This document shows positions 1 to 64,000 of a stretch of 64,000 bases of DNA, piece by piece (position 1 is the stretch's first letter; every line of letters starts with the position of its first letter). A program made the translations under genes and the position numbers. The notes below the pieces were generated by a model. It did not search any database. It was not told the DNA's origin and worked only from the letters and a program-made list of their open reading frames with translations. Source of the stretch: Actinocatenispora rupis (GTDB taxonomy: Bacteria; Actinomycetota; Actinomycetes; Mycobacteriales; Micromonosporaceae); contig NZ_BOMB01000032.1 in NCBI RefSeq assembly GCF_016861975.1, positions 115,912 to 179,911 of the forward strand, written 5' to 3'.

Positions 1-31
1 TGGCCGCCGCGGAAAGGAATCGGTCGCGACG

Positions 32-505
32 TCAGCCGTTGGTGGCGATGAGGGTCGCGGCGTCGAGTACGCGGTGCCAGTCCAGGTCGGTCGCCCGGCC
101 GTCGGGTGCCAGGGAGCCGAGCCGGGTCATCGCGGCGAGCAGCCGCTCGCGTACCACGGGGTGGGGGTGGTGGGTGGCGTCGGCGATGCGCCGCACGGCG
201 GCGTGGAAGGGCGCGGACTTCGCGAACCGGATCAGCGAGGGCGGCGGGTTGGCGTCGGTCGGCCCGTCCCGCTGGTCGTCGGCGTCGGCCAGGTCGACGA
301 CGAGGCGGGCGCCGAGCGCGGCGGCGAGCCGGTCGAGGGCGGCGAGCGTCGGGTTGCCGCGCCCGTTCTCCAGGTTCGCGATGTACGGCACGGACAGGCC
401 GGCCCGCTCGGCGGTCGAGGCGAGCGTGTCCTGCCGGACCGTACGCCGGGCGCGCAGTCGGCGGCCGAGCGCGACGACGACGTCTTCTGTCTCCACAGAA
501 CACAT
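32..505 (-). CDS. XRE-family helix-turn-helix transcriptional regulator
   Basis: A 157-residue protein with an N-terminal XRE/Cro HTH at about residues 10-70; the recognition part reads AGLSVPYIANLENGRGNPTL, followed by LDRLAAALGARL. The remaining C-terminal half (about 75-157) has no family I recognise and may bind a ligand or partner. It should act as a DNA-binding repressor or activator in the cytoplasm. It is divergent from the MFS transporter starting at 544, only 38 bases away, which makes that transporter the likely target. A 6-4-6 perfect palindrome (485-500) covers its own first codons, which suggests autoregulation. The ATG at 505 has no clear Shine-Dalgarno; a GTG three codons in is an alternative start. 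Confidence 0.85.
   Translation of the reverse strand: MCSVETEDVVVALGRRLRARRTVRQDTLASTAERAGLSVPYIANLENGRGNPTLAALDRLAAALGARLVVDLADADDQRDGPTDANPPPSLIRFAKSAPFHAAVRRIADATHHPHPVVRERLLAAMTRLGSLAPDGRATDLDWHRVLDAATLIATNG
485..500. promoter_or_regulatory. Perfect inverted repeat TTCTGT-N4-ACAGAA, candidate XRE operator
   Basis: A 16-bp perfect dyad lies at the first codons of the XRE gene and just upstream of the -35 box of the divergent MFS promoter. A bound regulator there could affect both genes. The assignment to the XRE protein is inferred from position only. Confidence 0.45.
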
Positions 506-506
506 C

Positions 507-536
507 TTGCCATGAACTGTTCCGTGAGAATAGCCT
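507..536 (+). promoter_or_regulatory. Promoter of the MFS gene, leaderless start
   Basis: TTGCCA (507-512), an 18-bp spacer and TAGCCT (531-536). The ATG at 544 follows the -10 box by seven bases, where transcription should begin, and no Shine-Dalgarno is present, so the mRNA is probably leaderless. Confidence 0.5.
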
Positions 537-543
537 GCGGCGC

Positions 544-1740
544 ATGAGAGTTGCCCTCGGACTCCGGAACCGCGACGTACGCCTGCTGCTCCTCGGCGGT
601 ACGGTGTCGCAGCTGGGCTCGATGCTGCTCGTGGTGGCCGTTCCGTACCAGGTGTTCCGGGTGACCGGCTCCACGGTGGCGACCAGCCTGGCGCTCGCGC
701 TGGAGGCCGTACCGGCGATCCTGGTCGGGCCGTGGGCCGGCGCGCTCATCGACCGCTGGCACCGCCGCACGGTGTTGATCCTGGCGAACCTCGGCGCCGC
801 CGCCGGTGTCGCCCTGATGCTGTGCGGCACCACCCCCGACCGGCTTCCCCTGCTGTACCTGGGACTCGTGGCCGAACAGGTCGCGGCGGCGTTTCTGCGG
901 CCCGCGTCCACCGCGCTGCTGCCGGCCGTCGCGGGTACCGGGCCGAACCTCGCCGCCGCGAACTCGGCCTTCGCGTTCGCCGTCGGCGTCGTACGACTCG
1001 CCGGTCCCCCGCTCGGCACCCTGCTGCTGTCGGTCGGCGGGTTCGGCGCGGCCGTCGCCGCCGACGTCGCCAGCTACCTCGTCCCGGCCGCGCTGACCGT
1101 TGCGCTGCAACGGATCCCCGCACCGCGACGGACCGGTACCGGGGCCTGGCAGGTGGCGCGCGAGCTGCGCGACGGCGTCCGGCTGCTCGCGGGTTCCCGG
1201 CTGCTGCGCGGCATGCTCGCCACCACCTGGGCGTACTGGACGGCCAACGCGGCGCTCACCGCCCTGCTCGTCCCCTTCGTCGTACGGCGCCTGCACAGCC
1301 CCGGGCAGGACGTCGGGTACCTCGTCAGCGCCCTCGGCGTCGGGTACCTGGTCGGCTCGGCCGCGAGCAGGCTGGTCGTCGGCCGGCACCCCACCCGTAC
1401 CGTGCTGGCCGGCGCCTACCTCGCCGTCGGCGCGGCGTTTCTCGGCATGTTCCACGCGCCGAACATGCCGGTCGCCGCCGCGTTCACCGCGCTGGCCGGC
1501 GTTCCCGGCGCGATCGCGATGGTCGCCACGCAGCACCGGATCCAGGCCGACGTCGACGGTACGGTCCTCGGCCGGGTCAGCGCCGGCTTCGCCACCAGCG
1601 ACGCCCTCGCCGCCGTCACCGGCGCCGCGCTCGCGCCGGCGTGCGTCGCGCTCGTCGGGCTCGGCGGCACGCTCACCGTGTTCAGCGTGGTCGTGGTCGT
1701 CACCGCCGCGGCGGTCCCGCTCCTCCTCCCCCGCCCGTGA
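544..1740 (+). CDS. MFS transporter (12-TM, enterobactin-exporter-like)
   Basis: A 398-residue polytopic membrane protein. The N-terminus (LRNRDVRLLLLGGTVSQLGS, then a hydrophobic helix ending VPYQVFRVTGS) and the cytoplasmic loop WAGALIDRWHRRTVLI match the EntS/MFS_3 type of major facilitator, usually proton-driven exporters of siderophores or drugs. Twelve hydrophobic stretches spread over the full length, the normal size for the family. The substrate cannot be told from sequence. The ATG at 544 is preferred over longer in-frame options because the family N-terminus begins there and a -10 box lies seven bases upstream. The gene is divergent from the XRE regulator and convergent with the next MFS gene, with a hairpin between them. 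Confidence 0.88.
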   Translation: MRVALGLRNRDVRLLLLGGTVSQLGSMLLVVAVPYQVFRVTGSTVATSLALALEAVPAILVGPWAGALIDRWHRRTVLILANLGAAAGVALMLCGTTPDRLPLLYLGLVAEQVAAAFLRPASTALLPAVAGTGPNLAAANSAFAFAVGVVRLAGPPLGTLLLSVGGFGAAVAADVASYLVPAALTVALQRIPAPRRTGTGAWQVARELRDGVRLLAGSRLLRGMLATTWAYWTANAALTALLVPFVVRRLHSPGQDVGYLVSALGVGYLVGSAASRLVVGRHPTRTVLAGAYLAVGAAFLGMFHAPNMPVAAAFTALAGVPGAIAMVATQHRIQADVDGTVLGRVSAGFATSDALAAVTGAALAPACVALVGLGGTLTVFSVVVVVTAAAVPLLLPRP

Positions 1741-1743
1741 GCC

Positions 1744-1768
1744 GGAACCCTTTCGTACCAAGGGAAAC
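1744..1768. repeat. Dispersed 25-bp palindrome, copy in a convergent gap
   Basis: GGAACCCTT, seven bases, then AAGGGAAAC: a near-perfect dyad four bases after the stop codon of the MFS gene. It belongs to a family of about 20 related palindromes in the window (see findings). Confidence 0.55.
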
Positions 1769-1854
1769 GGGGTCGGTCCGCGCGCACGTCCGGCGCTGCT
1801 CCGCCCCGGACCCACCGTCGTACGCGACTGCGCCACGCGGGACGCCCCGCACGA

Positions 1855-1885
1855 CCCGCGGTACGACAGCGGGCGGTACCGCGGG
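1855..1885. terminator. Bidirectional hairpin terminator between convergent MFS genes
   Basis: A 10-bp perfect stem, CCCGCGGTAC (1855-1864) pairing with GTACCGCGGG (1876-1885), with an 11-base loop. It ends one base before the stop codon of the minus-strand gene. No U-tract follows, as is usual in actinobacteria. Confidence 0.55.
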
Positions 1886-1886
1886 G

Positions 1887-3323
1887 TCAGCTACGGCTTG
1901 GTGTGGTTGCCGGATCGGGGATGCGCGTGCGGGCCGCGGAGCGGAGGCGCAGGGCGACGACGACGGCGAGCACGGCCACGCCGGCGAGTACGAGGAAGGC
2001 GTCGGAGTAGGCGGGTGCGGCCAGGACGTACCAGGGGTTGAGGGCGGTGCCGGCATGTTGCCGGGCGGCGACGAGCGCGCCGACGATGGCCGGTCCGGCG
2101 CCGGCGCCGAGGAACTGGGCGCCCTGGAAGAGTCCGAGCCCGACGCCGACCTGCGTGGGTGGCAGGGCGCCGGCGGCGAGGTCGGTGAGGCTGGTGGCCA
2201 CGAAGGCGAACCCGAGGTCGAGGACCAGTACGACGACGGCGGTGGCGGCCGGTGGGGCGCCGGCGAGGAACGACAGCGCGAGCATGGACAGGGCCATGGC
2301 GGCGAGTCCGGCGACGGTGAGGTTCCGCGCCCCGGCGCGTGGGACGAGGCGCCCGACGAGCGGTGACACGACCGCGAACGCGACGCCGCCGGGGATCATC
2401 ACGAGCGCGCCGCCGCCGGGCGTGAGGCCGTTGGCGTCGACCAGCATGACGGGGACGAACACCAGTGCGGTGAGGTTGACGAGCATCGCGAGCAGTACGG
2501 TGCCGGTGGCGGCGGAGTACACGCGGTTGGCGAACATGGCCGGGTCGACGAACGGGTGCCTGGCGCGCCGGGTGCGCCGGACGAACAGTGCGCCGGCGGC
2601 GACCGCGCCGAGCAGGCTGCCGAGCGCCGACGGCGCGGTGAACCCGGCGCCCTGGCCGAGGGTGACACCCAACAGCAGCAACCCGGCCGCGAGCCCGAGC
2701 AGTACGCCGCCGGCGATGTCGAAGGGGCGGTCGTCGCCGGGCGCGTCGGCCGGCAGGAGCCGTACGGCGGCGGGGATCAGCAGGACGGCGCAGCCGGCCG
2801 TGACGAGGAACAGTCCGGGCCAGCCGAGCGCCTGGCCGAGACCGCCGCCGACCGCCGGGCCCGCCGCGGTGCCGACGCCGCTGGCGGCGGAGATGAACCC
2901 GATTCCGGTACCGCGCCGGCCGGGTGGCAGCAGCCGGGTCACCGCGATGACCGACAGTACGGGGATCGCGGCGGCGCCGGCGCCGGTGACGACGCGGCCG
3001 GCGACGAGTACGAGGAGGGTGGGCGCGAACGCGGAGACGAGGCTGCCGGCGGCGTACCCGGCGAGCGCGCAGGCGAACAGGGTGCGCATGCCGATCCGGT
3101 CGGAGATGCGGCCGTAGAAGGGGACTCCGACGGCGAACACCAGCAGGAAGCCGGTCACGACCCAGGCCAGTTCCGCCTCGCTGGCGCCGAAGTCGCGGCC
3201 GATGCGCGGCAGTACCAGGTTGACCATGTCGCTGGCCACGATCATCAGCAGCATCGCCGGTACCAGCACGCTCAGCAGCGCCGGTAGGGGGACCTGCGGG
3301 GTCCGGGTGGGTGTCTGGTGCAT
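1887..3323 (-). CDS. MFS drug-resistance transporter (14-TM, EmrB/QacA-type)
   Basis: A 478-residue membrane protein of the DHA2 drug:H+ antiporter kind. The first helix is followed by VNLVLPRIGRDFGASEAELA, the typical extracellular turn; the A-type loop FYGRISDRIGMRTLF follows helix 2, and the antiporter motif C region (ASGVGTAAGPAVGGGLGQ) is present. Length and about 14 hydrophobic segments fit the family. It probably exports toxic organic compounds. The ATG has a good GGAG eight bases upstream. Its promoter region carries a 21-bp dyad (3338-3358) nearly identical to the one upstream of the Rrf2 gene encoded just before it on the same strand, so it is very likely repressed by that regulator. 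Confidence 0.88.
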   Translation of the reverse strand: MHQTPTRTPQVPLPALLSVLVPAMLLMIVASDMVNLVLPRIGRDFGASEAELAWVVTGFLLVFAVGVPFYGRISDRIGMRTLFACALAGYAAGSLVSAFAPTLLVLVAGRVVTGAGAAAIPVLSVIAVTRLLPPGRRGTGIGFISAASGVGTAAGPAVGGGLGQALGWPGLFLVTAGCAVLLIPAAVRLLPADAPGDDRPFDIAGGVLLGLAAGLLLLGVTLGQGAGFTAPSALGSLLGAVAAGALFVRRTRRARHPFVDPAMFANRVYSAATGTVLLAMLVNLTALVFVPVMLVDANGLTPGGGALVMIPGGVAFAVVSPLVGRLVPRAGARNLTVAGLAAMALSMLALSFLAGAPPAATAVVVLVLDLGFAFVATSLTDLAAGALPPTQVGVGLGLFQGAQFLGAGAGPAIVGALVAARQHAGTALNPWYVLAAPAYSDAFLVLAGVAVLAVVVALRLRSAARTRIPDPATTPSRS

Positions 3324-3337
3324 CAGGCAAACTCCAT

Positions 3338-3358
3338 CTGTAACTATTGGTGTTGCAG
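3338..3358. promoter_or_regulatory. Rrf2 operator, transporter copy
   Basis: CTGTAAC-N7-GTTGCAG on the plus strand. Read on the minus strand it is CTGCAAC-N7-GTTACAG, the same two arms and spacing as the site at 3884-3904. It lies 15 bases upstream of the transporter start codon. Confidence 0.75.
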
Positions 3359-3422
3359 ATTGGTCCGGAAGAAGCGGAGGGCACGTCGCCCTCCGCCAGT
3401 ACGCCTCCGTCCGGCGCGCCCC

Positions 3423-3854
3423 TCAGGCGCGCTCCCGTTCCAGTACCCGGGCCAGCATGGTCGCGATCGTGGTCCGTGCCAACCGATCCAGCATGGCCCG
3501 CTCCGCCTGCTCGAACTCCTCGTCGAGCACGGCGTGCATGTTGCGCCCGACGACGCACATCTCGCTCGGCGGGTGCGCGTACCCGGGCAGCACCGGACCC
3601 TCCTCCACCGCGAGGTACGCGTCGCGCAGGCTGATCCGGCGCGCCGGCCGCGCCAGCCGCCACCCTCCCCCGTGCCCCTCGACCGAGACGACCAGCCCGG
3701 CGTCGCGCAGCTGCCCGAGCAGTCGCCGGACCGCGACCGGGTTGCTGCTGAGGCTGTCGGCGATCTCGCCGGACGACTGCAACTGACCGTCGCCGCTGCG
3801 CGCGAGCAGCGTGAGCGCGTGGATCGCCACCGTGCACCGGCTGCTCAACCGCAC
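3423..3854 (-). CDS. Rrf2-family transcriptional repressor
   Basis: A protein of about 143 residues with the Rrf2 winged-helix domain: RLSSRCTVAIHALTLLA at the start, SSGEIADSLSSNPVAVRRLL as the recognition region, then the wing HGGGWRLARPARRISLRDAY. The cysteine triad of Fe-S Rrf2 sensors (IscR, NsrR) is not present: only one cysteine (EMCVVG) lies in that region, so iron-sulfur sensing is unlikely. Three GTG codons occur in a row; the third (3854) gives the family N-terminus and lies nine bases after a GGAGG. It is followed on the same strand by the MFS exporter. Twin operators upstream of both genes argue for autorepression and control of the exporter. Confidence 0.85.
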   Translation of the reverse strand: MRLSSRCTVAIHALTLLARSGDGQLQSSGEIADSLSSNPVAVRRLLGQLRDAGLVVSVEGHGGGWRLARPARRISLRDAYLAVEEGPVLPGYAHPPSEMCVVGRNMHAVLDEEFEQAERAMLDRLARTTIATMLARVLERERA

Positions 3855-3883
3855 CACCACGCACCTCCGACCCCACGCCGATA

Positions 3884-3904
3884 CTGCAACCAAACTAGTT
3901 ACAG
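3884..3904. promoter_or_regulatory. Rrf2 operator, regulator copy
   Basis: CTGCAAC (3884-3890), seven bases, GTTACAG (3898-3904): a near-perfect dyad about 30 bases upstream of the regulator start codon. It matches the site before the transporter in both arms and spacing. Confidence 0.75.
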
Positions 3905-4033
3905 CTGACCCGACGTGTCAACCGTCCCCCGCGATACCGGAGCGCGATGCGCTGCCGCGCAACGGTTTCCGCCAGACGACGGCGTTCCGGGTACGCCGCC
4001 GGAACCGGTCCGGTGGACGCCGCCCAAACAGGA

Positions 4034-4432
4034 TCAGGTGGTGAGCAGGGCGGCGGTGAGGACGACGCCGAGGTCGCCGGCGACGTGGATCGGCAGGTTC
4101 CAGGCGACGCCGCGGACCCGTACCATCGCCGCCGCGCACACCAGACCGAACACCACCGTGTACCCGACGCCGACGACGCCTCCCGGGTTGCCGGTGAGGT
4201 GCCCGAGCCCGAACACCACCGACCCGAGGAGTACGGCCGGGACGGTCGCGGTGACACCGCGGAGCGCCGCGGCCGTCGCGTGCCGGTACAGGAACTCCTC
4301 GGCGGCGGCGTTGACCAGCGCGCCGAGCAGGAACACGGGCAGCCACCCGAGTACGTGCGGCAGCCGGTCCAGCGGCGGCGCGGGCGGCAGGAACGCGAAC
4401 AGCGCGAGTACCGCGGCGATGGCGAGCGGGCC
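4034..4432 (-). pseudogene. CPBP intramembrane protease, 5'-truncated remnant
   Basis: The reading frame keeps the C-terminal half of a CPBP (Abi) membrane metalloprotease: EEFLYR (motif 1, EExxxR), FGLGH (motif 2, FxxxH) and LPIHVAGD (motif 3 His), with hydrophobic helices between. Family members are usually 220-280 residues with two to four helices before motif 1. Here only about 45 codons precede it (from PLAIAAVLALFAFLPP) and no start codon with a ribosome site is visible. At about 4432 the frame runs into the remains of a TetR gene on the other strand. The gene appears to have lost its promoter and N-terminus in a deletion; a shortened product from the GTG at 4336 cannot be excluded. Confidence 0.65.
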
Positions 4433-4683
4433 AGCAGGACCCGCACCTGCACCAGCGCCGGCAGCAGGTCGACGCGCTCATCCGCGACGTCGTCGACTCG
4501 GTCGTACGGCGGCTGCGCGCGCTCGGCCGGCTGGCCGCGCACCGTACGCCGAGGACGGAGGCCGCCCGGCTGCACGCGCTGCTCGACGGGCTGGTCGTGC
4601 AACTGCTCGCCGCGCCGCCGACCGTCAGCCCCGCCCAGGCCCGCCGGCTGCTGCGCCTGCACCTCGACGACCTCGCCCGCTGA
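4432..4683 (+). pseudogene. TetR-family regulator, C-terminal remnant only
   Basis: An open frame of 83 codons ending at TGA 4681-4683 reads like a TetR ligand-binding domain (QRRQQVDALIRDVVDSVVRR; ARLHALLDGLVVQLLAAPP; SPAQARRLLRLHLDDLAR). The whole HTH domain and the start codon are missing. Upstream it abuts the truncated CPBP gene, so one deletion seems to have removed the shared divergent promoter and the 5' ends of both genes. Family assignment rests on the composition and pattern of the tail and is less certain than the truncation itself. Confidence 0.5.
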
Positions 4684-4689
4684 CCCGCC

Positions 4690-4712
4690 GATCCCTTGTA
4701 CCGCAAGGAATC
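4690..4712. repeat. Dispersed palindrome copy between convergent ends
   Basis: GATCCCTTG, five bases, CAAGGAATC: a 9-5-9 dyad with one mismatch, between the TetR remnant stop and the P-type ATPase stop. It may work as a terminator here, but the same motif also occurs inside genes. Confidence 0.55.
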
Positions 4713-4726
4713 AGCGCACGGCAGCG

Positions 4727-7453
4727 TCAGGGCCGCGCGGTACGGGCGGTGCGGCGCGCGACGGCCTTGCCGGTCTCCCACAGCATCAGCAACGCCAGCG
4801 GCGGTACCAACGCCCACATGAACTGCATCGCGTCGAGCCGAACCGTACCGAGCAGGTGCCGGAACGCGTCGAGCTGGGTGACGAGCACGGCCAGCACGAA
4901 CTCGCCGAGCAGCGCCCAGTTCATGTACCGGCTGTTGAAGGTGTCGGGCGTCAGCGCGCTGTCGGTCTCGCTGCGGCACTCGACGGCGGCCACCAGCAGG
5001 CACAGCGCGAACGCGGTGAGCGCGATGGAGCTGCCGACCTCGACGCTGCCGTACCGGAGGCGGCCGACGGTGATCATCGACAGCAGGCCGACCGTGACGG
5101 CGAGGCCGACCAGGCCCGCGGTGAGCATCACGCCGGTCGTGAGTACCGACTCGCCGCGGGGCCGGGGGCGGCGCGCCATCAGGCCGGGGCTCTCCCGGTC
5201 GAAGCCGAGCGCGAAGCCGAACGGCGCGTTGACGACGAAGTGGATCCACAGCACCTGCGCCGGGGTGAACGGTTCGCCGGCCGCGATGTTCAGCAGCGTC
5301 GCGCCCAGGAACGTCAGCACGAACACCACCAGCAGGATCAACACGAACCGGATGTACTTGGTGAGGTTGTCGTAGATCTTCCGGCCCTGCCGTACGGCGA
5401 ACACGATGGTGGCGAAGTTGTCGTCGGACAGGATCATCCGGCCAGCGTTCTTCGCCACCTCCGTACCGGTGCCCATGGCGACACCGATGTCGGCGGACTT
5501 GATCGCCGGCGCGTCGTTCACGCCGTCGCCGGTCATCGCCACCACGTGTCCCTTGCGCTTCAACGTTTCCGCGAGCAGTACCTTGTGCTCCGGGGTGACG
5601 CGGCCGACGACGCCGATGCCGTCGATGTGCGCGAGTCGTTCGGTGTCGGACAGGGCGGCGAAGTCGGTGCCCAGGATCGCCTCACCGGGAATGCCGACCT
5701 GCTTGGCGATCGCGGCGCCGGTCGTGACGTCGTCGCCGGTGACCATCCGGACCCGGATGTGCGCGGCGTGCGCGTCGGCCACCGCGGCACGCGACTCGGC
5801 GCGCGGCGGGTCCACCATGCCGACGAGGCTGGTGATCCGCAGCCCGCTGACGTAGCCGAGCAGGTCGCCGTTCGGGTCGAACCGCGACGGGTCGATGTCG
5901 CGGGTGGCGGCGGCCATGACGCGCTGCCCGGCGGCGGCCATGCGCTCCAGGTTGCGCTGGGCACGGTCGGCGAGGTCGGCGTCCCACGCGATGCTGCGGC
6001 CACCCGACAACGCCGTCGCCGTACGGGCCATCACGGCGGGCGCGGCGCCCTTCACGAAGCAGCGCACCACCCGGCGCCCGATCCCGTCGACGGCCTCGTT
6101 GAACGTCGCCATCAGCTTGTACGCCGGGTCGAACGGCAGCACCGCGACCCGGGGCAGCGCCGTACGGGTGGCCTCGACGTCGATGCCGGCCTTGTGCCCG
6201 AGTACGAGCAGGGCCGCCTCGGTCGGGTCGCCGACCACCTGACCGTCGGCGAGCCGCGCGTCGTTGGCCACCAGGTACGGCAGGACCGCGTCCTCGATCG
6301 TCGCCGTGGACCCCGCCGCGTGCTGGACACCCCCGTCGAGCGAGTACCCCTCCCCCGAGACCGTGTACCGGTCGGTCGGGTCGAGTACCTCCACGACCGT
6401 CATCTGGTTCATGGTGAGGGTGCCGGTCTTGTCGGCGTTGATGGCGGAGGTGAAGCCGAGCGTCTCGACGGACGGCAAGTCCTTGACGATGGCGTTCCTG
6501 CCGGCGAGTTCGACGCCGCCGAGCGACAGGATCGTCTGGGTCACCGTGGGCAGCGCCTCCGGGATGGCGGCGATCGCCAGCGCCACCGCGCTGATGAACA
6601 GCGTGTCCCACGCCTCGCCGCGGCTGCGCCCGAGTACGAACATCACGATCATCGTGAGGCCGGCGGCGGCGGCGATCCACAGCGTGAGCCGGTTGAGTTC
6701 GCGCGTCAGCGGCGTCTGTTCGGGCACGGTCGTGGACAGCATCCCGGAGATACGGCCGAGTTCGGTACTGGCGCCGGTCGCGGTGACGATCATGACGCCG
6801 CTGCCGCGGGTGACGGGCGTGTTGATGAACGCCATGTTCGTCTGGTCCCCGGGTACCAGGCGCTCGCCGAACAGCGCGCCGACCTCCTTGGCGACCGGCG
6901 CGCTCTCGCCGGTGAGCGACGACTCGTCGATCTCCAGCGCGTGCGCCGCGACGACCCGCCCGTCGGCCGGTACCTGGTCGCCGGCGGCGATCAGCACGAC
7001 GTCGCCGACGACGAGCTGGTCCGCGGGGACCTCCCGGTCGGTACCGCCGCGGCGGACCCGGGCGGTCGTGCGGGTCATCGACCGGAGCGCGTTCATGGCG
7101 CTCTCGGCCTTGCCCTCCTGCCGCAGCCCGACCAGCGCGTTGAGTACGGTCAGCGCGAACAGCAGCGCGGCGGTGCCCCACTGGGTGATCAGCAGCGACA
7201 CGACCGCCGCGGCGAGCAGGATGACCTGCATGTAGCTGCGGTACTGGTCGAGGAACCGGCGCCAGCGCGGCGTCGGCTCCTCCTCGGGCAGCGCGTTCGG
7301 GCCGTTCGCGTCGAGCAGTTCGGCGGCACGCTCGGGCGGCAGCCCCACGTTCACGTCCACGCCGAACGCGTCGGCCACCTCGGCCGGCAGCCGCGCGTAC
7401 CACTCGCCGGCCTGGGCCGGGTGACCCGGCCGTACGACGTGTTCGGCGACCAT
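4727..7453 (-). CDS. P-type cation-transporting ATPase (Ca2+-ATPase-like, P2 type)
   Basis: A 908-residue ion pump. Domains in order: N-terminal cation-ATPase region (about 15-75), actuator domain with LTGES, a helix with IAAIPEALPTVT (the PE(A/G)LP ion-site helix), the phosphorylation site DKTGTLT, the nucleotide-binding domain, the hinge TGDGVNDAPAIKSADIGVAM, and a C-terminal group of helices. This layout is that of calcium/cation-exporting P2A pumps and the usual length is about 900. The ATG at 7453 follows GGAGG by seven bases; a longer frame to 7693 has low-complexity residues and is rejected. A SnoaL-like gene lies just upstream on the same strand. Exact ion specificity is inferred only. 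Confidence 0.9.
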   Translation of the reverse strand: MVAEHVVRPGHPAQAGEWYARLPAEVADAFGVDVNVGLPPERAAELLDANGPNALPEEEPTPRWRRFLDQYRSYMQVILLAAAVVSLLITQWGTAALLFALTVLNALVGLRQEGKAESAMNALRSMTRTTARVRRGGTDREVPADQLVVGDVVLIAAGDQVPADGRVVAAHALEIDESSLTGESAPVAKEVGALFGERLVPGDQTNMAFINTPVTRGSGVMIVTATGASTELGRISGMLSTTVPEQTPLTRELNRLTLWIAAAAGLTMIVMFVLGRSRGEAWDTLFISAVALAIAAIPEALPTVTQTILSLGGVELAGRNAIVKDLPSVETLGFTSAINADKTGTLTMNQMTVVEVLDPTDRYTVSGEGYSLDGGVQHAAGSTATIEDAVLPYLVANDARLADGQVVGDPTEAALLVLGHKAGIDVEATRTALPRVAVLPFDPAYKLMATFNEAVDGIGRRVVRCFVKGAAPAVMARTATALSGGRSIAWDADLADRAQRNLERMAAAGQRVMAAATRDIDPSRFDPNGDLLGYVSGLRITSLVGMVDPPRAESRAAVADAHAAHIRVRMVTGDDVTTGAAIAKQVGIPGEAILGTDFAALSDTERLAHIDGIGVVGRVTPEHKVLLAETLKRKGHVVAMTGDGVNDAPAIKSADIGVAMGTGTEVAKNAGRMILSDDNFATIVFAVRQGRKIYDNLTKYIRFVLILLVVFVLTFLGATLLNIAAGEPFTPAQVLWIHFVVNAPFGFALGFDRESPGLMARRPRPRGESVLTTGVMLTAGLVGLAVTVGLLSMITVGRLRYGSVEVGSSIALTAFALCLLVAAVECRSETDSALTPDTFNSRYMNWALLGEFVLAVLVTQLDAFRHLLGTVRLDAMQFMWALVPPLALLMLWETGKAVARRTARTARP

Positions 7454-7503
7454 CCCGCCACCTCCGATCGACCGGTACGCACCGTCGACGGTGCGGCGCG
7501 CGG

Positions 7504-7926
7504 TCACGACGCCGGGAGCAGCCCCAGACCCTCCAGCAGGTCGGCTTCGTCCCAGTACTGCCGGAACTCGGCGATCCGGGGGCCGGTGAACACGGCGACG
7601 GTGATGCCGCGCAACGTGATGCGCCGACCGGTCGGCTCCAGTACGTCGTCGTCGATGCGCAGCGGCCCGGTGTGCGTCAGCTCCAGCCGCCACTCGCCGA
7701 ACACCCGGCCGTCGGCGCCGACGGTGGCGTCCACCGACAGCGCCACGTCCGAGAACGCGGCGACCCGGTCGGCCAGCTCGGCGACCAGCTCGGCACGCGA
7801 CCGTACGGTCATCGCCGGCGACCAGCCGACGACGTCCTCGGTGAAGACGTCCGCCGCGCCCGCCGTCTCGCCGCTGACGGCCATCTCCAGTGCCCGGGTC
7901 AGGGTCTTGACCCTGTCTTCGTCCAT
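7504..7926 (-). CDS. SnoaL-like / NTF2-fold protein
   Basis: A 140-residue single-domain protein. The pattern is of a cone-shaped alpha+beta barrel: two N-terminal helices (TLTRALEMAVSGETAGAADV), then FTEDVVGWSPAMTVRSRAEL, and beta strands ending ITVAVFTGPRIAEFRQYWDE, which is close to the SnoaL polyketide-cyclase-like family's terminal strand. Such proteins serve as small isomerases, cyclases or ligand-binding domains; no catalytic role can be assigned. It lies upstream of the P-type ATPase, same strand, 50 bases apart, and may be co-transcribed. Confidence 0.75.
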   Translation of the reverse strand: MDEDRVKTLTRALEMAVSGETAGAADVFTEDVVGWSPAMTVRSRAELVAELADRVAAFSDVALSVDATVGADGRVFGEWRLELTHTGPLRIDDDVLEPTGRRITLRGITVAVFTGPRIAEFRQYWDEADLLEGLGLLPAS

Positions 7927-7936
7927 CGGTGCCCCC

Positions 7937-8278
7937 TCAACCGCCGAGTACCTGTGCCTTGGCCGCGGCGAACTCCTCGTCCGTGAGCGCGCCGGACTGG
8001 TGCAGGCTGACCAGCCGTTCCAGTTCGGTCGTCGGCCCGCCCGCCGCCTGCGGCGCCTGCTGGTACTGCGGCTGCTGGTACTGCTGCTCCGGCGGCGGCT
8101 GCTGGTACTGCGGCGGCGGCTGCTGGTACTGCGGCGGCGGCTGGTACTGCTGCTGCTGGTAGGCGGCGGCCTGATCCTCCGCGGCGCGGCGTTTGCCGGC
8201 GTGGTAAGCGATTCCGGCGGTGGCGGCCCCCGCCGCGACGCGCATCAGCGGACGGCGTGGCCTCATGAGCAGTCCCAT
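7937..8278 (-). CDS. SHOCT-domain protein with Gln/Pro/Tyr-rich repeat linker
   Basis: A 113-residue protein. An N-terminal basic/hydrophobic segment (MRVAAGAATAGIAYHAG) could anchor in the membrane. The middle (about 35-80) is built of YQQPPPQ-type repeats, low complexity and probably disordered. The C-terminus LERLVSLHQSGALTDEEFAA is a classic SHOCT domain, a short helical oligomerisation module found at protein ends. A strong ribosome site (GGGAGG) precedes the ATG. SHOCT proteins of this kind are common in actinobacteria but their role is mostly unknown; membrane-associated scaffolding is the usual guess. Ten bases separate it from the SnoaL-like gene downstream. Confidence 0.85.
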   Translation of the reverse strand: MGLLMRPRRPLMRVAAGAATAGIAYHAGKRRAAEDQAAAYQQQQYQPPPQYQQPPPQYQQPPPEQQYQQPQYQQAPQAAGGPTTELERLVSLHQSGALTDEEFAAAKAQVLGG

Positions 8279-8439
8279 CGGTACCTCCCGGGAGGAATCG
8301 GCTCGCCTCGCCAGAGTCCCGCATCGGCCGCCGCCGCGACTCACCCTCGGGGGGTGAGCACGCCGCCGCCGCGGGACGCCCCGACCCTCCGGAGATGTCC
8401 GACAGACCGCCCCTCCCGGTACGAACCGGCCGACGCGCG

Positions 8440-8877
8440 TCAGTCCGGATCCGCGGCGGCGACCGTACCGAGCAGGAAGCGGTGGATCGCGTCGCGTTCG
8501 GCCGGGGTGAAGGTGCGCAGCAGGTCGACGATGCGGCCGATGAGCGGACCGAACGCGGCCTCGCCCAGCGCCACCGCCCGCTCGTCCACCACGATCCGTA
8601 CCCGGCGGCGGTCGTGCGGGTCGCGTTCGCGCCGCACGTACCCGAGGCGGACGAGGCGGTCGACGACGCCGGTGGTGCCCGCGGAGTTGAGGCCGAGGCG
8701 GGCGCCGAGCCGGCCGGCGGTGGCGGGCTCGCCGGCGCGTTCGGCGTCGAGCAGGCAGATCAGTGCGCGGACGTCGGTGGGGTGCATCCCGTTGGCGGCC
8801 GCGAACTCCGCGCTGCGCAGCCCGAACTGCACGGCCACCTCGCGCAGCAGGTGGACGGTCGACATCTCCGACGGCAC
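8440..8877 (-). CDS. MarR-family transcriptional regulator
   Basis: A 145-residue winged-helix protein: HPTDVRALICLLDAERAGEP, then LGARLGLNSAGTTGVVDRLV as the recognition helix and the wing RRERDPHDRRRVRI. The DPHDRR wing is diagnostic for MarR. It should bind as a dimer to the 19-bp perfect palindrome at 8895-8913, which lies between it and the divergent hydrolase gene and overlaps the hydrolase -10 box. This suggests repression of the hydrolase and of itself. The ATG at 8877 has GAGGGG five bases upstream; a second ATG four codons in is possible. Confidence 0.9.
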   Translation of the reverse strand: MPSEMSTVHLLREVAVQFGLRSAEFAAANGMHPTDVRALICLLDAERAGEPATAGRLGARLGLNSAGTTGVVDRLVRLGYVRRERDPHDRRRVRIVVDERAVALGEAAFGPLIGRIVDLLRTFTPAERDAIHRFLLGTVAAADPD

Positions 8878-8894
8878 GGCGACCCCTCGTCAAT

Positions 8895-8913
8895 TATCTC
8901 GCTGAGCGAGATA
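8895..8913. promoter_or_regulatory. MarR operator, 19-bp perfect palindrome
   Basis: TATCTCGCT-G-AGCGAGATA, a 9-1-9 perfect dyad in the short gap between the MarR gene and the hydrolase. It overlaps the hydrolase -10 box TATTAT (8912-8917), which sits six bases before the ATG at 8924, a leaderless arrangement. Confidence 0.8.
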
Positions 8914-8923
8914 TTATCGCGCC

Positions 8924-9766
8924 ATGTCCACGTTCCTCGACGCGTACGACACGGTCCTCGCCCGGTGGCCGGACGCCAGCACCCGCGACGTCCGCACGCC
9001 GTACGGGACGACCCGCGTCACCAGCGTGGGCGCCACCGACGCACCCCCGCTGGTACTCCTGCCCGGCGGCGGCGCCACCTCGATGGTGTGGCAGCGCACC
9101 GCACCCGCCCTCGCCCGTACGCACCGGGTGCACGCCGTCGACCTCGTCGGCGAACCCGGCCGCAGCGTCCCCGGCGACCGCCCGGTGCGTACCGCCGGCG
9201 ACGCGTGCGGGTGGCTCGACGCGCTGCTCGACGGGCTCCACGTCACCGGCACCGCCCTCGCCGGCCACTCGTACGGCGGCGGCATCGCCCTCCGGTACGC
9301 GCTGCACGCCGGCGACCGGGTGCACACGCTCGCGCTGGTCGACCCGACCGGATGCTTCGCCGGCTACCGGCCCGCGTACCTCGCGCACGCGCTTCCGTTG
9401 CTGCTACGCCCAACCCCGGCCCGCGTCGCCGCGCTGCACGACTGGGAGACCCGCGGCGCCGCCGTCGACCCCGACTGGCGCCGGCTGCGCGACCTCGCCG
9501 TCACCGAGCCGACCGCCCGACCCGTCCGGATACGCCGGCCCACGGCCGACGAGCTGCGCGGGCTGGCCGCCCGTACCCTCGTCGTGCTCGCCGCCGACAG
9601 CCGGGTGCACGACAGCCGCGCGGTCGCGGACACCGTCGCCCGGCTGCTGCCCGCGGCCCGCGTCACCGTCCTGCCGGGTGCCACCCACCACTCCCTCCCC
9701 CAGGTACCGGCCGAGCCGCTCGTCGCCGCCCTCGCCGACTTCCTGACCACCCCGGACCCCGCCTGA
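8924..9766 (+). CDS. Alpha/beta hydrolase
   Basis: A 280-residue soluble hydrolase. The oxyanion-hole segment is VLLPGGGATSMVW, the nucleophile elbow is AGHSYGGGIAL (Ser in GxSxG), the acid is likely in LAADSRVHDSR, and the terminal His lies in GATHHSLPQVP. The spacing fits esterases or lactonases of the alpha/beta-hydrolase fold. The substrate is unknown. It is divergent from a MarR regulator with a shared perfect operator, the usual arrangement for a hydrolase induced by its aromatic or lactone substrate. The mRNA appears leaderless. Confidence 0.88.
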   Translation: MSTFLDAYDTVLARWPDASTRDVRTPYGTTRVTSVGATDAPPLVLLPGGGATSMVWQRTAPALARTHRVHAVDLVGEPGRSVPGDRPVRTAGDACGWLDALLDGLHVTGTALAGHSYGGGIALRYALHAGDRVHTLALVDPTGCFAGYRPAYLAHALPLLLRPTPARVAALHDWETRGAAVDPDWRRLRDLAVTEPTARPVRIRRPTADELRGLAARTLVVLAADSRVHDSRAVADTVARLLPAARVTVLPGATHHSLPQVPAEPLVAALADFLTTPDPA

Positions 9767-9918
9767 CGGCGCGAACCCGCGGGCCCGTTCGTGCGTCGGC
9801 GAGCCGCAGGACGGGACCCGTCGCCGAAGTCGGTACGACGCAGTGGAGCGCAGACCGGCGGTGGACGGCGCCTGCGCGGTACCGGGCTGGCCGCGACGCA
9901 CGCGGCGGAGGACGTGAC

Positions 9919-9942
9919 AACCGTTGCGGTGAAAGGGATCCG
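9919..9942. repeat. Dispersed palindrome copy at the 3' end of the DUF952 gene
   Basis: AACCGTTGCGG, then TGAAAGGGATCCG: an imperfect copy of the dispersed palindrome, directly abutting the stop codon of the minus-strand gene at 9943. Confidence 0.4.
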
Positions 9943-10296
9943 TCAGGTCGTCAACCGAACGGCCCGGCCCGCGTCGTCCCACTCGATCCGGAGCACCCGG
10001 GCCACCGCCGTACGGTCGATCGGTCCGTACAGGTGCGGGAACGGCACGTCGGCGGCGACGCCGGGCGGCGGTACCGGATCGGCGCGTTCCCACTCGACCC
10101 GCCCGGCGAGTCCGCGCTCGTCCAGGAGCAGGACGACCAGGTCCGGTTCGGCGCGGTAGAAGGCGTTGACGACGGCCACCGTGGTCGCCTCGTCCGGCGA
10201 GCAGTGCACGAAGCCCTCCTCGGCGAGCGACGCCGGCGCGTACGGCCGGTCGGGTGCGGACTGCCAGGCGGCACGCGGCGCGACGTGGTAGATCAT
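9943..10296 (-). CDS. DUF952 family protein
   Basis: A 117-residue protein. The start IYHVAPRAAW and the core LAEEGFVHCSPDEAT are the hallmark of DUF952, a small family with an ADP-ribosyltransferase-like fold of unknown biochemical role; the later PFPHLYGPIDRTAV (LYGPID) is also conserved. No signal peptide or membrane segment. The ATG sits six bases after a CATAAC sequence and lacks a Shine-Dalgarno, so it may be leaderless. It is flanked by the alpha/beta hydrolase (convergent) and the S51 peptidase (divergent). Confidence 0.85.
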   Translation of the reverse strand: MIYHVAPRAAWQSAPDRPYAPASLAEEGFVHCSPDEATTVAVVNAFYRAEPDLVVLLLDERGLAGRVEWERADPVPPPGVAADVPFPHLYGPIDRTAVARVLRIEWDDAGRAVRLTT

Positions 10297-10336
10297 GGCC
10301 CTGTTATGCCACATCCCCGCGTCGGGTGACCCGCGC

Positions 10337-10367
10337 GATGAGTTTCGCGGCGCTCCCCGGTCTGTCC
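10337..10367 (+). promoter_or_regulatory. Candidate ECF-type promoter of the S51 peptidase gene
   Basis: GATGAGTT (10337-10344), 16 bases, TCTGTCC (10361-10367). The same two boxes with the same 16-base spacing recur at 12118-12148 before a truncated hydrolase, while the bases between them differ. The start codon of the S51 gene is 38 bases downstream. Confidence 0.5.
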
Positions 10368-10404
10368 AGCACCGACCTTCACCGCACCAGTACCGGGAGG
10401 AATC

Positions 10405-11079
10405 GTGCGGCTGCTTCTCACCTCGGCGGGCGTCCGGAACGCGCGCATCCACGACGCCCTGCTCGCCCTGCTCGGCCGGCCGGTCGCCGACTGCACCGCC
10501 CTCTGCATCCCCACCGCCATGTACGGCCATCCGTACGCCGGACCCGGCGAGAACGCGTGGCGCTTCGTCAGCGGCCGGTCCGAGCAGCCGATGACCGAAC
10601 TGGGCTGGAAGTCCGTGGGGCTGCTGGAACTCACCGCCCTGCCCAGCATCGACGCCGACCGCTGGATCCCCCTGGTACGCGAGGCCGACGTACTGCTGGT
10701 GTCCGGCGGCGACGCGCTGTACCTGTACCACTGGATGCGCGAGTCCGGCTTCGTGGACCTGCTGCCGTCGCTGACCGACACGGTGTACGTCGGGATGAGC
10801 GCGGGCAGCATGGTGACGACCCCGCGGATCGGCGCGGACTTCGTCGGCTGGCGACCGCCCGCCGGTGGCGACGACAGCACCCTCGGCCTCGTCGACTTCT
10901 CGATCTTCCCGCACCTCGATCACGAGATGCTGCCGGAGAACACCATGGCCGACGCCGAACGGTGGGCGGCCGGCATCAAGGGCCCGTCGTACGCGATCGA
11001 CGACGAGACCGCCATCACCGTCGTCGACGGTACGGTCGAGGTCGTGTCCGACGGGCACTGGCGGCACTTCCCCGGCTGA
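10405..11079 (+). CDS. Peptidase E-like (S51 family, type 1 glutamine amidotransferase fold)
   Basis: A 224-residue protein starting at GTG behind GGGAGG. Key segments: LLLTSAGVRN at the start, LGWKSVGLLELTALPSID, the glycine loop VSGGDALYLYHWM, the nucleophile strand VYVGMSAGSM (Ser of the GxSxGS elbow) and FPHLDHEM with a histidine. This matches the PepE/S51 group, in which a Ser-His-Glu set cleaves dipeptides such as Asp-X, although many actinobacterial members are uncharacterised. A clear paralogue lies at 41115-41849. An ECF-like promoter is seen upstream. Activity on peptides is inferred from family only. Confidence 0.85.
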   Translation: MRLLLTSAGVRNARIHDALLALLGRPVADCTALCIPTAMYGHPYAGPGENAWRFVSGRSEQPMTELGWKSVGLLELTALPSIDADRWIPLVREADVLLVSGGDALYLYHWMRESGFVDLLPSLTDTVYVGMSAGSMVTTPRIGADFVGWRPPAGGDDSTLGLVDFSIFPHLDHEMLPENTMADAERWAAGIKGPSYAIDDETAITVVDGTVEVVSDGHWRHFPG

Positions 11080-11090
11080 CGCGCCGGGCG

Positions 11091-11933
11091 TCAGTCCGCG
11101 AAGAACGACCGCAGCGCGGCGGCGACCCGGGCGGGGTCGCCGTCGTCGTCCGGCCCGGAGTGGCCGAGCCGGTCGAACGTCACGCGCCGGTGGCGCGGCA
11201 GGACGGCGGCCAGTTCGTCCAGCGCCGTCCTCAGGTACCCGGGGCTTCTGCCGCCGCCCAGCAACAGGACGTCGGCGTCGAGCGCCGCGTACTCGGCAAC
11301 GGTGTCGGCGAGTTCGGCGACCAGCCGCATGTCGTGCGGCAGCGTGGGGATCAGCTCGGCCACCGGTACGTCCGCGCGACCGGTGGCCTGGAGCCGGGAT
11401 CCCACCGACATCAGCGGCACCAGCACGGACCGCGGAACCCGGGCGAACAGCGGCTCGGTGCCCATCCCCCGAAGCGCCGTCGCCAACGCCGCCGCCGTAC
11501 GTCCCGCGCCGAGTTCCCGCTCGTACCGGGGGAGCCAGGCGACGGGCGCCGAGCCGCGTACCGACAGCGGCGGTTCGTAGAGGGCGATCCTCGTCAGCTG
11601 CGGCGTGCACATCGCCGTGCGCAGGGAGACGAGCGCGCCGCCGCTCAGCCCGAAGACCCGCGTCGCGCCGCTCGCCGCCACCACCGCGCGCAGGTCCTCC
11701 ACCTCCTGCCGTATCCCGTGCTCCGGCCCGTACGGTCCGCTGAGCCCGCGGCCGCGCCGGTCCGGCACGTACACCTCGTACTCGTCGGCGAGGGTCGCGG
11801 CGAGCGCGGCGAGGTTCTGCGCCGCCTGCATGGCACCGTGCAGCAGGATCAGCGCGGGTCCGTGCCCCAGCCGGCGGTAACCCACCACGGTGCCGTCCGC
11901 CGACTCGACGCGCCCGGTCTCGAATGCCGTCAT
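11091..11933 (-). CDS. Alpha/beta hydrolase
   Basis: A 280-residue hydrolase: strand and oxyanion region ALILLHGAMQAAQNL, VYVPDRRGRGLSGPYG loop, nucleophile elbow VFGLSGGALVSLR (Ser in GxSxG), ADVLLLGGGRSP as the acid-bearing strand, and FDRLGHSGPDDDG with the likely catalytic His. The GLSGGA elbow and the GAMQAAQNL oxyanion loop are typical of actinobacterial hydrolases of unknown substrate. It is convergent with the S51 peptidase, with 11 bases between the stops. The start is the ATG at 11933, giving the normal MTAFETG-type N-terminus for such proteins. Confidence 0.85.
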   Translation of the reverse strand: MTAFETGRVESADGTVVGYRRLGHGPALILLHGAMQAAQNLAALAATLADEYEVYVPDRRGRGLSGPYGPEHGIRQEVEDLRAVVAASGATRVFGLSGGALVSLRTAMCTPQLTRIALYEPPLSVRGSAPVAWLPRYERELGAGRTAAALATALRGMGTEPLFARVPRSVLVPLMSVGSRLQATGRADVPVAELIPTLPHDMRLVAELADTVAEYAALDADVLLLGGGRSPGYLRTALDELAAVLPRHRRVTFDRLGHSGPDDDGDPARVAAALRSFFAD

Positions 11934-12117
11934 GGGCCCACGGTGGCAGCCGACGCTGACGCCGCGCGCACAGCTCGCTGAGCCGCCGCCCGCAGCCACC
12001 GACCGCCCAGTGCCGTACCCGACGCCGGCTGCTGCAGCGGGCGCGTCGACCTGCCCCGCCGCGCCATCGCCACCACGCCGTACTGGGCGACCAGCCGCAC
12101 GGGGCGTGACGCGGGCC

Positions 12118-12148
12118 GATGAGTTCCCGCGCGCCACCTCGTCTGTCC
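12118..12148 (+). promoter_or_regulatory. Second copy of the ECF-type promoter motif
   Basis: GATGAGTT (12118-12125), 16 bases, TCTGTCC (12142-12148), identical boxes and spacing to 10337-10367. It is 29 bases upstream of the ATG of a truncated hydrolase gene, so the promoter has outlived its gene. Confidence 0.5.
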
Positions 12149-12176
12149 TGGTACACGCCACGGACGGGAGCTGGGC

Positions 12177-12314
12177 ATGGCGAGGTACATCGAGGTGGCC
12201 GGGCGACGCGGGTGGCACCAGGTGTCCGGCGCGGGCGAGCCGGTCCTGCTGCTGCACGGCGGCTTCGTCGGCGCGTCCTCGTTCGTCGCGCAGGTCCCCG
12301 CGTTCACCGGCTGA
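12177..12314 (+). pseudogene. Alpha/beta hydrolase, N-terminal stub
   Basis: An ATG with GGGAG six bases upstream opens a 45-codon frame that reads through the first strand and oxyanion motif of an alpha/beta hydrolase (GEPVLLLHGGFVGASSFVAQ) and stops at once (PAFTG then TGA). The nucleophile elbow and all later parts are absent; the PIG-L gene begins 44 bases on. The intact promoter and ribosome site show it was once expressed; the body was probably lost by deletion. Confidence 0.7.
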
Positions 12315-12357
12315 CCGGGCCCCACCGACGGGCCCGGACACGGAAAGGATGGCCGGC

Positions 12358-13119
12358 ATGACCCTGCCCGCCCTGCCCGACGAGTCCTTCCAGCGCGTAC
12401 TCTGCGTCGTCGCGCATCCCGACGACATGGAGTACGGCGCGTCCGCGGCGGTCGCCCGGTGGACCGCCCGCGGGATCGACGTCGGCTACCTGCTGCTCAC
12501 CCGCGGCGAGGCCGGCATGCCGACCCCACCGGAGGAGACGGCCCGGCTGCGCGTCGCCGAACAGCGGGACGCGTGCGCCGCCGTCGGCGTCACGTACCTG
12601 ACCGTCCTGGACCATCCGGACGGCGTCCTGCTCTACGGCCTCGACCTGCGCCGGGACATCTGCCGGGAGATCCGGCGGTTCAAGCCCGACGTCGTACTCG
12701 GCTCCGGCCACGAGATCGACACCCCGTACGGCTTCGACCAGGCCGACCACCGCGCGGCCGGGCTCGCGACGCTCGACGCGGTACGCGACGCGGGCAACCG
12801 GTGGGTCTTCCCGGACCAGATCGACGACGAGGGTCTCGAACCGCACTCCGTACGCTGGCTGGTCGTCCCCGGGATGCCCGGCGCCGGCGTGACCCACGGC
12901 GTCGAGGTCACCGGTGAGCCGCTTCGCCGCGGCATCGCCTCGCTCCAGGCGCACGCCGCCTACCTCGCCGCGCTCCCGGACCACCCCGCGCCCGACGCCA
13001 TCATCCCGGCGTTCACCAGGATGTGCGGCCGGGCCATGGGCGTCGAGCACGCCGTCCTGTTCCGCGCGCGCGACCTGCAGGCGCCGCCGGACTTCGGCAG
13101 CGACCCGGCCCAGGACTGA
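12358..13119 (+). CDS. PIG-L family deacetylase
   Basis: A 253-residue metal-dependent amidohydrolase. The zinc-site motif AHPDDMEYGASAA lies at about residue 20, followed by VGYLLLTRGEAGMP and later DQADHRAAG, which carries a further metal-binding His (HxxH-like region). Members remove acetyl groups from GlcNAc-type sugars (mycothiol MshB/Mca, GPI or antibiotic precursors). Here the sequence is nearer the general PIG-L group than to MshB or Mca. A GAAAGG nine bases upstream supports the ATG at 12358; an in-frame ATG nine bases earlier lies directly on that site. A terminator hairpin follows. Substrate unknown. Confidence 0.87.
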   Translation: MTLPALPDESFQRVLCVVAHPDDMEYGASAAVARWTARGIDVGYLLLTRGEAGMPTPPEETARLRVAEQRDACAAVGVTYLTVLDHPDGVLLYGLDLRRDICREIRRFKPDVVLGSGHEIDTPYGFDQADHRAAGLATLDAVRDAGNRWVFPDQIDDEGLEPHSVRWLVVPGMPGAGVTHGVEVTGEPLRRGIASLQAHAAYLAALPDHPAPDAIIPAFTRMCGRAMGVEHAVLFRARDLQAPPDFGSDPAQD

Positions 13120-13172
13120 CAGCGGCCCGGTCGAACCGACCGGTACCGCACCCGGCAACGCCGACCACCGCG

Positions 13173-13208
13173 CCGCCCGGCCCCGTTCGCGGTGACAGGG
13201 CCGGGCGG
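13173..13208. terminator. Bidirectional hairpin terminator
   Basis: CCGCCCGGCCC (13173-13183) pairs perfectly with GGGCCGGGCGG (13198-13208), an 11-bp GC stem with a 14-base loop. It lies between the convergent PIG-L and ABC permease genes and has no U-tract. Confidence 0.65.
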
Positions 13209-13213
13209 ACGCT

Positions 13214-15532
13214 TCACTCGCTGCGGAGTACCGGGGCGGTCGACATGCGACCGGCGCGGGCGGCGGGCAGCAGCGCACCGAGTACGCCGATCACCGGCCC
13301 GGCCAGGCACAGCAGGACCAGTAGGACCGGCCGGTACACGGTGACGAAGTGGGCCGGCATGCCCGTCTCGATCAGGTCACCGGTGAGCGCGAGTACCCGG
13401 TGGTGGGACAGGACGCCGAGCGGGATGCCGAGCAGTCCGCCGATCGCGCCCAGCGCGCCCATGGACACCACCACCATCGCCACGACCTGCCGCGGCGTCA
13501 TCCCGATGGACTTGAGGATGCCGAGGTCGCGGGCCCGTTCGCGGGTGTCGAGGACCGCGGTGTTGAGGACGCCGAGCGCGGCGGAGACGCACAGGAGCAC
13601 GGTGAAGGCCAGGAACAGCCCGTCGAACACCGGGGCCGAGTCGGCGCCGGCCGGACTGACGGGTGTCAGCGCGGAACCGAAGGCCCGGCGCAGCGACGCC
13701 TGGTACGTGTCCGGGTCGGTGCCGGGCGCCAGCGCGATACTGTACTCCAGTGGCTCGCCCGAGCCGCGCGGCGCGTGGACGGCGCCGCCGGCCTGCGCCG
13801 GCTCGCCGCCGAGCGCGGTGGCGGTCGCCCAGCCCACGGTGATGCCGTTGCTGTCGGCGTCGAACACGGTGCCGACGATGCGTACCGGGACGCGCCGGCC
13901 GCCGCCGGTCAGCTGGAGCGTGTCGCCGAGCCGGTGGTGCCGTACCCGCAGGAACGCCTCCGACACCACCACCTCGTCGGCGCCGGCGAACCAGCGACCC
14001 CGCGACAGCAGGCTGCGGTACACCACCGCCGAGTCGCCGCGGTAGGCGACGATGTGCATCTCCGCGGCGATACCCACCAGGTGTGCCGGGAAGTGCGTCG
14101 AGCCCGCCAGCGCGGCCGTGCCGGGCAGGGCACGCAGCCGAGCCTCGACCTGTGCCCGCGTCAGGTCACCGGACTGTACGACGATCGGCAGCGCGTCGCC
14201 GTTCATCGCGGAGGTGATCCGGGTGACCGAGTCGTGCAGCCCGGTACTCAACGTCACGGTCAGCGCGCCGAGCACCACCGTGACCAGCGTCAGCGCAGTA
14301 CGGGCGGGGCGGGCGAACGGCAGGCTCAGCCCCAGCCCGACCGGGGTGGGCAGCGACCGGGCCGCCAGGAAGCGCTGTACGCGGCGGAACCGGCCGGCCC
14401 GAGCGCCGGCGAGCGGGCTGATCGCGCGCGCCGCCGGCAGCCGCCCGGCCCGCAGCGACGGCACCAGCGCCGTACCGACGACGGCCGCCAGTACGGTGAC
14501 GGCGGCGAGCAGGGCGGTCGACGCGTCGACCGCCGGCAGGGCGGGCAGCCCGAGGTCCGCACCGAGCGTCCGGACCGCCAGCGTGCCGAGCACGCTGCCG
14601 ACGGCATCGCCGACCAGGCAGCCGACCACGGCGGGGATCGCGACCATGCCGACGTACACGGCGGTGCTCTGTACCGGGGTGAAGCCGATCGCCTTCATCA
14701 CGCCGATCGTGCGTACGCCGGCGACGACGGCGCCGCTGACGACGTTGAGGATGATGATCAGCGCGACCACCGCGGCGAGCGCCCCGAACACCGTCACGAA
14801 CGGCAGGATCTGGTCGAACTGTTTCTGGAAGTCCTGCCGCACCGCAAGGTAGTTCTCGCTGCCGAGCAGCGCGCCGGACGGCAGGCCCGCGCGTACCCGC
14901 GCCAGGTCGGCCTGCAACGCCGTGGCGTCACCGGCGTCGGCGAACCGGTACAGCATCTGGACGCCGGTGGTGGGGTAGGCGGCGACCTGGGCCGGCGTCA
15001 CCCAGGCGCTGGCCGTACCGGTCGCCGACGACGCCACGCCGACGACGGTGAGGGTTGGCAGCCCCTGCCCGGTCAGAGTCTGGCCGACCGCGTCACGCCC
15101 GGCGTCGGCGCCGACGACGACCTCGCCCGCGGACCGCGCCCAGCGGCCGGCCCGCAGGGTCAGCGTGTCCACCGGCCCGCCCGGCGAGGCCCGGCCGACC
15201 AGTACGGTGCCCTCCGGCAGGCGGGTACGCGCGCCGCTCATCGGCCTCGGCAGCGTCGCCGTGTGGTACGGGCCGGCGGCGGCGGTGACGCCCGCGGTCG
15301 TCCGCGTGGCACGAAGGCGCGCGTCGGTCACCGTCGTCGGGTCGTACGTGGCGGTGAGGTGCGCACCGTGGGCCGCCGCGAACGCCTGCTCGAACGGCCG
15401 GTGCGAGGCCGACAGCAACCCCAGCGCGAACACCAGCGTCAGCGCCGCCATGCCGACCACGACACCGACCACGACGGTCTGCAGCCTGCGCCGGCGTACG
15501 GCGGCGCGGCAGGCCACCCACACGGCGCTCAC
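13214..15532 (-). CDS. ABC transporter permease, FtsX/MacB type, two FtsX domains
   Basis: A 772-residue membrane protein with the actinobacterial duplicated layout: an N-terminal helix (TVVVGVVVGMAALTLVFALG), an extracellular domain, three helices (FVTVFGALAAVVALIIILNV and following, with GVMKAIGFTPVQ), a second N-helix near residue 415, a second extracellular domain and three final helices (VLNTAVLDTRERARDLGILK; SIGMTPRQV). These proteins work with a LolD-like ATPase to export or move lipids, peptides or antibiotics. It starts at GTG 15532 and overlaps the ATPase stop by four bases (GTGA), so the two are translationally coupled. The divergent two-component system probably controls it. Confidence 0.9.
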   Translation of the reverse strand: MSAVWVACRAAVRRRRLQTVVVGVVVGMAALTLVFALGLLSASHRPFEQAFAAAHGAHLTATYDPTTVTDARLRATRTTAGVTAAAGPYHTATLPRPMSGARTRLPEGTVLVGRASPGGPVDTLTLRAGRWARSAGEVVVGADAGRDAVGQTLTGQGLPTLTVVGVASSATGTASAWVTPAQVAAYPTTGVQMLYRFADAGDATALQADLARVRAGLPSGALLGSENYLAVRQDFQKQFDQILPFVTVFGALAAVVALIIILNVVSGAVVAGVRTIGVMKAIGFTPVQSTAVYVGMVAIPAVVGCLVGDAVGSVLGTLAVRTLGADLGLPALPAVDASTALLAAVTVLAAVVGTALVPSLRAGRLPAARAISPLAGARAGRFRRVQRFLAARSLPTPVGLGLSLPFARPARTALTLVTVVLGALTVTLSTGLHDSVTRITSAMNGDALPIVVQSGDLTRAQVEARLRALPGTAALAGSTHFPAHLVGIAAEMHIVAYRGDSAVVYRSLLSRGRWFAGADEVVVSEAFLRVRHHRLGDTLQLTGGGRRVPVRIVGTVFDADSNGITVGWATATALGGEPAQAGGAVHAPRGSGEPLEYSIALAPGTDPDTYQASLRRAFGSALTPVSPAGADSAPVFDGLFLAFTVLLCVSAALGVLNTAVLDTRERARDLGILKSIGMTPRQVVAMVVVSMGALGAIGGLLGIPLGVLSHHRVLALTGDLIETGMPAHFVTVYRPVLLVLLCLAGPVIGVLGALLPAARAGRMSTAPVLRSE

Positions 15533-16227
15533 GCCCGGCTCCGGTCGAGGGCCCGCTCGCGGACGATGCGACCGTCGACGAGTTCCACCGAACGGCTCGC
15601 GCAATGGTCGGCGAGCCGCTGGTCGTGCGTGACCATCAGCAGCGTCTGGCCGATCTGGTTGAGGTCCAGCAGCAGGTCCATCACCTGCTCGCCGTTGCGG
15701 GTGTCCAGCGCGCCGGTCGGCTCGTCGGCCAGCAGCAGCGCCGGCCGGTTCATCAACGCCCGCGCCACCCCGACCCGTTGCCGTTCCCCACCGCTGAGCA
15801 CCGCCGGGTACGCGCGGGCCCGGTCGGCGACGCCCAGCTCGTCCAGCAGGTCGAGGGCCCGTACCCGGGCCTTCTTCGCCGACGTACCGATCAGGCGGGC
15901 GGACAGCGCGACGTTCTCCAGTACGGGGAGGTCGTCGAGGAGGTTGAAGAACTGGAACACCATGCCGATGCGGCGCCGCCGGTACCGGGCGAGCGCGCCC
16001 TCGCTCATGGTGTCGAGCTTCTCGCCCAGGACCGTCACCGATCCCGCGGACGCGCGGTCCAGCCCGGCCACCATGTTGAGCAGCGTGGACTTGCCGCTCC
16101 CCGAGGGGCCCATGACGGCCACCGCCTCGCCGGCGAGGATGTCGAGGCTGACCCCGTCCAGCGCGGCGGTGTCCCCGAACTCCCTGCGTACGTCGTCCAG
16201 CCGGACGACGGGATCCTCGTTCACCAT
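15529..16227 (-). CDS. ABC transporter ATP-binding protein (LolD/MacB type)
   Basis: A 232-residue ATPase: Walker A GPSGSGKS at about residue 40, Q-loop GMVFQFFNLLDDLPVLENV, signature LSGGERQRVGVARAL, Walker B LLLADEPTGALD and switch MVTHDQRLADHC. The DEPTGALD and VTHD patterns are those of the FtsE/LolD/MacB group that partners FtsX-type permeases; the coupled downstream gene is exactly such a permease. The ATG at 16227 lies six bases after a TACGGT -10 box on the same strand and has no Shine-Dalgarno, so the operon mRNA is probably leaderless. Confidence 0.92.
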   Translation of the reverse strand: MVNEDPVVRLDDVRREFGDTAALDGVSLDILAGEAVAVMGPSGSGKSTLLNMVAGLDRASAGSVTVLGEKLDTMSEGALARYRRRRIGMVFQFFNLLDDLPVLENVALSARLIGTSAKKARVRALDLLDELGVADRARAYPAVLSGGERQRVGVARALMNRPALLLADEPTGALDTRNGEQVMDLLLDLNQIGQTLLMVTHDQRLADHCASRSVELVDGRIVRERALDRSRA

Positions 16228-16292
16228 GCGCCGACCGTATGGAGCGGCGTCGGCTGGCCGCATCGCTCGCCGGGCCGAACATCGGCGCCGGC

Positions 16293-16332
16293 TCATCCCG
16301 GCGACGGAGGACGTTCATCCCGGCGACGGAGG
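16293..16332. promoter_or_regulatory. Two 18-bp direct repeats, candidate response-regulator sites
   Basis: The 18-mer TCATCCCGGCGACGGAGG occurs at 16293-16310 and again, identical, at 16315-16332, a period of 22 bp or two helical turns. It lies between the divergent ABC exporter and the histidine kinase, upstream of both promoters, where a NarL-type regulator would bind. Confidence 0.65.
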
Positions 16333-16354
16333 TGGGGCCTGGGTGACCCGCTGA

Positions 16355-16360
16355 CATAAT
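16355..16360 (+). promoter_or_regulatory. -10 box for leaderless histidine kinase mRNA
   Basis: CATAAT lies six bases before the GTG start at 16367; no ribosome-binding site is present between them, which suggests that transcription starts at or next to the start codon. Confidence 0.5.
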
Positions 16361-16366
16361 GGCGCG

Positions 16367-17182
16367 GTGAACGTGGTCTCCGCGACGATCGCGCTCCCGG
16401 TCTGGGCGCTGGTGCCGATCGCGGCGGCCGTCGTCGTACCGGTGGTGCTCGCGCTGCGGCTGCGCCGGACGCTCGCGCACCGGGACGGGCAGCGCGCCTG
16501 GCAGGTGGAACGCGAGCTGGCGGGCGCCGCCGACGACGCCGTGCGTACCGAGCGCGAACGGATCGCGCGCGAGCTGCACGACATCATCGGCCACACGGTG
16601 AGCGTGATGGTCGTCCAGGCCGGCAGCGCGCGGTCCGGCGCCACCGACGACGGGGAGCTGACCGCCGCGCTGCGGGCCGTGGAGGACAGCGGCCGCGAGG
16701 CGATGACCGAGCTGCGCCACATGCTCGCGCTGCTTGCCCCGGCCCCCGACGGTACGGACGCCGAACTCGCCCCGCAGCCCGGCTTGAGCCGCCTCTCCAC
16801 GCTGATCGACCGGATGGCGTTCGCGGGACTGCCGGTCGACGTGACCATCGGCGGCGAGCCACGGCCGCTGCCGCCCGGCATCGACGTCACCGCGTACCGG
16901 GTCGTGCAGGAGGCGCTGACCAACGCGCTCAAGCACGCCGCCCCGGACACCCGCGCCGAGGTCGAGGTCCGCTACACCGAGCGGAACCTGCGGCTGGAGG
17001 TCCTGACGACCGGGCCGAGCCTCCTCGCCGGTACCGGACGAGCACCCGCGTCCGCCGGCGACGGTCGCGGCCTGACCGGGCTGCGCGAACGGGTCCGCGT
17101 GTACGGTGGGGACCTGTACGCGGGGCGCCGGCTCGGCGGCGGCTACCGGGTGCGTACCAGGATCCCGTTGGAGCGGCCGTGA
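16367..17182 (+). CDS. Sensor histidine kinase (NarL-partner, HisKA_3 type)
   Basis: A 271-residue kinase. One or two membrane helices at about residues 5-32 (ALPVWALVPIAAAVVVPVVL) leave almost no extracellular sensor, so it may sense in the membrane (intramembrane-sensing type). The phospho-acceptor is His71 in ERIARELHDIIGH; the ATP-binding domain shows VVQEALTNALKHA (N box) and GRGLTGLRERVRVYGG (G box). It overlaps the response regulator by four bases. Divergent from an FtsX-type ABC exporter, it resembles systems that sense envelope stress or antibiotics and switch on their exporter. Confidence 0.92.
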   Translation: MNVVSATIALPVWALVPIAAAVVVPVVLALRLRRTLAHRDGQRAWQVERELAGAADDAVRTERERIARELHDIIGHTVSVMVVQAGSARSGATDDGELTAALRAVEDSGREAMTELRHMLALLAPAPDGTDAELAPQPGLSRLSTLIDRMAFAGLPVDVTIGGEPRPLPPGIDVTAYRVVQEALTNALKHAAPDTRAEVEVRYTERNLRLEVLTTGPSLLAGTGRAPASAGDGRGLTGLRERVRVYGGDLYAGRRLGGGYRVRTRIPLERP

Positions 17183-17841
17183 CCGGGCCGCGGGTGCTGA
17201 TCGCCGACGACCAGGCGCTGCTGCGTTCCGGGTTCCGGATGATCCTCGACCGCGCCGGCGTCGACGTCGTCGGTGAGGCGGCGGACGGCAACGAGGCGAT
17301 CGCCTCGGCGGCCCGGCTGCGGCCCGACGTCGTCCTGATGGACATCCGGATGCCCGAGCTGGACGGGCTCGCCGCCACCCGGCGCGTCCTCGCCGCCGAT
17401 CCCGCCTGCCGGGTGCTGATCCTCACGACCTTCGACCTCGACCGCTACGTGTACGAGGCGCTCGCCTCCGGCGCCAGCGGCTTCCTGCTCAAGGACGTCA
17501 CCCCGGAACACCTCGTCGCCTCCGTACGGCTGGTGCTGACCGGCGACGCGCTGCTCGCCCCGGCCATCACCCGCCGCCTGGTCGAGCGCTTCGCCGGCAC
17601 CGCCACGACCCCGCACCCGTTGGTACACAAGGATCTGGCCGCGCTCACGCCCCGGGAGCTCGACGTGCTCCGGTTGCTGGGCCGCGGGCTGTCCAACACC
17701 GAACTGGCCGGCGCCCTGCACCTGACCGAGGCGACCGTGAAGACGCACGTGGCGCACATCTTCGCCAAGCTCGGCCTGCGGGATCGCGCCCAGGCCGTCG
17801 TCGCCGCGTACGAGACGAGGCTGGTCTCCCCCGCCGAGTGA
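17179..17841 (+). CDS. NarL/FixJ-family response regulator
   Basis: A 220-residue regulator: receiver domain (1-120) with acidic pair Asp10-Asp11, phospho-acceptor Asp55 in VVLMDIRMPELDG, the Thr of LTTFD and Lys in GFLLKDVTPE; then a LuxR-type HTH (about 150-210) with LTPRELDVLRLLGRGLSN and LTEATVKTHVAHIFAKLGL. It starts at GTG inside the kinase stop, so the two are coupled. It probably binds the two 18-bp direct repeats at 16293-16332 and activates the ABC exporter operon, and perhaps its own. Confidence 0.93.
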   Translation: MTGPRVLIADDQALLRSGFRMILDRAGVDVVGEAADGNEAIASAARLRPDVVLMDIRMPELDGLAATRRVLAADPACRVLILTTFDLDRYVYEALASGASGFLLKDVTPEHLVASVRLVLTGDALLAPAITRRLVERFAGTATTPHPLVHKDLAALTPRELDVLRLLGRGLSNTELAGALHLTEATVKTHVAHIFAKLGLRDRAQAVVAAYETRLVSPAE

Positions 17842-17919
17842 CCCGCCCGCAGGTCGGTGCGCGTCACGGCCGGGCGTGTCCGTACTGTGACGGGGAGTGC
17901 CCTGGGGAGAGGAGAGCCG

Positions 17920-18327
17920 ATGCGGGGACACCTGACCGGGCGGGACGTGCGGGACGTGGTCTTCCGCAAGCCGCCGATCGGCAACCGCGGGTACGACGAG
18001 GGCGAGGTCGACGCGCTGCTCGACCGGGTCAGCGACGCGCTGGAGGCGTGGGCGGGCGGACTGCCGGCCCGGCTGACCGCCGTCGAGGTACGCGACGCGA
18101 CGCTGCCGACGGCGCCGATCGGCCGGCGCGGGTACCGGACGACGGAGGTGGACGACTTCCTGGACCGGGCGGTCGCGACGCTCGCCCGCTGGGAGGGCGT
18201 CGATCCGGCCGCGCTCGGCGACGGCCGCGGGGGCGCGGATGCGCGCAGTGGCACCGATCGCGGCTCCGAGGCGACACCGGGACTGGTGGAGCGACCGCGC
18301 GGGTTCTGGCGCCGCCTGTTCCGCTGA
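17920..18327 (+). CDS. DivIVA-domain protein with two short DivIVA repeats
   Basis: A 135-residue protein made of two tandem copies of the DivIVA N-terminal motif: [20 protein letters not shown] then [12 protein letters not shown] (about 7-43), and [20 protein letters not shown] then [12 protein letters not shown] (about 53-90). A low-complexity tail ends in a basic and aromatic patch, GFWRRLFR. In Wag31/DivIVA this motif is the membrane-binding turn that targets curved poles; a tandem version without a long coiled coil may be an adaptor at the cell pole. Good ribosome site (GGAGAGG region) before the ATG. The partner is unknown. Confidence 0.8.
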
Positions 18328-18349
18328 GCGCACGGTAGCGTGCACGGCC

Positions 18350-19327
18350 ATGACGATCCTCCGTCCGGTCGCGGCGGTACTCGGTGCGGTGCTGGCGCTC
18401 GCCGCCGGGTGTTGGCTCGCCCTGGTCACCGGCAGCGTCGGTACTCCCGGCGCGGCACGCAGTACCGGTCATGACGCCGAATGGCTCGGGCACGCGTGGG
18501 TGGACGGGCGGAGGGGCCCGAGCGACGTGGCGGCCCTCGCCCGGCAACTGCGCGGCACCAGCATCCGGGACGTCATGGTCCACGCCGGACCGTACGCCGA
18601 CGACGGCACGCTGGATCCCGCGCTGCGGCCCAGGGCGCGCTGGCTGGTCGGCGCGCTGCACCGGGCCCTGCCGGGAGTACGGGTGCAGGCGTGGCTCGGC
18701 GACCTCGTCCGCCCGGGGTACCTGGACCTCGGCTCGGCCCGTACCCGGGGGCGGGTGCTCGCCGGTGACCGGGCCGTTCTGGCCGACGGGTTCGACGGGA
18801 TCCACTACGACTTCGAACCGGTGGCCGACGGCGACCCCGACTACCTCACGATGCTCGACGCGACGCGGCGGTTGACCCGGTCACGGCACGTCCTGCTGTC
18901 GGTGTCGGCCAGCCACCTCCAGCCCGCCCCCGGCGTCGCGATGCTGGCCGCCGCGCTACCGAGCCACCCCGGCCTCTGGTCCGGCGGGTACCTGCACCGC
19001 GTCGCGACCCGCGTCGACCAGGTCGCGCTCATGGCGTACGACTCGGCGCTGTGGACCCAGCACACCTACACCGGGTACGTGCGGCAGCAGACCGTGACGG
19101 CGCTGCGCTCGGTACCGCCGGACGTGGCGCTGCTGATCGGCACGCCGGCGTACCACGACGAGAACGGCACCCACCACTGGCGGGCGGAGACGGTCGCCGC
19201 CTCGCTGCGCGGCATCCGGCTCGCACTCGGCGACCGCACGCCGCGCCGCAACTTCGGCGTCGCCCTGTACGTCGACTTCGCCGCCAGCGCCGCCGACTGG
19301 GCCAGCTTCCGCCGCGACTGGGCCTGA
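18350..19327 (+). CDS. Secreted or membrane-anchored GH18-like TIM-barrel protein
   Basis: A 325-residue protein with an N-terminal hydrophobic segment (VAAVLGAVLALAAGCWLALV), either an uncleaved anchor or a lipoprotein signal with Cys21. The body has the chitinase-like strand-4 motif as DGFDGIHYDFEP, corresponding to DGxDxDxE with the acid Glu kept, followed by LLSVSAS and VDQVALMAYDSA (barrel strands with the MxYD motif of GH18). Its length is short for a chitinase and there is no carbohydrate-binding module, so it may be an inactive or narrow-range family member. It follows the DivIVA-like gene by 22 bases. Confidence 0.7.
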   Translation: MTILRPVAAVLGAVLALAAGCWLALVTGSVGTPGAARSTGHDAEWLGHAWVDGRRGPSDVAALARQLRGTSIRDVMVHAGPYADDGTLDPALRPRARWLVGALHRALPGVRVQAWLGDLVRPGYLDLGSARTRGRVLAGDRAVLADGFDGIHYDFEPVADGDPDYLTMLDATRRLTRSRHVLLSVSASHLQPAPGVAMLAAALPSHPGLWSGGYLHRVATRVDQVALMAYDSALWTQHTYTGYVRQQTVTALRSVPPDVALLIGTPAYHDENGTHHWRAETVAASLRGIRLALGDRTPRRNFGVALYVDFAASAADWASFRRDWA

Positions 19328-19412
19328 CCGCGCAGCCCGCCCCGGCGTCGCACCCACCCGATACGGTCGGACGTCCGCGTCCCGATCGGCGCGCGGCGGA
19401 GGGAGTCAGACC

Positions 19413-19703
19413 ATGGCTTTCAGTACGGAGGAGCAGCGCGCGGCGCTCGCCGCGGCCCAGGCCCGGCTCGCGGAGGTCACCGGCGTACTGTCCGCGCCGA
19501 CCGAGCACGCCGGCACCGACCCGGACGGGCTCGCCCGCGCCACGGTGGACGGCAGCGGGCAGGTCACGGGCGTCGAGTTCGCCCCGGCCGTGCAACAGAT
19601 CCCGGCCGAGTACGTGGCGGCGGCCGTCGTCGCCGCGCTCGACGCCGCCGAGGCGCAGCGGGTCGACGCGATCACCGGGCAGCTGGGAGGCACGACGCGA
19701 TGA
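19413..19703 (+). CDS. YbaB/EbfC-like small protein
   Basis: A 96-residue protein: N-terminal helix (STEEQRAALAAAQARLAEVT), a beta hairpin with ARATVDGSGQVTGVEFAP and a C-terminal helix (AAAVVAALDAAEAQRVDAIT). This helix-strand-strand-strand-helix layout is that of YbaB/EbfC nucleoid-associated proteins, but actinobacteria have many diverged copies beside secretion (WXG100) or unknown genes. Ribosome site GGAGGGAG. It overlaps the next gene by four bases, so the two products probably work as a pair. Confidence 0.7.
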   Translation: MAFSTEEQRAALAAAQARLAEVTGVLSAPTEHAGTDPDGLARATVDGSGQVTGVEFAPAVQQIPAEYVAAAVVAALDAAEAQRVDAITGQLGGTTR

Positions 19704-20047
19704 CCGACCTGGAGGACCGTCTCCGCGCCCTGTCCCCCGTCGTACGACAGGCGCTGGAGCACTACCGGACGCGTGCCACCGAGCTGGGCGGCGACACGGT
19801 CGAGACCGAGTCCGCGGACGGCACCGTACGGGTCACGGCCACGCTGCACGGCCGCATCGTCGACGTCCGGCTCGTCCCGCACAGCACCACCCGCATCGAC
19901 CGGTTCACGCTGGCCGAGCTGGTCGCCGACACCTGCCGGGAAGCCCAGCGCCAGGCCCGCTCCCGCTACCACGAGGAGCTTGCCGCGATCCTGCCCCCGG
20001 AGTACACGGAGTACCAACGGCTGATGGAGTCGGTCGTCCGGGCCTGA
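19700..20047 (+). CDS. YbaB/EbfC-like small protein, partner of the preceding gene
   Basis: A 115-residue protein coupled to the previous gene through ATGA. The layout is again helix (LEDRLRALSPVVRQALEHYR), three strands (VETESADGTVRVTATLHGRI, VDVRLVPHST) and a C-terminal helix (FTLAELVADTCREAQRQARS). Sequence identity to the neighbour looks low, as expected for a heterodimer from an old duplication. Function unknown; DNA binding is possible by family resemblance. Confidence 0.68.
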   Translation: MTDLEDRLRALSPVVRQALEHYRTRATELGGDTVETESADGTVRVTATLHGRIVDVRLVPHSTTRIDRFTLAELVADTCREAQRQARSRYHEELAAILPPEYTEYQRLMESVVRA

Positions 20048-20233
20048 CGCCGGGCGATGCGCTGGCCCGGCCCGCTGGCTGCGCTCCGCCCTCGCCACGT
20101 GCGCCGGGTGGCTCCGGTACCAGCCGGCCCGCCCGCGTTGCCGTGCCGCACGGTGCTCGTCCGCCACTCGGTGCGGCCCGCCCGCGTCGCGGAAGTACCC
20201 GACGGTGATGCCGAGACCGTCGGGCGGCTGCGT

Positions 20234-20267
20234 GCGGGCCATCCCCAGGTGCCCGGGGATGGCCCGC
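20234..20267. terminator. Bidirectional hairpin terminator
   Basis: A 13-bp perfect stem, GCGGGCCATCCCC (20234-20246) with GGGGATGGCCCGC (20255-20267), and an 8-base loop. It sits between the YbaB-like pair and the convergent epoxide hydrolase gene. Confidence 0.7.
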
Positions 20268-20320
20268 GTCGAACAATCTTCCCCGCCGGCGGACGCGCTG
20301 CCCGCCCGCCGGCCGTGCCG

Positions 20321-21451
20321 TCACAGGGAAGCGAAGAACGTACGGATGTCGGCGACGAGGGTGTCGGTCGCCTCGTGTGCCGCGTAGTGGCCGGCGGCGT
20401 CGCGGGGACCACCGGCGGGCAGCCCGGCATCGTACGAGTGCCAGCTGACGATGGTGTGGTCCCGCTCGGCGAACCGCCGTACGGACTGGAAGTCGCCGGC
20501 GAACATGGCCAGCCCGGTCGGCACCGTACTCCGCGCGGACCGGTGCCCGTCGCGCGCGTTGTCGTAGTAGAAGCGGATGGCGGAGCCGGCGGTGCCGGTG
20601 AGCCAGTAGATCGCGACGTTCGCGATGACGAACTCCTCGTCGAGGCTCTCGCCGAGCAGCTGCGCGTTCCAGGCGAGCAGCCCGACCGGCGAGTCGGCCA
20701 GCGCGTACGCGAGGGTGCTGGGTTGCTGGCTGTGCAGCACGTTGAACGAGAACATCGTGTCCATGAACCACTGGAGCTTGCCCAGCGCCGCCTGGTCCTC
20801 GGCGCTGAGGTCGACCATCTCGGCCGGGTCGCCGGACGGGAACGAGAACAGCTGCGTGACGTGCACACCGATCACGCGGTCCGGCGCGAGCTGGCCGATC
20901 ACCGGCGAGATCATCGAACCGGCGTCGTTGCCGACCGCGCCGTAGCGCTCGTACCCGAGGCGGTGCATCAGCTCGATCCAGGCGCGGGCGGTGCGGGTGG
21001 TGTTCCATCCGGTGCTGCGGGTCGGGCCGGAGAAACCGAACCCGGGCAGCGACGGCACGACCAGGTGGTACGCGGGGTCGCCGGCCGCGGGCTCGGTCAG
21101 CGGCGTGACGAGGTCGAGGAACTCGACGATCGAGCCGGGCCAGCCGTGCGTGAGGATCAGCGGCGTCGCGTCCGGTCGCGGCGATCGTACGTGCAGGAAG
21201 TGGATGTCCTCGCCGTCGATCTCGGTGACGAACTGCGGGTAGCTGTTGAGCCGCGCCTCGAACGCGCGCCAGTCGAACTCCGTCAGCCAGTACTCGGCCA
21301 GGCGGCGCACCCGCCCGGTGGTCATCCCGTACTCGGGGCCGACGCCGGGCGTCTCGGCGGGCCACACCGTACGGCGGAGGCGGTCGGCGAGGTCGTCGAG
21401 CTTCTCCTGCCCGATCTCGACACGGTACGGGCGGATGTCGGTGGTGGCCAT
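20321..21451 (-). CDS. Epoxide hydrolase (alpha/beta hydrolase with EHN domain)
   Basis: A 376-residue enzyme. The N-terminal EHN domain (about 1-110) starts IRPYRVEIGQEKLDDLADRL and includes the conserved RRTVWP; the hydrolase domain has HGWPGSIVEFLDL (HGWP oxyanion motif), FGFSGP, and GNDAGSMISP carrying the likely Asp nucleophile. Microsomal-type epoxide hydrolases of 370-400 residues open epoxides to diols in the cytoplasm. GAGGAG lies seven bases before the ATG. Two palindromes flank its TATGGT -10 box (21472-21519), so it should be tightly regulated; no intact regulator gene is next to it. Confidence 0.87.
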   Translation of the reverse strand: MATTDIRPYRVEIGQEKLDDLADRLRRTVWPAETPGVGPEYGMTTGRVRRLAEYWLTEFDWRAFEARLNSYPQFVTEIDGEDIHFLHVRSPRPDATPLILTHGWPGSIVEFLDLVTPLTEPAAGDPAYHLVVPSLPGFGFSGPTRSTGWNTTRTARAWIELMHRLGYERYGAVGNDAGSMISPVIGQLAPDRVIGVHVTQLFSFPSGDPAEMVDLSAEDQAALGKLQWFMDTMFSFNVLHSQQPSTLAYALADSPVGLLAWNAQLLGESLDEEFVIANVAIYWLTGTAGSAIRFYYDNARDGHRSARSTVPTGLAMFAGDFQSVRRFAERDHTIVSWHSYDAGLPAGGPRDAAGHYAAHEATDTLVADIRTFFASL

Positions 21452-21471
21452 CGCTGATCTCCTCGCGGAAC

Positions 21472-21519
21472 GGAATGGTTCGTTCCCGTTTACCATAGCA
21501 GACCGGAACGATCCGTTCC
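21472..21519. promoter_or_regulatory. Twin operators GGAAYG-N3-CGTTCC around the epoxide hydrolase promoter
   Basis: GGAATG-GTT-CGTTCC at 21472-21486 and GGAACG-ATC-CGTTCC (perfect) at 21505-21519, centres 33 bp apart. Between them on the minus strand is a TATGGT -10 box (21492-21497). The pattern suggests a TetR-type repressor bound on both sides of the promoter. Confidence 0.6.
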
Positions 21520-21546
21520 ACTCTTGCGTCGAGCGAGGTTGGTGCC

Positions 21547-21843
21547 GTGGCGACCCACGACGACCTGCCGGCGGAACCGACCGCCCAACGGCTGCGGCGC
21601 TGGCCGCCGTCCGACGCCGAGAAGTACCGCGGGTCGTGGCTGGAACGGGATCCCCGGGCGCTCCGCCGGACCGACGCGCAGGGCCGGCCGACCGTCGACG
21701 ATCCGCTGCCGCGGCGCCCGGCCTCGGCCCGCGATCGACCGAACGACACGACACCGCCGACCGGGTACTGCGGCTCACCGTCGGTCAGGCGTCGTACGAC
21801 GAGCCGGAGTTGGCGCGGCGCGCGCACGGCCGCGGGAGGCTAG
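21547..21843 (+). CDS. Hypothetical protein, doubtful
   Basis: A 98-codon frame from GTG with a GAGG eight bases upstream. The N-terminal 60 residues (PTAQRLRRWPPSDAEKYRGS) look protein-like, while the tail (RRRTTSRSWRGARTAAGG) reads like an out-of-frame stretch. It may be the start of a gene whose end has been lost by frameshift; a GNAT-like remnant follows at once. No family is recognised. Confidence 0.25.
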   Translation: MATHDDLPAEPTAQRLRRWPPSDAEKYRGSWLERDPRALRRTDAQGRPTVDDPLPRRPASARDRPNDTTPPTGYCGSPSVRRRTTSRSWRGARTAAGG

Positions 21844-22017
21844 GCCGGCCTTCGTCGACGCCGCGGCCCGGACCGGGCGCGCCGACGGGAGTGGAACGCG
21901 GCGTCGTTCCGGGTTCTCGACAGGCTCGGCTCCCAGCGCAGCGACCGCAGCACCGAGATTGCGGAGCGCGGCGACTCCGGCTCGCTCGACCGAACCTATG
22001 CAGACACGCCCTACTCC
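21838..22017 (+). pseudogene. Possible GNAT acetyltransferase remnant, frameshifted
   Basis: One frame reads REARPAFVDAAARTGRAD, like the helix before the last strand of a GNAT enzyme, and after a shift near 21886 another frame reads EWNAASFRVLDRLGSQRSDR. This last part matches the very common GNAT tail N-x-x-S-x-R-V-L-x-x-L-G. The earlier acetyl-CoA-binding part is not recognisable. The call is based on this one motif. Confidence 0.4.
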
Positions 22018-22637
22018 ACCCACCACCAGCCGTCGCCGAGGTACCGGACCGGGTGGCCCATGTCGCCGGGGGCGGTGACGATCGAGGTGTCCCGGCCGGG
22101 CGTGGTGGGAAAGTACGCGAAGCCGCCGCCGTTCTCGCCGCGCCAGTCCCGCCACGCCGGGAGGTACAGCGCGTCGCCGGTGCGATGCGCCTGCCCGTCG
22201 ATCGACAGGTACCGCAGCCGTGGTGGCAGGAGGGCGTCGGGCGGCAACGCGCCGGCCCGGTGCCGCGCGGCAAGGTGCGCCAGTCCCCCGCGCTGCAACC
22301 GGAACTGGCTGTCGGCGTACGCGCGCGGCCAGTCCGTCGTCGCCACCGCGCACCCGAGTACGAGGGTGGCGACGACGCAGCCGATGGCCCGCCAGCGTCG
22401 GCGACGGCGTACGAGCAGGGCGGCGACGGCCACCGATGCCCCGACCGCCCACACCCAGCAGCCGGCCAGTATTGGCCAGCCCGCGAGCGGCAGCCGGCCG
22501 ACCAGCGGCAGTGTGGCGTACGAGCAGGCCGTCAGGGCCGGCCAGCCGACCACCGCAACGCCCACCACCGCGCCCCGACGTACGCCATCAGCGACTGCCA
22601 CGACGACATTCTGCCGCGCGGAACCCGGCCCGCCCAT
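22011..22637 (-). CDS. Hypothetical membrane protein
   Basis: A protein of about 208 residues with three or four hydrophobic segments in its first half (GAVVGVAVVGWPALTACSYA; LAGWPILAGCWVWAVGASVA; IGCVVATLVLGCAVA) and a soluble, aromatic-rich second half (LRYLSIDGQAHRTGDALYLP; GDGWWWVE at the end). No family is recognised. The start is unclear: the ATG at 22637 lacks a ribosome site, and TTG or GTG codons nearby are alternatives. It ends against the GNAT remnant and follows a permease fragment on the same strand. Confidence 0.55.
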   Translation of the reverse strand: MGGPGSARQNVVVAVADGVRRGAVVGVAVVGWPALTACSYATLPLVGRLPLAGWPILAGCWVWAVGASVAVAALLVRRRRRWRAIGCVVATLVLGCAVATTDWPRAYADSQFRLQRGGLAHLAARHRAGALPPDALLPPRLRYLSIDGQAHRTGDALYLPAWRDWRGENGGGFAYFPTTPGRDTSIVTAPGDMGHPVRYLGDGWWWVE

Positions 22638-22659
22638 TGCAGTCGCGGCCAACCGTCGG

Positions 22660-23094
22660 TCAGGTCTCGGCCATGGCGGAGACGATCGGTGCGCGTGCCG
22701 CCCGCCGGGCCGGCAGTACGGCCGCGAGGGCGGCGAGCAGTGCGGCGAGCGCGGCGTACCCGAGGAGCTGGCCGACGGGGACGGTGACCGTGGCGTCGAT
22801 GTCGGTGAACAGCACGCTGCTGACGACCGCGCCGTACGTGAGGCCGAAGCCGATGCCGACGACGGCGGCGACCAGACCCATCAGTAGCGCCTCGGTGAGG
22901 AGCGTGGCGCGAAGCTGGCCGCGGGTGAGGCCGAGCGCCCGGACGGTGGCCGACTCGCGGGTGCGTTCGAGTACCGAGAGGGTGAGGGTGTTCGCGATGC
23001 CGATCAGCGCGATCAGCACGGCGACCGCGAGCAGGCCGGCGACCACGGCGATCAGCTGGGACACCGAGGTGGTGATCCGGGCGCGCCACGACGG
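22660..23094 (-). pseudogene. FtsX-type ABC permease, C-terminal fragment
   Basis: The frame holds only the last four-helix FtsX domain of a MacB-like permease: LLAVAVLIALIGIANTLTLS, then VLERTRESATVRALGLTRGQ, and the end AALAAVLPARRAARAPIVSA. Complete proteins of this type have 380-850 residues. Upstream the frame meets, within 12 codons, the stop codon of the acetoacetate-decarboxylase-like gene, so the N-terminus is gone and no ribosome site is present; no ATPase gene is nearby. It is probably not functional. Confidence 0.75.
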
Positions 23095-23889
23095 TCAGCC
23101 GGCGGGGCGGCCGAGGGTGGGGATCGCGGTGACCTCGTCGAGGTACGTCCCGTAGCCGACGTGCAACGCGGTACTGCCGTACGCGGCGGTGCGGGTGGAC
23201 CGGACGGGCAGCAGGTGCAGCGGGTCGGCGGCGGATTCGGCGAGCGTCACGGTGGCGTCAACGCCGCGTACGTCGGCCTGGTCGGTGAACGTGAACGGGA
23301 TCCGTACCAGGCGGTTGACGTCGAAGCCGACGCCGGTCGCGCTGGGGATGAGCTTGAGCGTGTACTGGGTGGCGAACCAGTCCGGTACGAGCGGGTCGGT
23401 CGGCCCGCCGAGGGTGCCGGCGACGCGGACGACCGGCGTCCCGCGGGTGGTGGTGATGCCCGCCGACACCTCGTCGTCCACTGTGGACAGATCCACGTCC
23501 AGCGCCTGCTTCTTGGGCAGCCCGAACAGTTCCCGCCCGGTGAAGCCGTGGTTCAGCCCCGCGATGTACGACACCAGCGGGTACGCGCCGGGCTCGTCGC
23601 CGCGGGTGCACCGCACGCAGACCCCGCCCTGCGTGTACGGCTCCAGCGAGCCGACGACCTCGCCACCCGCCGAGAACTCCGCCGTACGGAACCGGGCGAC
23701 CCAGACGAGTACCTCCGGGTCGGGGTCCGGGGTCAGCGGCGGCGGCAGGATCGCGCGGACCACGGCGGGATCGGTGCGGTAGACGACGGTGAGCCAGTCG
23801 AGAGTGGCGGTCTCGGTGCCCACCGCGTACAGCGGGGCGAAGGCGGGCATCGCGGTGGCGGACGGGGCGAGCGCGGGTTCGTCGGTCAT
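23095..23889 (-). CDS. Acetoacetate decarboxylase-like protein
   Basis: A 264-residue protein of the ADC family. The core GRELFGLPKKQALDV holds the lysine pair that in true acetoacetate decarboxylase forms the Schiff base; PPPLTPDPDPEVLVW near the start and YTQGGVCVRCTRGDEPGAYP are also typical. Many ADC-like enzymes act instead as aldolase-dehydratases on pyruvate or larger beta-keto acids, so the reaction is uncertain. Its ATG overlaps the stop of the Lrp-type regulator by four bases, so the two are one operon, divergent from a transporter and peptidase operon that it probably serves. Confidence 0.85.
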   Translation of the reverse strand: MTDEPALAPSATAMPAFAPLYAVGTETATLDWLTVVYRTDPAVVRAILPPPLTPDPDPEVLVWVARFRTAEFSAGGEVVGSLEPYTQGGVCVRCTRGDEPGAYPLVSYIAGLNHGFTGRELFGLPKKQALDVDLSTVDDEVSAGITTTRGTPVVRVAGTLGGPTDPLVPDWFATQYTLKLIPSATGVGFDVNRLVRIPFTFTDQADVRGVDATVTLAESAADPLHLLPVRSTRTAAYGSTALHVGYGTYLDEVTAIPTLGRPAG

Positions 23890-24899
23890 GCGGACTCCTG
23901 GTCGGCGCCGGGCGCGATCTCGCCGGCGCGTTTGACGGTACGCAGTTCGAGGGTGACGTCGATGTCGCGGACACCGGGTTGCGCGCCGAGCACGGTGGTG
24001 AGGAAGTCGTACAGCTCGCGGTACGAGGCGACGGCGATCTCCCCGCACAGGTTGTACTCCCCGGTCGTCGCGGCGAGCAGCAGCACCGCGTGGTGATCGG
24101 CGAGGGCCGCGCCGACCGTGGTGAGGTGCGCCGGGTCGACGCGGATCCACAGCAGCGCGCGCACCGAGAGCCCGAGTACGGCGGGGTCGACGACGGCCCG
24201 CAACCGCAGCAGGCCGCGGCGCATCAGGTCGTCGGCGCGGCGGCGGGCGGTGCGTTCCATCACGCCGGCGCGGGCGGCGACGTCGACCCAGCGCATCCGC
24301 CCGTCCGCCTGCAGCGCCCCGAGAATCGCTTCGTCCACATCGGACAGTGGGGTGGTGTCGGGCGGCGGCGGCTCGGCGTGCGACCACAGGTCGGTGCGCG
24401 CCGCCCGCAGCGCGGCGATCGCCGTCGCGGGCAGCAGGCCGGCGTCCCAGCCGTGCGCGGTGGCGAAGCGCCGGATCACCACGTGGCTGCTGGTCGCCTG
24501 GACGCCGGGCATCCGGGCCAGCTCGCCGAGTACGAGGTCGGCCAGGTGGTCGGTGGAGCCGACGACCATCTCGGTCATGCAGTCGACGGTGCCGGACAGC
24601 AGGTGCACGACCCACATCTCGGGCCGGCGCGCGAGCGTACGGGCGACGTCGGGTGCGCGGCCGGACGCGCAGGAGACGCGCAGCAGTACGGGAGTGCCGC
24701 GGCCGCTGGCGATGACGTCGAGGGTGCCGAGCACCTTGACCGCCGGCGACGAGACCAGGCGCTGCCCGCGGCGGGCGACCGTCGATTCGGGCATGTCGAG
24801 CGCCTGGGCGACAAGCCCCCAGGTTGCTCGGGGATGGACGAGCAGGGCGGCGGCGAGCTGCCGGTCGACCGGGTCCAGCGGGCGATCGTTCTGATCCAT
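23886..24899 (-). CDS. Lrp/AsnC-family regulator, double-domain type
   Basis: About 337 residues, twice the usual Lrp length: two full units of HTH plus RAM-type sensing domain. First unit: LDPVDRQLAAALLVHPRATW, STVARRGQRLVSS; second unit: LSDVDEAILGALQADGRMRW, ERTARRRADDLMRRGLL and a C-terminal ligand domain (LLAATTGEYNLCGEIAVASY). Such fused Lrp proteins in actinobacteria regulate adjacent amino-acid or peptide catabolic genes. The start is uncertain: ATG at 24899 is chosen as the family start (QNDRPLDPVD), with ATG 24920 or TTG 24947 possible. It is likely to respond to a product of the divergent peptidase operon. Confidence 0.88.
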   Translation of the reverse strand: MDQNDRPLDPVDRQLAAALLVHPRATWGLVAQALDMPESTVARRGQRLVSSPAVKVLGTLDVIASGRGTPVLLRVSCASGRAPDVARTLARRPEMWVVHLLSGTVDCMTEMVVGSTDHLADLVLGELARMPGVQATSSHVVIRRFATAHGWDAGLLPATAIAALRAARTDLWSHAEPPPPDTTPLSDVDEAILGALQADGRMRWVDVAARAGVMERTARRRADDLMRRGLLRLRAVVDPAVLGLSVRALLWIRVDPAHLTTVGAALADHHAVLLLAATTGEYNLCGEIAVASYRELYDFLTTVLGAQPGVRDIDVTLELRTVKRAGEIAPGADQESA

Positions 24900-25065
24900 C
24901 GGAGTGCCGGTTTCTCTCATCACGATGTTCTGAGATGCGTTTTTCAACCTATCGAAGTTTCCATCTAGCGATCTCCGCTCACCCTAGCGCACCATGTCGC
25001 GAGATGGGTCCACGTGGCACGGCCGCGTGGACGCCCACTCCCCCCGCATCGCCAGGAGGACTGCC

Positions 25066-26358
25066 ATGGCGGCCGAACTGACCGCGTCCCGTACCCGACG
25101 AGTGCCCACCGGCCGGGTGCGCGCCGTCGTCGCCGGGACCATCGGCAACTTCGTCGAGTGGTACGACTGGGCGCTGTACGGGTTCCTGTTCCCGTACTTC
25201 GCCGTCGAGCTGTTCCCCGGTACCGCCAGCTCGTCACGGATCTCCGCGCTCGTCGTACTCGCGATCTCGTTCCTGATGCGGCCGGTGGGTGCCGCGATCC
25301 TCGGCGCGTACGCGGACCGGCGCGGTCGCAAGGCGGGCCTCACCGCGACGATCCTGCTGATGGGCGGCGCGAGCCTCCTGTTCGCGCTGACCCCCACGTA
25401 CGGGACGGTCGGCTGGCTGGCGCCGGTACTGGTGGTCCTCGCCCGGCTGGCGCAGGGCATCGCCACGGGCGGCGAGTACGGGTCGTCGTCGGCGTTCCTC
25501 GCCGAGTGGGCGAAGCCGGGGCGCCGCGCGTTCACCGCGTCGTTCCAGCAGGTGAGCGTCGGGCTCGGCGCGCTGCTGGCCTCGGCGTCGGTGACCGTGC
25601 TCAGCTCGACGCTGGCGGAGCACGCGATGCAGGGCTGGGGGTGGCGGATCCCGTTCCTGTTCGGCGCGGTGGCGGGCCTGGTCGGCCTGTGGCTGCGGGT
25701 CGGCGTCTCCGAGCCCGAGGCGTACCGGAAGCTGACGGAGACCGACGGGGTGTCCCGGACCCCGTTGCGGGACATGCTGTCCACGCACCGGAAGGCGGCG
25801 CTGCTGCTCGCCGGGCTGTCCCTGTCCGGCTTCGTCACGTACTACATGTGGCTGACCTACCTGCCGGCGTACGCGAACATCACGACCGGGATCGACAAGT
25901 CCGCCGCGTCGCTCACGAACACGATCGGGCTCGCGGTCTTCGTGGTACTCCTGCCGTTCGTGGCGTTGCTGTGCGACCGGATCGGCCGCCGCCCCACCCT
26001 GCTCGTCTACTCGGTCGGCATGGTGGTGCTGGCGTACCCGCTGCTGCACTCGCTGAACGGCACGTTCCCGAACCTGCTCGTGGTGAGCCTGGTCGGGCTG
26101 GTACTCCAGGCGTTCAGCTCGGCCACGCTGACCCCGCTGTACGCGGAGCTGTTCCCCTCGAACGTGCGCACGGTCGGCATCGCCCTGCCGTACGCGCTGT
26201 GCGGTGCGCTGTTCGGCGGCACCGCACCGCTCATCATGGAAACGTTCGCCGACCACCACTGGTACGCCGCGGCGCCGGTCTACGTGATCGTCGTGGCGCT
26301 GATCGGCACGGTGGTGTTCTGGCGGATGCGCGAGACCAAGGACGTGAACCTGACGTGA
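25066..26358 (+). CDS. MHS-family MFS transporter (metabolite:H+ symporter)
   Basis: A 430-residue, 12-helix transporter. The N-terminal signature GTIGNFVEWYDWALYGFLFP and the loop ADRRGRKAGL identify the MHS group (ProP, KgtP, ShiA), which imports organic acids, betaines or aromatic acids with protons. RLAQGIATGGEYGSSSAFLA is the conserved helix-4 region. AGGAGG lies six bases before the ATG. The next gene overlaps by four bases (GTGA), and three hydrolases follow without gaps, so this transporter probably imports the N-acyl or peptide compound that they cut. Confidence 0.92.
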   Translation: MAAELTASRTRRVPTGRVRAVVAGTIGNFVEWYDWALYGFLFPYFAVELFPGTASSSRISALVVLAISFLMRPVGAAILGAYADRRGRKAGLTATILLMGGASLLFALTPTYGTVGWLAPVLVVLARLAQGIATGGEYGSSSAFLAEWAKPGRRAFTASFQQVSVGLGALLASASVTVLSSTLAEHAMQGWGWRIPFLFGAVAGLVGLWLRVGVSEPEAYRKLTETDGVSRTPLRDMLSTHRKAALLLAGLSLSGFVTYYMWLTYLPAYANITTGIDKSAASLTNTIGLAVFVVLLPFVALLCDRIGRRPTLLVYSVGMVVLAYPLLHSLNGTFPNLLVVSLVGLVLQAFSSATLTPLYAELFPSNVRTVGIALPYALCGALFGGTAPLIMETFADHHWYAAAPVYVIVVALIGTVVFWRMRETKDVNLT

Positions 26359-27455
26359 CCGCACCACCCGTGGTACCACTGGCCACCGACGTCGACCGGG
26401 TACCGGCCCACACCCCGCCGCTGTCGGCGGCGCAGCGGGACCGGTCGGCGCGGCTCGCCCGCGACGCCGTGTCCCTGCACGACCATCCGGTACGCCTGCC
26501 CGATCCGCTCACGCCGGAGAGCTGGGCGGCGCTCGCCGACTCCGGCCGGCAGTACGTGGGAGACGCGGGACTGGCGCGCTCGGGTCTCGCGGCCGTGTTC
26601 GCCAGCAAGCTCGCCGGCGGCACCCTCGACGAGGCGCTGGCGTACGCCGACGCGCTGACCGCGTCGCTCGCCACCGCGCGGCACGCGTACCGGGCGGTGG
26701 CGTGGTCGGAGGTGCGGGAGACCGGGACCGCGGTGTTCGCCGCACTGGAGGACCTGGGCCCGGTCGGCACCGACCTGTCCGGCCTGGACACCTTGTACGC
26801 CAAGGGTTTCCGCTCCGCGGGGCTGGCGTACAACGCGGGCAGCGCACTGGCGGGCGGGCTCGGCGAGGCCACCGACGGCGGCCTGACCGCGCTGGGCCGC
26901 GACGCGGTGCGCCGGATGGCGGAGCTGGGCATGGTCGTCGACGTCGCGCACGTCGGCGACGTGTCCACTGTGGACACCGCCCGGTACGCGACGGGCCCGG
27001 TGGTGATCAGTCACGCCGGCGCGCGGGCGGTCTGGCCCACGCCCCGGATGAAGCCGGACGACGTGCTGCGCGCCGTCGCCGACACCGACGGACTGATCGG
27101 CATCGAGGCGGCACCGGGCAGTACGCGGAGCCGGCGGGACGGCGGCGGCCACACGCTCGACGACGCCATGCACCACCTGGAGTACTGCGCGGCGCTGGTC
27201 GGCGTGCAGCACGTCGCGCTCGGTCCCGACACGTTCTTCGGCGACCACCTCGGCCTGTACGACGCGGCCGGCTGGCCCCGCCCCGCCGTACCGGGCCTGC
27301 CCGACCTGGACGCCGAGTACGTGGCGGGCATGGAGAACCCGGGCGAGGCGGTGGGAAACACCGCGGCCTGGCTGGTCGCGCACGGCTGGTCCGACACCGA
27401 CATCACCGCCGCACTCGGCGGCAACGCCCGGCGCGTCCTGGGGGCGGTGCTGTGA
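26355..27455 (+). CDS. Membrane dipeptidase-like protein (peptidase M19)
   Basis: A 366-residue zinc-dependent dipeptidase family protein. Metal-site parts are SLHDHPVRLP (the HxD motif), VVDVAHVGDVSTVD and VVISHAGARAVWPTPRMKPD (M19 renal-dipeptidase style), with LGGNARRVL at the end, the family's conserved terminal helix. M19 enzymes hydrolyse dipeptides with either L- or D-residues at the C-terminus. The proline-rich, long N-terminal part is somewhat unusual. Coupled to the transporter before it and to the amidohydrolase after it by four-base overlaps. Confidence 0.85.
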   Translation: MTAPPVVPLATDVDRVPAHTPPLSAAQRDRSARLARDAVSLHDHPVRLPDPLTPESWAALADSGRQYVGDAGLARSGLAAVFASKLAGGTLDEALAYADALTASLATARHAYRAVAWSEVRETGTAVFAALEDLGPVGTDLSGLDTLYAKGFRSAGLAYNAGSALAGGLGEATDGGLTALGRDAVRRMAELGMVVDVAHVGDVSTVDTARYATGPVVISHAGARAVWPTPRMKPDDVLRAVADTDGLIGIEAAPGSTRSRRDGGGHTLDDAMHHLEYCAALVGVQHVALGPDTFFGDHLGLYDAAGWPRPAVPGLPDLDAEYVAGMENPGEAVGNTAAWLVAHGWSDTDITAALGGNARRVLGAVL

Positions 27456-28636
27456 GCGTCGACATGACCGCGGCGTACCGGGCGATCGACGGCGCGCTGG
27501 CCGCACACCGCGACGAGCTGACCGCGCTCAGCCTCGACCTGCACGCGCACCCCGAACTCGCGATGGCCGAGCACCGCTCCGCCGGGCTGCTCACCGATAT
27601 GTTGCGGCGCAACGGTTTCCGCGTCGAGTGCGGGATCGCCGGGCTGCCCACCGCGTTCCGCGCCGAGTACGGGACGGGCACGCCGCGGGTGGCGTTCCTG
27701 TGCGAGTACGACGCGCTGCCGGAGATCGGGCACGGCTGCGGGCACAACCTGATCGCCGCCGGCGGCGTCGGCGCCGCGCTTGCGCTGGCCGGTACCGGAC
27801 TCGCGGGGACCGTCTGCGTCATCGGTACGCCCGGCGAGGAGGGCGCCGGCGGCAAGATCCTCGAACTCGACCGCGGCGTGTTCGACGACGTCGACGCCGC
27901 GCTGATGTTCCACCCCGGCGACCGGACGCTGCCGATCCGGCACGCCACCGCGGCGCAGAAGCTCGTCGTCGAGTACCACGGGGTCGCGGCGCACGCCGCG
28001 GGCTCCCCCGCCGACGGCCGCAGCGCGCTCGCCGGGCTGATCCAGCTGTTCGTGGCGGTCGACGCGATGCGCCAGTTCGTGCCGGAAACGGTGCGGCTGC
28101 ACGGGATCATCACGCACGGCGGCACCGCCGCCAACGTCGTCCCCGAGTACGCCCGGGGCGAGTTCCAGGTGCGCGACCTGACCCGCGAGTCGGTCGGCGA
28201 ACTCGTGTCGCGGTTCCGCGCCGCCGCCCAGGGCACCGCCGCCGCGACCGGCACCACCGTCGAGATCACCCCCGGTCTCCTGTACGCCGAGCGCAAGAAC
28301 AACCACCCGCTCGCGTTCCGCGTCGCCGACCACCTGCGTACGGCCGGGATCGACGTCGAAACCCCGGTACTGCGCGGCGGCACCGGCTCGTCCGACATCG
28401 GCAACGTGAGCCTCGCCCTGCCCACGATCCATCCGTACCTGGCGGTGCTGCCGCGCGGCACCGCCACCCACTCCCGGGAGATGACCCGACTCGTGGCGAC
28501 CCCCGAGGCGCACGAGGCGACCTGGACGATGGCCGGCGCGCTCGCCCGCACCGGCGCCGACCTGCTCGCCGATGCCGAGTTCCGCGACGCCGTACGCGAC
28601 GACTTCGTCCAGTGCCCACCGGACTACCCGGCATGA
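27452..28636 (+). CDS. M20D amidohydrolase, AbgB-like
   Basis: A 394-residue metal-dependent amidohydrolase. Visible motifs: LHAHPELAMAEHRSAGLL, CEYDALPEIGHGCGHNLIAA (metal ligands), GTPGEEGAGGKILEL (catalytic Glu pair), VEYHGVAAHAAGSPADGRSA in the lid and THGGTAANVVPEYARGEF. The HGCGHN form and the C-terminal TGSSDIGNVS are those of the AbgB subunit of p-aminobenzoyl-glutamate hydrolase and related N-acyl amino-acid hydrolases. The next gene codes for an AbgA-like partner with a four-base overlap, so a heterodimeric enzyme is likely. Confidence 0.88.
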   Translation: MSVDMTAAYRAIDGALAAHRDELTALSLDLHAHPELAMAEHRSAGLLTDMLRRNGFRVECGIAGLPTAFRAEYGTGTPRVAFLCEYDALPEIGHGCGHNLIAAGGVGAALALAGTGLAGTVCVIGTPGEEGAGGKILELDRGVFDDVDAALMFHPGDRTLPIRHATAAQKLVVEYHGVAAHAAGSPADGRSALAGLIQLFVAVDAMRQFVPETVRLHGIITHGGTAANVVPEYARGEFQVRDLTRESVGELVSRFRAAAQGTAAATGTTVEITPGLLYAERKNNHPLAFRVADHLRTAGIDVETPVLRGGTGSSDIGNVSLALPTIHPYLAVLPRGTATHSREMTRLVATPEAHEATWTMAGALARTGADLLADAEFRDAVRDDFVQCPPDYPA

Positions 28637-29907
28637 CCCCGCCGGACGTCACCCAGCTCCGGCGGACGCTGCACGCCCACCCCGAGGTCGGCTTCACCGA
28701 GATCGGTACCGCCGCGACGGTGATCGAGGCGTTGCGCGCCGCCGGCTGCACCGTCCGGTACGGGGCGCCGGTCTGCGACGTGACCGGCCTCACCGGGCTC
28801 CCCGACGAACCCGAACTCGCCGCCGCCGCCGATCGGGCCCTGGCCCGCGGCATCGACCCGACGCTGGTCACCGCGCTGTCCGGCGGTACCACCGGGGTCG
28901 TGGCGTCGGTGACCGGAAACCTGCCCGGACCGGTCGTGGCGCTGCGGTTCGACCTCGACGCGCTGCCCGTCACCGAGTCGACCGACCCCGCGCACGCACC
29001 GGCCGCCGGCGGCTTCGCGTCCACCCGGCCCGGGTACATGCACGCCTGCGGGCACGACGGGCACGTCGCCGTCGGCGTCGCGCTCGGCCAGCGGCTCGCC
29101 GCCGACCGCGACTTCCCCGGCGAGGTACGGCTGCTGTTCCAGCCCGCCGAGGAAGGCGTACGCGGGGCCCGCGCGCTCGCCGCCGCCGGCTGCTGCGACG
29201 ACGTCGACGTCCTCGTCGCCATGCACCTCGGCCTCGGCCTCCCCACCGGTACCGTCGCCGCCGCCGCGGTCGGCATGATGGCCACCGTCAAGCTGCGCGT
29301 CGTGTTCACCGGGCGCCCCGCGCACGCCGCGCTCGCACCCGACCAGGGCCGCAACGCCCTGCTCGGCGCCGCCGCGGCCACCCTCGCGCTGCACGGACTC
29401 CCACCGGTACCCGGAGTCGTCACCCGACTCAACGTCGGCCGTCTCGTCGCCGGCACCGCCGCCAACGTCGTACCGGCGCGCGCCGAACTCGACATCGAGG
29501 TACGTGCCGACACCGAACCCGCACTCGCCGCCCTCACCGAGCGCGTCGCCACCGTACTGGCCGGCGCCGCCGCCATGCACGACCTCACCGTCGAGACCAC
29601 CGAGACCGGCCGCGCCACCGTCGCCCGGCACGACCCGACCGTCACCGCGGCCGTCACCGCCGCCGCGCAGCGCACCAGCGGCGTCACCACCTGCCGGCCC
29701 GAGGCCACGATGACCGCCAGCGACGACGCGACCGTACTCATGGCCGCGGTCCAAGACCACGGCGGCCGCGCCGGCTACCTCCTCGTCGGCGCCGGAAACC
29801 CCGCCCCCCACCACCATTCCCGCTTCGACATCGACGAGCGCGCGCTCCCCCTCGCCGTCGACCTCCTCGACCACCTCGTACGCGACGGCAACCTCGCCGC
29901 AGAGTGA
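28633..29907 (+). CDS. M20D amidohydrolase, AbgA-like
   Basis: A 424-residue amidohydrolase coupled to the previous gene by ATGA. It has LRRTLHAHPEVGFTEIGTA, ALRFDLDALPVTES, YMHACGHDGHVAVGVALG (metal site), LLFQPAEEGVRGARAL, and NVVPARAELDIEVR. An insert of about 50 residues (residues 35-85, PVCDVTGLTGLPDEPELAAA region) precedes the catalytic strand, as in AbgA, the partner of AbgB in p-aminobenzoyl-glutamate hydrolase. With AbgB-like and transporter genes it forms an import-and-cut operon. The true substrate may be another N-acyl amino acid. Confidence 0.88.
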   Translation: MTPPDVTQLRRTLHAHPEVGFTEIGTAATVIEALRAAGCTVRYGAPVCDVTGLTGLPDEPELAAAADRALARGIDPTLVTALSGGTTGVVASVTGNLPGPVVALRFDLDALPVTESTDPAHAPAAGGFASTRPGYMHACGHDGHVAVGVALGQRLAADRDFPGEVRLLFQPAEEGVRGARALAAAGCCDDVDVLVAMHLGLGLPTGTVAAAAVGMMATVKLRVVFTGRPAHAALAPDQGRNALLGAAAATLALHGLPPVPGVVTRLNVGRLVAGTAANVVPARAELDIEVRADTEPALAALTERVATVLAGAAAMHDLTVETTETGRATVARHDPTVTAAVTAAAQRTSGVTTCRPEATMTASDDATVLMAAVQDHGGRAGYLLVGAGNPAPHHHSRFDIDERALPLAVDLLDHLVRDGNLAAE

Positions 29908-30213
29908 ACCCCCGCGCCACTGCCCGCCGTTGCGTCCTCGCTCGCGGCAGAGGCGTGGTCCCGGCCGGCCGCGGTAGGGCCGCTCCCGACCGGTGCGCCG
30001 ACGCTTTCGGTTGCTGCGCGGGCGATCCAGGTGCGGTGCCTATCGATTCCGACGGCGTGGCCGCCGCCCGTGCCGACTCCGCTCCATCGGTACGTGACGC
30101 GACGGCATGCGTACCGGTCGGGGCAGATCACCGCTCGACCGCCACGTGCCCCGGGGACCGATCTCGCGCCGCAGCCGACGACGCGAGCGCCGCGCCGCGC
30201 CGCTGGTGGTACG
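29908..30213. other. Gap without a recognised gene
   Basis: A 306-base gap between the convergent M20 and ECF sigma genes. Frames crossing it read as arginine/proline/alanine-rich shadow with no family motif, and I found no strong hairpin. Confidence 0.5.
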
Positions 30214-31209
30214 TCAGGGGCGGGTCGGTGGGAGGGACGGGGGCAGGGCGAAGGCGGGGAGGACGGTGTGGTCGAAGCGGGTCAGGGCGCTGATCCGGTC
30301 GCCGGCGAGGGTGAGGACGAACAGGCCGGTGCCGCGGCGTACGCCGGTGGGGGCGCGCAGGTACACGCCGAACGCGGGCTGGCCGTTGGCCCGCGTGGGC
30401 ACGAGGTCGAGGTGCCGGCCCGCGCCGAACATGGTGGCACAGAAGCGAACGACGGCGTCACGCCCGGCGTACGCCAGGGGCAGAGGTGGCATGGACAGGA
30501 ACGCGTCGTCGGTGAGCAGCCCGACGAGCGTGTCGACGTCGGCGGACTCGTACGCGTGGACGAAGCGGGCGACGACGGCGTTCTCGACCGGCGACCCGGC
30601 GTGCGGCGGACCGTCGGCGGGCCGGCGGCGCCGGAGTGCCGCGCGGGCGCGTTTGAGCGCGCTCTTCACCGATTCGACGGTGGTGTCGAGGATGTCGGCC
30701 GTGTCGCGGGCCGGGAACCCGAGCACGTCGCGGAGGACGAGCGCGGCGAGTTGGCGCGGCGGCAGCAGTTGCAGGGCGGTCACGAACGCCAGCGACACCG
30801 CCTCGGTCTGCTCGACGCGGGCCTCCGGTCCGGGGACCGTCGCGTCGAGGAGCGCGTCCGGGTACGGCTCCAGCCAGCGGACCTCGATGCGGCCGGTCGG
30901 TTCGGGCGGCTCGACCCCGGGTACGTCCCACTCCCTGGCCCGCCGCCGGCGGGTCGACCGCAGCGCGTCGAGGCACCGGTTCGTCGCGATCCGGTACAGC
31001 CAGGTACGGATCGCCGCGCGCCCGTCGTACCCGGGGAGTCCGCGCCAGGCCGACAGCAGCGTCTCCTGCACCGCGTCCTCGGCGTCGTGCAGCGAGCCGA
31101 GCATCCGGTAGCAGTGCACCTGCAACTCGCGACGGTACGGCTCGGTCAGCGTCCGGAACGCCGCGCCGTCCCCGGCCCGCGCCCGACCGACCAGCTCCGG
31201 CTCCCCCAC
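30214..31209 (-). CDS. ECF RNA polymerase sigma factor with SnoaL-like C-terminal domain
   Basis: About 331 residues. Region sigma2 (about 5-75) holds VHCYRMLGSLHDAEDAVQET and RTWLYRIATNRCLDALR; sigma4 (about 120-180) holds LPPRQLAALVLRDVLGFPAR and VESVKSALKRARAALRR. A C-terminal SnoaL/NTF2-like domain (205-331) includes LVGLLTDDAFLSMPP. This layout is that of SigG/SigJ-related ECF factors in which the C-terminal domain controls activity in place of an anti-sigma factor. The GTG at 31209 is chosen because GGGAGG lies six bases upstream; ATG codons further up would sit on that site. It is divergent from a RibD/DHFR-like reductase that may be its target. Confidence 0.88.
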   Translation of the reverse strand: MGEPELVGRARAGDGAAFRTLTEPYRRELQVHCYRMLGSLHDAEDAVQETLLSAWRGLPGYDGRAAIRTWLYRIATNRCLDALRSTRRRRAREWDVPGVEPPEPTGRIEVRWLEPYPDALLDATVPGPEARVEQTEAVSLAFVTALQLLPPRQLAALVLRDVLGFPARDTADILDTTVESVKSALKRARAALRRRRPADGPPHAGSPVENAVVARFVHAYESADVDTLVGLLTDDAFLSMPPLPLAYAGRDAVVRFCATMFGAGRHLDLVPTRANGQPAFGVYLRAPTGVRRGTGLFVLTLAGDRISALTRFDHTVLPAFALPPSLPPTRP

Positions 31210-31337
31210 GGTCATCCTCCCGTCCCCGTCCATCCTGGTACCGACGACGCCCGGGGCGGAAAGGGGGCGCGCCCCGTGTCGCGACGCCGCGACGTCGGTA
31301 CGGGTGGCAGCACACCACCGGACCCGGGAGTACCGAC

Positions 31338-31904
31338 ATGGGCAGGATCGTCGTCAGCGAGAACGTCACCCTCGACGGGGTCTTCGAGAGCGTGGACGGG
31401 CCGGGCGACTGGCTCGGCTGCGTCGACGCGGCCGACCGCGCGGCGTGGGCAGCCGCCGGCGTACGCGAGGCGCGAACGGCCACGGCGCTACTGCTCGGCC
31501 GCCGCACGTACGAGTGGTTCGTGGCGCGCGGCTGGGCGTCCCGGCCCGGCGACTGGGCGGACGCCCTGCGCGACCTGCCCAAGTACGTCGTCACCGGCAC
31601 CGGCCTCGGCACGCCCACCTGGGCGAACACGAGCGCGCTCACCGGCGACGCCGCCACCGGGTGCGCGGACCTGGCCCGCCGGACCGACGGCGACCTCCTC
31701 GTACTCGGCAGCGCCCGGCTGCTGGGCGTGCTGCTCGCCCGCGACCTCGTCGGCGAGCTGCGCCTCACCGTGTACCCGATCGTGGTGGGCGCCGGCACCC
31801 GGCTGTTCGGCGACACCGCGGCGACACCGCTGCGCCTGGTCGAGAGCCGTACCGTCGGCACCGACCTCACGCGCCTCACCTACCGCCCGCGCCGTACCAC
31901 CTGA
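31338..31904 (+). CDS. Dihydrofolate reductase family (RibD C-terminal-like) protein
   Basis: A 188-residue reductase-fold protein: VVSENVTLDGVFESVDGPGD (the family's N-terminal strand and loop), LLLGRRTYEWF (TYE/F motif), LPKYVVTGTGLGTPTWANTS, then DLLVLGSARLLGVLLARDLV and YPIVVGAGTRLFGDT at the C-terminal end. These NADPH-binding proteins are frequent next to ECF sigma factors and their physiological substrate is usually unknown. It is divergent from an ECF sigma gene, with a 9-bp inverted pair (GTACCGACG and CGTCGGTAC) in the gap. Confidence 0.85.
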   Translation: MGRIVVSENVTLDGVFESVDGPGDWLGCVDAADRAAWAAAGVREARTATALLLGRRTYEWFVARGWASRPGDWADALRDLPKYVVTGTGLGTPTWANTSALTGDAATGCADLARRTDGDLLVLGSARLLGVLLARDLVGELRLTVYPIVVGAGTRLFGDTAATPLRLVESRTVGTDLTRLTYRPRRTT

Positions 31905-32002
31905 CCCGGACCACTCTCCCGCGGTGACACCGTGGGCCGGTGCCGCGGGTCGGGGCTGGTGACGATGGCCTAGGCTGTGCCCGATTTGGTACGGGGAGGG
32001 AC

Positions 32003-33787
32003 ATGGCCGACTTCCTGCTCGGCGTCGACCTGGGCACGTCGAACACGGTCGCGGTGCTGCGCCGGCCCGACGGGCGTACCCGGGCGTTGCTGTTCGACGG
32101 GGCGGAGTTGCTGCCCTCCGCGGTGTTCGTCGACCCGGGCGGCGTGCACTGGGTCGGCCGGGACGCGGTGCGCGGCGCCCGCACCGACCCCGACCGGTAC
32201 GAGCCGAATCCGAAGCGGCGCGTCGACGAGGCCGCCGTACTGCTGGGCGCCCCGGTACCGACGGTGGACCTGCTGGCCGCGGTGCTGCGCCGGGTGGCGG
32301 ACGAGGCGGTGCGGGTGGCCGGCGAGTTGCCGCCGGTGGTGCTGACCCACCCGGCGGACTGGGGCGCGCCGCGCCGGGAGGTGCTCGCCACGGCCGCCGC
32401 GAACGCCGGGATGACGGTCGCGGCGCTGCTGCCGGAGCCCGTCGCCGCCGCCGCGTACTTCACGGCCGTGCTGCGCTCGGACCTTCCCGCGGGCGGGGTG
32501 CTCGCGGTCCTGGACGCGGGCGCGGGCACCACCGACACCGCCGTCGTACGGGCCGATCCCGGTGGCTACCAGGTGCTCGCCACGGGTGGCCTGCCGGACC
32601 TGGGCGGGCTGGACCTGGACGCCGCGCTGGTCGAGCGGATCCGTACGGTGCTCGTCCCGACCGCCGACGACACGGCGACCGCCTGGACGCGGCTGGACGC
32701 GCCGTCGTCGCCGGACGAGTACCGGGACCGGTGGCTGTTCTGGGACGACGTGCGCGGCGCGAAGGAGGCGCTGTCCCGGCTGTCGTCGGTACCGGTGCAC
32801 GTGCCGGGCACGGCGGCGCTGCACCTGACCCGTACCGAGTTCGAGGCGTTGGCGCGGCCGCGGCTGGCACCCGCGGTCGACCTGCTGGCCGACGTGATCG
32901 GCCGCGCCGGGCTGACCGCGGCGCAGCTCGCCGGGATCTTCCTCGTCGGCGGTGGCAGCCGGGTACCGATGCTCGCCGCGCTGCTGCACGAACGCCTCGG
33001 CATCGCCCCGGTCGTACTGGAACAGCCCGAGCTGGTCGTCGCCGAGGGCGCCCTGCACGTGCCGCTGCTGGCGGGGGCGGCTCCGGAAGCCGTGCCCCGT
33101 ACCGGGGGCGTGCCCGCGGCGGCGATCGGGGCAACCGACGCCGCACCGGCGGCGACGGTCGGTACCGGACCGGCGCCCGCGCCTGGACCCGCATCCGGCC
33201 CACCGGTGGCGCCCTGGGCGGTCCACCCGTCGCCGGCCGGTCCCGGGCCAACGGTGGATCCGGACCGTTTCCCCGGCACCAGCCCGCCGAAGCGCCGACG
33301 GACCGGGTACCTCGTCACGGTCCTGGTGCTCGCCGTACTGCTGCTGGTCGCGGGCGGCGCGACCGCGGTGGTCGGCGTCGACCGGCTGACGCGGCCCACG
33401 CCGACGTGGCCCGGTACCCCGGCGAAGGGGGCGATCGCCGCGGCGCAGAAGGCCGTACCCGTCGTCCTCGGGTACAACTACGCGGATCTGGACCGCGACA
33501 TCGCCGTCGGCCGCGGGTTGTGCACGGGTGCCATGCGCCGGGAGTACCTGGCGACGATGGCCAAGCAGCGCGGCCAGATCACCGCGCGGAAGGCGTCCGT
33601 CGTGGCGACCGTGCTCGACCTGGGCGTCGAGTCCGCGGGAACGGAGTCGGTGACCCTGCTGGCCTCCGTGGACCAGCAGCGCAGCGATTCGCGCACGGCG
33701 GGCGTCACGACCGACCAGAACCGGGTCGAGGTGGTCATGCAGTACACCTCGGGGCGCTGGCTGATCGCGAAGATGGAGGCGCTGTGA
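32003..33787 (+). CDS. Hsp70-like ATPase with transmembrane helix and extracytoplasmic domain
   Basis: A 594-residue protein. An N-terminal actin/Hsp70-fold ATPase (1-355) shows GVDLGTSNTVAVLRRPDG (phosphate 1), VLDAGAGTTDTAVVRAD (phosphate 2) and GIFLVGGGSRVPMLAALLHE (adenosine). No Hsp70 substrate-binding domain follows; instead a Pro/Ala-rich linker leads to one membrane helix (about 433-457, YLVTVLVLAVLLLVAGGATA) and an outside domain (about 470-594) resembling the next gene's product (RREYLATMAKQRGQITARKA). Thus an ATPase inside is joined to a Mce-associated-type domain outside. The next gene overlaps by four bases. Confidence 0.85.
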   Translation: MADFLLGVDLGTSNTVAVLRRPDGRTRALLFDGAELLPSAVFVDPGGVHWVGRDAVRGARTDPDRYEPNPKRRVDEAAVLLGAPVPTVDLLAAVLRRVADEAVRVAGELPPVVLTHPADWGAPRREVLATAAANAGMTVAALLPEPVAAAAYFTAVLRSDLPAGGVLAVLDAGAGTTDTAVVRADPGGYQVLATGGLPDLGGLDLDAALVERIRTVLVPTADDTATAWTRLDAPSSPDEYRDRWLFWDDVRGAKEALSRLSSVPVHVPGTAALHLTRTEFEALARPRLAPAVDLLADVIGRAGLTAAQLAGIFLVGGGSRVPMLAALLHERLGIAPVVLEQPELVVAEGALHVPLLAGAAPEAVPRTGGVPAAAIGATDAAPAATVGTGPAPAPGPASGPPVAPWAVHPSPAGPGPTVDPDRFPGTSPPKRRRTGYLVTVLVLAVLLLVAGGATAVVGVDRLTRPTPTWPGTPAKGAIAAAQKAVPVVLGYNYADLDRDIAVGRGLCTGAMRREYLATMAKQRGQITARKASVVATVLDLGVESAGTESVTLLASVDQQRSDSRTAGVTTDQNRVEVVMQYTSGRWLIAKMEAL

Positions 33788-34290
33788 CCACCGTGCCGGC
33801 GGCGATCCGCCGGGGTCCGCGCGGCTGGCTGATCGCGATCGGCGCGCTCGGCCTCGTGCTGCTGCTGACCCTCGCCGTACTCGTGGGTCTGGTCGTGACG
33901 CGGCCCCCGGAAGACCCGCCGTACGTGCCGGCGGCGAAGTCGGCCGCGAGTGCCGCGGTGCGGGCCTTCCTGCGGATGAGCCCGACGACCGTGAACGCCG
34001 ACCAGGAACGGGTGCTGGCGCTGAGCACCGGCGACTTCCGCCGCGAGTACCTGGCGAACGCGGCGAAGACCCGCGCGGCCATCGTCCAGAACAAGGTGTA
34101 CTCGAAGGGCACCGTGCTGCGCGTCGCGCTGACCGCCGCGGGGCCGACGAAGGTCACGGCGCTGGTCGCGGCGAACTCCTCGGTGCGCAACACCACCACG
34201 CCGACGGCGAAGGTGTCGCACTACCGGATCCGGCTGATCCTGGTGAACACGCACGACCGCTGGCTGGTGTCGACGCTCGACCTCACCTGA
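33784..34290 (+). CDS. Mce-associated-type single-pass membrane protein
   Basis: A 168-residue protein coupled (GTGA overlap) to the Hsp70-like gene. One membrane helix lies at about residues 14-38 (WLIAIGALGLVLLLTLAVLV) with the N-terminus inside, followed by an extracytoplasmic NTF2-like domain: AASAAVRAFLRMSPTTVNAD, DFRREYLANAAKTRAAIVQN, and DRWLVSTLDLT at the end. It is clearly similar to the C-terminal domain of the preceding gene, as if one had arisen from the other. Such domains accompany Mce lipid-transport loci, but no mce genes are seen here. Function unknown. Confidence 0.75.
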   Translation: MTTVPAAIRRGPRGWLIAIGALGLVLLLTLAVLVGLVVTRPPEDPPYVPAAKSAASAAVRAFLRMSPTTVNADQERVLALSTGDFRREYLANAAKTRAAIVQNKVYSKGTVLRVALTAAGPTKVTALVAANSSVRNTTTPTAKVSHYRIRLILVNTHDRWLVSTLDLT

Positions 34291-34292
34291 CC

Positions 34293-34318
34293 GGATCCGT
34301 TGCGGCGCAACGGAAATC
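34293..34318. repeat. Dispersed palindrome copy filling a convergent gap
   Basis: GGATCCGTTGCGG then CGCAACGGAAATC, ending at the base before the TetR stop codon and starting two bases after the previous stop. The CCGTTGCG/CGCAACGG core is perfect. It may work as a terminator in this place. Confidence 0.6.
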
Positions 34319-34912
34319 TCAGACGTCCAGGCCGAGCCGGGTGAGCGCGGCGCGGGCGTGCGCGCGGGCCTGGGCGCGGCCCGGTGCGGCGCGCAGGCCG
34401 AGGAGGCGCTGCCGGTGCGGTTCGCCGAGCAGCAGGGTGAACAGCGCGGTGGCGAGCGCCGGGTCGGGCCGGGGCAGCCGGTCGCCGAGCGCCCGGACGT
34501 ACGCCTCGGGTCCGTCGCGGTAGAAGCGCGCGGCGAGGTCGGGGAACGCGTGCGCCTCGGTGACCATCAGCCGGTGCAGCCCGATCGCCTCGTCGGAGTG
34601 CAGCGTCTGCACGATCGTGGTGGCGAGCGTGGCGAGGTCGTCGCTGGTCTCGGCGGCGAGGTCGAGGGTGCGCTGGCGGAGCCGCTCGACGGCGGCGACG
34701 AAGATGTCGCTCCGGTCGCCGAAGTACGTGTAGATGGTGCGTTTGGCGACGTGTGCGGTGGCGGCGACGTCGTCGAGCGAGACGTGCCCGAAGCCGCGGT
34801 CGACGAACAGCCGGACGGCGGCGTCGACGATCTCGTCGCGGCGCTGGGCGCGTTCGGCGGCGGTCGGGCGGCCGCGTTTGCGTTGTGACGCCGGCGACCC
34901 ACTCGTACCCAT
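34319..34912 (-). CDS. TetR-family transcriptional regulator
   Basis: A 197-residue regulator. The HTH domain (about 12-65) is RRDEIVDAAVRLFVDRGFGH, VSLDDVAATAHVAKRTIYTY, FGDRSDIFVAAVE, which is textbook TetR, and the C-terminal domain matches the AefR/TetR_C-type pattern (IGLHRLMVTEAHAFPDLAAR). It is divergent from the 2-oxoacid dehydrogenase operon with 142 bases between start codons and so probably regulates it. A stretch ACAATGAAACGAGCAACGTTTCATT (broken GAAACG/CGTTTC dyad near 34955-34977) in the gap is the likely operator. Confidence 0.9.
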   Translation of the reverse strand: MGTSGSPASQRKRGRPTAAERAQRRDEIVDAAVRLFVDRGFGHVSLDDVAATAHVAKRTIYTYFGDRSDIFVAAVERLRQRTLDLAAETSDDLATLATTIVQTLHSDEAIGLHRLMVTEAHAFPDLAARFYRDGPEAYVRALGDRLPRPDPALATALFTLLLGEPHRQRLLGLRAAPGRAQARAHARAALTRLGLDV

Positions 34913-34954
34913 CGCGGTTCCTCCCGTCGACAACCCGTCGGTACCCAGCTTACA

Positions 34955-34977
34955 ATGAAACGAGCAACGTTTCATTA
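34955..34977. promoter_or_regulatory. Candidate TetR operator, AATGAAACG-N5-CGTTTCATT
   Basis: AATGAAACG, five bases (AGCAA), CGTTTCATT: two 9-base arms that pair perfectly, 43 bases upstream of the TetR start and about 78 before the E1-alpha start. It lies in an AT-rich part of the divergent gap, as expected for a shared operator. Confidence 0.65.
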
Positions 34978-35054
34978 ATGCGCCGGGCCACCGGCGCGAG
35001 GGCGCACCGCCGACACCCGACGGGCGGACCGCGCCGGCGAGAAGGAGACCCCGC

Positions 35055-36137
35055 ATGCCCACCAGTACCTCCGCGCCGCGCAGGCGCCGCCGCCCACCCA
35101 CGAACCCGGCCGCGGACGACGCGCAACTGCTCGCGTTCTACCGGCAGATGGTGCTCGTCCGGCGGTTCGAGGAGCGCGCGGCGCGGGCGTACACGGAGGC
35201 CCGGATCGGCGGGTACTGCCACCTCAACCTGGGCGAGGAGGCGACCGTCGCCGGGCTGGCCGCCGCGCTCGACCCAACCGACTACCTGTTCGCCACCTAC
35301 CGCGAACACGGGTACGCCCTCGCGCGCGGGATCGCGCCCGAACGCGTGATGGCCGAACTGTACGGCCGTACCGACGGGGTGTCGGGCGGCTGGGGCGGAT
35401 CCATGCACATGTTCGACGCCGACACCCGTTTCATGGGCGGGTACGGCATCGTCGGCGGCCAGGTGCCGCTCGCAACCGGCGCCGCGCTGGCGATCGAGTA
35501 CCGGGGCGGGGGCGAGGCCGTGGTGTGCCTGTTGGGCGACGGGACCACCAACATCGGCGCGTTCCACGAGTCGCTCAACCTCGCCGCGCTGTGGCACCTG
35601 CCGATCGTGTACGTGATCGTCAACAACGGGCTCGGCATGGGCACCACCGTCGAGCAGGCGTCCGCCGAGCCGGAGCTGCACCGGCGGGCCGCCGCGTACC
35701 GGATGGACTCGGCGCGGGTGGACGGCAACGACCCGACCGCCGTGTACGACGCGGTCCGTACCGCGCTGGCGGGCGCCCGCGCCGGCCGGCCGTACCTGCT
35801 GGAAACGGTGTCGGGACGGCTGAAGGGGCACTCGGTGGTGGATCCGGCGAAGTACCGCAGCCGGGCGGAGGCGGCGGCGCTGGCGGCGGCCGACCCGGTC
35901 GCGGCGTACGCAGTGCGGTTGCACGGCGCGGGGCTGCTCACCGACGAGCTGATCGCCGAGATCGACGCGGACGCCACGGCCACGGTCGCCGCCGCGGCGG
36001 ACTTCGCCGAGCACAGCCCGCACCCGGACGTGTCCACCCTGTTCGACCACACGTACGCCACGCCGGTGCCGAACGACGCGCGCCGGCTGCCCGGCGAGCC
36101 GCTGTTCCCCGTACCCGCGAACGGGGTGCCGGCATGA
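35055..36137 (+). CDS. 2-oxoacid dehydrogenase E1 component, alpha subunit
   Basis: A 360-residue thiamin-diphosphate enzyme subunit. The TPP motif starts CLLGDGTTNIGAFHESLNLA and ends VIVNN; IGGYCHLNLGEEATVAGLAA near residue 50, YREHGYALARG and GGSMHMFD are conserved in PdhA/AcoA-type subunits. Together with E1-beta and E2 it decarboxylates a 2-oxo acid (pyruvate, branched-chain or acetoin) and passes the acyl group to lipoyl-E2. GAAGGAGA precedes the ATG. Phylogeny would be needed to tell pyruvate from acetoin use; the sequence looks closest to the pyruvate/acetoin type. The E1-beta gene overlaps its end by four bases. Confidence 0.92.
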   Translation: MPTSTSAPRRRRRPPTNPAADDAQLLAFYRQMVLVRRFEERAARAYTEARIGGYCHLNLGEEATVAGLAAALDPTDYLFATYREHGYALARGIAPERVMAELYGRTDGVSGGWGGSMHMFDADTRFMGGYGIVGGQVPLATGAALAIEYRGGGEAVVCLLGDGTTNIGAFHESLNLAALWHLPIVYVIVNNGLGMGTTVEQASAEPELHRRAAAYRMDSARVDGNDPTAVYDAVRTALAGARAGRPYLLETVSGRLKGHSVVDPAKYRSRAEAAALAAADPVAAYAVRLHGAGLLTDELIAEIDADATATVAAAADFAEHSPHPDVSTLFDHTYATPVPNDARRLPGEPLFPVPANGVPA

Positions 36138-37129
36138 CGGTACGCAGCTACCGGGAGGCCCTGCACGACGCGCTGCGTACCGAGCTGCGCCGGGACGAGA
36201 GCGTGTTCCTGCTGGGCGAGGAGATCGGCCGGTTCGAGGGCTCATACAAGATCACGGCGGGGTTGCTGGACGAGTTCGGGCCGAAACGGGTCCGGGACAC
36301 CCCGATCGCCGAGGAGGGTTTCACCGGCGCCGCCGTCGGCGCCGCGATGCTCGGGCTCCGGCCCGTCGTCGAGATCATGACCATCAACTTCTCGCTGCTC
36401 GCCCTGGACCAGATCGTCAACCACGCCGCCAAGGTGTACGGCATGTTCGGCGGGCAGGCGCGCGTGCCGATGGTGATCCGTACTCCCGGCGGCGGTGGAC
36501 AGCAGCTCGGCGCCACCCACTCGCAGAACGTCGAGCTGTACTACGCGTTCGTACCCGGCATGAAGGTCGTGGCGCCGTCCGACCCGGCCGACGCGAAAGC
36601 GTTGCTGCTGGCCGCGATCCGCGACGACGACCCGGTACTCGTGCTGGAGAACCTCGCCCTCTACAACACCCGCGGCGAGGTCCCCGACCACGACGAACCC
36701 GCACCCATCGGCACCGCGCGCATCACCCGTACCGGCACAGACATCACCCTCGTCGCGTACTCCCGGATGGCGGCCGTCGCCCTCCAGGTCGCCGAGCGGC
36801 TCGCCGAGACCGACGGCATCGACGCCGAGGTCGTCGACCTGCGCAGCCTGCGCCCCCTCGACCGCGACACCGTCGTCGCCTCGGTACGCAAGACGAACTG
36901 CGCCGTCGTCTTGGAGGACGACTGGCTCACGTACGGGATCGGCGCCGAGGTCGCCGCCACCATCTCCGACGGCGCCTTCGACTGGCTCGACGCGCCCGTA
37001 CGCCGGGTCGCGATGGCCGAGGTGCCCCTCCCGTACGCCAAGCCGCTGGAGACCGCGGCCCTGCCCTCCGCCGACGACGCCATCGCCGCGGTACGCCAGA
37101 CCCTCGACGCCGTCGCCCGGCGCCGCTGA
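36134..37129 (+). CDS. 2-oxoacid dehydrogenase E1 component, beta subunit
   Basis: A 331-residue transketolase-like subunit: REALHDALRTELRRDESVFL, LLGEEIGRFEGSYKITAGLL, VRDTPIAEEGFTGAAVGAAM, and the C-terminal domain with VVDLRSLRPLDRDTVVASVR and CAVVLEDDWLTYGIGAEVAA. These segments match PdhB/AcoB. It pairs with E1-alpha to form the alpha2beta2 tetramer. ATGA overlap with the upstream gene supports stoichiometric translation. Confidence 0.93.
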   Translation: MTVRSYREALHDALRTELRRDESVFLLGEEIGRFEGSYKITAGLLDEFGPKRVRDTPIAEEGFTGAAVGAAMLGLRPVVEIMTINFSLLALDQIVNHAAKVYGMFGGQARVPMVIRTPGGGGQQLGATHSQNVELYYAFVPGMKVVAPSDPADAKALLLAAIRDDDPVLVLENLALYNTRGEVPDHDEPAPIGTARITRTGTDITLVAYSRMAAVALQVAERLAETDGIDAEVVDLRSLRPLDRDTVVASVRKTNCAVVLEDDWLTYGIGAEVAATISDGAFDWLDAPVRRVAMAEVPLPYAKPLETAALPSADDAIAAVRQTLDAVARRR

Positions 37130-37144
37130 CCCGGGAGACCTGAG

Positions 37145-38464
37145 ATGACCGACATCCTCATGCCCCGCCTGTCCGACACCATGACCGAGGGCGCCGTCGC
37201 CACCTGGCACAAGCGGCCCGGGGACCGCGTCGTACCCGGGGATCTGCTCGTCGAGATCGAGACCGACAAGGCCGTCATGGAACACGAGGCGTACGAGGCC
37301 GGCACGGTCGCCGAGATCCTCGTACCCGAGGGCCGGGCCGCCGCGATCGGCGCCCCCATCGCCCGCCTCACCGCCGACTCCCCCGCCACACCACCATCTC
37401 CGGTCCCGTCACCGGGGTCGGCAGTACCCGCTGCGTCGGCGCCACCGGAGTCGACGGCATCGGGGGCAGCGGCGGTACCGGGGGCGGCGGTGGAGCCCGC
37501 GCCGTCGGAGTCCGCGTCCGCGGGGGCGGCGGTGAAGCCCGCGCCGTCGGGGTCTGCGGCCGCGGGGGCGGCGATGTCCGATGTGGCGGCGCGGGTGGAG
37601 GGGCCGGGGCGGCGGGCCGCGACTCCGCTGGTCCGGCGGCTCGCCCGGGAACGCGGGATCGACCTGAGCGCCGTGCCCGGCACCGGCCCCGGTGGCCGGA
37701 TCGTCCGCGCCGACCTCGACCTGTTCGGTACCGCGGCGGTGTCACCGGTGGCCGGCGCACCGGCGGGCGGGACGGATCGGCGGGAACCGACGGCGGTGCC
37801 GTTCGACGGCGTACGGCAGACGATCGCGGCGCGGCTCACCACGAGTGCCAGCACGGTGCCGACATTCACGGTGACCGCGTCGGCGGCCGTCGACGACCTG
37901 CTCGACCTGCGGGTACGCGTCAACGCCGCGCTCGACGGCCGCAAGGTGACCGTCAACGACCTCCTGGTACGGGCGGTGGCCCGCGCCCTGCGCGCCCACC
38001 CGGGCGTGAACGCGTCGTACTCCCCGGAGGGGCGGGGGCGCACGCTCCTGCACGGGCGGGTGCACGTGGGGGTGGCGGTCGCGTCGCCGGCCGGGCTGAT
38101 CGTGCCGGTGATCCACGACGCCGACCGCGCGTCGGTCACCGACATCTCGGCCCGTACCAGGGAACTCGCCGGAAAGGCGGCGGACCGTACGCTCGCCCCG
38201 GACGAGCTGGCCGACGCCACGTTCACGATCAGCAACCTCGGCATGTACGGGATCGAGTCGTTCACGGCGATCGTGAACCCGCCGCAGGGCGCGATCCTGG
38301 CGGTCGGCGCGGTACGGGAGGAGCCGGCGGCGGGCGGCGGCACCGTACGGCGGCTGCGGTGCACGCTGACCGCGGACCACCGGATCATCGACGGGGCGCT
38401 CGCCGCGCAGTTCCTGGCCACGCTCACCGGACTGTTGGAGCACCCGCTGACCGTGCTCGCGTGA
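37145..38464 (+). CDS. Dihydrolipoamide acyltransferase (E2)
   Basis: A 439-residue E2 chain. Lipoyl domain 1-80 with the lipoylated Lys42 in EIETDKAVMEH; an Ala/Pro/Ser linker (85-150) with a near-repeat (AVEPAPSESASAGAA and AVKPAPSGSAAAGAA); a peripheral E3/E1-binding domain (ATPLVRRLARERGIDLSAVP, TGPGGRIVRADL); and a catalytic domain ending TADHRIIDGALAAQF with the active-site His and Asp. One lipoyl domain only. No E3 (lipoamide dehydrogenase) gene is nearby, so E3 must come from elsewhere in the genome. Confidence 0.93.
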   Translation: MTDILMPRLSDTMTEGAVATWHKRPGDRVVPGDLLVEIETDKAVMEHEAYEAGTVAEILVPEGRAAAIGAPIARLTADSPATPPSPVPSPGSAVPAASAPPESTASGAAAVPGAAVEPAPSESASAGAAVKPAPSGSAAAGAAMSDVAARVEGPGRRAATPLVRRLARERGIDLSAVPGTGPGGRIVRADLDLFGTAAVSPVAGAPAGGTDRREPTAVPFDGVRQTIAARLTTSASTVPTFTVTASAAVDDLLDLRVRVNAALDGRKVTVNDLLVRAVARALRAHPGVNASYSPEGRGRTLLHGRVHVGVAVASPAGLIVPVIHDADRASVTDISARTRELAGKAADRTLAPDELADATFTISNLGMYGIESFTAIVNPPQGAILAVGAVREEPAAGGGTVRRLRCTLTADHRIIDGALAAQFLATLTGLLEHPLTVLA

Positions 38465-38486
38465 TGCGGGTGGTGACTAACAATCG

Positions 38487-38531
38487 ATTGTTCAACTGTC
38501 GCACTGTTCAACAATGCGACAGTTGAACAAT
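38487..38531. promoter_or_regulatory. 45-bp palindrome with 17-bp perfect arms
   Basis: The left arm ATTGTTCAACTGTCGCA (38487-38503) is the exact reverse complement of the right arm TGCGACAGTTGAACAAT (38515-38531). The 11-base centre CTGTTCAACAA holds a further TGTTCAACA dyad, so TGTTCAAC-type half-sites occur three times. It starts 22 bases after the E2 stop. Operator for a missing regulator, or a strong RNA hairpin; see findings. Confidence 0.7.
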
Positions 38532-38806
38532 GGGACGCGTCGTGACGGAAGCGCATCATCACGTGACCAGCGCGGACCGGGACCGCGCACCCCGTCCGGG
38601 ACGGATCGGCGGAGCTGCACCTGGGTGCCGCTGGCTGCGACATCACGGCGGTGCCGGTCGCGCTGAGTCGACCGTCCCGGACGGGGTGCGGGCGCTGCCG
38701 GTGCGTGGCGGGAACCTCCTCCCCCGCACGCCCCGGACAGCTGTCGGGGCCCGCGGTACGCCCGGCTCGACGCGCTGCGCACCGCGGCCCTCGACGTCGT
38801 GCGCCG
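38532..38806. other. Gap with traces of coding sequence
   Basis: Between the large palindrome and the convergent hydrolase. Short stretches look protein-like on the plus strand in different frames (AELHLGAAGCDITAVPVALS; RYARLDALRTAALDVVRRY), which suggests the remains of a gene, perhaps the regulator that used the palindrome. No family can be named. Confidence 0.35.
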
Positions 38807-39508
38807 CTACCGCTGGCCGAGGGTGGCCGCGGCCTGCTTGACGAGGTCGGCCACCGCCTGCGGTTGGGAGATGTGGATGGCGTGGCTGCCGGTGACCTCG
38901 GTGACGGTGGCGCCGGCGCGTTCGGACATGGCGCGCTGGGCGGGCGGCGGGATCATCCGGTCGCCGTTGACGACCAGGTACCAGCTCGGCCGCAGCCGCC
39001 ACGCCGGCTCCGAGACCGGGGCGTGCAGCGCCTCGACTCCCCACGCCAGCTGGGAGTCGGCCAGGAAGGCGGCGTCGCCGTCGGACAGGTCGCCGGCGAA
39101 CGCCTCCCGGAACCTCGCCCGGTCGAGGAACAGCGAACCGTCCACCGGCGGCAGGATCGGCGGTACGGGGGCGCCGGGCGGCGGGTCGGCGAGCAGCGTG
39201 TCCACCGACTCCCCGCGGTCCGGTACGAACGCGGCGATGTAGGCGAGGCCCGCCACGTTCTCGTGCCGGCCGGCCTCGGTGATCACCGCCCCGCCGTACG
39301 AGTGGCCGACGAGGATGGTCGGGCCGTCCTGCTGGTCGAGTACCCGGGTGGTGACGGCGACGTCGTCGGCCAGGGAGATGGTCGGATACTGCACGACACT
39401 GACGCGGTACCCGTCCCGGCTGAGCAGGTCGTACACGCCCCGCCAACCGGATCCGTCCACGAACCCGCCATGCACCAGTACGACGTTGCGAATGTCGGTC
39501 ATCGCCAT
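38807..39508 (-). CDS. Alpha/beta hydrolase (salicylate-esterase-like fold)
   Basis: A 233-residue hydrolase without a lid insert: NVVLVHGGFVDGSGWRGVYD (oxyanion), YPTISLADDVAVTTRVLDQQ, nucleophile elbow LVGHSYGGAVITEAG, YLVVNGDRMIPPPAQRAMSE carrying the acid, and VTGSHAIHISQPQAV with the catalytic His. This layout is that of the small EstC/MenH-like esterase group common in actinobacteria. GGAAGG lies ten bases before the ATG. Substrate unknown. Confidence 0.88.
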   Translation of the reverse strand: MAMTDIRNVVLVHGGFVDGSGWRGVYDLLSRDGYRVSVVQYPTISLADDVAVTTRVLDQQDGPTILVGHSYGGAVITEAGRHENVAGLAYIAAFVPDRGESVDTLLADPPPGAPVPPILPPVDGSLFLDRARFREAFAGDLSDGDAAFLADSQLAWGVEALHAPVSEPAWRLRPSWYLVVNGDRMIPPPAQRAMSERAGATVTEVTGSHAIHISQPQAVADLVKQAAATLGQR

Positions 39509-39895
39509 GGCGGTGTGCCCTTCCGGTCGTCCGTTGCCGCTGCGTGCTGTCTTACGGCATCCGGACGGACCCGCGTCGGTGAACGGCGCGCACCCGGCCG
39601 TGTGCCCGACCCGACCTCGGCCGGTCGGCCAGGAGCGCCCGTCCCAACAGGCATCGCACGGTACCCGGCGCCGCGCGGTCCACGAGACACCCCGTACCGG
39701 CGCGGATTTCCGTTGTACCGCAAGGGATCCGCCCCGCGTCGATGTCGCGTCCGCCGGGCCACCGGGCCGCGCTCACGACACCGCTGGCGGCTGGCCGTCG
39801 ACCCGCGCGCGGGTACCACTCCGCGGCGCTGGCCCCACCCCGTCCGGGGGGTACGCGTCGCGCCGCGCGGTCCCCCGTCGGCGAGCCGACCGCGG
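39509..39895. other. Gap without a recognised gene
   Basis: A 387-base gap, with a dispersed palindrome copy at 39704-39731. Frames crossing it are arginine/proline rich and match nothing known to me. Confidence 0.5.
39704..39731. repeat. Dispersed palindrome copy, intergenic
   Basis: GGATTTCCGTTG, TACCG, then CAAGGGATCCG: among the clearest copies, with arms TCCGTTG/CAAGGGA and GGAT.../...ATCC. It is not next to a gene end, so a terminator role is unlikely for this copy. Confidence 0.55.
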
Positions 39896-40855
39896 CTACC
39901 AGGTGACGACGTCGACGAGCGGGCGGTGGTCGGAGGAGAGTACGGCGTTGTCGGTGACGTCGCAGGTCTGGGTCGCGCCCCGGGTGGTGAACAGGTAGTC
40001 CAGCTTGAGCCGCCCGCCGTCCGGTTGCTGGAACGTGCCCTCGCCGTCGCGGTCGGCGTACCGTGACCCGTCGGCCTCGTCGTACGCGGTGTAGAGCGGG
40101 GCGAGCGGGCTGGCGTCACCGGCGCCGGTGGGGCTGTCGGGCGGCACCGTGTTGAGGTCGCCGCCGACCAGCACCCGGCCGGTCCCCGCCTGCGCCAGCA
40201 TCTCGCGTACCTGCGCGGCGCGGACACTGCCGTCCGCGTCGTTGTCCTGTACCGGGCTGAGGTGGGTGTCGCAGATGGTCGCCGACCACGCGGACACGGT
40301 GCCGCACAACAGGACCCGGTGCTGGTAGTCGTTGCCCCACTGGTCGGTGCCGGACGGGTGGGCGCGGTAGTAGTACGGCGCGCGGAACGTGGTGGCGCGG
40401 TCGACGCCGATCGCGACGCCGAAGTACCCGCGGCTCGCGCCGGTGTCGTCGTCCGGCCGGCAGACCTTCGGCGCGACGGCCTGGGTGCCCGCCATCCGCT
40501 GCGTGATCGGCGCGAACGCCCAGGACCACCCGGCCAGCCAGTCGAACGTCCGCAACCGCGCGACGTCCGCCTCGCACACCTCCTGGAGGAGTACGGCGTC
40601 GACGACGACGAGCGAGCCGTCGACGTAGTGGTTCTTCATGTGCCACGAGATGGTACCGGCGGTGTTGGTGGTGTTGCGGCTGTTGGTGCACGGGTCGGGC
40701 GCGCCGGCGGCGGGTTTCGGGTCGTTGCCGCAGGCGTTCCACGTCATGACGTGGACCGGACCGACTGCGGCGTGCGCCGGGGCCGGCGGTAGGAGGGCGA
40801 GCAGGGCGGCGCACGCGAGCAGCGATCCGAGTCGTACCAAGGGGATCCGGGTCAT
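39896..40855 (-). CDS. Secreted endonuclease/exonuclease/phosphatase family protein
   Basis: A 319-residue protein with a Sec signal peptide (about 1-29: LVRLGSLLACAALLALLPPA, cleavage after PAHA). The mature part has the EEP fold: VHVMTWNACGNDP (Asn metal site), VDAVLLQEVCEADVARL (Glu), CDTHLSPVQDNDADGSVRAA, VLVGGDLNTVPPDSPTG (DxN), LKLDYLFTTRGA and VLSSDHRPLVDVVTW (DH). All catalytic positions of the family are kept. It probably cuts nucleic acid or a phosphodiester outside the cell. A GGAGG lies six bases before the ATG. Confidence 0.9.
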   Translation of the reverse strand: MTRIPLVRLGSLLACAALLALLPPAPAHAAVGPVHVMTWNACGNDPKPAAGAPDPCTNSRNTTNTAGTISWHMKNHYVDGSLVVVDAVLLQEVCEADVARLRTFDWLAGWSWAFAPITQRMAGTQAVAPKVCRPDDDTGASRGYFGVAIGVDRATTFRAPYYYRAHPSGTDQWGNDYQHRVLLCGTVSAWSATICDTHLSPVQDNDADGSVRAAQVREMLAQAGTGRVLVGGDLNTVPPDSPTGAGDASPLAPLYTAYDEADGSRYADRDGEGTFQQPDGGRLKLDYLFTTRGATQTCDVTDNAVLSSDHRPLVDVVTW

Positions 40856-41114
40856 CGGGCGCCTCCGGGGCTGGGGCCGGCATCGGGACGACCAGCATCC
40901 CGCGCCGGGCGTACGGTGCGCAAGATGTCTACATTGCACCCGACATGAGCGGCGAATCCTGTCGGCGACCGGTGGGCCCGCACCGTCCGATGTGGACGAC
41001 AGGCGCCGCACGGGCCGGGGCCGCGCTAGCATCACGTACGCCCGGCCGGCGGCACATCCGAGGCGTACCAACGGTTGCGCGCGCCCGGCGGCACCGACTC
41101 AGGAAGGCGGGACC

Positions 41115-41849
41115 ATGCGAGCGCTCCTCACCTCGTCCGGGATCACGAACGGCAGCATCCACGGCGCGCTCGTCGACCTGCTGGGCAAGCCGGTCGCCGA
41201 GTCGAACGCGCTGATCGTCCCCACCGCGATCTACCCGTTCCCCGGCGGCCCCGGCATGGCGTGGCGCGCCATCAGCGGCCAGGCCCCGTCCCCGCTGGCC
41301 GGACTGGGCTGGAAGTCGTTGGGAATCCTGGAACTCACGGCGCTGCCGAGCATCGACGAGTCCGCGTGGGTGCCGACCGTCCGGGACGCCGACGCGCTCC
41401 TCTTCTGGGGCGGCGACCCGCTGTTCCTCGCCACCTGGATGCGGCGCTCCGGCCTGACCGCGCTCCTGCCCACCCTGCGCCCCGACTCCGTGTACGTGGG
41501 GGTCAGTGGCGGCAGCATCGCCGCGACCGGGACCTTCGTCGAGACGTACACCGAACCGCCGCGGGGCACGGACGGGCCGCTGGAGTCGGAGAAGGTCGTC
41601 TTCACGACGCCGCAGGGCGACGTCGAACGGCTGCTCGTCACTGCGCGGGGCGCGGGGCTCGTCGACTTCGCGGTCATCCCACACCTGGACCATCCGCAGC
41701 ACCCGGACGCGTCCCTGACCAACGCGGAGAAGTGGGCCGCCCGGATCCCGGTCCCGACGTACGCGCTCGACGACGAGTCCGCGGTCAGCGTGGTCGACGG
41801 TACCGCCCGGGTCGTCTCCGAGGGTCAGTGGCGACTGTTCCACCCCTGA
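41115..41849 (+). CDS. Peptidase E-like (S51 family), second paralogue
   Basis: A 244-residue protein of the same family as 10405-11079: RALLTSSGITNGSIHGALVD, LGWKSLGILELTALPSID, LLFWGGDPLFLATWMRRSGL, the nucleophile elbow VYVGVSGGSIA and FAVIPHLDHPQHPDAS. Compared with the first copy it has an insert of about 20 residues after the nucleophile strand (VETYTEPPRGTDGPLESEKV region). AGGAAGG lies upstream of the ATG. The pair may differ in substrate range. Serine peptidase or amidase activity is inferred. Confidence 0.85.
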   Translation: MRALLTSSGITNGSIHGALVDLLGKPVAESNALIVPTAIYPFPGGPGMAWRAISGQAPSPLAGLGWKSLGILELTALPSIDESAWVPTVRDADALLFWGGDPLFLATWMRRSGLTALLPTLRPDSVYVGVSGGSIAATGTFVETYTEPPRGTDGPLESEKVVFTTPQGDVERLLVTARGAGLVDFAVIPHLDHPQHPDASLTNAEKWAARIPVPTYALDDESAVSVVDGTARVVSEGQWRLFHP

Positions 41850-41880
41850 CACCCCACCATCCCCGTGTACGCCGGATCGG

Positions 41881-42402
41881 TCACGGTCGTCCGGCGGCGC
41901 GGCGACCGACGTGCGCGACGGCGAGTCGTATCAGTTCCGGGAAGCGGAGGTTGGTCGTGCCGCCCGCGGTGGCACGGCTCCCCAGCTCGTCGACCCCCGG
42001 CTGCGCGCCAACCCCGACCGTGACCCAGTACGGTTCGTCCGGGCGCGTCCACACCTGCGCGGGTGACAGACCGCTGTTGCCGTCACTCCCGCCCGGCGAC
42101 ACGTACTCGGTGGGTTCCGGTTGCGGCACCGCCGTCGGCAACGCCGGGACCAGCGTGGCACGCGTCGGTGCGCTCCACTGCGCGCGCCCGCGCCGCGCTC
42201 GCCTTCCACCGCGACACCCTTGCCGGCGGAACACCATGCGGTGCCACGACCCGGCTCGCCCCGACGGCAGTTCCCTGTCGGCCACGAGCGCGATGCTGTC
42301 GTACGACGGGGCCACGCGCAGACGACCCGTGGTTACGACAGCCGTCGACGGCGGGCACCCCGCGCACCACCCCCATCGTCTCGCGGAAGCCTTGCGGGCC
42401 AC
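41881..42402 (-). CDS. Hypothetical protein, doubtful N-terminus
   Basis: A frame of up to 173 codons. The C-terminal 70 residues look like real protein (LSPAQVWTRPDEPYWVTVGV, TTNLRFPELIRLAVAHVGRR), while the first half is arginine-rich and may not be translated. A start inside, near LPTAVPQPEPTEYVSPGG, is possible. No family is recognised. It lies directly downstream of the lysozyme-like gene on the same strand (gap 15 bases), so it could be a partner, for example an immunity or chaperone protein. Confidence 0.35.
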   Translation of the reverse strand: MARKASARRWGWCAGCPPSTAVVTTGRLRVAPSYDSIALVADRELPSGRAGSWHRMVFRRQGCRGGRRARRGRAQWSAPTRATLVPALPTAVPQPEPTEYVSPGGSDGNSGLSPAQVWTRPDEPYWVTVGVGAQPGVDELGSRATAGGTTNLRFPELIRLAVAHVGRRAAGRP

Positions 42403-42417
42403 GGTTCCCTTGTCCCG

Positions 42418-43989
42418 CTACTGCCCCGTACGCATGTGGTCGATCAGCCGGTCGGCGCGGTTCGGGACCTGGCGCGCCCAGCGGGAGTCCTGCATCGCGT
42501 CCGCCGCCGCGTTCCAGTCGCCGTTCGCCAGCACGTCGTGCAACTGGTGGAACCCGCCGAGCCGCGCGGCACCCAGGTTGAACGCCATGTTCGTCAACGT
42601 CCGCTGGCGCGCCGCGTCCAACTGGTCGAACCCCGCGTAGTAGTCGCGCGCCGTGTCGACCGCGGTACCCACGTCGTGACTGAACAACCGGTTCACCTGG
42701 TCCGCCGTCAGGTCCTGCGTCCCGTTGCGTACCGCGGTGTAATCGGCGCCGACCGCGGCCAGCCGCGAGCGCGCATCCGCCCGGTCGAGGTTGAACCCGA
42801 TGCCGACCGACGGGTGCCCCTCGGTGTCCGTGTACACGTGCTGCTCGTTGCCCTCGTCCGCCGCCAACTGGTCCCGCAGCTCCCGGTCGGTCGTCATGTC
42901 CGCCGCGGGCGCGGTCGCCGGCTGCTCGGCCGCCGCGGCCGGCTGCGCGCCCACGACCGCGCCGAACCCCGCCGCCACCGCCTGATCCACCTGCTGGTAC
43001 CCCAGGTTGCTCGCGTCGATGCCCCGGTTCACGTGCTCCAGCGCCTGGCGTACCTGATCGAGCGCGCTCACCTGGCTGTCGCTCAACGCCTGGCTCGCCG
43101 ACGCGACCGCCCGTCCGATCCCGCCGAACACCGCGCCGTCCGGCACCGCGCCGACCATCCCGCCGATCACGTCCGCCGTGTGCGACAGCAACGAGCCGAT
43201 GGTCCCCGTCGTCTCGCTCACCGCCCGCGTGTCAATCGAGTACGAGTCCGCCACGCTCGCGTCCGCGGCACCCGGCTGGCCCTGCGCGTCCGCCACGCCA
43301 CCATCGTCCGTACCGGCGTCGTCGCTGGTGCCGTCACCGCCGTCGTCCGTACCGGCGTCGTCGCTGGTGCCGTCGGCGCTCTCGTTGCTGTCGTCGCTCG
43401 CTTCGCCGGCCTCGCCGTCGCTGCCGCCTACACCGCTGTCGTCACCGTGGCTGCTGTCACCGCTGTCGCCGCCATCGGCGTCACCGCCGCTCTGGCCGCC
43501 GTCGCCGCCGTCGGCATCACTGCCATCCTGGCCGCCGTCTCCGCTGTTGCCGCCACCTTGGTCGCCGCCTCCGTCGCCCCCTGCGCCGCCACCTTGACCG
43601 CCATCGCTGCCCTGGCCCCCAGCACCGCCATCGCCGCCGCCCTGGCCCCCATCACCACCGCTCCCGTCGGCACCTCCGCTGTCGCTGCCCTGGCCCCCGG
43701 CACCGCTGTCACCGCCACCATCCCCGCCATCGCTGCCACCCTGACCGCCGGCACCTCCGTCACCGCCACCCTGGGCGCCTGCACCACCGTCACCGCCACC
43801 CTGGGCGCCCGCACCACCGTCACCGCCACCCTGACCGCCGGCACCACCGCTCCCGCCGGCACCCCCGCCGTCGCCGCCACCCTGGCCACCCGCACCGCCA
43901 TCGCCACCGTCGCCGCACGAGCCGCCGCTCTGACCGCTGTCGCCGCCACCGCACGCGCCGCCGCTGTCTCCGCCGTCGCCGTCCGCCAT
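42418..43989 (-). CDS. T4-type lysozyme (GH24) domain with long Gly/Asp-rich N-terminal region
   Basis: A 523-residue protein in three parts. Residues 1-235: extreme low complexity, runs of GGDGGAGGQGG and DDAGTDDGG, acidic and glycine-rich. Residues 236-355: Ala/Val-rich helices (SETTGTIGSLLSHTADVIGG). Residues 365-523: a phage T4-like lysozyme, with LRDQLAADEGNEQHVYTDTE (Glu of DEG and Asp of YTDTEG match T4 Glu11 and Asp20), SVGIGFNLDR (Ser where T4 has Thr26), LTADQVNRLFSHDVGTAVDT, and SRWARQVPNRADRLIDHMRT. No signal peptide is seen. GGGAG lies six bases before the ATG. It should cut peptidoglycan if delivered to it; the glycine-rich head may be a surface or delivery module. Confidence 0.85.
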   Translation of the reverse strand: MADGDGGDSGGACGGGDSGQSGGSCGDGGDGGAGGQGGGDGGGAGGSGGAGGQGGGDGGAGAQGGGDGGAGAQGGGDGGAGGQGGSDGGDGGGDSGAGGQGSDSGGADGSGGDGGQGGGDGGAGGQGSDGGQGGGAGGDGGGDQGGGNSGDGGQDGSDADGGDGGQSGGDADGGDSGDSSHGDDSGVGGSDGEAGEASDDSNESADGTSDDAGTDDGGDGTSDDAGTDDGGVADAQGQPGAADASVADSYSIDTRAVSETTGTIGSLLSHTADVIGGMVGAVPDGAVFGGIGRAVASASQALSDSQVSALDQVRQALEHVNRGIDASNLGYQQVDQAVAAGFGAVVGAQPAAAAEQPATAPAADMTTDRELRDQLAADEGNEQHVYTDTEGHPSVGIGFNLDRADARSRLAAVGADYTAVRNGTQDLTADQVNRLFSHDVGTAVDTARDYYAGFDQLDAARQRTLTNMAFNLGAARLGGFHQLHDVLANGDWNAAADAMQDSRWARQVPNRADRLIDHMRTGQ

Positions 43990-44456
43990 GGTTCACTCCC
44001 GCTCGATGCCCGTACTGTGCCGGGCTCTGGTCTGGGTTTCGCTGTGCCGACACGGTCCTGACGGCGTCGGGGGTGCAGTCCCGAGCCAGCCACGGACGAC
44101 GCGACGAGGGACGAGCGCGAGGAGTACCGGCGCGTGCTTTTGTGGTCGGATCCATCGAATCGTCGCGGGACCGCCGTCGCGTCCCTATCGTCGCGGGAAC
44201 GTGCGGGCGTTGTGCACGACACAATTACCCAATTCGGCCGCGTCGTGACGCTTCCTGCTCCTCGGCCGACGCGTACGGAGGGCGTCGGGAACCCTTGGCA
44301 CGTACGCGATCGCGCTCGTGGAGGTGCGCGTTCCGTCGCCGGGTGGTCGACCTGTGGTGACGGTGTCCCGGGTTCGTGCCAGAGGGCGGCGGGACGGCCC
44401 GAGCCGGCGAGGCGCGGCGGCAGACTCGTGCCGTACCCGGTCGGATGAGGAGTGAC
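43990..44456. other. Upstream region of the lysozyme gene, no gene recognised
   Basis: A 467-base stretch. It contains the dyad TTGTG-CACGA-CACAA near 44208-44222 next to an AT-richer patch (AATTACCCAATT), which may hold the promoter of the lysozyme-like gene. Frames here show no family motif. Confidence 0.4.
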
Positions 44457-44594
44457 ATGAACAGGGTTGCCAGCACGATCGTGGCCGTCGCCGTGGACGC
44501 GAGGGCTGCACTGTCGGCCGCACTCGGCCCGGCCAGTACCGAGGAGGGGCGGCCCGCGGGCTTCCGCGGCCGGCACCGGGCTTCCCGTCGCTAG
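44457..44594 (+). CDS. Small open reading frame, 45 residues
   Basis: ATG with a strong GAGGAG five bases upstream, then 45 codons (NRVASTIVAVAVDARAALSA and a basic tail GFRGRHRASRR). The first 20 residues form an amphipathic or weakly hydrophobic helix. It is followed by a strong hairpin terminator. It could be a real small protein or the stub of a lost gene; no family is known to me. Confidence 0.4.
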   Translation: MNRVASTIVAVAVDARAALSAALGPASTEEGRPAGFRGRHRASRR

Positions 44595-44627
44595 ACCGCG
44601 GGCGCTCCCGCGCCATCGGAACCGGAC

Positions 44628-44659
44628 CGGCTCCGCCAGCGAACGCGCTGACGGAGCCG
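44628..44659. terminator. Hairpin terminator, 14-step stem with AACG loop
   Basis: CGGCTCCG-C-CAGCG (44628-44641), loop AACG, CGCTG-A-CGGAGCCG (44646-44659): 13 pairs with one mismatch. It lies between the small ORF and the convergent MFS gene. Confidence 0.65.
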
Positions 44660-44688
44660 ATGTACGTGCGACGGCCGGGATCGGAACG

Positions 44689-45870
44689 TCAGGCCGAACG
44701 GGGTCGGGCGAGCCAGGACAGGCCGAGTCCCGCGAGGGCGAGCAGGGCACCGGCCAGGCCGTTCCAGCGCAGCGCACCGGCGGCGACGAGGCCGCCACCG
44801 AGCGCCGAGCCGAGGGCGTTGGCCAGGTTGAACCCGCTGACGTTGACCGCGACCGACAGCGTGGGTGCGTCCGCCGCGTACCGGAGGATCAGGCCCTGCA
44901 GGGGTGCGATCGTCGCGGTCGCGAGGAGCCCGAAGAGGAGTACCGCGGCGACGGCGGCGGGGCGCCACGGGGCCAGGAACGGCAGGGCCGCGAGGATCCC
45001 GGTCAGTCCGAGAAACACGATCCGTACGGTCATGGTCGGTGACACGTCGGTCAGCCGGCCGGCGACGAGGTTGCCCACGAGGCTGCCGGCACCGTACGCG
45101 AGCAGCAGCACGGACACCACGCCGGCGGAGAAGCCGCTGACCCGCGTCAGCAGCGGCACGAGGTACGTCAGTACGGTGCCGACGCCGGCGAAGCCGACCG
45201 CGGTGGTGGCGATGGCGACGACGACCGGGCGGCGACGCAACACCGCCAGTTCGGACCGGGCGCTGGTGACCGGCGCGGGCGTACGCGGCATGGCGACGGC
45301 CAGGACGGCGCCACCGGCCGCGGCGAGGACCGCGACGGCCAGAAACGGTGTACGCCAACCGAAAGCGTGCCCGAGCAGTGCGCCCAGCGGTACGCCGAGC
45401 ACGGTGGCGAGGGTCAGCCCGGAGACGACGACGGCGATGGCGCGGCCGGCGCGCTCGGGCGACACGACGGTCGTGACCACCACCATGGCCACCGCGAACA
45501 GCGTCCCCTGCGACAGCGCGGCCAGCACCCGACCGGCCCCGAGCAGCCAGTACGAGGAGCTCGCCGCGCTGATCAGGCTGCCGGCGACGAACACCGCGAC
45601 GAGGCCGAGTACCAGGGGCTTGCGGGGCGTCCGCGCGGTGAGCACGGTGATCAGCGGGCCGCCGACCACCACGCCGAGGGCGTACGCGGTGACGAGCTGG
45701 CCGGCGCGGGCCACGGAGACGTGCACGGCGGTCGCGATCTGCGGCAGCAGGCCGCCCACCAGGAGTTCGGCCGTGCCGACCGCGAAGATGCACAGCAGGA
45801 AGCCGGCAAGGATCAGGGGCGTACGGCCGGCCGCGGTGGGCCGGACGGGTGCGGTCGTTGCGGTGTCCAT
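44689..45870 (-). CDS. MFS transporter (DHA1, AraJ/CmlR-like)
   Basis: A 393-residue, 12-helix exporter. The first helix FLLCIFAVGTAELLVGGLLP, the loop LTARTPRKPLVLG, motif C VVSGLTLATVLGVPLGALLG and GFNLANALGSALGGGLV near the end are typical of the sugar-efflux/chloramphenicol-resistance DHA1 group. The ATG lies seven bases after a TACGGT -10 box (leaderless). It is divergent from a MerR regulator; the long promoter spacer holding a perfect dyad shows MerR-type activation by DNA untwisting. It probably exports the drug sensed by the regulator. Confidence 0.9.
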   Translation of the reverse strand: MDTATTAPVRPTAAGRTPLILAGFLLCIFAVGTAELLVGGLLPQIATAVHVSVARAGQLVTAYALGVVVGGPLITVLTARTPRKPLVLGLVAVFVAGSLISAASSSYWLLGAGRVLAALSQGTLFAVAMVVVTTVVSPERAGRAIAVVVSGLTLATVLGVPLGALLGHAFGWRTPFLAVAVLAAAGGAVLAVAMPRTPAPVTSARSELAVLRRRPVVVAIATTAVGFAGVGTVLTYLVPLLTRVSGFSAGVVSVLLLAYGAGSLVGNLVAGRLTDVSPTMTVRIVFLGLTGILAALPFLAPWRPAAVAAVLLFGLLATATIAPLQGLILRYAADAPTLSVAVNVSGFNLANALGSALGGGLVAAGALRWNGLAGALLALAGLGLSWLARPRSA

Positions 45871-45877
45871 ACGGCGG

Positions 45878-45909
45878 ACCGTAAAGTCTCACACGGATGT
45901 GAGAGTCAA
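45878..45909 (-). promoter_or_regulatory. MerR-type promoter with perfect operator dyad in a 20-bp spacer
   Basis: Minus strand: -35 TTGACT (45909-45904), a 20-bp spacer, -10 TACGGT (45883-45878), then seven bases to the MFS ATG. Inside the spacer lies TCTCACA-CGGA-TGTGAGA (45887-45904, plus strand), a perfect 7-4-7 dyad. An overlong spacer with a dyad is the hallmark of MerR-activated promoters. Confidence 0.75.
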
Positions 45910-45929
45910 CGTTGTGTGGTGGGAGTCGC

Positions 45930-46313
45930 ATGCCGACGCAGACCATCAGGATCGGTGAGTTGTCCCGGCGCAGCGGGGTCAGCCAGCGGCTGCTGCGCTA
46001 CTACGAGGAGCAGGGGCTGCTCCGGCCACGGCGCCGTCCGAGCGGCTACCGGGAGTACCTGGTGTCCGATGTGGACGTGGTCCGGCGGATCCGTGGCCTG
46101 CTCGCCGCCGGGCTGCCCACGGCGACGATCGCCTCGGTACTGCCGTGCATCCGCGAGGAAGGCGAGCGGCTGGTACCGACCTGCCCGGACCTGATCGCGC
46201 AGCTGCGCCGCGAACGCGACAGGATCGACCACGCCATCGACGACCTCACCACGTCCCGCCGGCTGCTGGACACCGTCATCACCGCGGTACCCGCCGGCGA
46301 GGTCCGCACGTAG
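45930..46313 (+). CDS. MerR-family transcriptional regulator
   Basis: A 127-residue regulator. HTH: IRIGELSRRSGVSQRLLRYY, then EEQGLLRPRRRPSGYREYLV and DVDVVRRIRGLLAAGLPTAT, all standard MerR. A short dimerisation helix follows (LRRERDRIDHAIDDLTTSRR) with no large drug-binding domain; Cys residues (LPCIREEG, PTCPDL) might bind a ligand. GGGAG lies four bases before the ATG; an in-frame GTG six codons earlier is possible. It is divergent from the MFS exporter and should activate it. Confidence 0.9.
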   Translation: MPTQTIRIGELSRRSGVSQRLLRYYEEQGLLRPRRRPSGYREYLVSDVDVVRRIRGLLAAGLPTATIASVLPCIREEGERLVPTCPDLIAQLRRERDRIDHAIDDLTTSRRLLDTVITAVPAGEVRT

Positions 46314-46480
46314 GACGCCGCCGTACCACCCGCGTTCAGCGCGGCGACGTCACCGTGGGCGACGTGTCGCCCGCCAGTTCGTTCGTACAGCGCACGGTTT
46401 CCACTGTCGCGACGGCGGTTCGCCTTACGATCACCGTGTCAACCGGGCTACGACGGGGGGCGGCAGGAAGGACGACGGCG

Positions 46481-47008
46481 ATGAACGGACCGGACGAGGA
46501 ACTGGATCTGGGCACTGCGCTGGTCCGCCTGGCGCACCTGGTCAACCGCGTGTTCGCCGAGGTCAGCCGCGCACACGGGCTGTCCCCGCAGCAGGTGCAG
46601 CTACTCTGCCGGCTCGCACCGGGGCCGGTCGGCATGCGCGACCTGTGCGCCGCGCTGCACCTGGAGAAGTCGAGTCTCAGCGGCCTGGTGGACCGGATCG
46701 AACGCCGCGGACTCGTCACCCGCACACCCGATGCGCACGATCGGCGGGCCTGCAGGATCGCGCTGACCGCGAAGGGCCTCGCCCTGGGCGTACGGGCGCA
46801 TCGGGCGATCATCACGCGGCTGGAACAGCTCGCCGGCGACAGTACCCCCATCGAACGACGACACCTCGTCGCGTTGACGACCAGGCTGCTCCACACCGCC
46901 CCGGCGCAGCGGAAACCCCGGGCGAGGTGGGCTCAGCCGGCCCCGCCCCAACCGGGTACCGCGCAGCCACGTCAGCTCGGACATCCGGGCGGTCTCGTGG
47001 CCCGCTGA
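46481..47008 (+). CDS. MarR-family transcriptional regulator
   Basis: A 175-residue regulator: LGTALVRLAHLVNRVFAEVS, SPQQVQLLCRLAPGPVGMRD, LHLEKSSLSGLVDRIERRGL (recognition helix), wing TRTPDAHDRRACRIALTAKG. A proline-rich tail of about 30 residues (RWAQPAPPQPGTAQPRQLGH) is longer than usual and may be disordered. AGGAAGGA is upstream of the ATG. No divergent partner is visible; it lies between the MerR gene and a GH20 enzyme on the same strand. Confidence 0.88.
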   Translation: MNGPDEELDLGTALVRLAHLVNRVFAEVSRAHGLSPQQVQLLCRLAPGPVGMRDLCAALHLEKSSLSGLVDRIERRGLVTRTPDAHDRRACRIALTAKGLALGVRAHRAIITRLEQLAGDSTPIERRHLVALTTRLLHTAPAQRKPRARWAQPAPPQPGTAQPRQLGHPGGLVAR

Positions 47009-47173
47009 CGCCGGCCCTCGGTCGCGAGTCCGCGATCCGTCGGCCATCGTCGACGGTCCCTGATCGACCCGCCGGTCGGCGAGGTGGTCAGTTCTGCCGA
47101 TGGCGTACCGGGAACGCGCTGCTAGGTTCGTTCGCCGAGCCGGTGTGTGCCGACAGGACGGAGAACCGCGACG

Positions 47174-48694
47174 ATGTCTGCGCGCAGCCGACCACCGGCG
47201 TTCGTCAGCGGTCGGCGACGGTTCCTCGGTGTGCTGGGTGCGGGTGCCGTCGTCGCCGGGGTCGGCGGCGTGGCGGCGGTGTCCCGGATCCGTTCCGCCG
47301 CAAGGGTTCCGGCCGTCATCCCGGCGCTGGCGCAGTGGACGGCGGGTTCCGCGGACTTCACGCTCGGCCGTACCCCGAGGATCGTCGTCGCCAGCGGTGC
47401 ACTGGCACGAACCGCCACGCTGCTCGCCGCCGACGTACGGGCGCTGACCGGTGTCCACGCGACGGTCGCCACCGGATCGCCGGACGACGGGGACATCCGG
47501 CTCTCGTGGGACCGCGGGCTGCCCGCGCGGGCGTACCGGCTGGATGTGCGGGGTGTGCTCACCGTCAGCGGTGCGACCGACGCGGCCGTCTTCCACGGCA
47601 CGCGGACGGTGGCGCAGCTGCTCCGCCAGGGCCGGACCGTTCCGGGCGGCAGCGGCACCGACGCGCCCGCGTACCCGGAGCGTGGGGTCGTGCTCGACGT
47701 GGCGCGCAAGTACTACTCCGTGGACTTTCTCAAGTGGCTGATCCGGGAGCTGGCGTGGCTCAAGTACACGTCGCTGCACCTGCATCTGACCGACACGCAG
47801 GCGTACCGGATCGAGTGCGCGGGCCGGCCGGACGTGGTGGCCGCGCGGCACTACACGCGCCGGGAGATGGCGGAGCTGGTGTCGTACGCCGCGGACCGGC
47901 ACGTGACGGTCGTCCCGGAGATCGACATGCCCGGGCACATGAACCCGATCCTGCGCCGGTACCCGGAGTTGGCGCTGCGCCGGGCGAACGGGTACCTGAG
48001 CCTCGACCTGTCGCAGTGGGACGCCGCGTGCGGGCTGGCGCGGTCGTTCCTCGACGAGTACCTGGAGCTGTTTCCGGGGCCGGAGTGGAGCATCGGCGCC
48101 GACGAGTGGCTGTCCACCGCGGACCTGGCGGCTTTCCCCCAGCTGGAATCGGCCGCGCGGAGCCGTTTCGGGCCGGACGCCGGCGCCCGCGACTTGGAGT
48201 ACGGCTTCGTGAACTGGCTCGGCGACCACCTGCGCGCGCACGGCAGGCGGCCCAGGATCTGGAACGACCAGCTCGTCCCCGACGGCACCGTCGCGGTCGA
48301 CCGCACCGTCACCATCGACCACTGGTACGGCTCGGCCGCGCCCACCGCCGCCGATCTCGACGCCCAGGGGTACTCGCTGGTCAACTGCAACTCCGACGTC
48401 CTGTACGGCGACACCGACAACGACGCCTACCCGGATCCGGCGACCATCTACGAGGAGTTCGCCGTCCACCGGTTCAGCGGCGGGCAGCGCATCCCGGCCG
48501 ACAGCCCGCGCCTGCGCGGCGCGCAGCTGGCGATCTGGTCGGACACCGACAACGACGTGACCGAACGCCACGTCGCCGACCGGATCGGGGATCCGCTCCG
48601 CGCCCTGGCCCAGATCGCTTGGGGCTCAAGGAAACCCGCCGCCACGTACGACCGGTTCGCCCGGCTGGTCGCGACGGTCGGTTCGCCGCCGTGA
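47174..48694 (+). CDS. Glycoside hydrolase family 20 (beta-N-acetylhexosaminidase), Tat-exported
   Basis: A 506-residue enzyme. A twin-arginine signal peptide (GRRRFLGVLGAGAVVAGVGG, ending near residue 45) sends it outside folded. A GH20b-type N-terminal domain (60-160: FTLGRTPRIVVASGALARTA) is followed by the TIM barrel: RGVVLDVARKYYSVDFLKWL, SLHLHLTDTQAYRIE, VVPEIDMPGHMNPILRRYPE, and the catalytic pair Asp-Glu in EWSIGADEWLS, with WNDQLVPDG, TIDHWYGSA later. It removes terminal GlcNAc or GalNAc from chitin or glycan chains. A dispersed palindrome copy lies inside its 5' end (47286-47310). Confidence 0.9.
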   Translation: MSARSRPPAFVSGRRRFLGVLGAGAVVAGVGGVAAVSRIRSAARVPAVIPALAQWTAGSADFTLGRTPRIVVASGALARTATLLAADVRALTGVHATVATGSPDDGDIRLSWDRGLPARAYRLDVRGVLTVSGATDAAVFHGTRTVAQLLRQGRTVPGGSGTDAPAYPERGVVLDVARKYYSVDFLKWLIRELAWLKYTSLHLHLTDTQAYRIECAGRPDVVAARHYTRREMAELVSYAADRHVTVVPEIDMPGHMNPILRRYPELALRRANGYLSLDLSQWDAACGLARSFLDEYLELFPGPEWSIGADEWLSTADLAAFPQLESAARSRFGPDAGARDLEYGFVNWLGDHLRAHGRRPRIWNDQLVPDGTVAVDRTVTIDHWYGSAAPTAADLDAQGYSLVNCNSDVLYGDTDNDAYPDPATIYEEFAVHRFSGGQRIPADSPRLRGAQLAIWSDTDNDVTERHVADRIGDPLRALAQIAWGSRKPAATYDRFARLVATVGSPP

Positions 48695-48881
48695 CGCCGG
48701 TCGGCCGGCGAGTACGACGCCGAGGAACGGCGCGGCCAGCGCGCCGACACCGGTGAGCGCGCCAGACCGGCCGGGCTCTGGGCGCGGTGTGCAGCGCAGC
48801 GGTCACCCCGGACACCGGGACGACCGCCAGCGTCGTCCGGAGTCGTGGCCCCCGGTCGCGACGACGTTCCGGCCGCCGCGG

Positions 48882-49133
48882 TCAGGTGCTGGCGGTGTCC
48901 GCGGTGCGCCGCCGCCGGGTGGTGGTGGTCCGCGACCGGGTGGCGCGCGCCGGCTTCTTCGTCTCCGCCGCCGGCGGCTTCTTCTCCTCCGGAGTCGTGG
49001 CGCACATGCACAGGCCACGCTCGACGATCAGTACGGCACGTTGCGGTGTGTACTCGGCACGGTCCAGGGCTCGTACCGGCTTCTTGCAGGTCGCGCAGAC
49101 CCGCACGTTCGCCTCAACGACACTGCTGTCCAT
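48882..49133 (-). CDS. Small CxxC-containing basic protein
   Basis: An 83-residue protein: CATCKKPVRALDRAEYTPQR with one CxxC, then RGLCMCATTPEEKKPPAAET with a CxC pair, which together could bind zinc, and a Lys/Arg/Thr-rich tail (TRSRTTTTRRRRTADTAS). The CxxC...CxC layout looks like a zinc ribbon followed by a nucleic-acid-binding tail. A GGGGGAG lies just before the ATG. A longer frame upstream is arginine/proline-rich and not chosen. Role unknown. Confidence 0.6.
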   Translation of the reverse strand: MDSSVVEANVRVCATCKKPVRALDRAEYTPQRAVLIVERGLCMCATTPEEKKPPAAETKKPARATRSRTTTTRRRRTADTAST

Positions 49134-49401
49134 GGCTCCCCCGCGATACCAATCGGCCCAATGGGACACGTCCAGGCCAGGAACGCCGAATAGCTCCCAC
49201 CGTGGGACGACGGATCCGAGCGGGTGCCGGAACGGCCGAATGTCACCCGTACGTGGTAGCTCTCCCAGCGCCGCCACCGACCGCGGTCCGTCGCCACGCA
49301 CGTACGGCGGGGCAGCGGACCGGCCCCGGGGTGGGCACGGTCGGTGACACCTGGCTGCTGGATACTTCGGAAACTCCGGTCGTCGGGTTACCGCGGCGCC
49401 C

Positions 49402-50634
49402 TCATTCGGGTGATCCGTCGTCGGCCGCCGCCGGCCGGGCATGCCGGAAGAGGGCGTACAGGGTCAGGTCGTAGGCGATCCGCAGCCCGCCGGCGAGTAC
49501 GAAGGGCAGCCCGATCCAGCCGAGCTGCAGCAGGGCGGCGGCGGCGAGCGGCGCGACCGGGCGCGCGGCGTACCGGGCGATGTTGGTGTAGGCGGCGGCG
49601 GTGACGCGCTCGCCGGGGTCGACCATCGTCACCACGTACGCCTGGCGGGCGGGAACGTCCATCTGGGACAGCGCGGCGCGGGCCAGCAGCAGCGCGACCG
49701 CGATCGGAAGCGTTGGGGCACAAGGGATCGCGGCGAGGAGCAGGTTGGCCGGCAGGTGGGTGAACACCATCGTGTTGAGCAGTCCCAGCCGCGCGCCGAG
49801 CCGGCCGGCCAGCACGCTGGACGCGGCCTGGAGCAGCCCGGCGGCGAAGAACACGACACCCATCGACTGCGGCGACGCCCCGTACTCGCGGGCGAGCCAG
49901 TACACGAGGAACGACTGGACGACGAAGCCGCCGGCGAACGCGTCGACGGCGAACAGCGCGGCGAGCCGCCGTACGGTGGGGCGGGAGCGGACCAGGCGCC
50001 CGCGGGATCCGTGTCGTACCAACGGTTCCACGGCACCGGTGAGCCGGGTCGCGACGAGCGCGGCGAGGAGCGCCGACGCGGACAGGACGAGCAGCCACCG
50101 CTGGCCGGCCGGCACGTGCGGCCACACTCCGCGCAGCGCCTCGGGCCCGCCGGCGAGCAGCGCCCCGAGCGACCCGCTCAGGTACGCGACCGCGTTGTAC
50201 CGGCCGAAGACGCGGATGCGGTCGGGCGCCGGCGCGGTGCCGATCATCGCCTGTTCGAGCGTGGTGACCGGCCCGGACTCGTTGGGGTCGGTGGACAGCG
50301 TGCCGCTCAGCGCGGCGAGCACCAGCAGCGGGAACGAGTCGGTCAGGGCGAACACCGCGGCGGCGACCGCCATCACCACCAGCAGCGCGACGTAGCTGCG
50401 GCGCCGGCCGAACCGGTCCGCGTACCTGGCGGCGAGCAGCGAGGAGCCGGCCATCCCGGCGAGCATCGCGGCGAACACGGCGCCGACCCGGGTGGCGGAC
50501 AGCCCGTCGGCCGCCAGCGCGGACCCGAGCAGGACGCTGCCGAAGCCGTACCCGAAGGCGCGCAGGCCCTGGACGGCGAGGATGCACCGCAGGTCGCGTA
50601 CGGCGTCGACGGACAACGGCGCGGCGTACGGCAT
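49402..50634 (-). CDS. MFS transporter
   Basis: A 410-residue, 12-helix transporter. The N-terminus RDLRCILAVQGLRAFGYGFG, the loop ARYADRFGRRRSYVALLV and LSGTLSTDPNESGPVTTLEQ (a loop also seen in related actinobacterial MFS proteins of unknown substrate) place it in the major facilitator superfamily. It is divergent from a GlxA-type AraC regulator 71 bases away, a likely controller. Two dispersed palindrome copies lie inside the gene (49706-49729 and 50005-50029). Confidence 0.87.
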   Translation of the reverse strand: MPYAAPLSVDAVRDLRCILAVQGLRAFGYGFGSVLLGSALAADGLSATRVGAVFAAMLAGMAGSSLLAARYADRFGRRRSYVALLVVMAVAAAVFALTDSFPLLVLAALSGTLSTDPNESGPVTTLEQAMIGTAPAPDRIRVFGRYNAVAYLSGSLGALLAGGPEALRGVWPHVPAGQRWLLVLSASALLAALVATRLTGAVEPLVRHGSRGRLVRSRPTVRRLAALFAVDAFAGGFVVQSFLVYWLAREYGASPQSMGVVFFAAGLLQAASSVLAGRLGARLGLLNTMVFTHLPANLLLAAIPCAPTLPIAVALLLARAALSQMDVPARQAYVVTMVDPGERVTAAAYTNIARYAARPVAPLAAAALLQLGWIGLPFVLAGGLRIAYDLTLYALFRHARPAAADDGSPE

Positions 50635-50693
50635 GTGCCCATCGTCTCCGCCGCCGTGAGCCCGGGACCAGCGGCGGAAACGCCGATCTCCGA

Positions 50694-50699
50694 TAGATT
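50694..50699 (+). promoter_or_regulatory. -10 box for leaderless GlxA-type regulator mRNA
   Basis: TAGATT, six bases, then the ATG at 50706 with no Shine-Dalgarno in between: transcription should begin at the start codon. Confidence 0.5.
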
Positions 50700-50705
50700 G
50701 CCGTC

Positions 50706-51689
50706 ATGCACCGGCTGGCAGTGCTCGTGTTCGACGGGGTACACAGCTTCGACCTGTCGGTGCCGCTCCAGGTGTTCAGCACCGCGCACGCGCCCGCGAC
50801 CGAACCGGACACGCTGTTCGGGCCGCCGCTCTACGACGTACGGGTGTGCGGCGACGGCCGCGACCTGGCCGTCACCGCCGTCGGCGGCACCGAGATGTAC
50901 CGGCACACGCCGCCGTACCCGCTGGCGGACGCGCTGGACGCGGACAGCATCGTGGTCGTCGGCGTCGGCACCGGGCGGGAACCGCCGGCCGAGGCGCTGG
51001 ACCTGCTGCGCGAGGCGTACCGGCGGGGCGTGCGGATCGCCGCCGTCAGCTCCGGCGGTACCCGCGTGCTCGCCGCGTCCGGGCTGCTGGACGGCCGCCG
51101 GGCGGCGACCCACTGGTCGCGCGCGCACACCCTCGCCGCACGGTACCCGCGGATCCGGGTCGACCCCGACGTACTCTTCGTCGACGACGGTGGCCTGCTC
51201 ACCGCGGCCGGCGCGGCCAGCGGCCTCGACCTGTGCCTGCACATGATCCGCCGCGACTTCGGGTCCGCGGTCGCCGCCGACGTCGCCCGGCACCTGGTCG
51301 TGCCGCCGCAACGCGACGGCGGCCAGGCACCGTACGTGGCGCATCCGGAGCCGGGTGACCGCGGCTCGCTCGAACCGACGATGCGGTGGCTGCGGCAGCG
51401 CCTCGACACACCGGTGAGCCTGGCGGACATCGCGTCGCACGTGGGCACCAGCGCGCGCACCGTGCACCGCAGGTTCCGGGAACAGACCGGCACCACGCCG
51501 CTGCAATGGCTGCTGCGGCAACGGATCCACCGCGCCCAGGAGCTGCTGGAGACCACCGACCTGTCCGTCGAGCAGATCTCCCGGTACTGCGGGTTCGGCA
51601 CCGCGGTGGCGATGCGCCAGCACTTCGCCCGGCACGTACGGACCTCGCCGACGGCGTACCGGCGGAGTTTCCGGTCGGGCGTCACCTGA
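50706..51689 (+). CDS. GlxA-type AraC regulator with DJ-1/PfpI domain
   Basis: A 327-residue regulator. Residues 1-180 form a glutamine-amidotransferase-like DJ-1/PfpI domain (AVLVFDGVHSFDLSVPLQVF; IAAVSSGGTRVLAASGLLDG, where the usual nucleophile Cys is replaced by Ser in AVSSGG; THWSRAHTLAARYP). Residues 215-320 are two AraC HTH motifs (VSLADIASHVGTSARTVHRR; LSVEQISRYCGFGTAVAMRQ). Proteins of this build (FtrA, GlxA, CdhR type) regulate transport or catabolic genes with the first domain sensing a metabolite. It is divergent from the MFS gene. Confidence 0.92.
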   Translation: MHRLAVLVFDGVHSFDLSVPLQVFSTAHAPATEPDTLFGPPLYDVRVCGDGRDLAVTAVGGTEMYRHTPPYPLADALDADSIVVVGVGTGREPPAEALDLLREAYRRGVRIAAVSSGGTRVLAASGLLDGRRAATHWSRAHTLAARYPRIRVDPDVLFVDDGGLLTAAGAASGLDLCLHMIRRDFGSAVAADVARHLVVPPQRDGGQAPYVAHPEPGDRGSLEPTMRWLRQRLDTPVSLADIASHVGTSARTVHRRFREQTGTTPLQWLLRQRIHRAQELLETTDLSVEQISRYCGFGTAVAMRQHFARHVRTSPTAYRRSFRSGVT

Positions 51690-51940
51690 CGGGTCGCCCG
51701 AGGTCGGCCGTACCGGGTTTCCACCCTTGCGGCGGCGTGGTGGTGCTGCTGGTCGACGGCGGCGATGCGCGGCACCACCCACGGCTCACCCGCTGCCGAC
51801 ACCGCTCATCCAGCTCGGCGCGGCCAACCGCGGATCGGCGGGCCGGGCGGAGCGGGCGCCGTTCGTGGCCGGGTGTGCTCCGGTGCCACGGCGGCGCCCA
51901 TGGCCGCGCGGGACGGCGTCTCGACGCGGTCCGAACGCAC

Positions 51941-52840
51941 CTAGCGGCTGGCGGAGCCGACGGTGGCCGCCCAGGTCGCCAGCAACGTCAACCCGTCGGC
52001 GGTCGGGCTACCGGGATCGGCGGTGTAGATGTTCAGGCGCAGGTCCGGTTCGGACGCCAGCTGCATCGACTCGAAGTTGAGGTCGAGTTCGCCGACGGCG
52101 GGATGCCGCAGTCGCTTACGGCCGCTGTAGTGGAACGTGACGTTCTGCGACGCCCAGTGCTGGCGGAACAGGTCGCTCTGGGTGGAAAGCTCGCCGATGA
52201 GCGCGATGAGGTCCTTGTCGTACGGGTTGCGGCCGGCTTCCAGCCGCAGCGCGCCGCCCGCGTCCTGCGCCACCCGGTCGTGGTCGACGAAGAAGTCCGA
52301 CGCGGCCCGATCGAGGTACAGGAAGCGGGCGGTGTTGCCCGGGCGCCGGCTCGTCGCGCCGGACACCGCCGAGTCGAGGACCGGCGCGTACAGGGCGCGG
52401 GCGAGCGGGTTCGCCGCGAGGATGTCGTGCCGGCCGTTGCGTACCCAGGCGGGCGCGTCGGCGATCGCGTCGAGTACCTGGTGGATGGCCGGGCGTACCG
52501 AGGTGGTGGCGGGACGCCGGCGGCGGTCGGTGGCTCGGCCGGCCGTACGGGCGAGGGCGTACAGGTGCTCGCGCTCGGCCTCGTCGAGGTGCAGCGCGGA
52601 CGCGAGGCCGTCGAGTACCGCGTCGGAGGCGCCGGCCAGGTTCCCGCGCTCCATCCGTACGTAGTAGTCGACGCTGACACCGGCGAGCAGGGCGACCTCC
52701 TCCCGGCGCAGGCCCTTGACGCGCCGGGTGCCGCCACCGTACGCGGGCAGGCCGGCCTGGTCGGGGGTGATCCGCTCGCGCCGGGAGGTCAGGAAGTCCC
52801 GCACCTGGGCGCGGTGCTGTGCGGTGTCCACGCCGTCCAC
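51941..52840 (-). CDS. XRE regulator with MmyB-like ligand-binding domain
   Basis: About 299 residues. The HTH part has VRDFLTSRRERITPDQAGLP, VKGLRREEVALLAGVSVDYY, VRMERGNLAGASDAVLDGLA, a very common actinobacterial pattern; the C-terminal half is the MmyB-like PAS-related domain (YALARTAGRA; NGRHDILAANPLARALYAPV; DFFVDHDRVAQDAGGALRLE; GELDLNFESMQL), probably binding a fatty acid or similar ligand. The start is one of two GTG codons (52840 or 52831) without a Shine-Dalgarno. Divergent from an aldo/keto reductase, the usual arrangement for such regulator-reductase pairs, so repression of that gene is likely. Confidence 0.9.
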   Translation of the reverse strand: MDGVDTAQHRAQVRDFLTSRRERITPDQAGLPAYGGGTRRVKGLRREEVALLAGVSVDYYVRMERGNLAGASDAVLDGLASALHLDEAEREHLYALARTAGRATDRRRRPATTSVRPAIHQVLDAIADAPAWVRNGRHDILAANPLARALYAPVLDSAVSGATSRRPGNTARFLYLDRAASDFFVDHDRVAQDAGGALRLEAGRNPYDKDLIALIGELSTQSDLFRQHWASQNVTFHYSGRKRLRHPAVGELDLNFESMQLASEPDLRLNIYTADPGSPTADGLTLLATWAATVGSASR

Positions 52841-52861
52841 GGTAGGCGCGGGCGATCGTTC

Positions 52862-52911
52862 CGGGGAGGTACAGGTGTTACCCCCCAGGGCGGCCGGGTG
52901 GCTCCTAACCT
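52862..52911. promoter_or_regulatory. Divergent control region of the XRE/aldo-keto reductase pair
   Basis: An imperfect GC-rich dyad (GGGGAGGTA, then TTACCCCCC, 52863-52887) lies in the gap, and TAACCT (52906-52911) is a -10 box seven bases before the ATG of the reductase (leaderless). The dyad is a candidate binding site for the XRE regulator. Confidence 0.4.
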
Positions 52912-52918
52912 CGGACGC

Positions 52919-53815
52919 ATGACCGTCACAACCCCGGAACTCCAGCTCAACAACGGTGTCACGATGCCGGCGCTCGGGCTCGGCGTGTTCCAGAGCCCGC
53001 CGGAGGAGACCGCGGCCGCCGTCGAGACCGCGCTCCAGGTCGGCTACCGCCACATCGACACCGCCGCCGCGTACGGCAACGAACGGCAGGTGGGTGAGGG
53101 CATCCGGCGCTCGGGCGTCGACCGGAGCGAGGTGTTCGTCGAGACGAAGGTGTGGGTCAGCGACTACGGCTACGACCGGACGCTGCACGCCTTCGACAAG
53201 GCGACCCGCAAGCTCGGCGTCGACCAGCTGGATCTGCTCATCCTGCACCAGCCCGCCCCGGACCGGTTCGACCAGACCGTCGACGCGTACCGGGCGCTGG
53301 AGCGGCTGCTGGCCGACGGGACGGTACGCGCGATCGGGGTCAGCAACTTCATGCGCCACCACCTCGACGAGCTGCTGCGGCGGACCGAGATCGTACCGGC
53401 GGTGAACCAGATCGAACTGCACCCGTACTTCGCCCAGCCGGACGTCCAGCGGGCGGACGCCGAGCACGGCATCCTCACCCAGGCGTGGTCGCCGATCGGC
53501 GGCATCACCTTCTACCCCGGTTTCGGCGACCACCGCCGGAACGCCCTCGAAGACCCCACCATCACCCGGATCGCCGCCGAACACGACAAGACACCCGCGC
53601 AGGTGATGCTGCGCTGGCAGATCCAGCACGGCCGTTCCGCCATCCCGAAATCCACCAACCCGGGGCGCATCGCCGAGAACTTCCGGATCTTCGACTTCGC
53701 CCTGACGGCCGAGCAGATCGCGGCCCTCGACGCGCTCGACACCGGAGTACGCCACGGCCCCGACCCGGACGTGGCCCGTACCGAGATGTTCGCGCGGGTC
53801 ATCCCGGAGGACTGA
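52919..53815 (+). CDS. Aldo/keto reductase
   Basis: A 298-residue NADPH-dependent reductase with the (alpha/beta)8 fold. Catalytic tetrad: Asp in RHIDTAAAYGNERQVGEG with Tyr in the same segment, Lys in FVETKVWVSD, and His in LLILHQPAPDRFDQ. GVSNFMRHHLDELL and IPKSTNPGRIAENFRIFDF (cofactor phosphate loop) are typical of the AKR5 2,5-diketo-gluconate reductase group. It reduces aldehydes or ketones; the natural substrate is unknown. Divergent from the XRE/MmyB regulator. Confidence 0.92.
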   Translation: MTVTTPELQLNNGVTMPALGLGVFQSPPEETAAAVETALQVGYRHIDTAAAYGNERQVGEGIRRSGVDRSEVFVETKVWVSDYGYDRTLHAFDKATRKLGVDQLDLLILHQPAPDRFDQTVDAYRALERLLADGTVRAIGVSNFMRHHLDELLRRTEIVPAVNQIELHPYFAQPDVQRADAEHGILTQAWSPIGGITFYPGFGDHRRNALEDPTITRIAAEHDKTPAQVMLRWQIQHGRSAIPKSTNPGRIAENFRIFDFALTAEQIAALDALDTGVRHGPDPDVARTEMFARVIPED

Positions 53816-53986
53816 CGGCGCTCGACACCCGACGATGCGGGGAGACCGCACCGCCATCCGCGCTGATCTACGGCCACCGTACGGTCGATCTCGACGGCGT
53901 CCCGCCGGCTACCGGGCGGTGGCCGACCGCGCGGCGCTGGCAGTAATGGTCGCGCCGTGACCGGCTGACGCGGCACCGCGCGGACC

Positions 53987-54010
53987 GTTCCCTTGCGGCG
54001 CAACGGTTCC
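53987..54010. repeat. Dispersed palindrome copy, intergenic
   Basis: GTTCCCTTGCGG then CGCAACGGTTCC, just before the cupin remnant. Arms GTTCC(C)TTGCG/CGCAA(C)GGTTCC are not complementary at every position; the CTTGCG/CGCAAC core and flanking GTTCC blocks match the consensus. Confidence 0.5.
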
Positions 54011-54021
54011 CGGTCGCCGAG

Positions 54022-54260
54022 ATGCAGACGATCGACATGCGGAAGGACTCCGCGCCGCGACGGTCCGGGCGCCCGCGGCGAACGTCTCCGGCGCCGTCTG
54101 GACGAACCCCGCCTTCGCCGGCGACGGCACCTCGCGGCCGACCGTCGCACTCGTCCGGTGCACGCCCGATGCCCGTACCACCGGCACTCGCACGCACGCG
54201 GGGCAGTTCCTGACGACCGCCGCCTGCGGTGACGGCCATCCCGCGCACGGTCCTCGACAC
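54022..54260 (+). pseudogene. Cupin-domain protein, frameshifted and truncated
   Basis: ATG 54022 opens QTIDMRKDSA, then the frame must shift by one base near 54050 to continue as VRAPAANVSGAVWTNPAFAG, DGTSRPTVALVRCTPDARTT, GTRTHAGQFLTTAACGDGHP. This is the shape of small cupins of the carboxymuconolactone/quercetinase type, where the usual PGARTAWHTHPxGQ metal motif has decayed to PDARTTGTRTHAGQ (one His left). A further part after about 54240 is lost. So the gene carries a frameshift, loses metal ligands and lacks its C-terminal half. Confidence 0.6.
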
Positions 54261-54392
54261 CTTCCGCGAACAAGTGGCGGCCCGTGCCCGCGAGGTCCGG
54301 GGCAGTACGGCGGGCGTGCGCGACGCGTATCCGTGCGGATCGGGTGCGTGCGAGTTTGTGAGGGGCATCAAGCCGACGCGGGCGATGCCGGG

Positions 54393-54420
54393 GAATGGGA
54401 GTGCGTACCCCCTCCCATTC
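54393..54420. promoter_or_regulatory. 9-bp inverted repeat upstream of the rifampin phosphotransferase promoter
   Basis: GAATGGGAG (54393-54401), ten bases, CTCCCATTC (54412-54420): a perfect dyad just upstream of the -10-like TATAGC (54427-54432). It covers the -35 region and so could be an operator, or end transcription from the left. Confidence 0.55.
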
Positions 54421-54439
54421 TTAAGCTATAGCAGAGTGG

Positions 54440-54458
54440 GGGGCTTGCGGCAAGACCG
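54440..54458. promoter_or_regulatory. Rifamycin-associated element (RAE)
   Basis: GGGGCTTGCGGCAAGACCG with the dyad CTTGC-G-GCAAG. It agrees at nearly all positions with the 19-bp RAE known upstream of rifamycin-inactivating genes in actinobacteria, as I remember it (core CTTGCGGCAAG). It lies directly after a TATAGC -10 box, where the element is expected, and should make the gene inducible by rifamycins. Confidence 0.8.
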
Positions 54459-54559
54459 GGGTCATGCCGCAGAATCGTCGGCCGCGGGCAAGAACCCGCG
54501 GGAACGGGGAACCTGTGGCTGACGTACGAACGGCTGCCGACACGACCAGGGTCGGGCCA

Positions 54560-54583
54560 GATCCCTTGCAGGACAACGGAAGT
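54560..54583. repeat. Dispersed palindrome copy in the rph leader
   Basis: GATCCCTTGC, AGGA, CAACGGAAGT: an imperfect copy inside the 250-base leader of the rifampin phosphotransferase mRNA. Confidence 0.4.
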
Positions 54584-54622
54584 ACGGGTAACAGCACGGC
54601 GGAGCGCGCCGTACGACCGGGT

Positions 54623-54648
54623 GGTCCCGTTGCGGGGCAACCGAATCC
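54623..54648. repeat. Dispersed palindrome copy in the rph leader, second
   Basis: GGTCCCGTTGCGG then GGCAACCGAATCC, 62 bases before the GTG start. Two palindromes in one leader could form RNA hairpins that influence translation. Confidence 0.4.
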
Positions 54649-54709
54649 GGCCGGTACGGCATCGGCCGCACAGCGGGGCGGGGCGAGCGAACACCGGGAA
54701 GGGTGTGCA

Positions 54710-57310
54710 GTGGGCGAGCAGTACGTGGTGGGTCTGCGGGAGATCGACCGGACGTGGATCGCGGACGCGGGGGGCAAGGGCGCGCAGCTGGGTGAGCTGA
54801 CCCGGATCGACGGCGTACTGGTGCCGGACGGCTTCTGCGTGACGACGGCCGCTTTCCGCCGGGTCGTGGCGGAGGTACCGGGGATCGACGAGCGACTCGA
54901 CGAGCTGGCCTGCGTGGCACCGGACGACCGGGCGGCGGTCCGTACGCTCAGCGCGGAGATCCGCCGCACCATCGAGGATGTCGCGATCCCGGACGACCTG
55001 GCTGCCGCGATCACGGACGCGCTGGCCGGACTCGGCAGCGACACCGCCTGTGCCGTACGGTCCAGCGCCACGGCGGAGGACCTGCCGACCGCGTCGTTCG
55101 CCGGTCAGCAGGACACGTACCTGAACGTCGTGGGTGTGGGCGAGGTGCTGCGGCACGTCGGCCGGTGCTGGGCGTCGCTGTTCACCGAGCGAGCCGTGGC
55201 GTACCGGCAGCGTGCCGGGATCGACCATCGGGCGGTGCACATGGCCGTGGTCGTGCAGCGGATGGTGGTCCCGGAAGCCGCCGGGATCCTGTTCACCGCC
55301 GACCCGGTCACCTCGAACCGTAAGGTCGCCTCGGTGGAGGCGAGCTACGGTCTCGGCGAGGCCCTGGTGTCCGGCCGCGTGGACCCGGACGTGTGGACCG
55401 TACGCGACGACGCGATCGTCACCAGAACCGTTGGTACCAAACGGTTCGCCATCGAGGCCGTGCCGTCCGGCGGGACCGGGGACGTGCCGGTCGACCCCGG
55501 ACGGCGGTCCCGGCCGTCGCTCACCGACGCGCAGGTGCGCCAGCTGGTACGGCTCGGGCGGCGGATCGCCGCGCGCTTCGGCCGTCCGCAGGACATCGAG
55601 TGGTGCCTGACCGGCGACGGGTTCCGGATCGTGCAGAGCCGGCCGATCACGACGCTGTTCCCCGTACCCGGGACCGACGACGACACCACCCACGTGTACG
55701 TCTCCGTCGGCCACCAGCAGATGATGACCGACGCGATGACGCCGCTCGGGCTGTCGTTCTGGCAGATGACGACGCCCCGGCCGATGGCCGAGGCCGGCGG
55801 GCGGCTGTTCGTGGACGTGACGCCGATGCTGGCCGCGCCGGCGAGCCGTACCGGGCTGCTGGACGCTTTGGGCCGCTCGGATCCGTTGATCGGGGACGCG
55901 CTGCGCACGCTGCTCGACCGCGGTGACGTCGTCGCGCCGGTACCGGACGACGGTCCCGCGTGGACGCCGCCGGGCGGTGGCGCCGCCAAACCGGTCGAGA
56001 CCGACCCGGCCATCGTCACCGACCTCATCGACACCAGCCGCGCGTCGCTCGACGCGGCACGCCGCGAGCTTCGGACGAAGTCCGGGCCCGACCTGTTCGA
56101 CGCCATCCGCGCGGACATCCAGAAACTGCGCCGGATCCAGTCCCGGCCGCGCAGCATGCAGGTCATCATGGCGGGGATGCAGGCCGCGTGGTGGCTCAAC
56201 GACCACCTCCGGGAATGGCTGGGCGAGCCGAACGTGGCCGACACGCTCACCCAGTCCGTCCCGAACAACGTGACCGCGGAGATGGGCCTGGCGCTCGTGG
56301 ACGTCGCCGACGCGATCCGCCCGTACCCGGAGGTGGTGGGGTTCCTGCGCGACGCCGGGGACGACCTCGTACTCGCGCGACTTGCCGACGTCGAGGGTGG
56401 AACCGTTGCGCGCCAAGCGATCGAGGGCTGGCTGGACCGGTACGGGATGCGCTGCGTCGGCGAGATCGACATCACCCGGCCGCGCTGGGCCGAACGTCCG
56501 GGCATGCTCGTACCGCTGATCCTGGGCAACATCGCGAACTTCGAGCCGGGCGCCGGCGCGCGCCGCTTCGACGAGGGACGGCGTGCGGCGGAGGCCAAGG
56601 AACGCGACGTGCTGACGCGGCTGCGCACCCTGCCCGGCGGGGAGGCGAAGGCCGCCGAGACCAGGCGGATGATCGACCGGGTCCGCACGTTCAGCGGCTA
56701 CCGCGAGCACCCCAAGTACCACATGATCAGCCGGTACTTCCTGTACAAGCAGGCGTTGTCGGGCGAGGCCGCGCGGCTGGTGGACCGCGGCGTGCTCGAC
56801 TCCCCCGACGACGCCCACTTCCTGCGGTTCGACGAACTGCACGACGTCGTACGCACCGGCCGGGTGGACCGCGCGCTGATCGACCGGCGCCGGGCGGAGT
56901 TCGCGTCGTACCAGGCGCTCACGCCACCCCGGGTACTCACCTCGGACGGCGAGGTCGTCGCCGGTTCGTACCGGCGGGACGACGTGCCGGACGGTGCGCT
57001 CGCCGGGCTGCCGGTGTCCGCCGGGACCGTCGAGGGCCGCGCCCGCGTCGTACTCGACATGGCGCAGGCCGACCTCGAACCCGGCGACATCCTCGTCACC
57101 ACGCACACCGACCCCAGCTGGACGCCGCTGTTCGTCGCCGTCGCCGGCCTGGTCACCGAGGTCGGCGGGCTGATGACACACGGCGCGGTGATCGCCCGGG
57201 AGTACGGGCTGCCGGCCGTGGTGGGTGTCGTCGACGCCACCCGGCTGATCGTTGACGGGCAACGGATCCGCGTGCACGGCACCGACGGGTACGTGGAACT
57301 GCTGTCGTGA
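54710..57310 (+). CDS. rph: Rifampin phosphotransferase (PEP synthase-like)
   Basis: An 866-residue, three-domain enzyme that moves the beta-phosphate of ATP to the C21 hydroxyl of rifamycins, inactivating them. ATP-binding domain (1-315): GGKGAQLGELTRI, AVRSSATAEDLPTASFAGQQ, GILFTADPVTSN, and DIEWCLTGDGFRIVQSRPIT at its end. Rifampin-binding domain (about 330-755) has the family-like segments TPLGLSFWQMTTPRPMAEAG and RKL-type helices. The C-terminal His domain contains TEVGGLMTHGAVIAREYGLP with catalytic His824, matching His825 of the Listeria enzyme. The length equals known RPH. GTG 54710 is the start (GGAAGGG upstream). A rifamycin-associated element precedes it. Confidence 0.92.
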   Translation: MGEQYVVGLREIDRTWIADAGGKGAQLGELTRIDGVLVPDGFCVTTAAFRRVVAEVPGIDERLDELACVAPDDRAAVRTLSAEIRRTIEDVAIPDDLAAAITDALAGLGSDTACAVRSSATAEDLPTASFAGQQDTYLNVVGVGEVLRHVGRCWASLFTERAVAYRQRAGIDHRAVHMAVVVQRMVVPEAAGILFTADPVTSNRKVASVEASYGLGEALVSGRVDPDVWTVRDDAIVTRTVGTKRFAIEAVPSGGTGDVPVDPGRRSRPSLTDAQVRQLVRLGRRIAARFGRPQDIEWCLTGDGFRIVQSRPITTLFPVPGTDDDTTHVYVSVGHQQMMTDAMTPLGLSFWQMTTPRPMAEAGGRLFVDVTPMLAAPASRTGLLDALGRSDPLIGDALRTLLDRGDVVAPVPDDGPAWTPPGGGAAKPVETDPAIVTDLIDTSRASLDAARRELRTKSGPDLFDAIRADIQKLRRIQSRPRSMQVIMAGMQAAWWLNDHLREWLGEPNVADTLTQSVPNNVTAEMGLALVDVADAIRPYPEVVGFLRDAGDDLVLARLADVEGGTVARQAIEGWLDRYGMRCVGEIDITRPRWAERPGMLVPLILGNIANFEPGAGARRFDEGRRAAEAKERDVLTRLRTLPGGEAKAAETRRMIDRVRTFSGYREHPKYHMISRYFLYKQALSGEAARLVDRGVLDSPDDAHFLRFDELHDVVRTGRVDRALIDRRRAEFASYQALTPPRVLTSDGEVVAGSYRRDDVPDGALAGLPVSAGTVEGRARVVLDMAQADLEPGDILVTTHTDPSWTPLFVAVAGLVTEVGGLMTHGAVIAREYGLPAVVGVVDATRLIVDGQRIRVHGTDGYVELLS
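55424..55448. repeat. Dispersed palindrome copy inside rph
   Basis: GAACCGTT-GGTACCA-AACGGTTC (55425-55447) is a perfect 8-7-8 dyad inside the coding sequence. It shows that the motif is kept even within codons. Confidence 0.6.
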
Positions 57311-57316
57311 CGCCGA

Positions 57317-57355
57317 ACTCGGCCGGGTGCCGCCCCAGCGCGGCGCCCGGCGAGT
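57317..57355. terminator. Long hairpin terminator between convergent genes
   Basis: ACTCG-G-CCGGG-T-GCCGC pairs with GCGGC-G-CCCGG-C-GAGT (one-base mismatches between blocks), with a 6-base loop. It starts seven bases after the rph stop and ends at the stop of the histidine phosphatase gene. Confidence 0.65.
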
Positions 57356-57894
57356 CAACCCAGCCGGTACTCCCAGCCCTCGGCACGCCACTCGAACGCC
57401 TCCGCGACCAGGTCCCGTACGCCGCGCCCGGTGGTCACGTGCTCCAGCGCCCGGTACGTGGCCAGGTGCCCGATCAGCAGGACGCGCCGCCCGGCCCACC
57501 TGGTCGGCAGGTCGGCGAGGAACCGCGCCACCCGCGCGACCGCCTCGGCGTGACTCTCCCCGCCCGGATACCGACGATCGCAGAAGTCCAGGCGATCCTC
57601 CTTGACCTCGGCCGCCGGTGACCCGTTGCGCGTACCGAAGTCGCATTCGCGCAGGCGCCAGTCGTACAGGACGGGGATGTCGGTGTCGGCGAACGCGATC
57701 CGCGCCGTCTCCGCCGCGCGACGCAGGTCGGAGCTGAACACCGCGCTGATGCCGTCGTCGCGTCGCCGCCGGCCGAGGTCGGCGGCGTTGACCCGGCCAC
57801 GCTCGGACAGCCGTCCGGGCAGCCAGCCGGTGGCGACGCCCCGCTCGTTGTCCTCGCTCAGCGCGTGCGTCTCGAACACGACCTCGATCGCCAT
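57355..57894 (-). CDS. Histidine phosphatase superfamily protein with altered RHG motif
   Basis: A 179-residue protein of the phosphoglycerate-mutase-like fold. The N-terminal strand reads VVFETHALSEDNERGVATGW in place of the usual RHGE: the nucleophile His is kept, but the Arg before it is Thr. LSERGRVNAADLGRRR, VFSSDLRRAAETARIAF (second Arg), RLRECDFGTRNG (acid Glu) and VLLIGHLATYRALEH (second His) are normal. This ETH-x-x-SxDNE subgroup is one I have seen in actinobacterial genomes; it may act on small phospho-esters. Weak or changed activity is possible. Confidence 0.85.
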   Translation of the reverse strand: MAIEVVFETHALSEDNERGVATGWLPGRLSERGRVNAADLGRRRRDDGISAVFSSDLRRAAETARIAFADTDIPVLYDWRLRECDFGTRNGSPAAEVKEDRLDFCDRRYPGGESHAEAVARVARFLADLPTRWAGRRVLLIGHLATYRALEHVTTGRGVRDLVAEAFEWRAEGWEYRLG

Positions 57895-57958
57895 CCACCG
57901 AGGCTGCGGGAACCGGCCGGCTTCGGCCGCGTTCCGTGCTGCTGAGCCGGATCCGGAG

Positions 57959-58408
57959 TCAGGACGGGTCCTCGACGTTGCCGTACCACCAGGTCGTGTC
58001 GTCGACGCCGGCCGCCCACGAGTCCATCACCCGGGCGACGGCGGCGAGGCCGGCGGCGCGCTCGACGGTGACCACGATGAACCGCAGGTCCGCGGGCGCC
58101 TCGGCGACACCGCCCAGGGCGGCGACCGCCTCCTGGAGCGCGCCGAACGACTCCGGCGTGAAGCGCTCGTCGCGGAACGCCTGCACGCAGAGGTTCGCGC
58201 CCGGTTCGACGACCTCGAACCCGCCGTCGTCGTCGACCCGCAGTACGTCGCCGGCGGCGCACCCCAGCACCAGACCCGGGCTGCCGGCCAGGACGACCAC
58301 GCCGGGTCCGCGCGGCGTGGCCGGCAGCACCTCGTACACGGGGCGGCCGTCGGCCTTGTGCCCGGCGAGCAGCCGGACGTGGTCGACGGGCTGCGAGTCG
58401 GGCGTCAT
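57959..58408 (-). CDS. Uncharacterised protein, possibly DUF4265-like
   Basis: A 149-residue soluble protein with a beta-rich first half (VRLLAGHKADGRPVYEVLPA; SPGLVLGCAAGDVLRVDDDG; GFEVVEPGANLCVQAF) and an alpha/beta second half (APADLRFIVVTVERAAGLAA; SWAAGVDDTTWWYGNVEDP). The phrase on entry into a compartment-like GDVL...V loop and the W-rich end recall DUF4265, but I cannot confirm it. No membrane helix. The ATG at 58408 has no strong ribosome site. Function unknown. Confidence 0.6.
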   Translation of the reverse strand: MTPDSQPVDHVRLLAGHKADGRPVYEVLPATPRGPGVVVLAGSPGLVLGCAAGDVLRVDDDGGFEVVEPGANLCVQAFRDERFTPESFGALQEAVAALGGVAEAPADLRFIVVTVERAAGLAAVARVMDSWAAGVDDTTWWYGNVEDPS

Positions 58409-58456
58409 GCGCGCGATCGTCGCACGCTCCCGAAACGCCCTGCCACCCCGCGGATA

Positions 58457-58660
58457 TCAGCCGCGGCGGGGGTCCGCGCCGGCCTCCTTGACGACCCGGT
58501 CGCCGACCTCCAGCTGTTTCCACAGGTCGCGCGCGACCTTGACGTTCCGGACGTCGCCGCCGTCGAGTCGTACGTCGAGCTTGCGGTAGAGGTTCGCGCC
58601 GTCGTACATGGCGCGGGACTTCTTCACGACGACCCCGCTCCAGGCGTCCTCGCCGGCCAT
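58457..58660 (-). CDS. Small conserved actinobacterial protein of unknown function
   Basis: A 67-residue protein: EDAWSGVVVKKSRAMYDGAN, LYRKLDVRLDGGDVRNVKVA, DLWKQLEVGDRVVKEAGADP. Beta-rich with an OB-like or SH3-like look and a conserved-seeming VVKKSR and GDRVVKEAG; similar short proteins are widespread in Streptomyces-related genomes (DUF7489-like from memory, unverified). GGAG lies six bases before the ATG, so it is a true gene. It is divergent from the TetR gene and lies near that operator. Confidence 0.65.
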   Translation of the reverse strand: MAGEDAWSGVVVKKSRAMYDGANLYRKLDVRLDGGDVRNVKVARDLWKQLEVGDRVVKEAGADPRRG

Positions 58661-58691
58661 CGGCCACTCCTTCGTCACGACTACCGGGCGA

Positions 58692-58720
58692 GGCGAAGCT
58701 TATCACCGATAACCTTCGCC
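58692..58720. promoter_or_regulatory. TetR operator, 29-bp extended palindrome
   Basis: GGCGAAG-c-TTATC-ACC-GATAA-c-CTTCGCC: two nested perfect arms of 7 and 5 bases with one mismatched pair between them. The TTATC-N3-GATAA core resembles classic tetO. It lies between the small protein gene and the TetR gene. Confidence 0.75.
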
Positions 58721-58750
58721 GACCCGGGTACTCCCGGGTACGGTGCGGTG

Positions 58751-59377
58751 GTGCCCCAGCAGCGACGGACGGACCGCGGCGCGATCGTGGCCGCCTCGAT
58801 CGCCGTACTCGACGAGCGGGGCCTGGACAAGCTGTCGCTGCACGCCGTCGCCGCGCGGCTCGGCGTGGCGCAACCGGCGCTGTACCACCATTTCCGGGAC
58901 AAGAGCGAGATCCTGGCCGCCGTCGCCGCCGAGGTGCTCGACCGGCACCACACCGAACGGCTGCCGCACCCCGGCGACGACTGGCGCGACCTGCTCGTCC
59001 GGTACGCGCAGAGCCTGCGCCGCGCGATGCTCGCCGTACGCGACGGTGCCCGGCTGCTGGCCCTCGCCGGCCCCCGGGCACCCCAGCTGGCGAACGCGGT
59101 CGCGCAGGTGTCGTTCCTGGAGGCGCACGGGTTCACCGGCGCCGACGCGATCCTGGCGTACGTCGCGGTCTCCCGGTACACGATCGGCGCGACGCTCGAA
59201 CAGCAGACCGCCCGCGACGGTGGCGCGATCCGGTTCCCCGACGGCGACGCGCCGTCCGCCGAATCCGCCCACCTCCTCGACCTCGCGGCACAGGTCGCCA
59301 AGCTCGGCCCCGACCACGAGTTCGCCGTCGGCCTCACCGCGCTGGTGCACGGCCTCGCCCCGCTCCGCCACCCCTGA
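58751..59377 (+). CDS. TetR-family regulator (TetR_C-type)
   Basis: A 208-residue regulator. HTH: GAIVAASIAVLDERGLDKLS, LHAVAARLGVAQPALYHHFR, DKSEILAAVAAEVLDRHH. The C-terminal domain resembles that of tetracycline repressor (PHPGDDWRDLLVRYAQSLRR; DGARLLALAGPRAPQLANAV; LAYVAVSRYTIGATLEQQTA; FAVGLTALVHGLAPL), so it may bind a tetracycline-like or aromatic drug. It starts at GTG six bases after a TACGGT -10 box, probably leaderless. A 29-bp palindrome lies upstream. No exporter or monooxygenase gene remains next to it. Confidence 0.9.
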   Translation: MPQQRRTDRGAIVAASIAVLDERGLDKLSLHAVAARLGVAQPALYHHFRDKSEILAAVAAEVLDRHHTERLPHPGDDWRDLLVRYAQSLRRAMLAVRDGARLLALAGPRAPQLANAVAQVSFLEAHGFTGADAILAYVAVSRYTIGATLEQQTARDGGAIRFPDGDAPSAESAHLLDLAAQVAKLGPDHEFAVGLTALVHGLAPLRHP

Positions 59378-59387
59378 CCGCGTACGC

Positions 59388-59421
59388 GAAGGGCGCCGAA
59401 CCCCGGGGATCGGCGCCCTTC
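59388..59421. terminator. Bidirectional hairpin terminator
   Basis: GAAGGGCGCCGA (59388-59399) pairs perfectly with TCGGCGCCCTTC (59410-59421), a 12-bp stem with a 10-base loop, between the convergent TetR and DUF4097 genes. Confidence 0.75.
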
Positions 59422-59425
59422 GTAC

Positions 59426-60100
59426 TCAGAGGCTGTGGGCGGTGATGTCGCCGTGGGCCGTGGTGGCGTGCACGTTCAGCGCGGCGTTCGCGCCGTCGGT
59501 GTTGGTCAGCGAGTTCCTGATCCGGCCGTGCGCGCTGCCCGCGTCCAGCGAGGCGGACACGCCGGCGGCCGCGCCGACCGACACGCTGCCCGCGTCGGTA
59601 CGCAGGACCACGCTGCCCCGGACCGCCTCCTCGATGGTGATGTCGCCGCTGCTGGTACGCACCTCGGCCGGGCCGGTCAGCCGGCCGATCGTGATGTCGC
59701 TGGCGGAGCTGGTGATCCGGGCCGCCGCGACCTCGCCGAGCGCGATCGGGCCGTGCGCGCTGGTGTAGACGACCTCGCCCAGCGGCCCGACGGTACGGAA
59801 CTCCGCGCTCGCGGTGGTCGCCTCCACCGTCGAGCCGGCCGGCAGCTGCACGGTCACCTCGACCGCACCGGACGGGCCCAGGATCTGGCTGGCCTTCTTC
59901 GCCACCGACCGGATCCGCACCGCCCCCTCCGCGTACTCCACGGTCGTGTTGTCGGCCAGCTTCACGTCACGGTTCTTCGACGCGTCCGCCGGGCGTACCT
60001 CGACGGTGGTGTCGGCGCGCTCCGTTGCGGTGAACAGGATCCGGCCCGCCGGAACGTCCAGGTTGACGGTGATCGCGGCCGGCGTGGTGAAACGCTGCAT
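59426..60100 (-). CDS. DUF4097-family beta-helix protein
   Basis: A 224-residue protein of repeated short beta strands: ITVNLDVPAGRILFTATERA, TVEVRPADASKNRD, GAVRIRSVAKKAS, then turns such as EVRTSSGDITIEEAVRGSVV and SAHGRIRNSLTNTDGANAAL, and ends with the HATTAHGDITAHSL motif. The SSGDI and AHGDI repeats mark DUF4097, a putative adhesin-like beta-helix often encoded next to regulators. No signal peptide, so it is probably cytoplasmic. AGGAG lies nine bases before the ATG. Role unknown. Confidence 0.85.
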   Translation of the reverse strand: MQRFTTPAAITVNLDVPAGRILFTATERADTTVEVRPADASKNRDVKLADNTTVEYAEGAVRIRSVAKKASQILGPSGAVEVTVQLPAGSTVEATTASAEFRTVGPLGEVVYTSAHGPIALGEVAAARITSSASDITIGRLTGPAEVRTSSGDITIEEAVRGSVVLRTDAGSVSVGAAAGVSASLDAGSAHGRIRNSLTNTDGANAALNVHATTAHGDITAHSL

Positions 60101-60500
60101 CGTGCTCAACTCCTGCGTTCGTGTTCGTCCTTGACGCCCACGACGATCGCCGCCCGTACTGACACGGCACGGCCAGCGCGCTGACGCGACCCCTGACACG
60201 GCGCGGTGCCGGTCAGGTGGTGGTGACGGCCGGACCTGGGCGCCGCGGACTGCATCGCCGCGAACCGGCGGTTCGGGCTGCGGGTGCCCGAGCCGCACGA
60301 CCGGGCGCCGCGCGCCGCCCCACTCGGCGATCCACGAACGACCCCGCTGGCTCGCCGGCACCCCGCCGGAACCGTTGACGCCAGCCGGATTCCGCACCGA
60401 CCGCCCGGACAGCGTCAATCCGATGCTGGCCGCGTGGTGGCTCGGCGTACGGCACCGTCACCGGTACGCCGCAGGCCGACGGAGTCCGGGCGCCGGGGTG
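60101..60500. other. Gap with possible decayed coding sequence
   Basis: 400 bases. Plus-strand stretches in two frames look protein-like (AADCIAANRRFGLRVPEPHD; TPAGFRTDRPDSVNPMLAAW), with no start or common frame, so this may be the remains of a gene. A dispersed palindrome copy is at 60368-60394. No family can be named. Confidence 0.35.
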
Positions 60501-60866
60501 TCACGGCGTGTCCGGCAGCCGCCGGCGTCCCATGAAGGGACGCACCTCCTGCGGCCACCCGCAGGTCTCCGCGATCCGCCCGGCCCACAGCCGCGCCGCC
60601 GCCTCGTCCGGTACGTCCACGACGGCGAACCCGCCCAGGTGCTCCTTGGACTCCACGTACGGGCCGTCGGTGAACAGCGGGGTGCCGCTCGACGCGTCGA
60701 CGCTGAACACGGGCGCGTCGCTCGCCAGTCCGCCGGTGAAGACGAACACCCCGGCGTCCTTCATCTCCGCGATCAGCGCCCTGGTCGCCCTGGCCTTCTC
60801 GCGCAGTTCCTCGTCCGTGTGGTCGGGCACCCACTCGTCGTTGAACGCGATCAGGTACTCGGTCAT
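60501..60866 (-). CDS. YCII/DGPF-domain protein
   Basis: A 121-residue protein: YLIAFNDEWVPDHTDEELRE, GVFVFTGGLASDAPVFSVDA, then the signature FTDGPYVESKEHLGGFAVVD (DGPF/DGPY motif) and VRPFMGRRRLPDTP. YCII/DGPF proteins are ferredoxin-like small enzymes or accessory proteins, usually linked with ECF sigma factors in actinobacteria. GAGGAG lies close before the ATG. A TGTCGG...CCGTACG pattern about 50-75 bases upstream may be an ECF-type promoter. Two ECF genes exist in the window, one 0.7 kb away. Confidence 0.85.
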   Translation of the reverse strand: MTEYLIAFNDEWVPDHTDEELREKARATRALIAEMKDAGVFVFTGGLASDAPVFSVDASSGTPLFTDGPYVESKEHLGGFAVVDVPDEAAARLWAGRIAETCGWPQEVRPFMGRRRLPDTP

Positions 60867-60997
60867 GACTCCTCCTCTGCCGGGCCGGCCGCTGCGGCCA
60901 CCCTCCACCATCCCCACGTACGGCGGGGGCCGGATCCGACAGCCCGGCACGGTTTTCTGCCGTACCGGGGGGCGCCGGGTCGTGCCGGAACGGCACA

Positions 60998-61276
60998 TCA
61001 GCCGCAATCCGGCGGTATCAGCGGGGCCACGTCGATCCCGTCCATGGCGGCGGGTACGGCCTCGCCGCGGGCGAGCGCGTGCGGCCCGAGCTGGGGCCGG
61101 CCGCCGATCAGGTCGGCGAGCCGTTCGTGCCGGTGTACGGCGTGCCGCGTCGTGTCGGCGAGCGAGGTGAGCACCGCGCGCCGGCCGTCCCCGGCCGGTC
61201 GCATCTCGCCGTGCACCGCGTCGACCATCAGGTCGAGCAACTCGTCCTTGCTGGCGATGTACCCGTACAGGCGCAT
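60998..61276 (-). pseudogene. TetR-family regulator, internal fragment
   Basis: The frame begins in mid-gene with LYGYIASKDELLDLMVDAVH, the end of a TetR HTH domain (YxxxxSKxELLDxMVD is highly conserved), and goes on for 70 residues (LTSLADTTRHAVHRHERLAD, GGRPQLGPHALARGEAVPAA) before stopping early (PPDCG). The first 40-45 residues with the recognition helix and the last 80 or so are missing. It collides at about 61275 with a fragment of a flavoprotein gene on the other strand. Confidence 0.7.
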
Positions 61277-61577
61277 GGGCCCCGACCTTGTCGCGATGGT
61301 CGGCCGCGGCAACTACTGGGTACTCGGCGACGGCCTGTCGCTGGCCGCGCAGCGCAACGGCGACGGCCGCGCGCGACGCGCTGCGCGAGGCGATGCGGGC
61401 GCGGGACCGGTGCGCCCGCGACCACGAGACCGCGCGGCGCGTCCTCACCCGCGCCCTCGGCCTCGCGCTCGCCGCGCACCCGACCGACCGTCCCGCCGCG
61501 ATCGCCGAGTACGAGAGGGAGATGTTCGAACGGACGGGTGCGGCGGCAACCGGACCGCACCTGACCCGTACCGGCGG
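61275..61577 (+). pseudogene. FAD-dependent monooxygenase (TetX-like), remnant
   Basis: Frame one reads LVAMVGRGNYWVLGDGLSLA then AQRNGDGR, which matches the middle of TetX-like FAD monooxygenases (LVGxG...xLGxGxxLxAQRNGDG). After a frameshift near 61350 a second frame reads RRVLTRALGLALAAHPTDRP, AAIAEYEREMFERTGAAA, matching the C-terminal helix of the same family (AEYExxMFxR). The N-terminal FAD-binding half and the segment joining the two pieces are missing. Its end runs into the ECF41 gene. Confidence 0.6.
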
Positions 61578-62507
61578 TCAGGGGGTGGCCCACTGGCGGA
61601 GCTTCTCGGGGTTGCGTACCACCCAGATGTGGGTGATGCGGTCGGCCACGATCTCGAACCCGAACACCGTCACCGTGACGCCGTTCTGCTGCGCGACCAG
61701 ACCCGGCTGGCCGTTGACCGTACGTTCCAGGAAGGTGGTGTCGGCGCGGCGCCGGCGGGCGAGTTCGACCCAGGCGTACGCGATCTGCTCGCCGCCCTCG
61801 ATCGGCTCCAGGAACGTCGTGGCGAGGCCACCACCGTCGGCGGTCGCGGTCGCGGCCGGGTCGAGCAGGCCGATGAGCGCGTCGATGTCCTTCGCCTCCC
61901 ACGCCTCCTTGAACTCGCGGACGATGCCGGCCCGTTCCGCCGCCGTACGCGAGGGGCCCGGCGCGGCGCGCAGCCGGTGCCGGGCCGAGGACGCGAGCTT
62001 GCGGCACGCGGCCGGGGTACGGCCGACGATCTCGGCCACTTCGACGAACGAGTGGCAGAACACGTCGTGCAGGATGAACGCGACGCGTTCGGCCGGGGTC
62101 ATCGAGTCGAGGACGACCAGGAACGCCAGGTTGACCGATTCGTCCAGGGTGATGCGGTCTGCGGGGTCGGCGCCCGGGCCGTCCGACCGGCCGCCGACCC
62201 ATTCCGACCGTTCGGGCAGCGGCTCGGGGATCCACTCCCCCACGTACGTCTCGCGCCGGACCCGCGCCGACCGCAGCAGGTTGAGGCAGATCCGGCTGGC
62301 GACCGTCGTCAGCCACGCACCGGGCGACTCGATGGCGTCCTGCTGCCGCCGCGACATCGCGTACCACCGGGCGTACGTCTCCTGGACGGCGTCCTCGGCC
62401 TCGGCGAGCGACCCCAGCAGCCGGTACGCGAGGTTGATCAGCTGCCGCCGCTCGCGCATGACCGCGTCCAGGCCCGGATCGGGCCGCCGCGCGGGTGGAG
62501 TGCTCAT
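61578..62507 (-). CDS. ECF41-type RNA polymerase sigma factor (SigJ-like) with SnoaL domain
   Basis: A 309-residue sigma factor: sigma2 with QLINLAYRLLGSLAEAEDAV, QETYARWYAM and GAWLTTVASRICLNLLRSAR; sigma4 with MTPAERVAFILHDVFCHSFV, EVAEIVGRTPAACRKLASSA; then a SnoaL-like domain (about 200-309) that holds the ECF41 signatures DGGG (TADGGGLATTF) and NPEKL (WVVRNPEKLRQW). In ECF41 proteins this C-terminal domain controls activity in place of an anti-sigma factor. A promoter matching the ECF41 consensus is present before it and another before the divergent LUD gene, so it very likely activates both. Confidence 0.93.
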   Translation of the reverse strand: MSTPPARRPDPGLDAVMRERRQLINLAYRLLGSLAEAEDAVQETYARWYAMSRRQQDAIESPGAWLTTVASRICLNLLRSARVRRETYVGEWIPEPLPERSEWVGGRSDGPGADPADRITLDESVNLAFLVVLDSMTPAERVAFILHDVFCHSFVEVAEIVGRTPAACRKLASSARHRLRAAPGPSRTAAERAGIVREFKEAWEAKDIDALIGLLDPAATATADGGGLATTFLEPIEGGEQIAYAWVELARRRRADTTFLERTVNGQPGLVAQQNGVTVTVFGFEIVADRITHIWVVRNPEKLRQWATP

Positions 62508-62544
62508 CGCCTACCGCCTCCGGTCTCGTCCGCCCCCCTCGTAC

Positions 62545-62571
62545 GACACGCGAGCGGGCCGAAGTGTGAGG
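62545..62571 (-). promoter_or_regulatory. ECF41-type promoter for the sigma gene
   Basis: On the minus strand CCTCACA-N16-TGTC, followed by GTAC. The known ECF41 consensus is TGTCACA-N16-CGTC. It is a copy of the plus-strand promoter at 62583-62609 with the same spacing and a different spacer sequence, and leads to the sigma start at 62507. Confidence 0.75.
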
Positions 62572-62582
62572 TCGGCGCCGCG

Positions 62583-62609
62583 CCTCACACTTCCGGCGCC
62601 TGCGGTGTC
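62583..62609 (+). promoter_or_regulatory. ECF41-type promoter for the LUD-domain gene
   Basis: CCTCACA (62583-62589), 16 bases, TGTC (62606-62609), then GTAC. It mirrors the minus-strand promoter and overlaps a larger dyad (GAAGTGTGAGG and CCTCACACTTC) formed by the two back-to-back -35 regions. Confidence 0.75.
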
Positions 62610-62658
62610 GTACCCGTGAGACGACCACATCATCCAGCGAAGGAAGCGCGGACACATC

Positions 62659-63288
62659 ATGATCACCCCAACGCCGGCCCGCCCGTACACCGACGGCGCA
62701 CCCACCGAGCGCCTCGAACGCGCGGCCAGCGCCCTGACCGCCAACGGCTTCACCGTCGAGATCCTCGACGACGTCGCCGCCGCGCGCAGCCGCGTCGCGG
62801 CCCTGGTACCGGCGGGCGCGAGCGTGTTCACCGGCGCCAGCGAGACGCTGCGGCTGTCCGGCATCGACGACGACATCAACACCAGCGGCCGGTACGAGGC
62901 GGTCAAGCCCCGCGTACTGGCGATCGACCGGGCGACCGGCGCCGACGAGATCCGGCGGCTGCTCGCCAGCCCCGACGTCATCCTGGGCAGCGTGCACGCG
63001 GTCACCGAGACCGGCTCGCTGGTGATCGCGTCCGGCACCGGAAGCCAACTCCCCGGGTACGCCGGCGGCGCGGCCCGCGCGATCTGGATCGTCGGCGCAC
63101 AGAAGGTGGTACCCGACCTGGCGACGGCGCTGCGCCGGGTCGAGGAGCACTGCCTGCCGCTGGAGAACGAGCGCGCCATGCGGGTTTACGGGCATCCCAG
63201 CGCGGTCAACCGGCTGCTCGTCATCAACGCCGAGCACGTACCGGGGCGCGGGACGGTCCTGCTGCTCCGCGACACGATCGGCTTCTGA
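62659..63288 (+). CDS. LUD-domain protein (lactate utilisation LutC/YkgG-like)
   Basis: A 209-residue protein: RLERAASALTANGFTVEILD, AAARSRVAALVPAGASVFTG, ASETLRLSGIDDDIN, DVILGSVHAVTETGSLVIAS, GTGSQLPGYAGGAARAIWIV. The VHAVTETGSLVIAS and GSQLP segments are the conserved core of LUD proteins such as LutC/YkgG. True lutC stands with lutA and lutB, which are absent, so this is the stand-alone type of unknown role, here under ECF41 control. No ribosome site is seen closer than the GGAAG at about 10 bases upstream. Confidence 0.87.
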   Translation: MITPTPARPYTDGAPTERLERAASALTANGFTVEILDDVAAARSRVAALVPAGASVFTGASETLRLSGIDDDINTSGRYEAVKPRVLAIDRATGADEIRRLLASPDVILGSVHAVTETGSLVIASGTGSQLPGYAGGAARAIWIVGAQKVVPDLATALRRVEEHCLPLENERAMRVYGHPSAVNRLLVINAEHVPGRGTVLLLRDTIGF

Positions 63289-63296
63289 CCGGCCGG

Positions 63297-63848
63297 CTAC
63301 CGCCCGGGGTTCGTCCACTCGGACGCGAGGACACCCCAGATCTGCTTGTCGTACCGGGCGCCGTCGTACGGCCAGAACTCGCGGCGTACGCCCTCCAGGG
63401 TCATGCCGAGCCGGCGGGCCACGGCGGCGCTGCGGTCGTTGTCGGCGCGGCAGTGCCACTCGGCGCGGTGCAGGCCGCGGGTGCCGAGCGCCCAGTCGAG
63501 CAGTACGGCGCACGCCCGGGTGACGAGCCCGTGTCCCTCGGCGCCCGGTTCGAGCCAGCAGCCGACCTCGCAGTACCCCATACGCGCGTCGAACTCGGTG
63601 AACATGACGCCGCCGACGAGCGTGCCGCCGAGCCAGATGCCGTACAGGCGGGCACCGTCCGCGGCCTGGCGCTCGGCGTACCGGCGGAGGGTGGCCCGGG
63701 CGCCGTCGAGGTCGTCGGTGACGAAGCCCGGGCCGACCCACGGGCGGATGTGCTCGCGGGCCCGGTCCAGGTGCGCGGCGAACTCCTCGGCGTGCCAGAC
63801 CTCCAGCGGCCGGAGGCTGGCGTCGTTCCCCAGCGGGAGCGCGAACAT
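63297..63848 (-). CDS. GNAT-family N-acetyltransferase (RimJ/RimL-like)
   Basis: A 183-residue acetyltransferase: ASLRPLEVWHAEEFAAHLDR, HIRPWVGPGFVTDDLDGARA, YGIWLGGTLVGGVMFTEFDA, MGYCEVGCWLEPGAEGHGLV (acetyl-CoA loop), TRACAVLLDWALGTRGLHRA, and ADNDRSAAVARRLGMTLEGV in the tail. It is of the RimJ/RimL type that acetylates protein N-termini or small amines using acetyl-CoA. AGGGG lies just upstream of the ATG. It ends 9 bases from the LUD gene (convergent) and is divergent from the gene cut by the window end. Confidence 0.9.
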   Translation of the reverse strand: MFALPLGNDASLRPLEVWHAEEFAAHLDRAREHIRPWVGPGFVTDDLDGARATLRRYAERQAADGARLYGIWLGGTLVGGVMFTEFDARMGYCEVGCWLEPGAEGHGLVTRACAVLLDWALGTRGLHRAEWHCRADNDRSAAVARRLGMTLEGVRREFWPYDGARYDKQIWGVLASEWTNPGR

Positions 63849-63893
63849 GGAAACCCCTATTCACACAACACTTGTTACGGATATGGTTCGCCC

Positions 63894-64000
63894 ATGATCG
63901 CACGCGCCCAGGACGACCGCCAGCACGACCACCCCGAAACGGACCGGCACGCCACCGCCGAGCACGCCTCCCACCCGCCGACGCCCGACCCCGCCGATCC
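63894..64000 (+). CDS. Start of an unidentified gene, cut by the window end
   Basis: ATG lies six bases after a TATGGT -10 box (63882-63887), with TTCACA 16 bases further up, so it looks like a leaderless gene. The 35 visible codons (IARAQDDRQHDHPETDRHAT) are His/Asp/Ala-rich, without any motif. The product cannot be judged. Confidence 0.35.
   Translation, partial: MIARAQDDRQHDHPETDRHATAEHASHPPTPDPAD

What the first reader, a model, noticed from the sequence alone, without database searches (positions are those of the whole stretch)
1096..60394. A dispersed imperfect palindrome, GGAWCCSTTG-N5-7-CAASGGWWCC, occurs about 20 times in and between genes
Reading by eye I find copies at 1096-1117, 1744-1768, 4690-4712, 9919-9942, 26789-26811, 27598-27620, 34293-34318, 39704-39731, 40824-40849, 47286-47310, 49706-49729, 50005-50029, 53987-54010, 54560-54583, 54623-54648, 55424-55448, 56399-56422, 57247-57270, 60019-60044 and 60368-60394. 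All share a TTG/CAA pair flanked by CC(C/G) and (C/G)GG and outer GGAW/WWCC blocks. Some lie between convergent genes and may be terminators, but many lie inside codons in different reading frames, so protein sequence does not explain them. One copy per about 3 kb suggests a chromosome-wide site for a DNA-binding protein, nucleoid organiser, methylase or recombinase.
Basis: seen in the sequence. Interest (0 to 1): 0.82.

Follow-up and report, generated by a model that had tools for sequence, protein, structure and literature searches.

The report
Genome-wide palindromic protein-docking site
A 25-letter palindrome occurs hundreds of times along the chromosome of a bacterium (apparently an Actinocatenispora), inside genes and especially just behind them, far more often than chance, codon use or the encoded proteins explain, and it is likely the docking site of a still unknown paired DNA-binding protein that would help to organise the chromosome.

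Summary
The motif is a 25-bp dyad, GGAWCCSTTG-N5-CAASGGWTCC; spacer 5 dominates, 6 is minor. In 1.64 Mb of the 7.83-Mb genome, 131 places lie within 3 mismatches; 150 shuffled-arm palindromes give 0.76 on average. With proteins fixed and synonymous codons permuted, coding copies number 65 against 0.55. The whole genome holds 176 places within 2 mismatches, extrapolating to about 700 within 4. The two arms vary independently, also between convergent genes, so this is not an RNA hairpin but looks like a double-stranded site for a protein dimer. Intergenic copies concentrate between convergent genes (43 against 6.9 expected), abut stop codons and thin out near gene starts. The coding copies that could be aligned arose by substitution, not insertion. 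Three congeners carry 11-18 places within 2 mismatches, most other family genomes 0-2. One copy, in a glycosyltransferase gene, is kept by four species, with changes only at the motif's degenerate positions. Best reading: binding sites of an unidentified dimeric chromosome-organising protein. Protein and function are inferred, not shown. Six literature searches found no description.

The parts
1093..1117 (.). motif copy, 3 mismatches, in CDS 544..1740 (MFS-type)
1744..1768 (.). motif copy, 3 mismatches, convergent gap, 3 nt behind a stop codon
3945..3969 (.). motif copy, 4 mismatches, tandem gap (missed by reader)
4689..4713 (.). motif copy, 3 mismatches, tandem gap, 13 nt from a gene 3' end
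5546..5570 (.). motif copy, 3 mismatches, coding (missed by reader)
9917..9941 (.). motif copy, 3 mismatches, convergent gap, 1 nt from a stop codon
26786..26810 (.). motif copy, 3 mismatches, coding (Peptidase_M19 gene)
27595..27619 (.). motif copy, 4 mismatches, coding (Peptidase_M20 gene)
34293..34317 (.). motif copy, 3 mismatches, fills a 28-nt gap between two convergent stop codons; not seen behind the orthologous stop in G001 and G002
39706..39730 (.). motif copy, 3 mismatches, tandem gap
42385..42409 (.). motif copy, 4 mismatches, convergent gap, 8 nt from a gene end (missed by reader)
44288..44312 (.). motif copy, 4 mismatches, tandem gap (missed by reader)
47286..47310 (.). best copy of the window, 1 mismatch, coding (Glyco_hydro_20 gene)
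48612..48636 (.). motif copy, 4 mismatches, coding (missed by reader)
49706..49730 (.). motif copy, 2 mismatches, coding (MFS gene)
50005..50029 (.). motif copy, 2 mismatches, coding (MFS gene)
53986..54010 (.). motif copy, 2 mismatches, tandem gap
54559..54583 (.). motif copy, 4 mismatches, tandem gap
55424..55448 (.). motif copy, 3 mismatches, coding (PPDK_N gene); congener orthologs align without gaps and lack the motif
56399..56423 (.). motif copy, 2 mismatches, same gene; congener orthologs lack it (small offsets in some alignments)
57245..57269 (.). motif copy, 4 mismatches, same gene; congener orthologs align without gaps and lack it
60368..60392 (.). motif copy, 4 mismatches, tandem gap

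Best explanation
The dispersed 25-bp dyad GGAWCCSTTG-N5-CAASGGWTCC is most likely the double-stranded binding site of one dimeric, probably winged-helix, chromosome-organising protein, which would occupy several hundred places, by preference in the space right behind stop codons and between convergent genes. Shown: the motif, its number, its excess over codon-preserving and shuffled-arm nulls, the independence of the two arms, its placement relative to genes, origin by substitution for the few copies that could be aligned, and its concentration in one genus. Inferred: that a protein binds it; that the protein is a dimer (two like half-sites at a fixed distance, spacer 5 or 6); that it is winged-helix (the two strongest contacts of an arm, TT at 4-5 and AW at 9-10 bp from the centre, lie half a turn apart, as for a recognition helix in the major groove and a wing in the neighbouring minor groove); that binding bridges or anchors DNA rather than regulating single promoters (sites thin out near gene starts); and that weak selection for a high site number keeps copies inside genes, where turnover is fast. 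The protein itself was not found.
For: Number: 131 places within 3 mismatches and 259 within 4 in 1.64 Mb, against means of 0.76 and 8.1 (maxima 16 and 103) for 150 shuffled-arm palindromes. Coding copies against synonymous-codon permutation (20 runs): 65 against 0.55 (max 3) within 3 mismatches, 149 against 7.2 (max 12) within 4; intergenic 98 against 0.9 within 4. Arms independent: pairing at d=1-12 is 294 against 303.5 (convergent), 760 against 774 (all intergenic), 1027 against 1066 (coding; z -2.9, a slight deficit, which I take to follow from the cut on total mismatches). The profile is much the same in coding and intergenic copies; information 22.3 bits, peaking at A -10, W -9, T -5, T -4. 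Placement of 270 sites against random positions: convergent 43 against 6.9, tandem 57 against 19.8, divergent 11 against 11.1, coding 159 against 231.8. Within-gap null: edge within -3..8 nt of a stop in 21 of 43 convergent (13.5 expected) and 12 of 57 tandem (3.6) sites; within 60 nt of a start 9 of 57 tandem (15.4 expected, p 0.012); for the 11 divergent sites 3 against 4.6, not significant. One copy kept in four species, which differ within it only at the degenerate S, W and N positions.
Against: No binding protein, no binding data and no phenotype; the function is argued from placement alone. Density in 20-kb bins is mildly uneven (variance 4.94, mean 3.2, p 0.0013; 6 of 81 bins empty, 3.3 expected), and contigs could not be placed on a chromosome map. 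Congeners carry a tenth as many copies or fewer, odd for an essential organiser. Six of 8 aligned coding copies are absent from congeners. In the shared glycosyltransferase copy the share of unchanged codons (5 of 7 same-residue codons) is not clearly above that of the gene (190 of 324). 22.3 bits (raised by the mismatch cut) is more than the 13-14 bits that about 700 copies in 7.8 Mb need (own arithmetic), which suggests a driven sequence or a demanding binder.
Confidence: 0.45

Rival explanations
1. Protein roadblock or insulator at gene ends: a dimer bound right behind stop codons stops or separates transcription of neighbouring, above all convergent, genes.
For: Enrichment between convergent genes and abutment to stop codons; 20 of the 25 best copies (1 mismatch or none) are intergenic; in congeners 6 of the 8 intergenic copies among 15 loci read sit 7-10 nt from a stop.
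Against: 159 of 270 copies lie inside genes and are spread evenly along them; a block 0-8 nt behind the stop would halt polymerase before the stop codon is transcribed (footprint size recalled); some gaps already hold a hairpin (by eye).
Confidence: 0.17
2. Uptake- or transfer-type sequence spread by molecular drive: DNA carrying the site enters cells or recombines more readily, so sites accumulate wherever the sequence is free to change.
For: Aligned copies arise by substitution; copies tolerate coding sequence, are densest outside genes and differ tenfold between congeners, as is known for DNA uptake sequences (recalled; PMC1939737 seen as search listing only).
Against: Known uptake sequences are short and not palindromic (recalled); no uptake system was looked for here; drive alone does not predict abutment to stop codons.
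Confidence: 0.13
3. Operator of a global transcription regulator with a very large regulon.
For: Dyad operator-like form; two strong copies 48 bp apart in one divergent gap.
Against: Divergent gaps are not enriched (11 against 11.1) and tandem-gap copies thin out within 60 nt of starts; the divergent pair lies beside what looks like a regulator fragment (my reading of the translation, not searched).
Confidence: 0.08
4. Intrinsic terminator or other RNA hairpin family.
For: Position behind stop codons; in congeners several of the best intergenic copies are palindromes that run 4-8 bases further outward (by eye).
Against: In the own genome arms re-pair no better than shuffled arms in every class, pairing does not extend outward, no T-run on average, many coding copies.
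Confidence: 0.04
5. Self-mark read by a defence or restriction-like system that spares DNA carrying the site.
For: Chromosome-wide spread and fast turnover; only two stretches of the viral-contig collection hold an exact match (not compared with chance).
Against: No such system is known to me for a 25-bp dyad (recall); nothing in the calls points to one.
Confidence: 0.05
6. By-product of codon use, protein repeats or base composition.
For: One reading frame is preferred (85 of 151), in which the motif reads D/E-P-L-x-x-N/K-G-S; most matches in other genera that were read look like this.
Against: Protein-fixed and codon-order nulls fall short about a hundredfold or more within 3 mismatches; all frames and intergenic DNA carry it.
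Confidence: 0.01

Closest known systems
Spaced palindromic motif pairs of Tong et al. 2017 (PMC5217627; abstract, sections 12 and 13 and found passages read)
   Same: Dispersed inverted pairs at a fixed spacing; CGAAA(N)19TTTCG lies in a variety of Mycobacterium genes without a known protein motif; CCTAC(N)19TAGGT and GCTTAT(N)5AAGCG are often between convergent genes; functions unknown.
   Different: Other sequences and lineages; those of its table 7 are mostly intergenic and number 9-125, while here 159 of 270 sampled copies are coding and the genome holds several hundred.
Nucleoid occlusion and macrodomain sites (Noc/NBS, SlmA/SBS, MatP/matS; recalled)
   Same: Palindromic dimer sites spread over a chromosome, also inside genes.
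   Different: Those are 12-16 bp, tens of copies, avoid or mark the terminus, and have a known protein; here 25 bp, hundreds of copies, no domain seen, protein unknown.
HIP1 of cyanobacteria (PMC4390886, search listing and start of abstract only)
   Same: Highly iterated palindrome whose frequency differs greatly between relatives; in coding and non-coding DNA (recalled).
   Different: HIP1 is an octamer, GCGATCGC, linked to methyltransferases; this is a degenerate 25-bp dyad with a free centre.
DNA uptake sequences of Pasteurellaceae and Neisseriaceae (PMC1939737, search listing and start of abstract only)
   Same: Overrepresented genome-wide; in genes too and arising by substitution (recalled).
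   Different: Not palindromic (recalled); tied to competence, which was not examined here.
REP/BIME elements (recalled)
   Same: Palindromic, behind genes, favour convergent gaps.
   Different: REPs are inserted, intergenic and hairpin-forming; here substitution in aligned copies, coding copies, independent arms.

Membership tests
Intrinsic terminator | complementary stem arms beyond the sequence consensus | tested here: not met
   own genome: pairing equals or is slightly below that of re-paired arms; no outward extension; some congener copies do extend (by eye)
Intrinsic terminator | T-run behind the stem | tested here: not met
   T 0.06-0.18 and A at most 0.19 at 13-30 nt from the centre of intergenic copies, both strands pooled
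REP/BIME or other inserted palindrome | inserted relative to orthologs | tested here: not met
   7 of 8 aligned coding copies without gaps, the eighth with balanced 2-nt offsets. Intergenic copies could not be aligned base by base
REP/BIME or other inserted palindrome | extragenic | tested here: not met
   159 of 270 coding
Nucleoid-organiser site (NBS, SBS, matS type) | dyad site for a dimer on double-stranded DNA | tested here: met
   (form of the site only; binding not tested)
Nucleoid-organiser site (NBS, SBS, matS type) | biased position relative to origin or terminus | not testable with these tools
   81 unordered contigs; 0.08-0.22 sites per kb between sampled stretches, mild clumping
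Nucleoid-organiser site (NBS, SBS, matS type) | cognate protein of the family (Noc, SlmA, MatP) | not tested
   no search for these families was made
DNA uptake sequence | very many copies, tolerated in genes, arising by substitution | tested here: met
DNA uptake sequence | preferred uptake by a competence system | not testable with these tools
   needs transformation assays
HIP1 | octamer GCGATCGC and matching methyltransferase | tested here: not met
   the consensus does not contain it; methyltransferases not tested
Global regulator operator | concentration in promoter regions | tested here: not met

The most novel reading that the evidence does not exclude
A bacterial lineage has written a 25-bp protein address hundreds of times over its chromosome by point mutation, also through the middle of genes and against its codon preference, with a tenfold burst in one species: a previously undescribed genome-wide marking or folding system with its own dedicated DNA-binding protein, perhaps one of two in this genome that share the 5-bp spacer.
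Probability: 0.35. Interest if true: 0.85.

Novelty: new variant of a known kind. Interest (0 to 1): 0.64.

Why it matters
To my knowledge few bacterial DNA motifs this long are known in such number inside genes. If a protein reads it, it would be a new kind of chromosome-wide landmark with a cheap, sharp handle: the binder can be fished with a 25-bp duplex. The genus also offers a natural experiment, one species with about ten times as many sites as its congeners, to ask whether such sites spread by selection for chromosome function or by drive.

Tried and rejected
Free iteration of a weight matrix collapsed onto codon periodicity and was dropped; a fixed consensus with mismatch counts was used instead. 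The core CSTTG-N5-CAASG is also frequent in genomes G019 and G021 (366 and 316 against 53 and 33), but most of the 16 loci read there lack the outer blocks, so I do not count them as the same system. Outside the genus the six richest of the family genomes searched have 13-23 matches within 2 mismatches and most have 0-2; of the loci read there (15 loci of 85 matches in five rich genomes, with 17 matches in them; 17 loci of 48 matches in 14 others) 11 of 17 and 12 of 17 matches are coding, mostly frame-2 words, so I do not claim the system there, nor exclude it. Exact matches in the 84,980-genome collection (72 stretches; the own genome may be left out there) look, outside the genus, largely like extended hairpins and shared coding words, judged by eye from the flanks. 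The search tool's reversed-pattern control is weak (it partly contains CTAG, rare in many bacteria by recall), so shuffled-arm, codon and Markov nulls were added. An apparent fall of coding copies with GC3 was mostly circular: with site codons removed it is 9.2, 15.4, 13.2, 12.8, 6.1 per 100 kb. Matches in three genomes of genus g45 looked like an operator but lie in a Prim-Pol-type gene and follow its protein sequence (Pfam was run on one of the three). Two strong copies in a divergent gap of the own genome did not point to a regulator. Synonymous conservation at four further congener sites (34 of 35 codons in sites, 763 of 912 outside) is biased by how the sites were chosen and is not used as proof; a fifth pair was not coding, and the glycosyltransferase set failed in that script (wrong frame picked) and rests. 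Six literature searches gave no description of this motif; 29 papers of the library name the genus, and none of the 25 listed has it in title or abstract.
Full report
WHAT IS THERE. The window (73.5% G+C) lies at C32:115912-179911 of a 7.83-Mb genome in 81 contigs. A genome that the tool calls same-genus (G001) has contig numbers that match, at all four exact sites, the records of Actinocatenispora comari NUM-2625 (contigs 25, 64, 101, 132), and the one contig length checked agrees (54,880 bases); NCBI places this genus in Micromonosporaceae.

THE MOTIF. In the window SSTTG-N5-CAASS occurs 14 times against 0.25 expected; of spacers 0-12 the only other hit is one at 10. The flanks extend it to GGAWCCSTTG-N5-CAASGGWTCC. 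In 1.64 Mb of the own genome (21%, not a random sample: the window's contig C32 plus stretches of contigs seen in earlier hit lists) the counts at 0, 1, 2, 3, 4 mismatches are 5, 20, 37, 69, 128; spacer 6 gives 0, 0, 8, 17, 66, some overlapping spacer-5 sites; spacers 2, 3, 7 and 8 give none up to 3 mismatches, spacers 4 and 9 give two and one. After removing overlaps 270 sites were used: 253 with spacer 5 and up to 4 mismatches, 17 with spacer 6 and up to 3. A scan of all pentamer inverted pairs with spacers 4-45 puts this motif in the eight first places. Whole-genome count within 2 mismatches: 176; with the ratio seen in the sample (253 to 62) about 700 sites within 4 mismatches are extrapolated, of which about 5% would be chance by the nulls below.

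NOT CHANCE, NOT PROTEIN. 150 palindromes with shuffled arms: mean 0.76 and maximum 16 within 3 mismatches, real 131. Coding sequence with proteins fixed and synonymous codons permuted (20 runs): mean 0.55, maximum 3, real 65 within 3 mismatches; 7.2 against 149 within 4. Codon-order shuffle (20 runs): 0.15 against 65. Intergenic Markov-3 (10 runs): 0.9 against 98 within 4. All three frames carry copies. The gene calls come from a codon-usage caller of my own and are approximate.

NOT A HAIRPIN. If RNA or cruciform pairing mattered, changes in one arm would be matched in the other. Observed pairing equals, or in coding copies lies slightly below (z -2.9), that of randomly re-paired arms, in convergent, tandem, divergent and coding copies alike, and does not extend beyond the consensus. 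The two half-sites are thus conserved each for itself, as for a protein dimer on double-stranded DNA (inference). The strongest positions (A -10, W -9, T -5, T -4) suggest a winged-helix dimer (inference).

WHERE. Of 270 sites 43 lie between convergent genes (6.9 expected from random positions), 57 between tandem genes (19.8), 11 between divergent genes (11.1), 159 in genes (231.8). Within the same gaps the site edge abuts a stop codon (-3 to 8 nt) in 21 of 43 convergent and 12 of 57 tandem cases against 13.5 and 3.6 expected (no run of 1000 reached either), and lies within 60 nt of a start in 9 of 57 tandem cases against 15.4 (p 0.012); for the 11 divergent sites the shortage is not significant (3 against 4.6). 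The best copies are the most intergenic: 20 of 25 with 1 mismatch or none. In genes the copies are even along the length. The site-rich coding stretches looked at lie in ordinary genes: NRPS and luciferase-like genes on C10, and a PPDK-type gene of the window. The spread over 81 bins of 20 kb is slightly clumped (variance 4.94, mean 3.2; 6 empty bins, 3.3 expected).

HOW IT ARISES. Eight coding copies could be aligned with congeners: seven without gaps and one with balanced 2-nt offsets; of the seven, six lack the motif in the relative (7-9 mismatches) and one has it. At the 34293 copy, the sequence behind the orthologous stop in G001 and G002 shows no motif. So these copies came by substitution, and most are young or lost elsewhere. 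The shared one lies in a GT4-type glycosyltransferase gene (NCBIfam matches all shown are below their cut-offs; likeness to PimA is recalled). Four species of the genus encode GRAVPLxYNGSVA with GTT CCS TTG NNN TAC AAC GGW TCC; each has the same single mismatch to the consensus (T for A in the outer block) and they differ within the site only at its degenerate positions. Of 28 loci read from other genera, 15 have the recognisable peptide: six with Leu, all coded CTG, nine with Val instead; against the four-species pattern 14 have 4-5 mismatches and one has 2. So the site was made in this genus by synonymous and perhaps one non-synonymous change. Against over-reading: this is a single case, picked because it was conserved, and the share of unchanged codons in it (5 of 7) is not clearly above that of the gene (190 of 324); what is telling is that changes fall only on free positions and that only 2 of the 190 unchanged codons end in A or T, one of them the GTT of the site.

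WHO HAS IT. Of 300 family genomes, the own has 176 places within 2 mismatches and its three congeners 18, 11 and 14. Among the rest the highest are 23, 20, 15, 14, 14 and 13, while the two most sampled genera (g4, g45) mostly have 0-2; the reversed control gave one match in each of two genomes. In 15 loci read from five of the richer outside genomes 11 of 17 matches are coding, mostly frame-2 words, whereas in the 15 best congener loci 8 are intergenic and 6 of these sit 7-10 nt from a stop. Several of the best congener intergenic copies run on as palindromes for 4-8 more bases (by eye), unlike the own genome; this is unexplained.

MECHANISM. I commit to a dimeric chromosome-organising protein (0.45). 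Shown are site, number, independence of arms, placement and, for few copies, origin. Inferred are the protein, its class and its function. The strongest rivals are a gene-end roadblock (0.17) and an uptake- or transfer-type driven sequence (0.13); each has a stated refutation.

KNOWN OR NEW. The nearest printed precedent found is the spaced-motif survey of Tong et al. 2017 (PMC5217627; abstract, sections 12-13 and passages read), which reports other dispersed inverted pairs of unknown function, one of them inside Mycobacterium genes. Six searches found nothing on this motif. Nucleoid-site, uptake-sequence and REP comparisons rest on recall except where a paper listing is cited.

Noticed in passing
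own genome, 1.64 Mb sample, for example L173 near 15844; in the window near 26783 and 26969: A second dispersed palindrome, TGTCC-N5-GGACA (about acTGTCCAYTGTGGACAgt), 31 copies at spacer 5 against 0-3 at the other spacers from 2 to 9, 27 of them coding where five synonymous permutations give 2-6. Same spacer as the main motif; its half recalls the actinobacterial DnaA box (recall, not tested). In 0.4 Mb of congener G002 it occurs 7 times.
   Followed up: partly
L030:9870-10314 and L022:19431-19838: Two arrays, without a called gene, of four to five imperfect motif copies each, 68-189 bp apart, in surroundings that look repeated by eye.
   Followed up: partly
L247, L248, L250, L253 (congeners): Several of the best intergenic congener copies continue as palindromes for 4-8 more bases and sit 7-10 nt behind stop codons, unlike the own genome, where arms vary independently.
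   Followed up: partly
L312, L313, L314: Three genomes of one genus (g45) carry the motif in an alike-placed gene; in L313, the one searched, it is a Prim-Pol gene next to an AAA_25 gene, perhaps a plasmid or integrative replication module; the copy follows the peptide DPLCRNGSD.
   Followed up: partly
window 43400-43975: Long low-complexity stretch of repeats in 3-nt register, read on the - strand probably a Gly-rich repeat protein.
   Followed up: no
window 42437-42532: ARAGORN calls a 96-nt tRNA-Ala (ggc) that overlaps a gene called at 42418-43296 (-); Rfam finds nothing at gathering threshold in the window, so it may be false.
   Followed up: no
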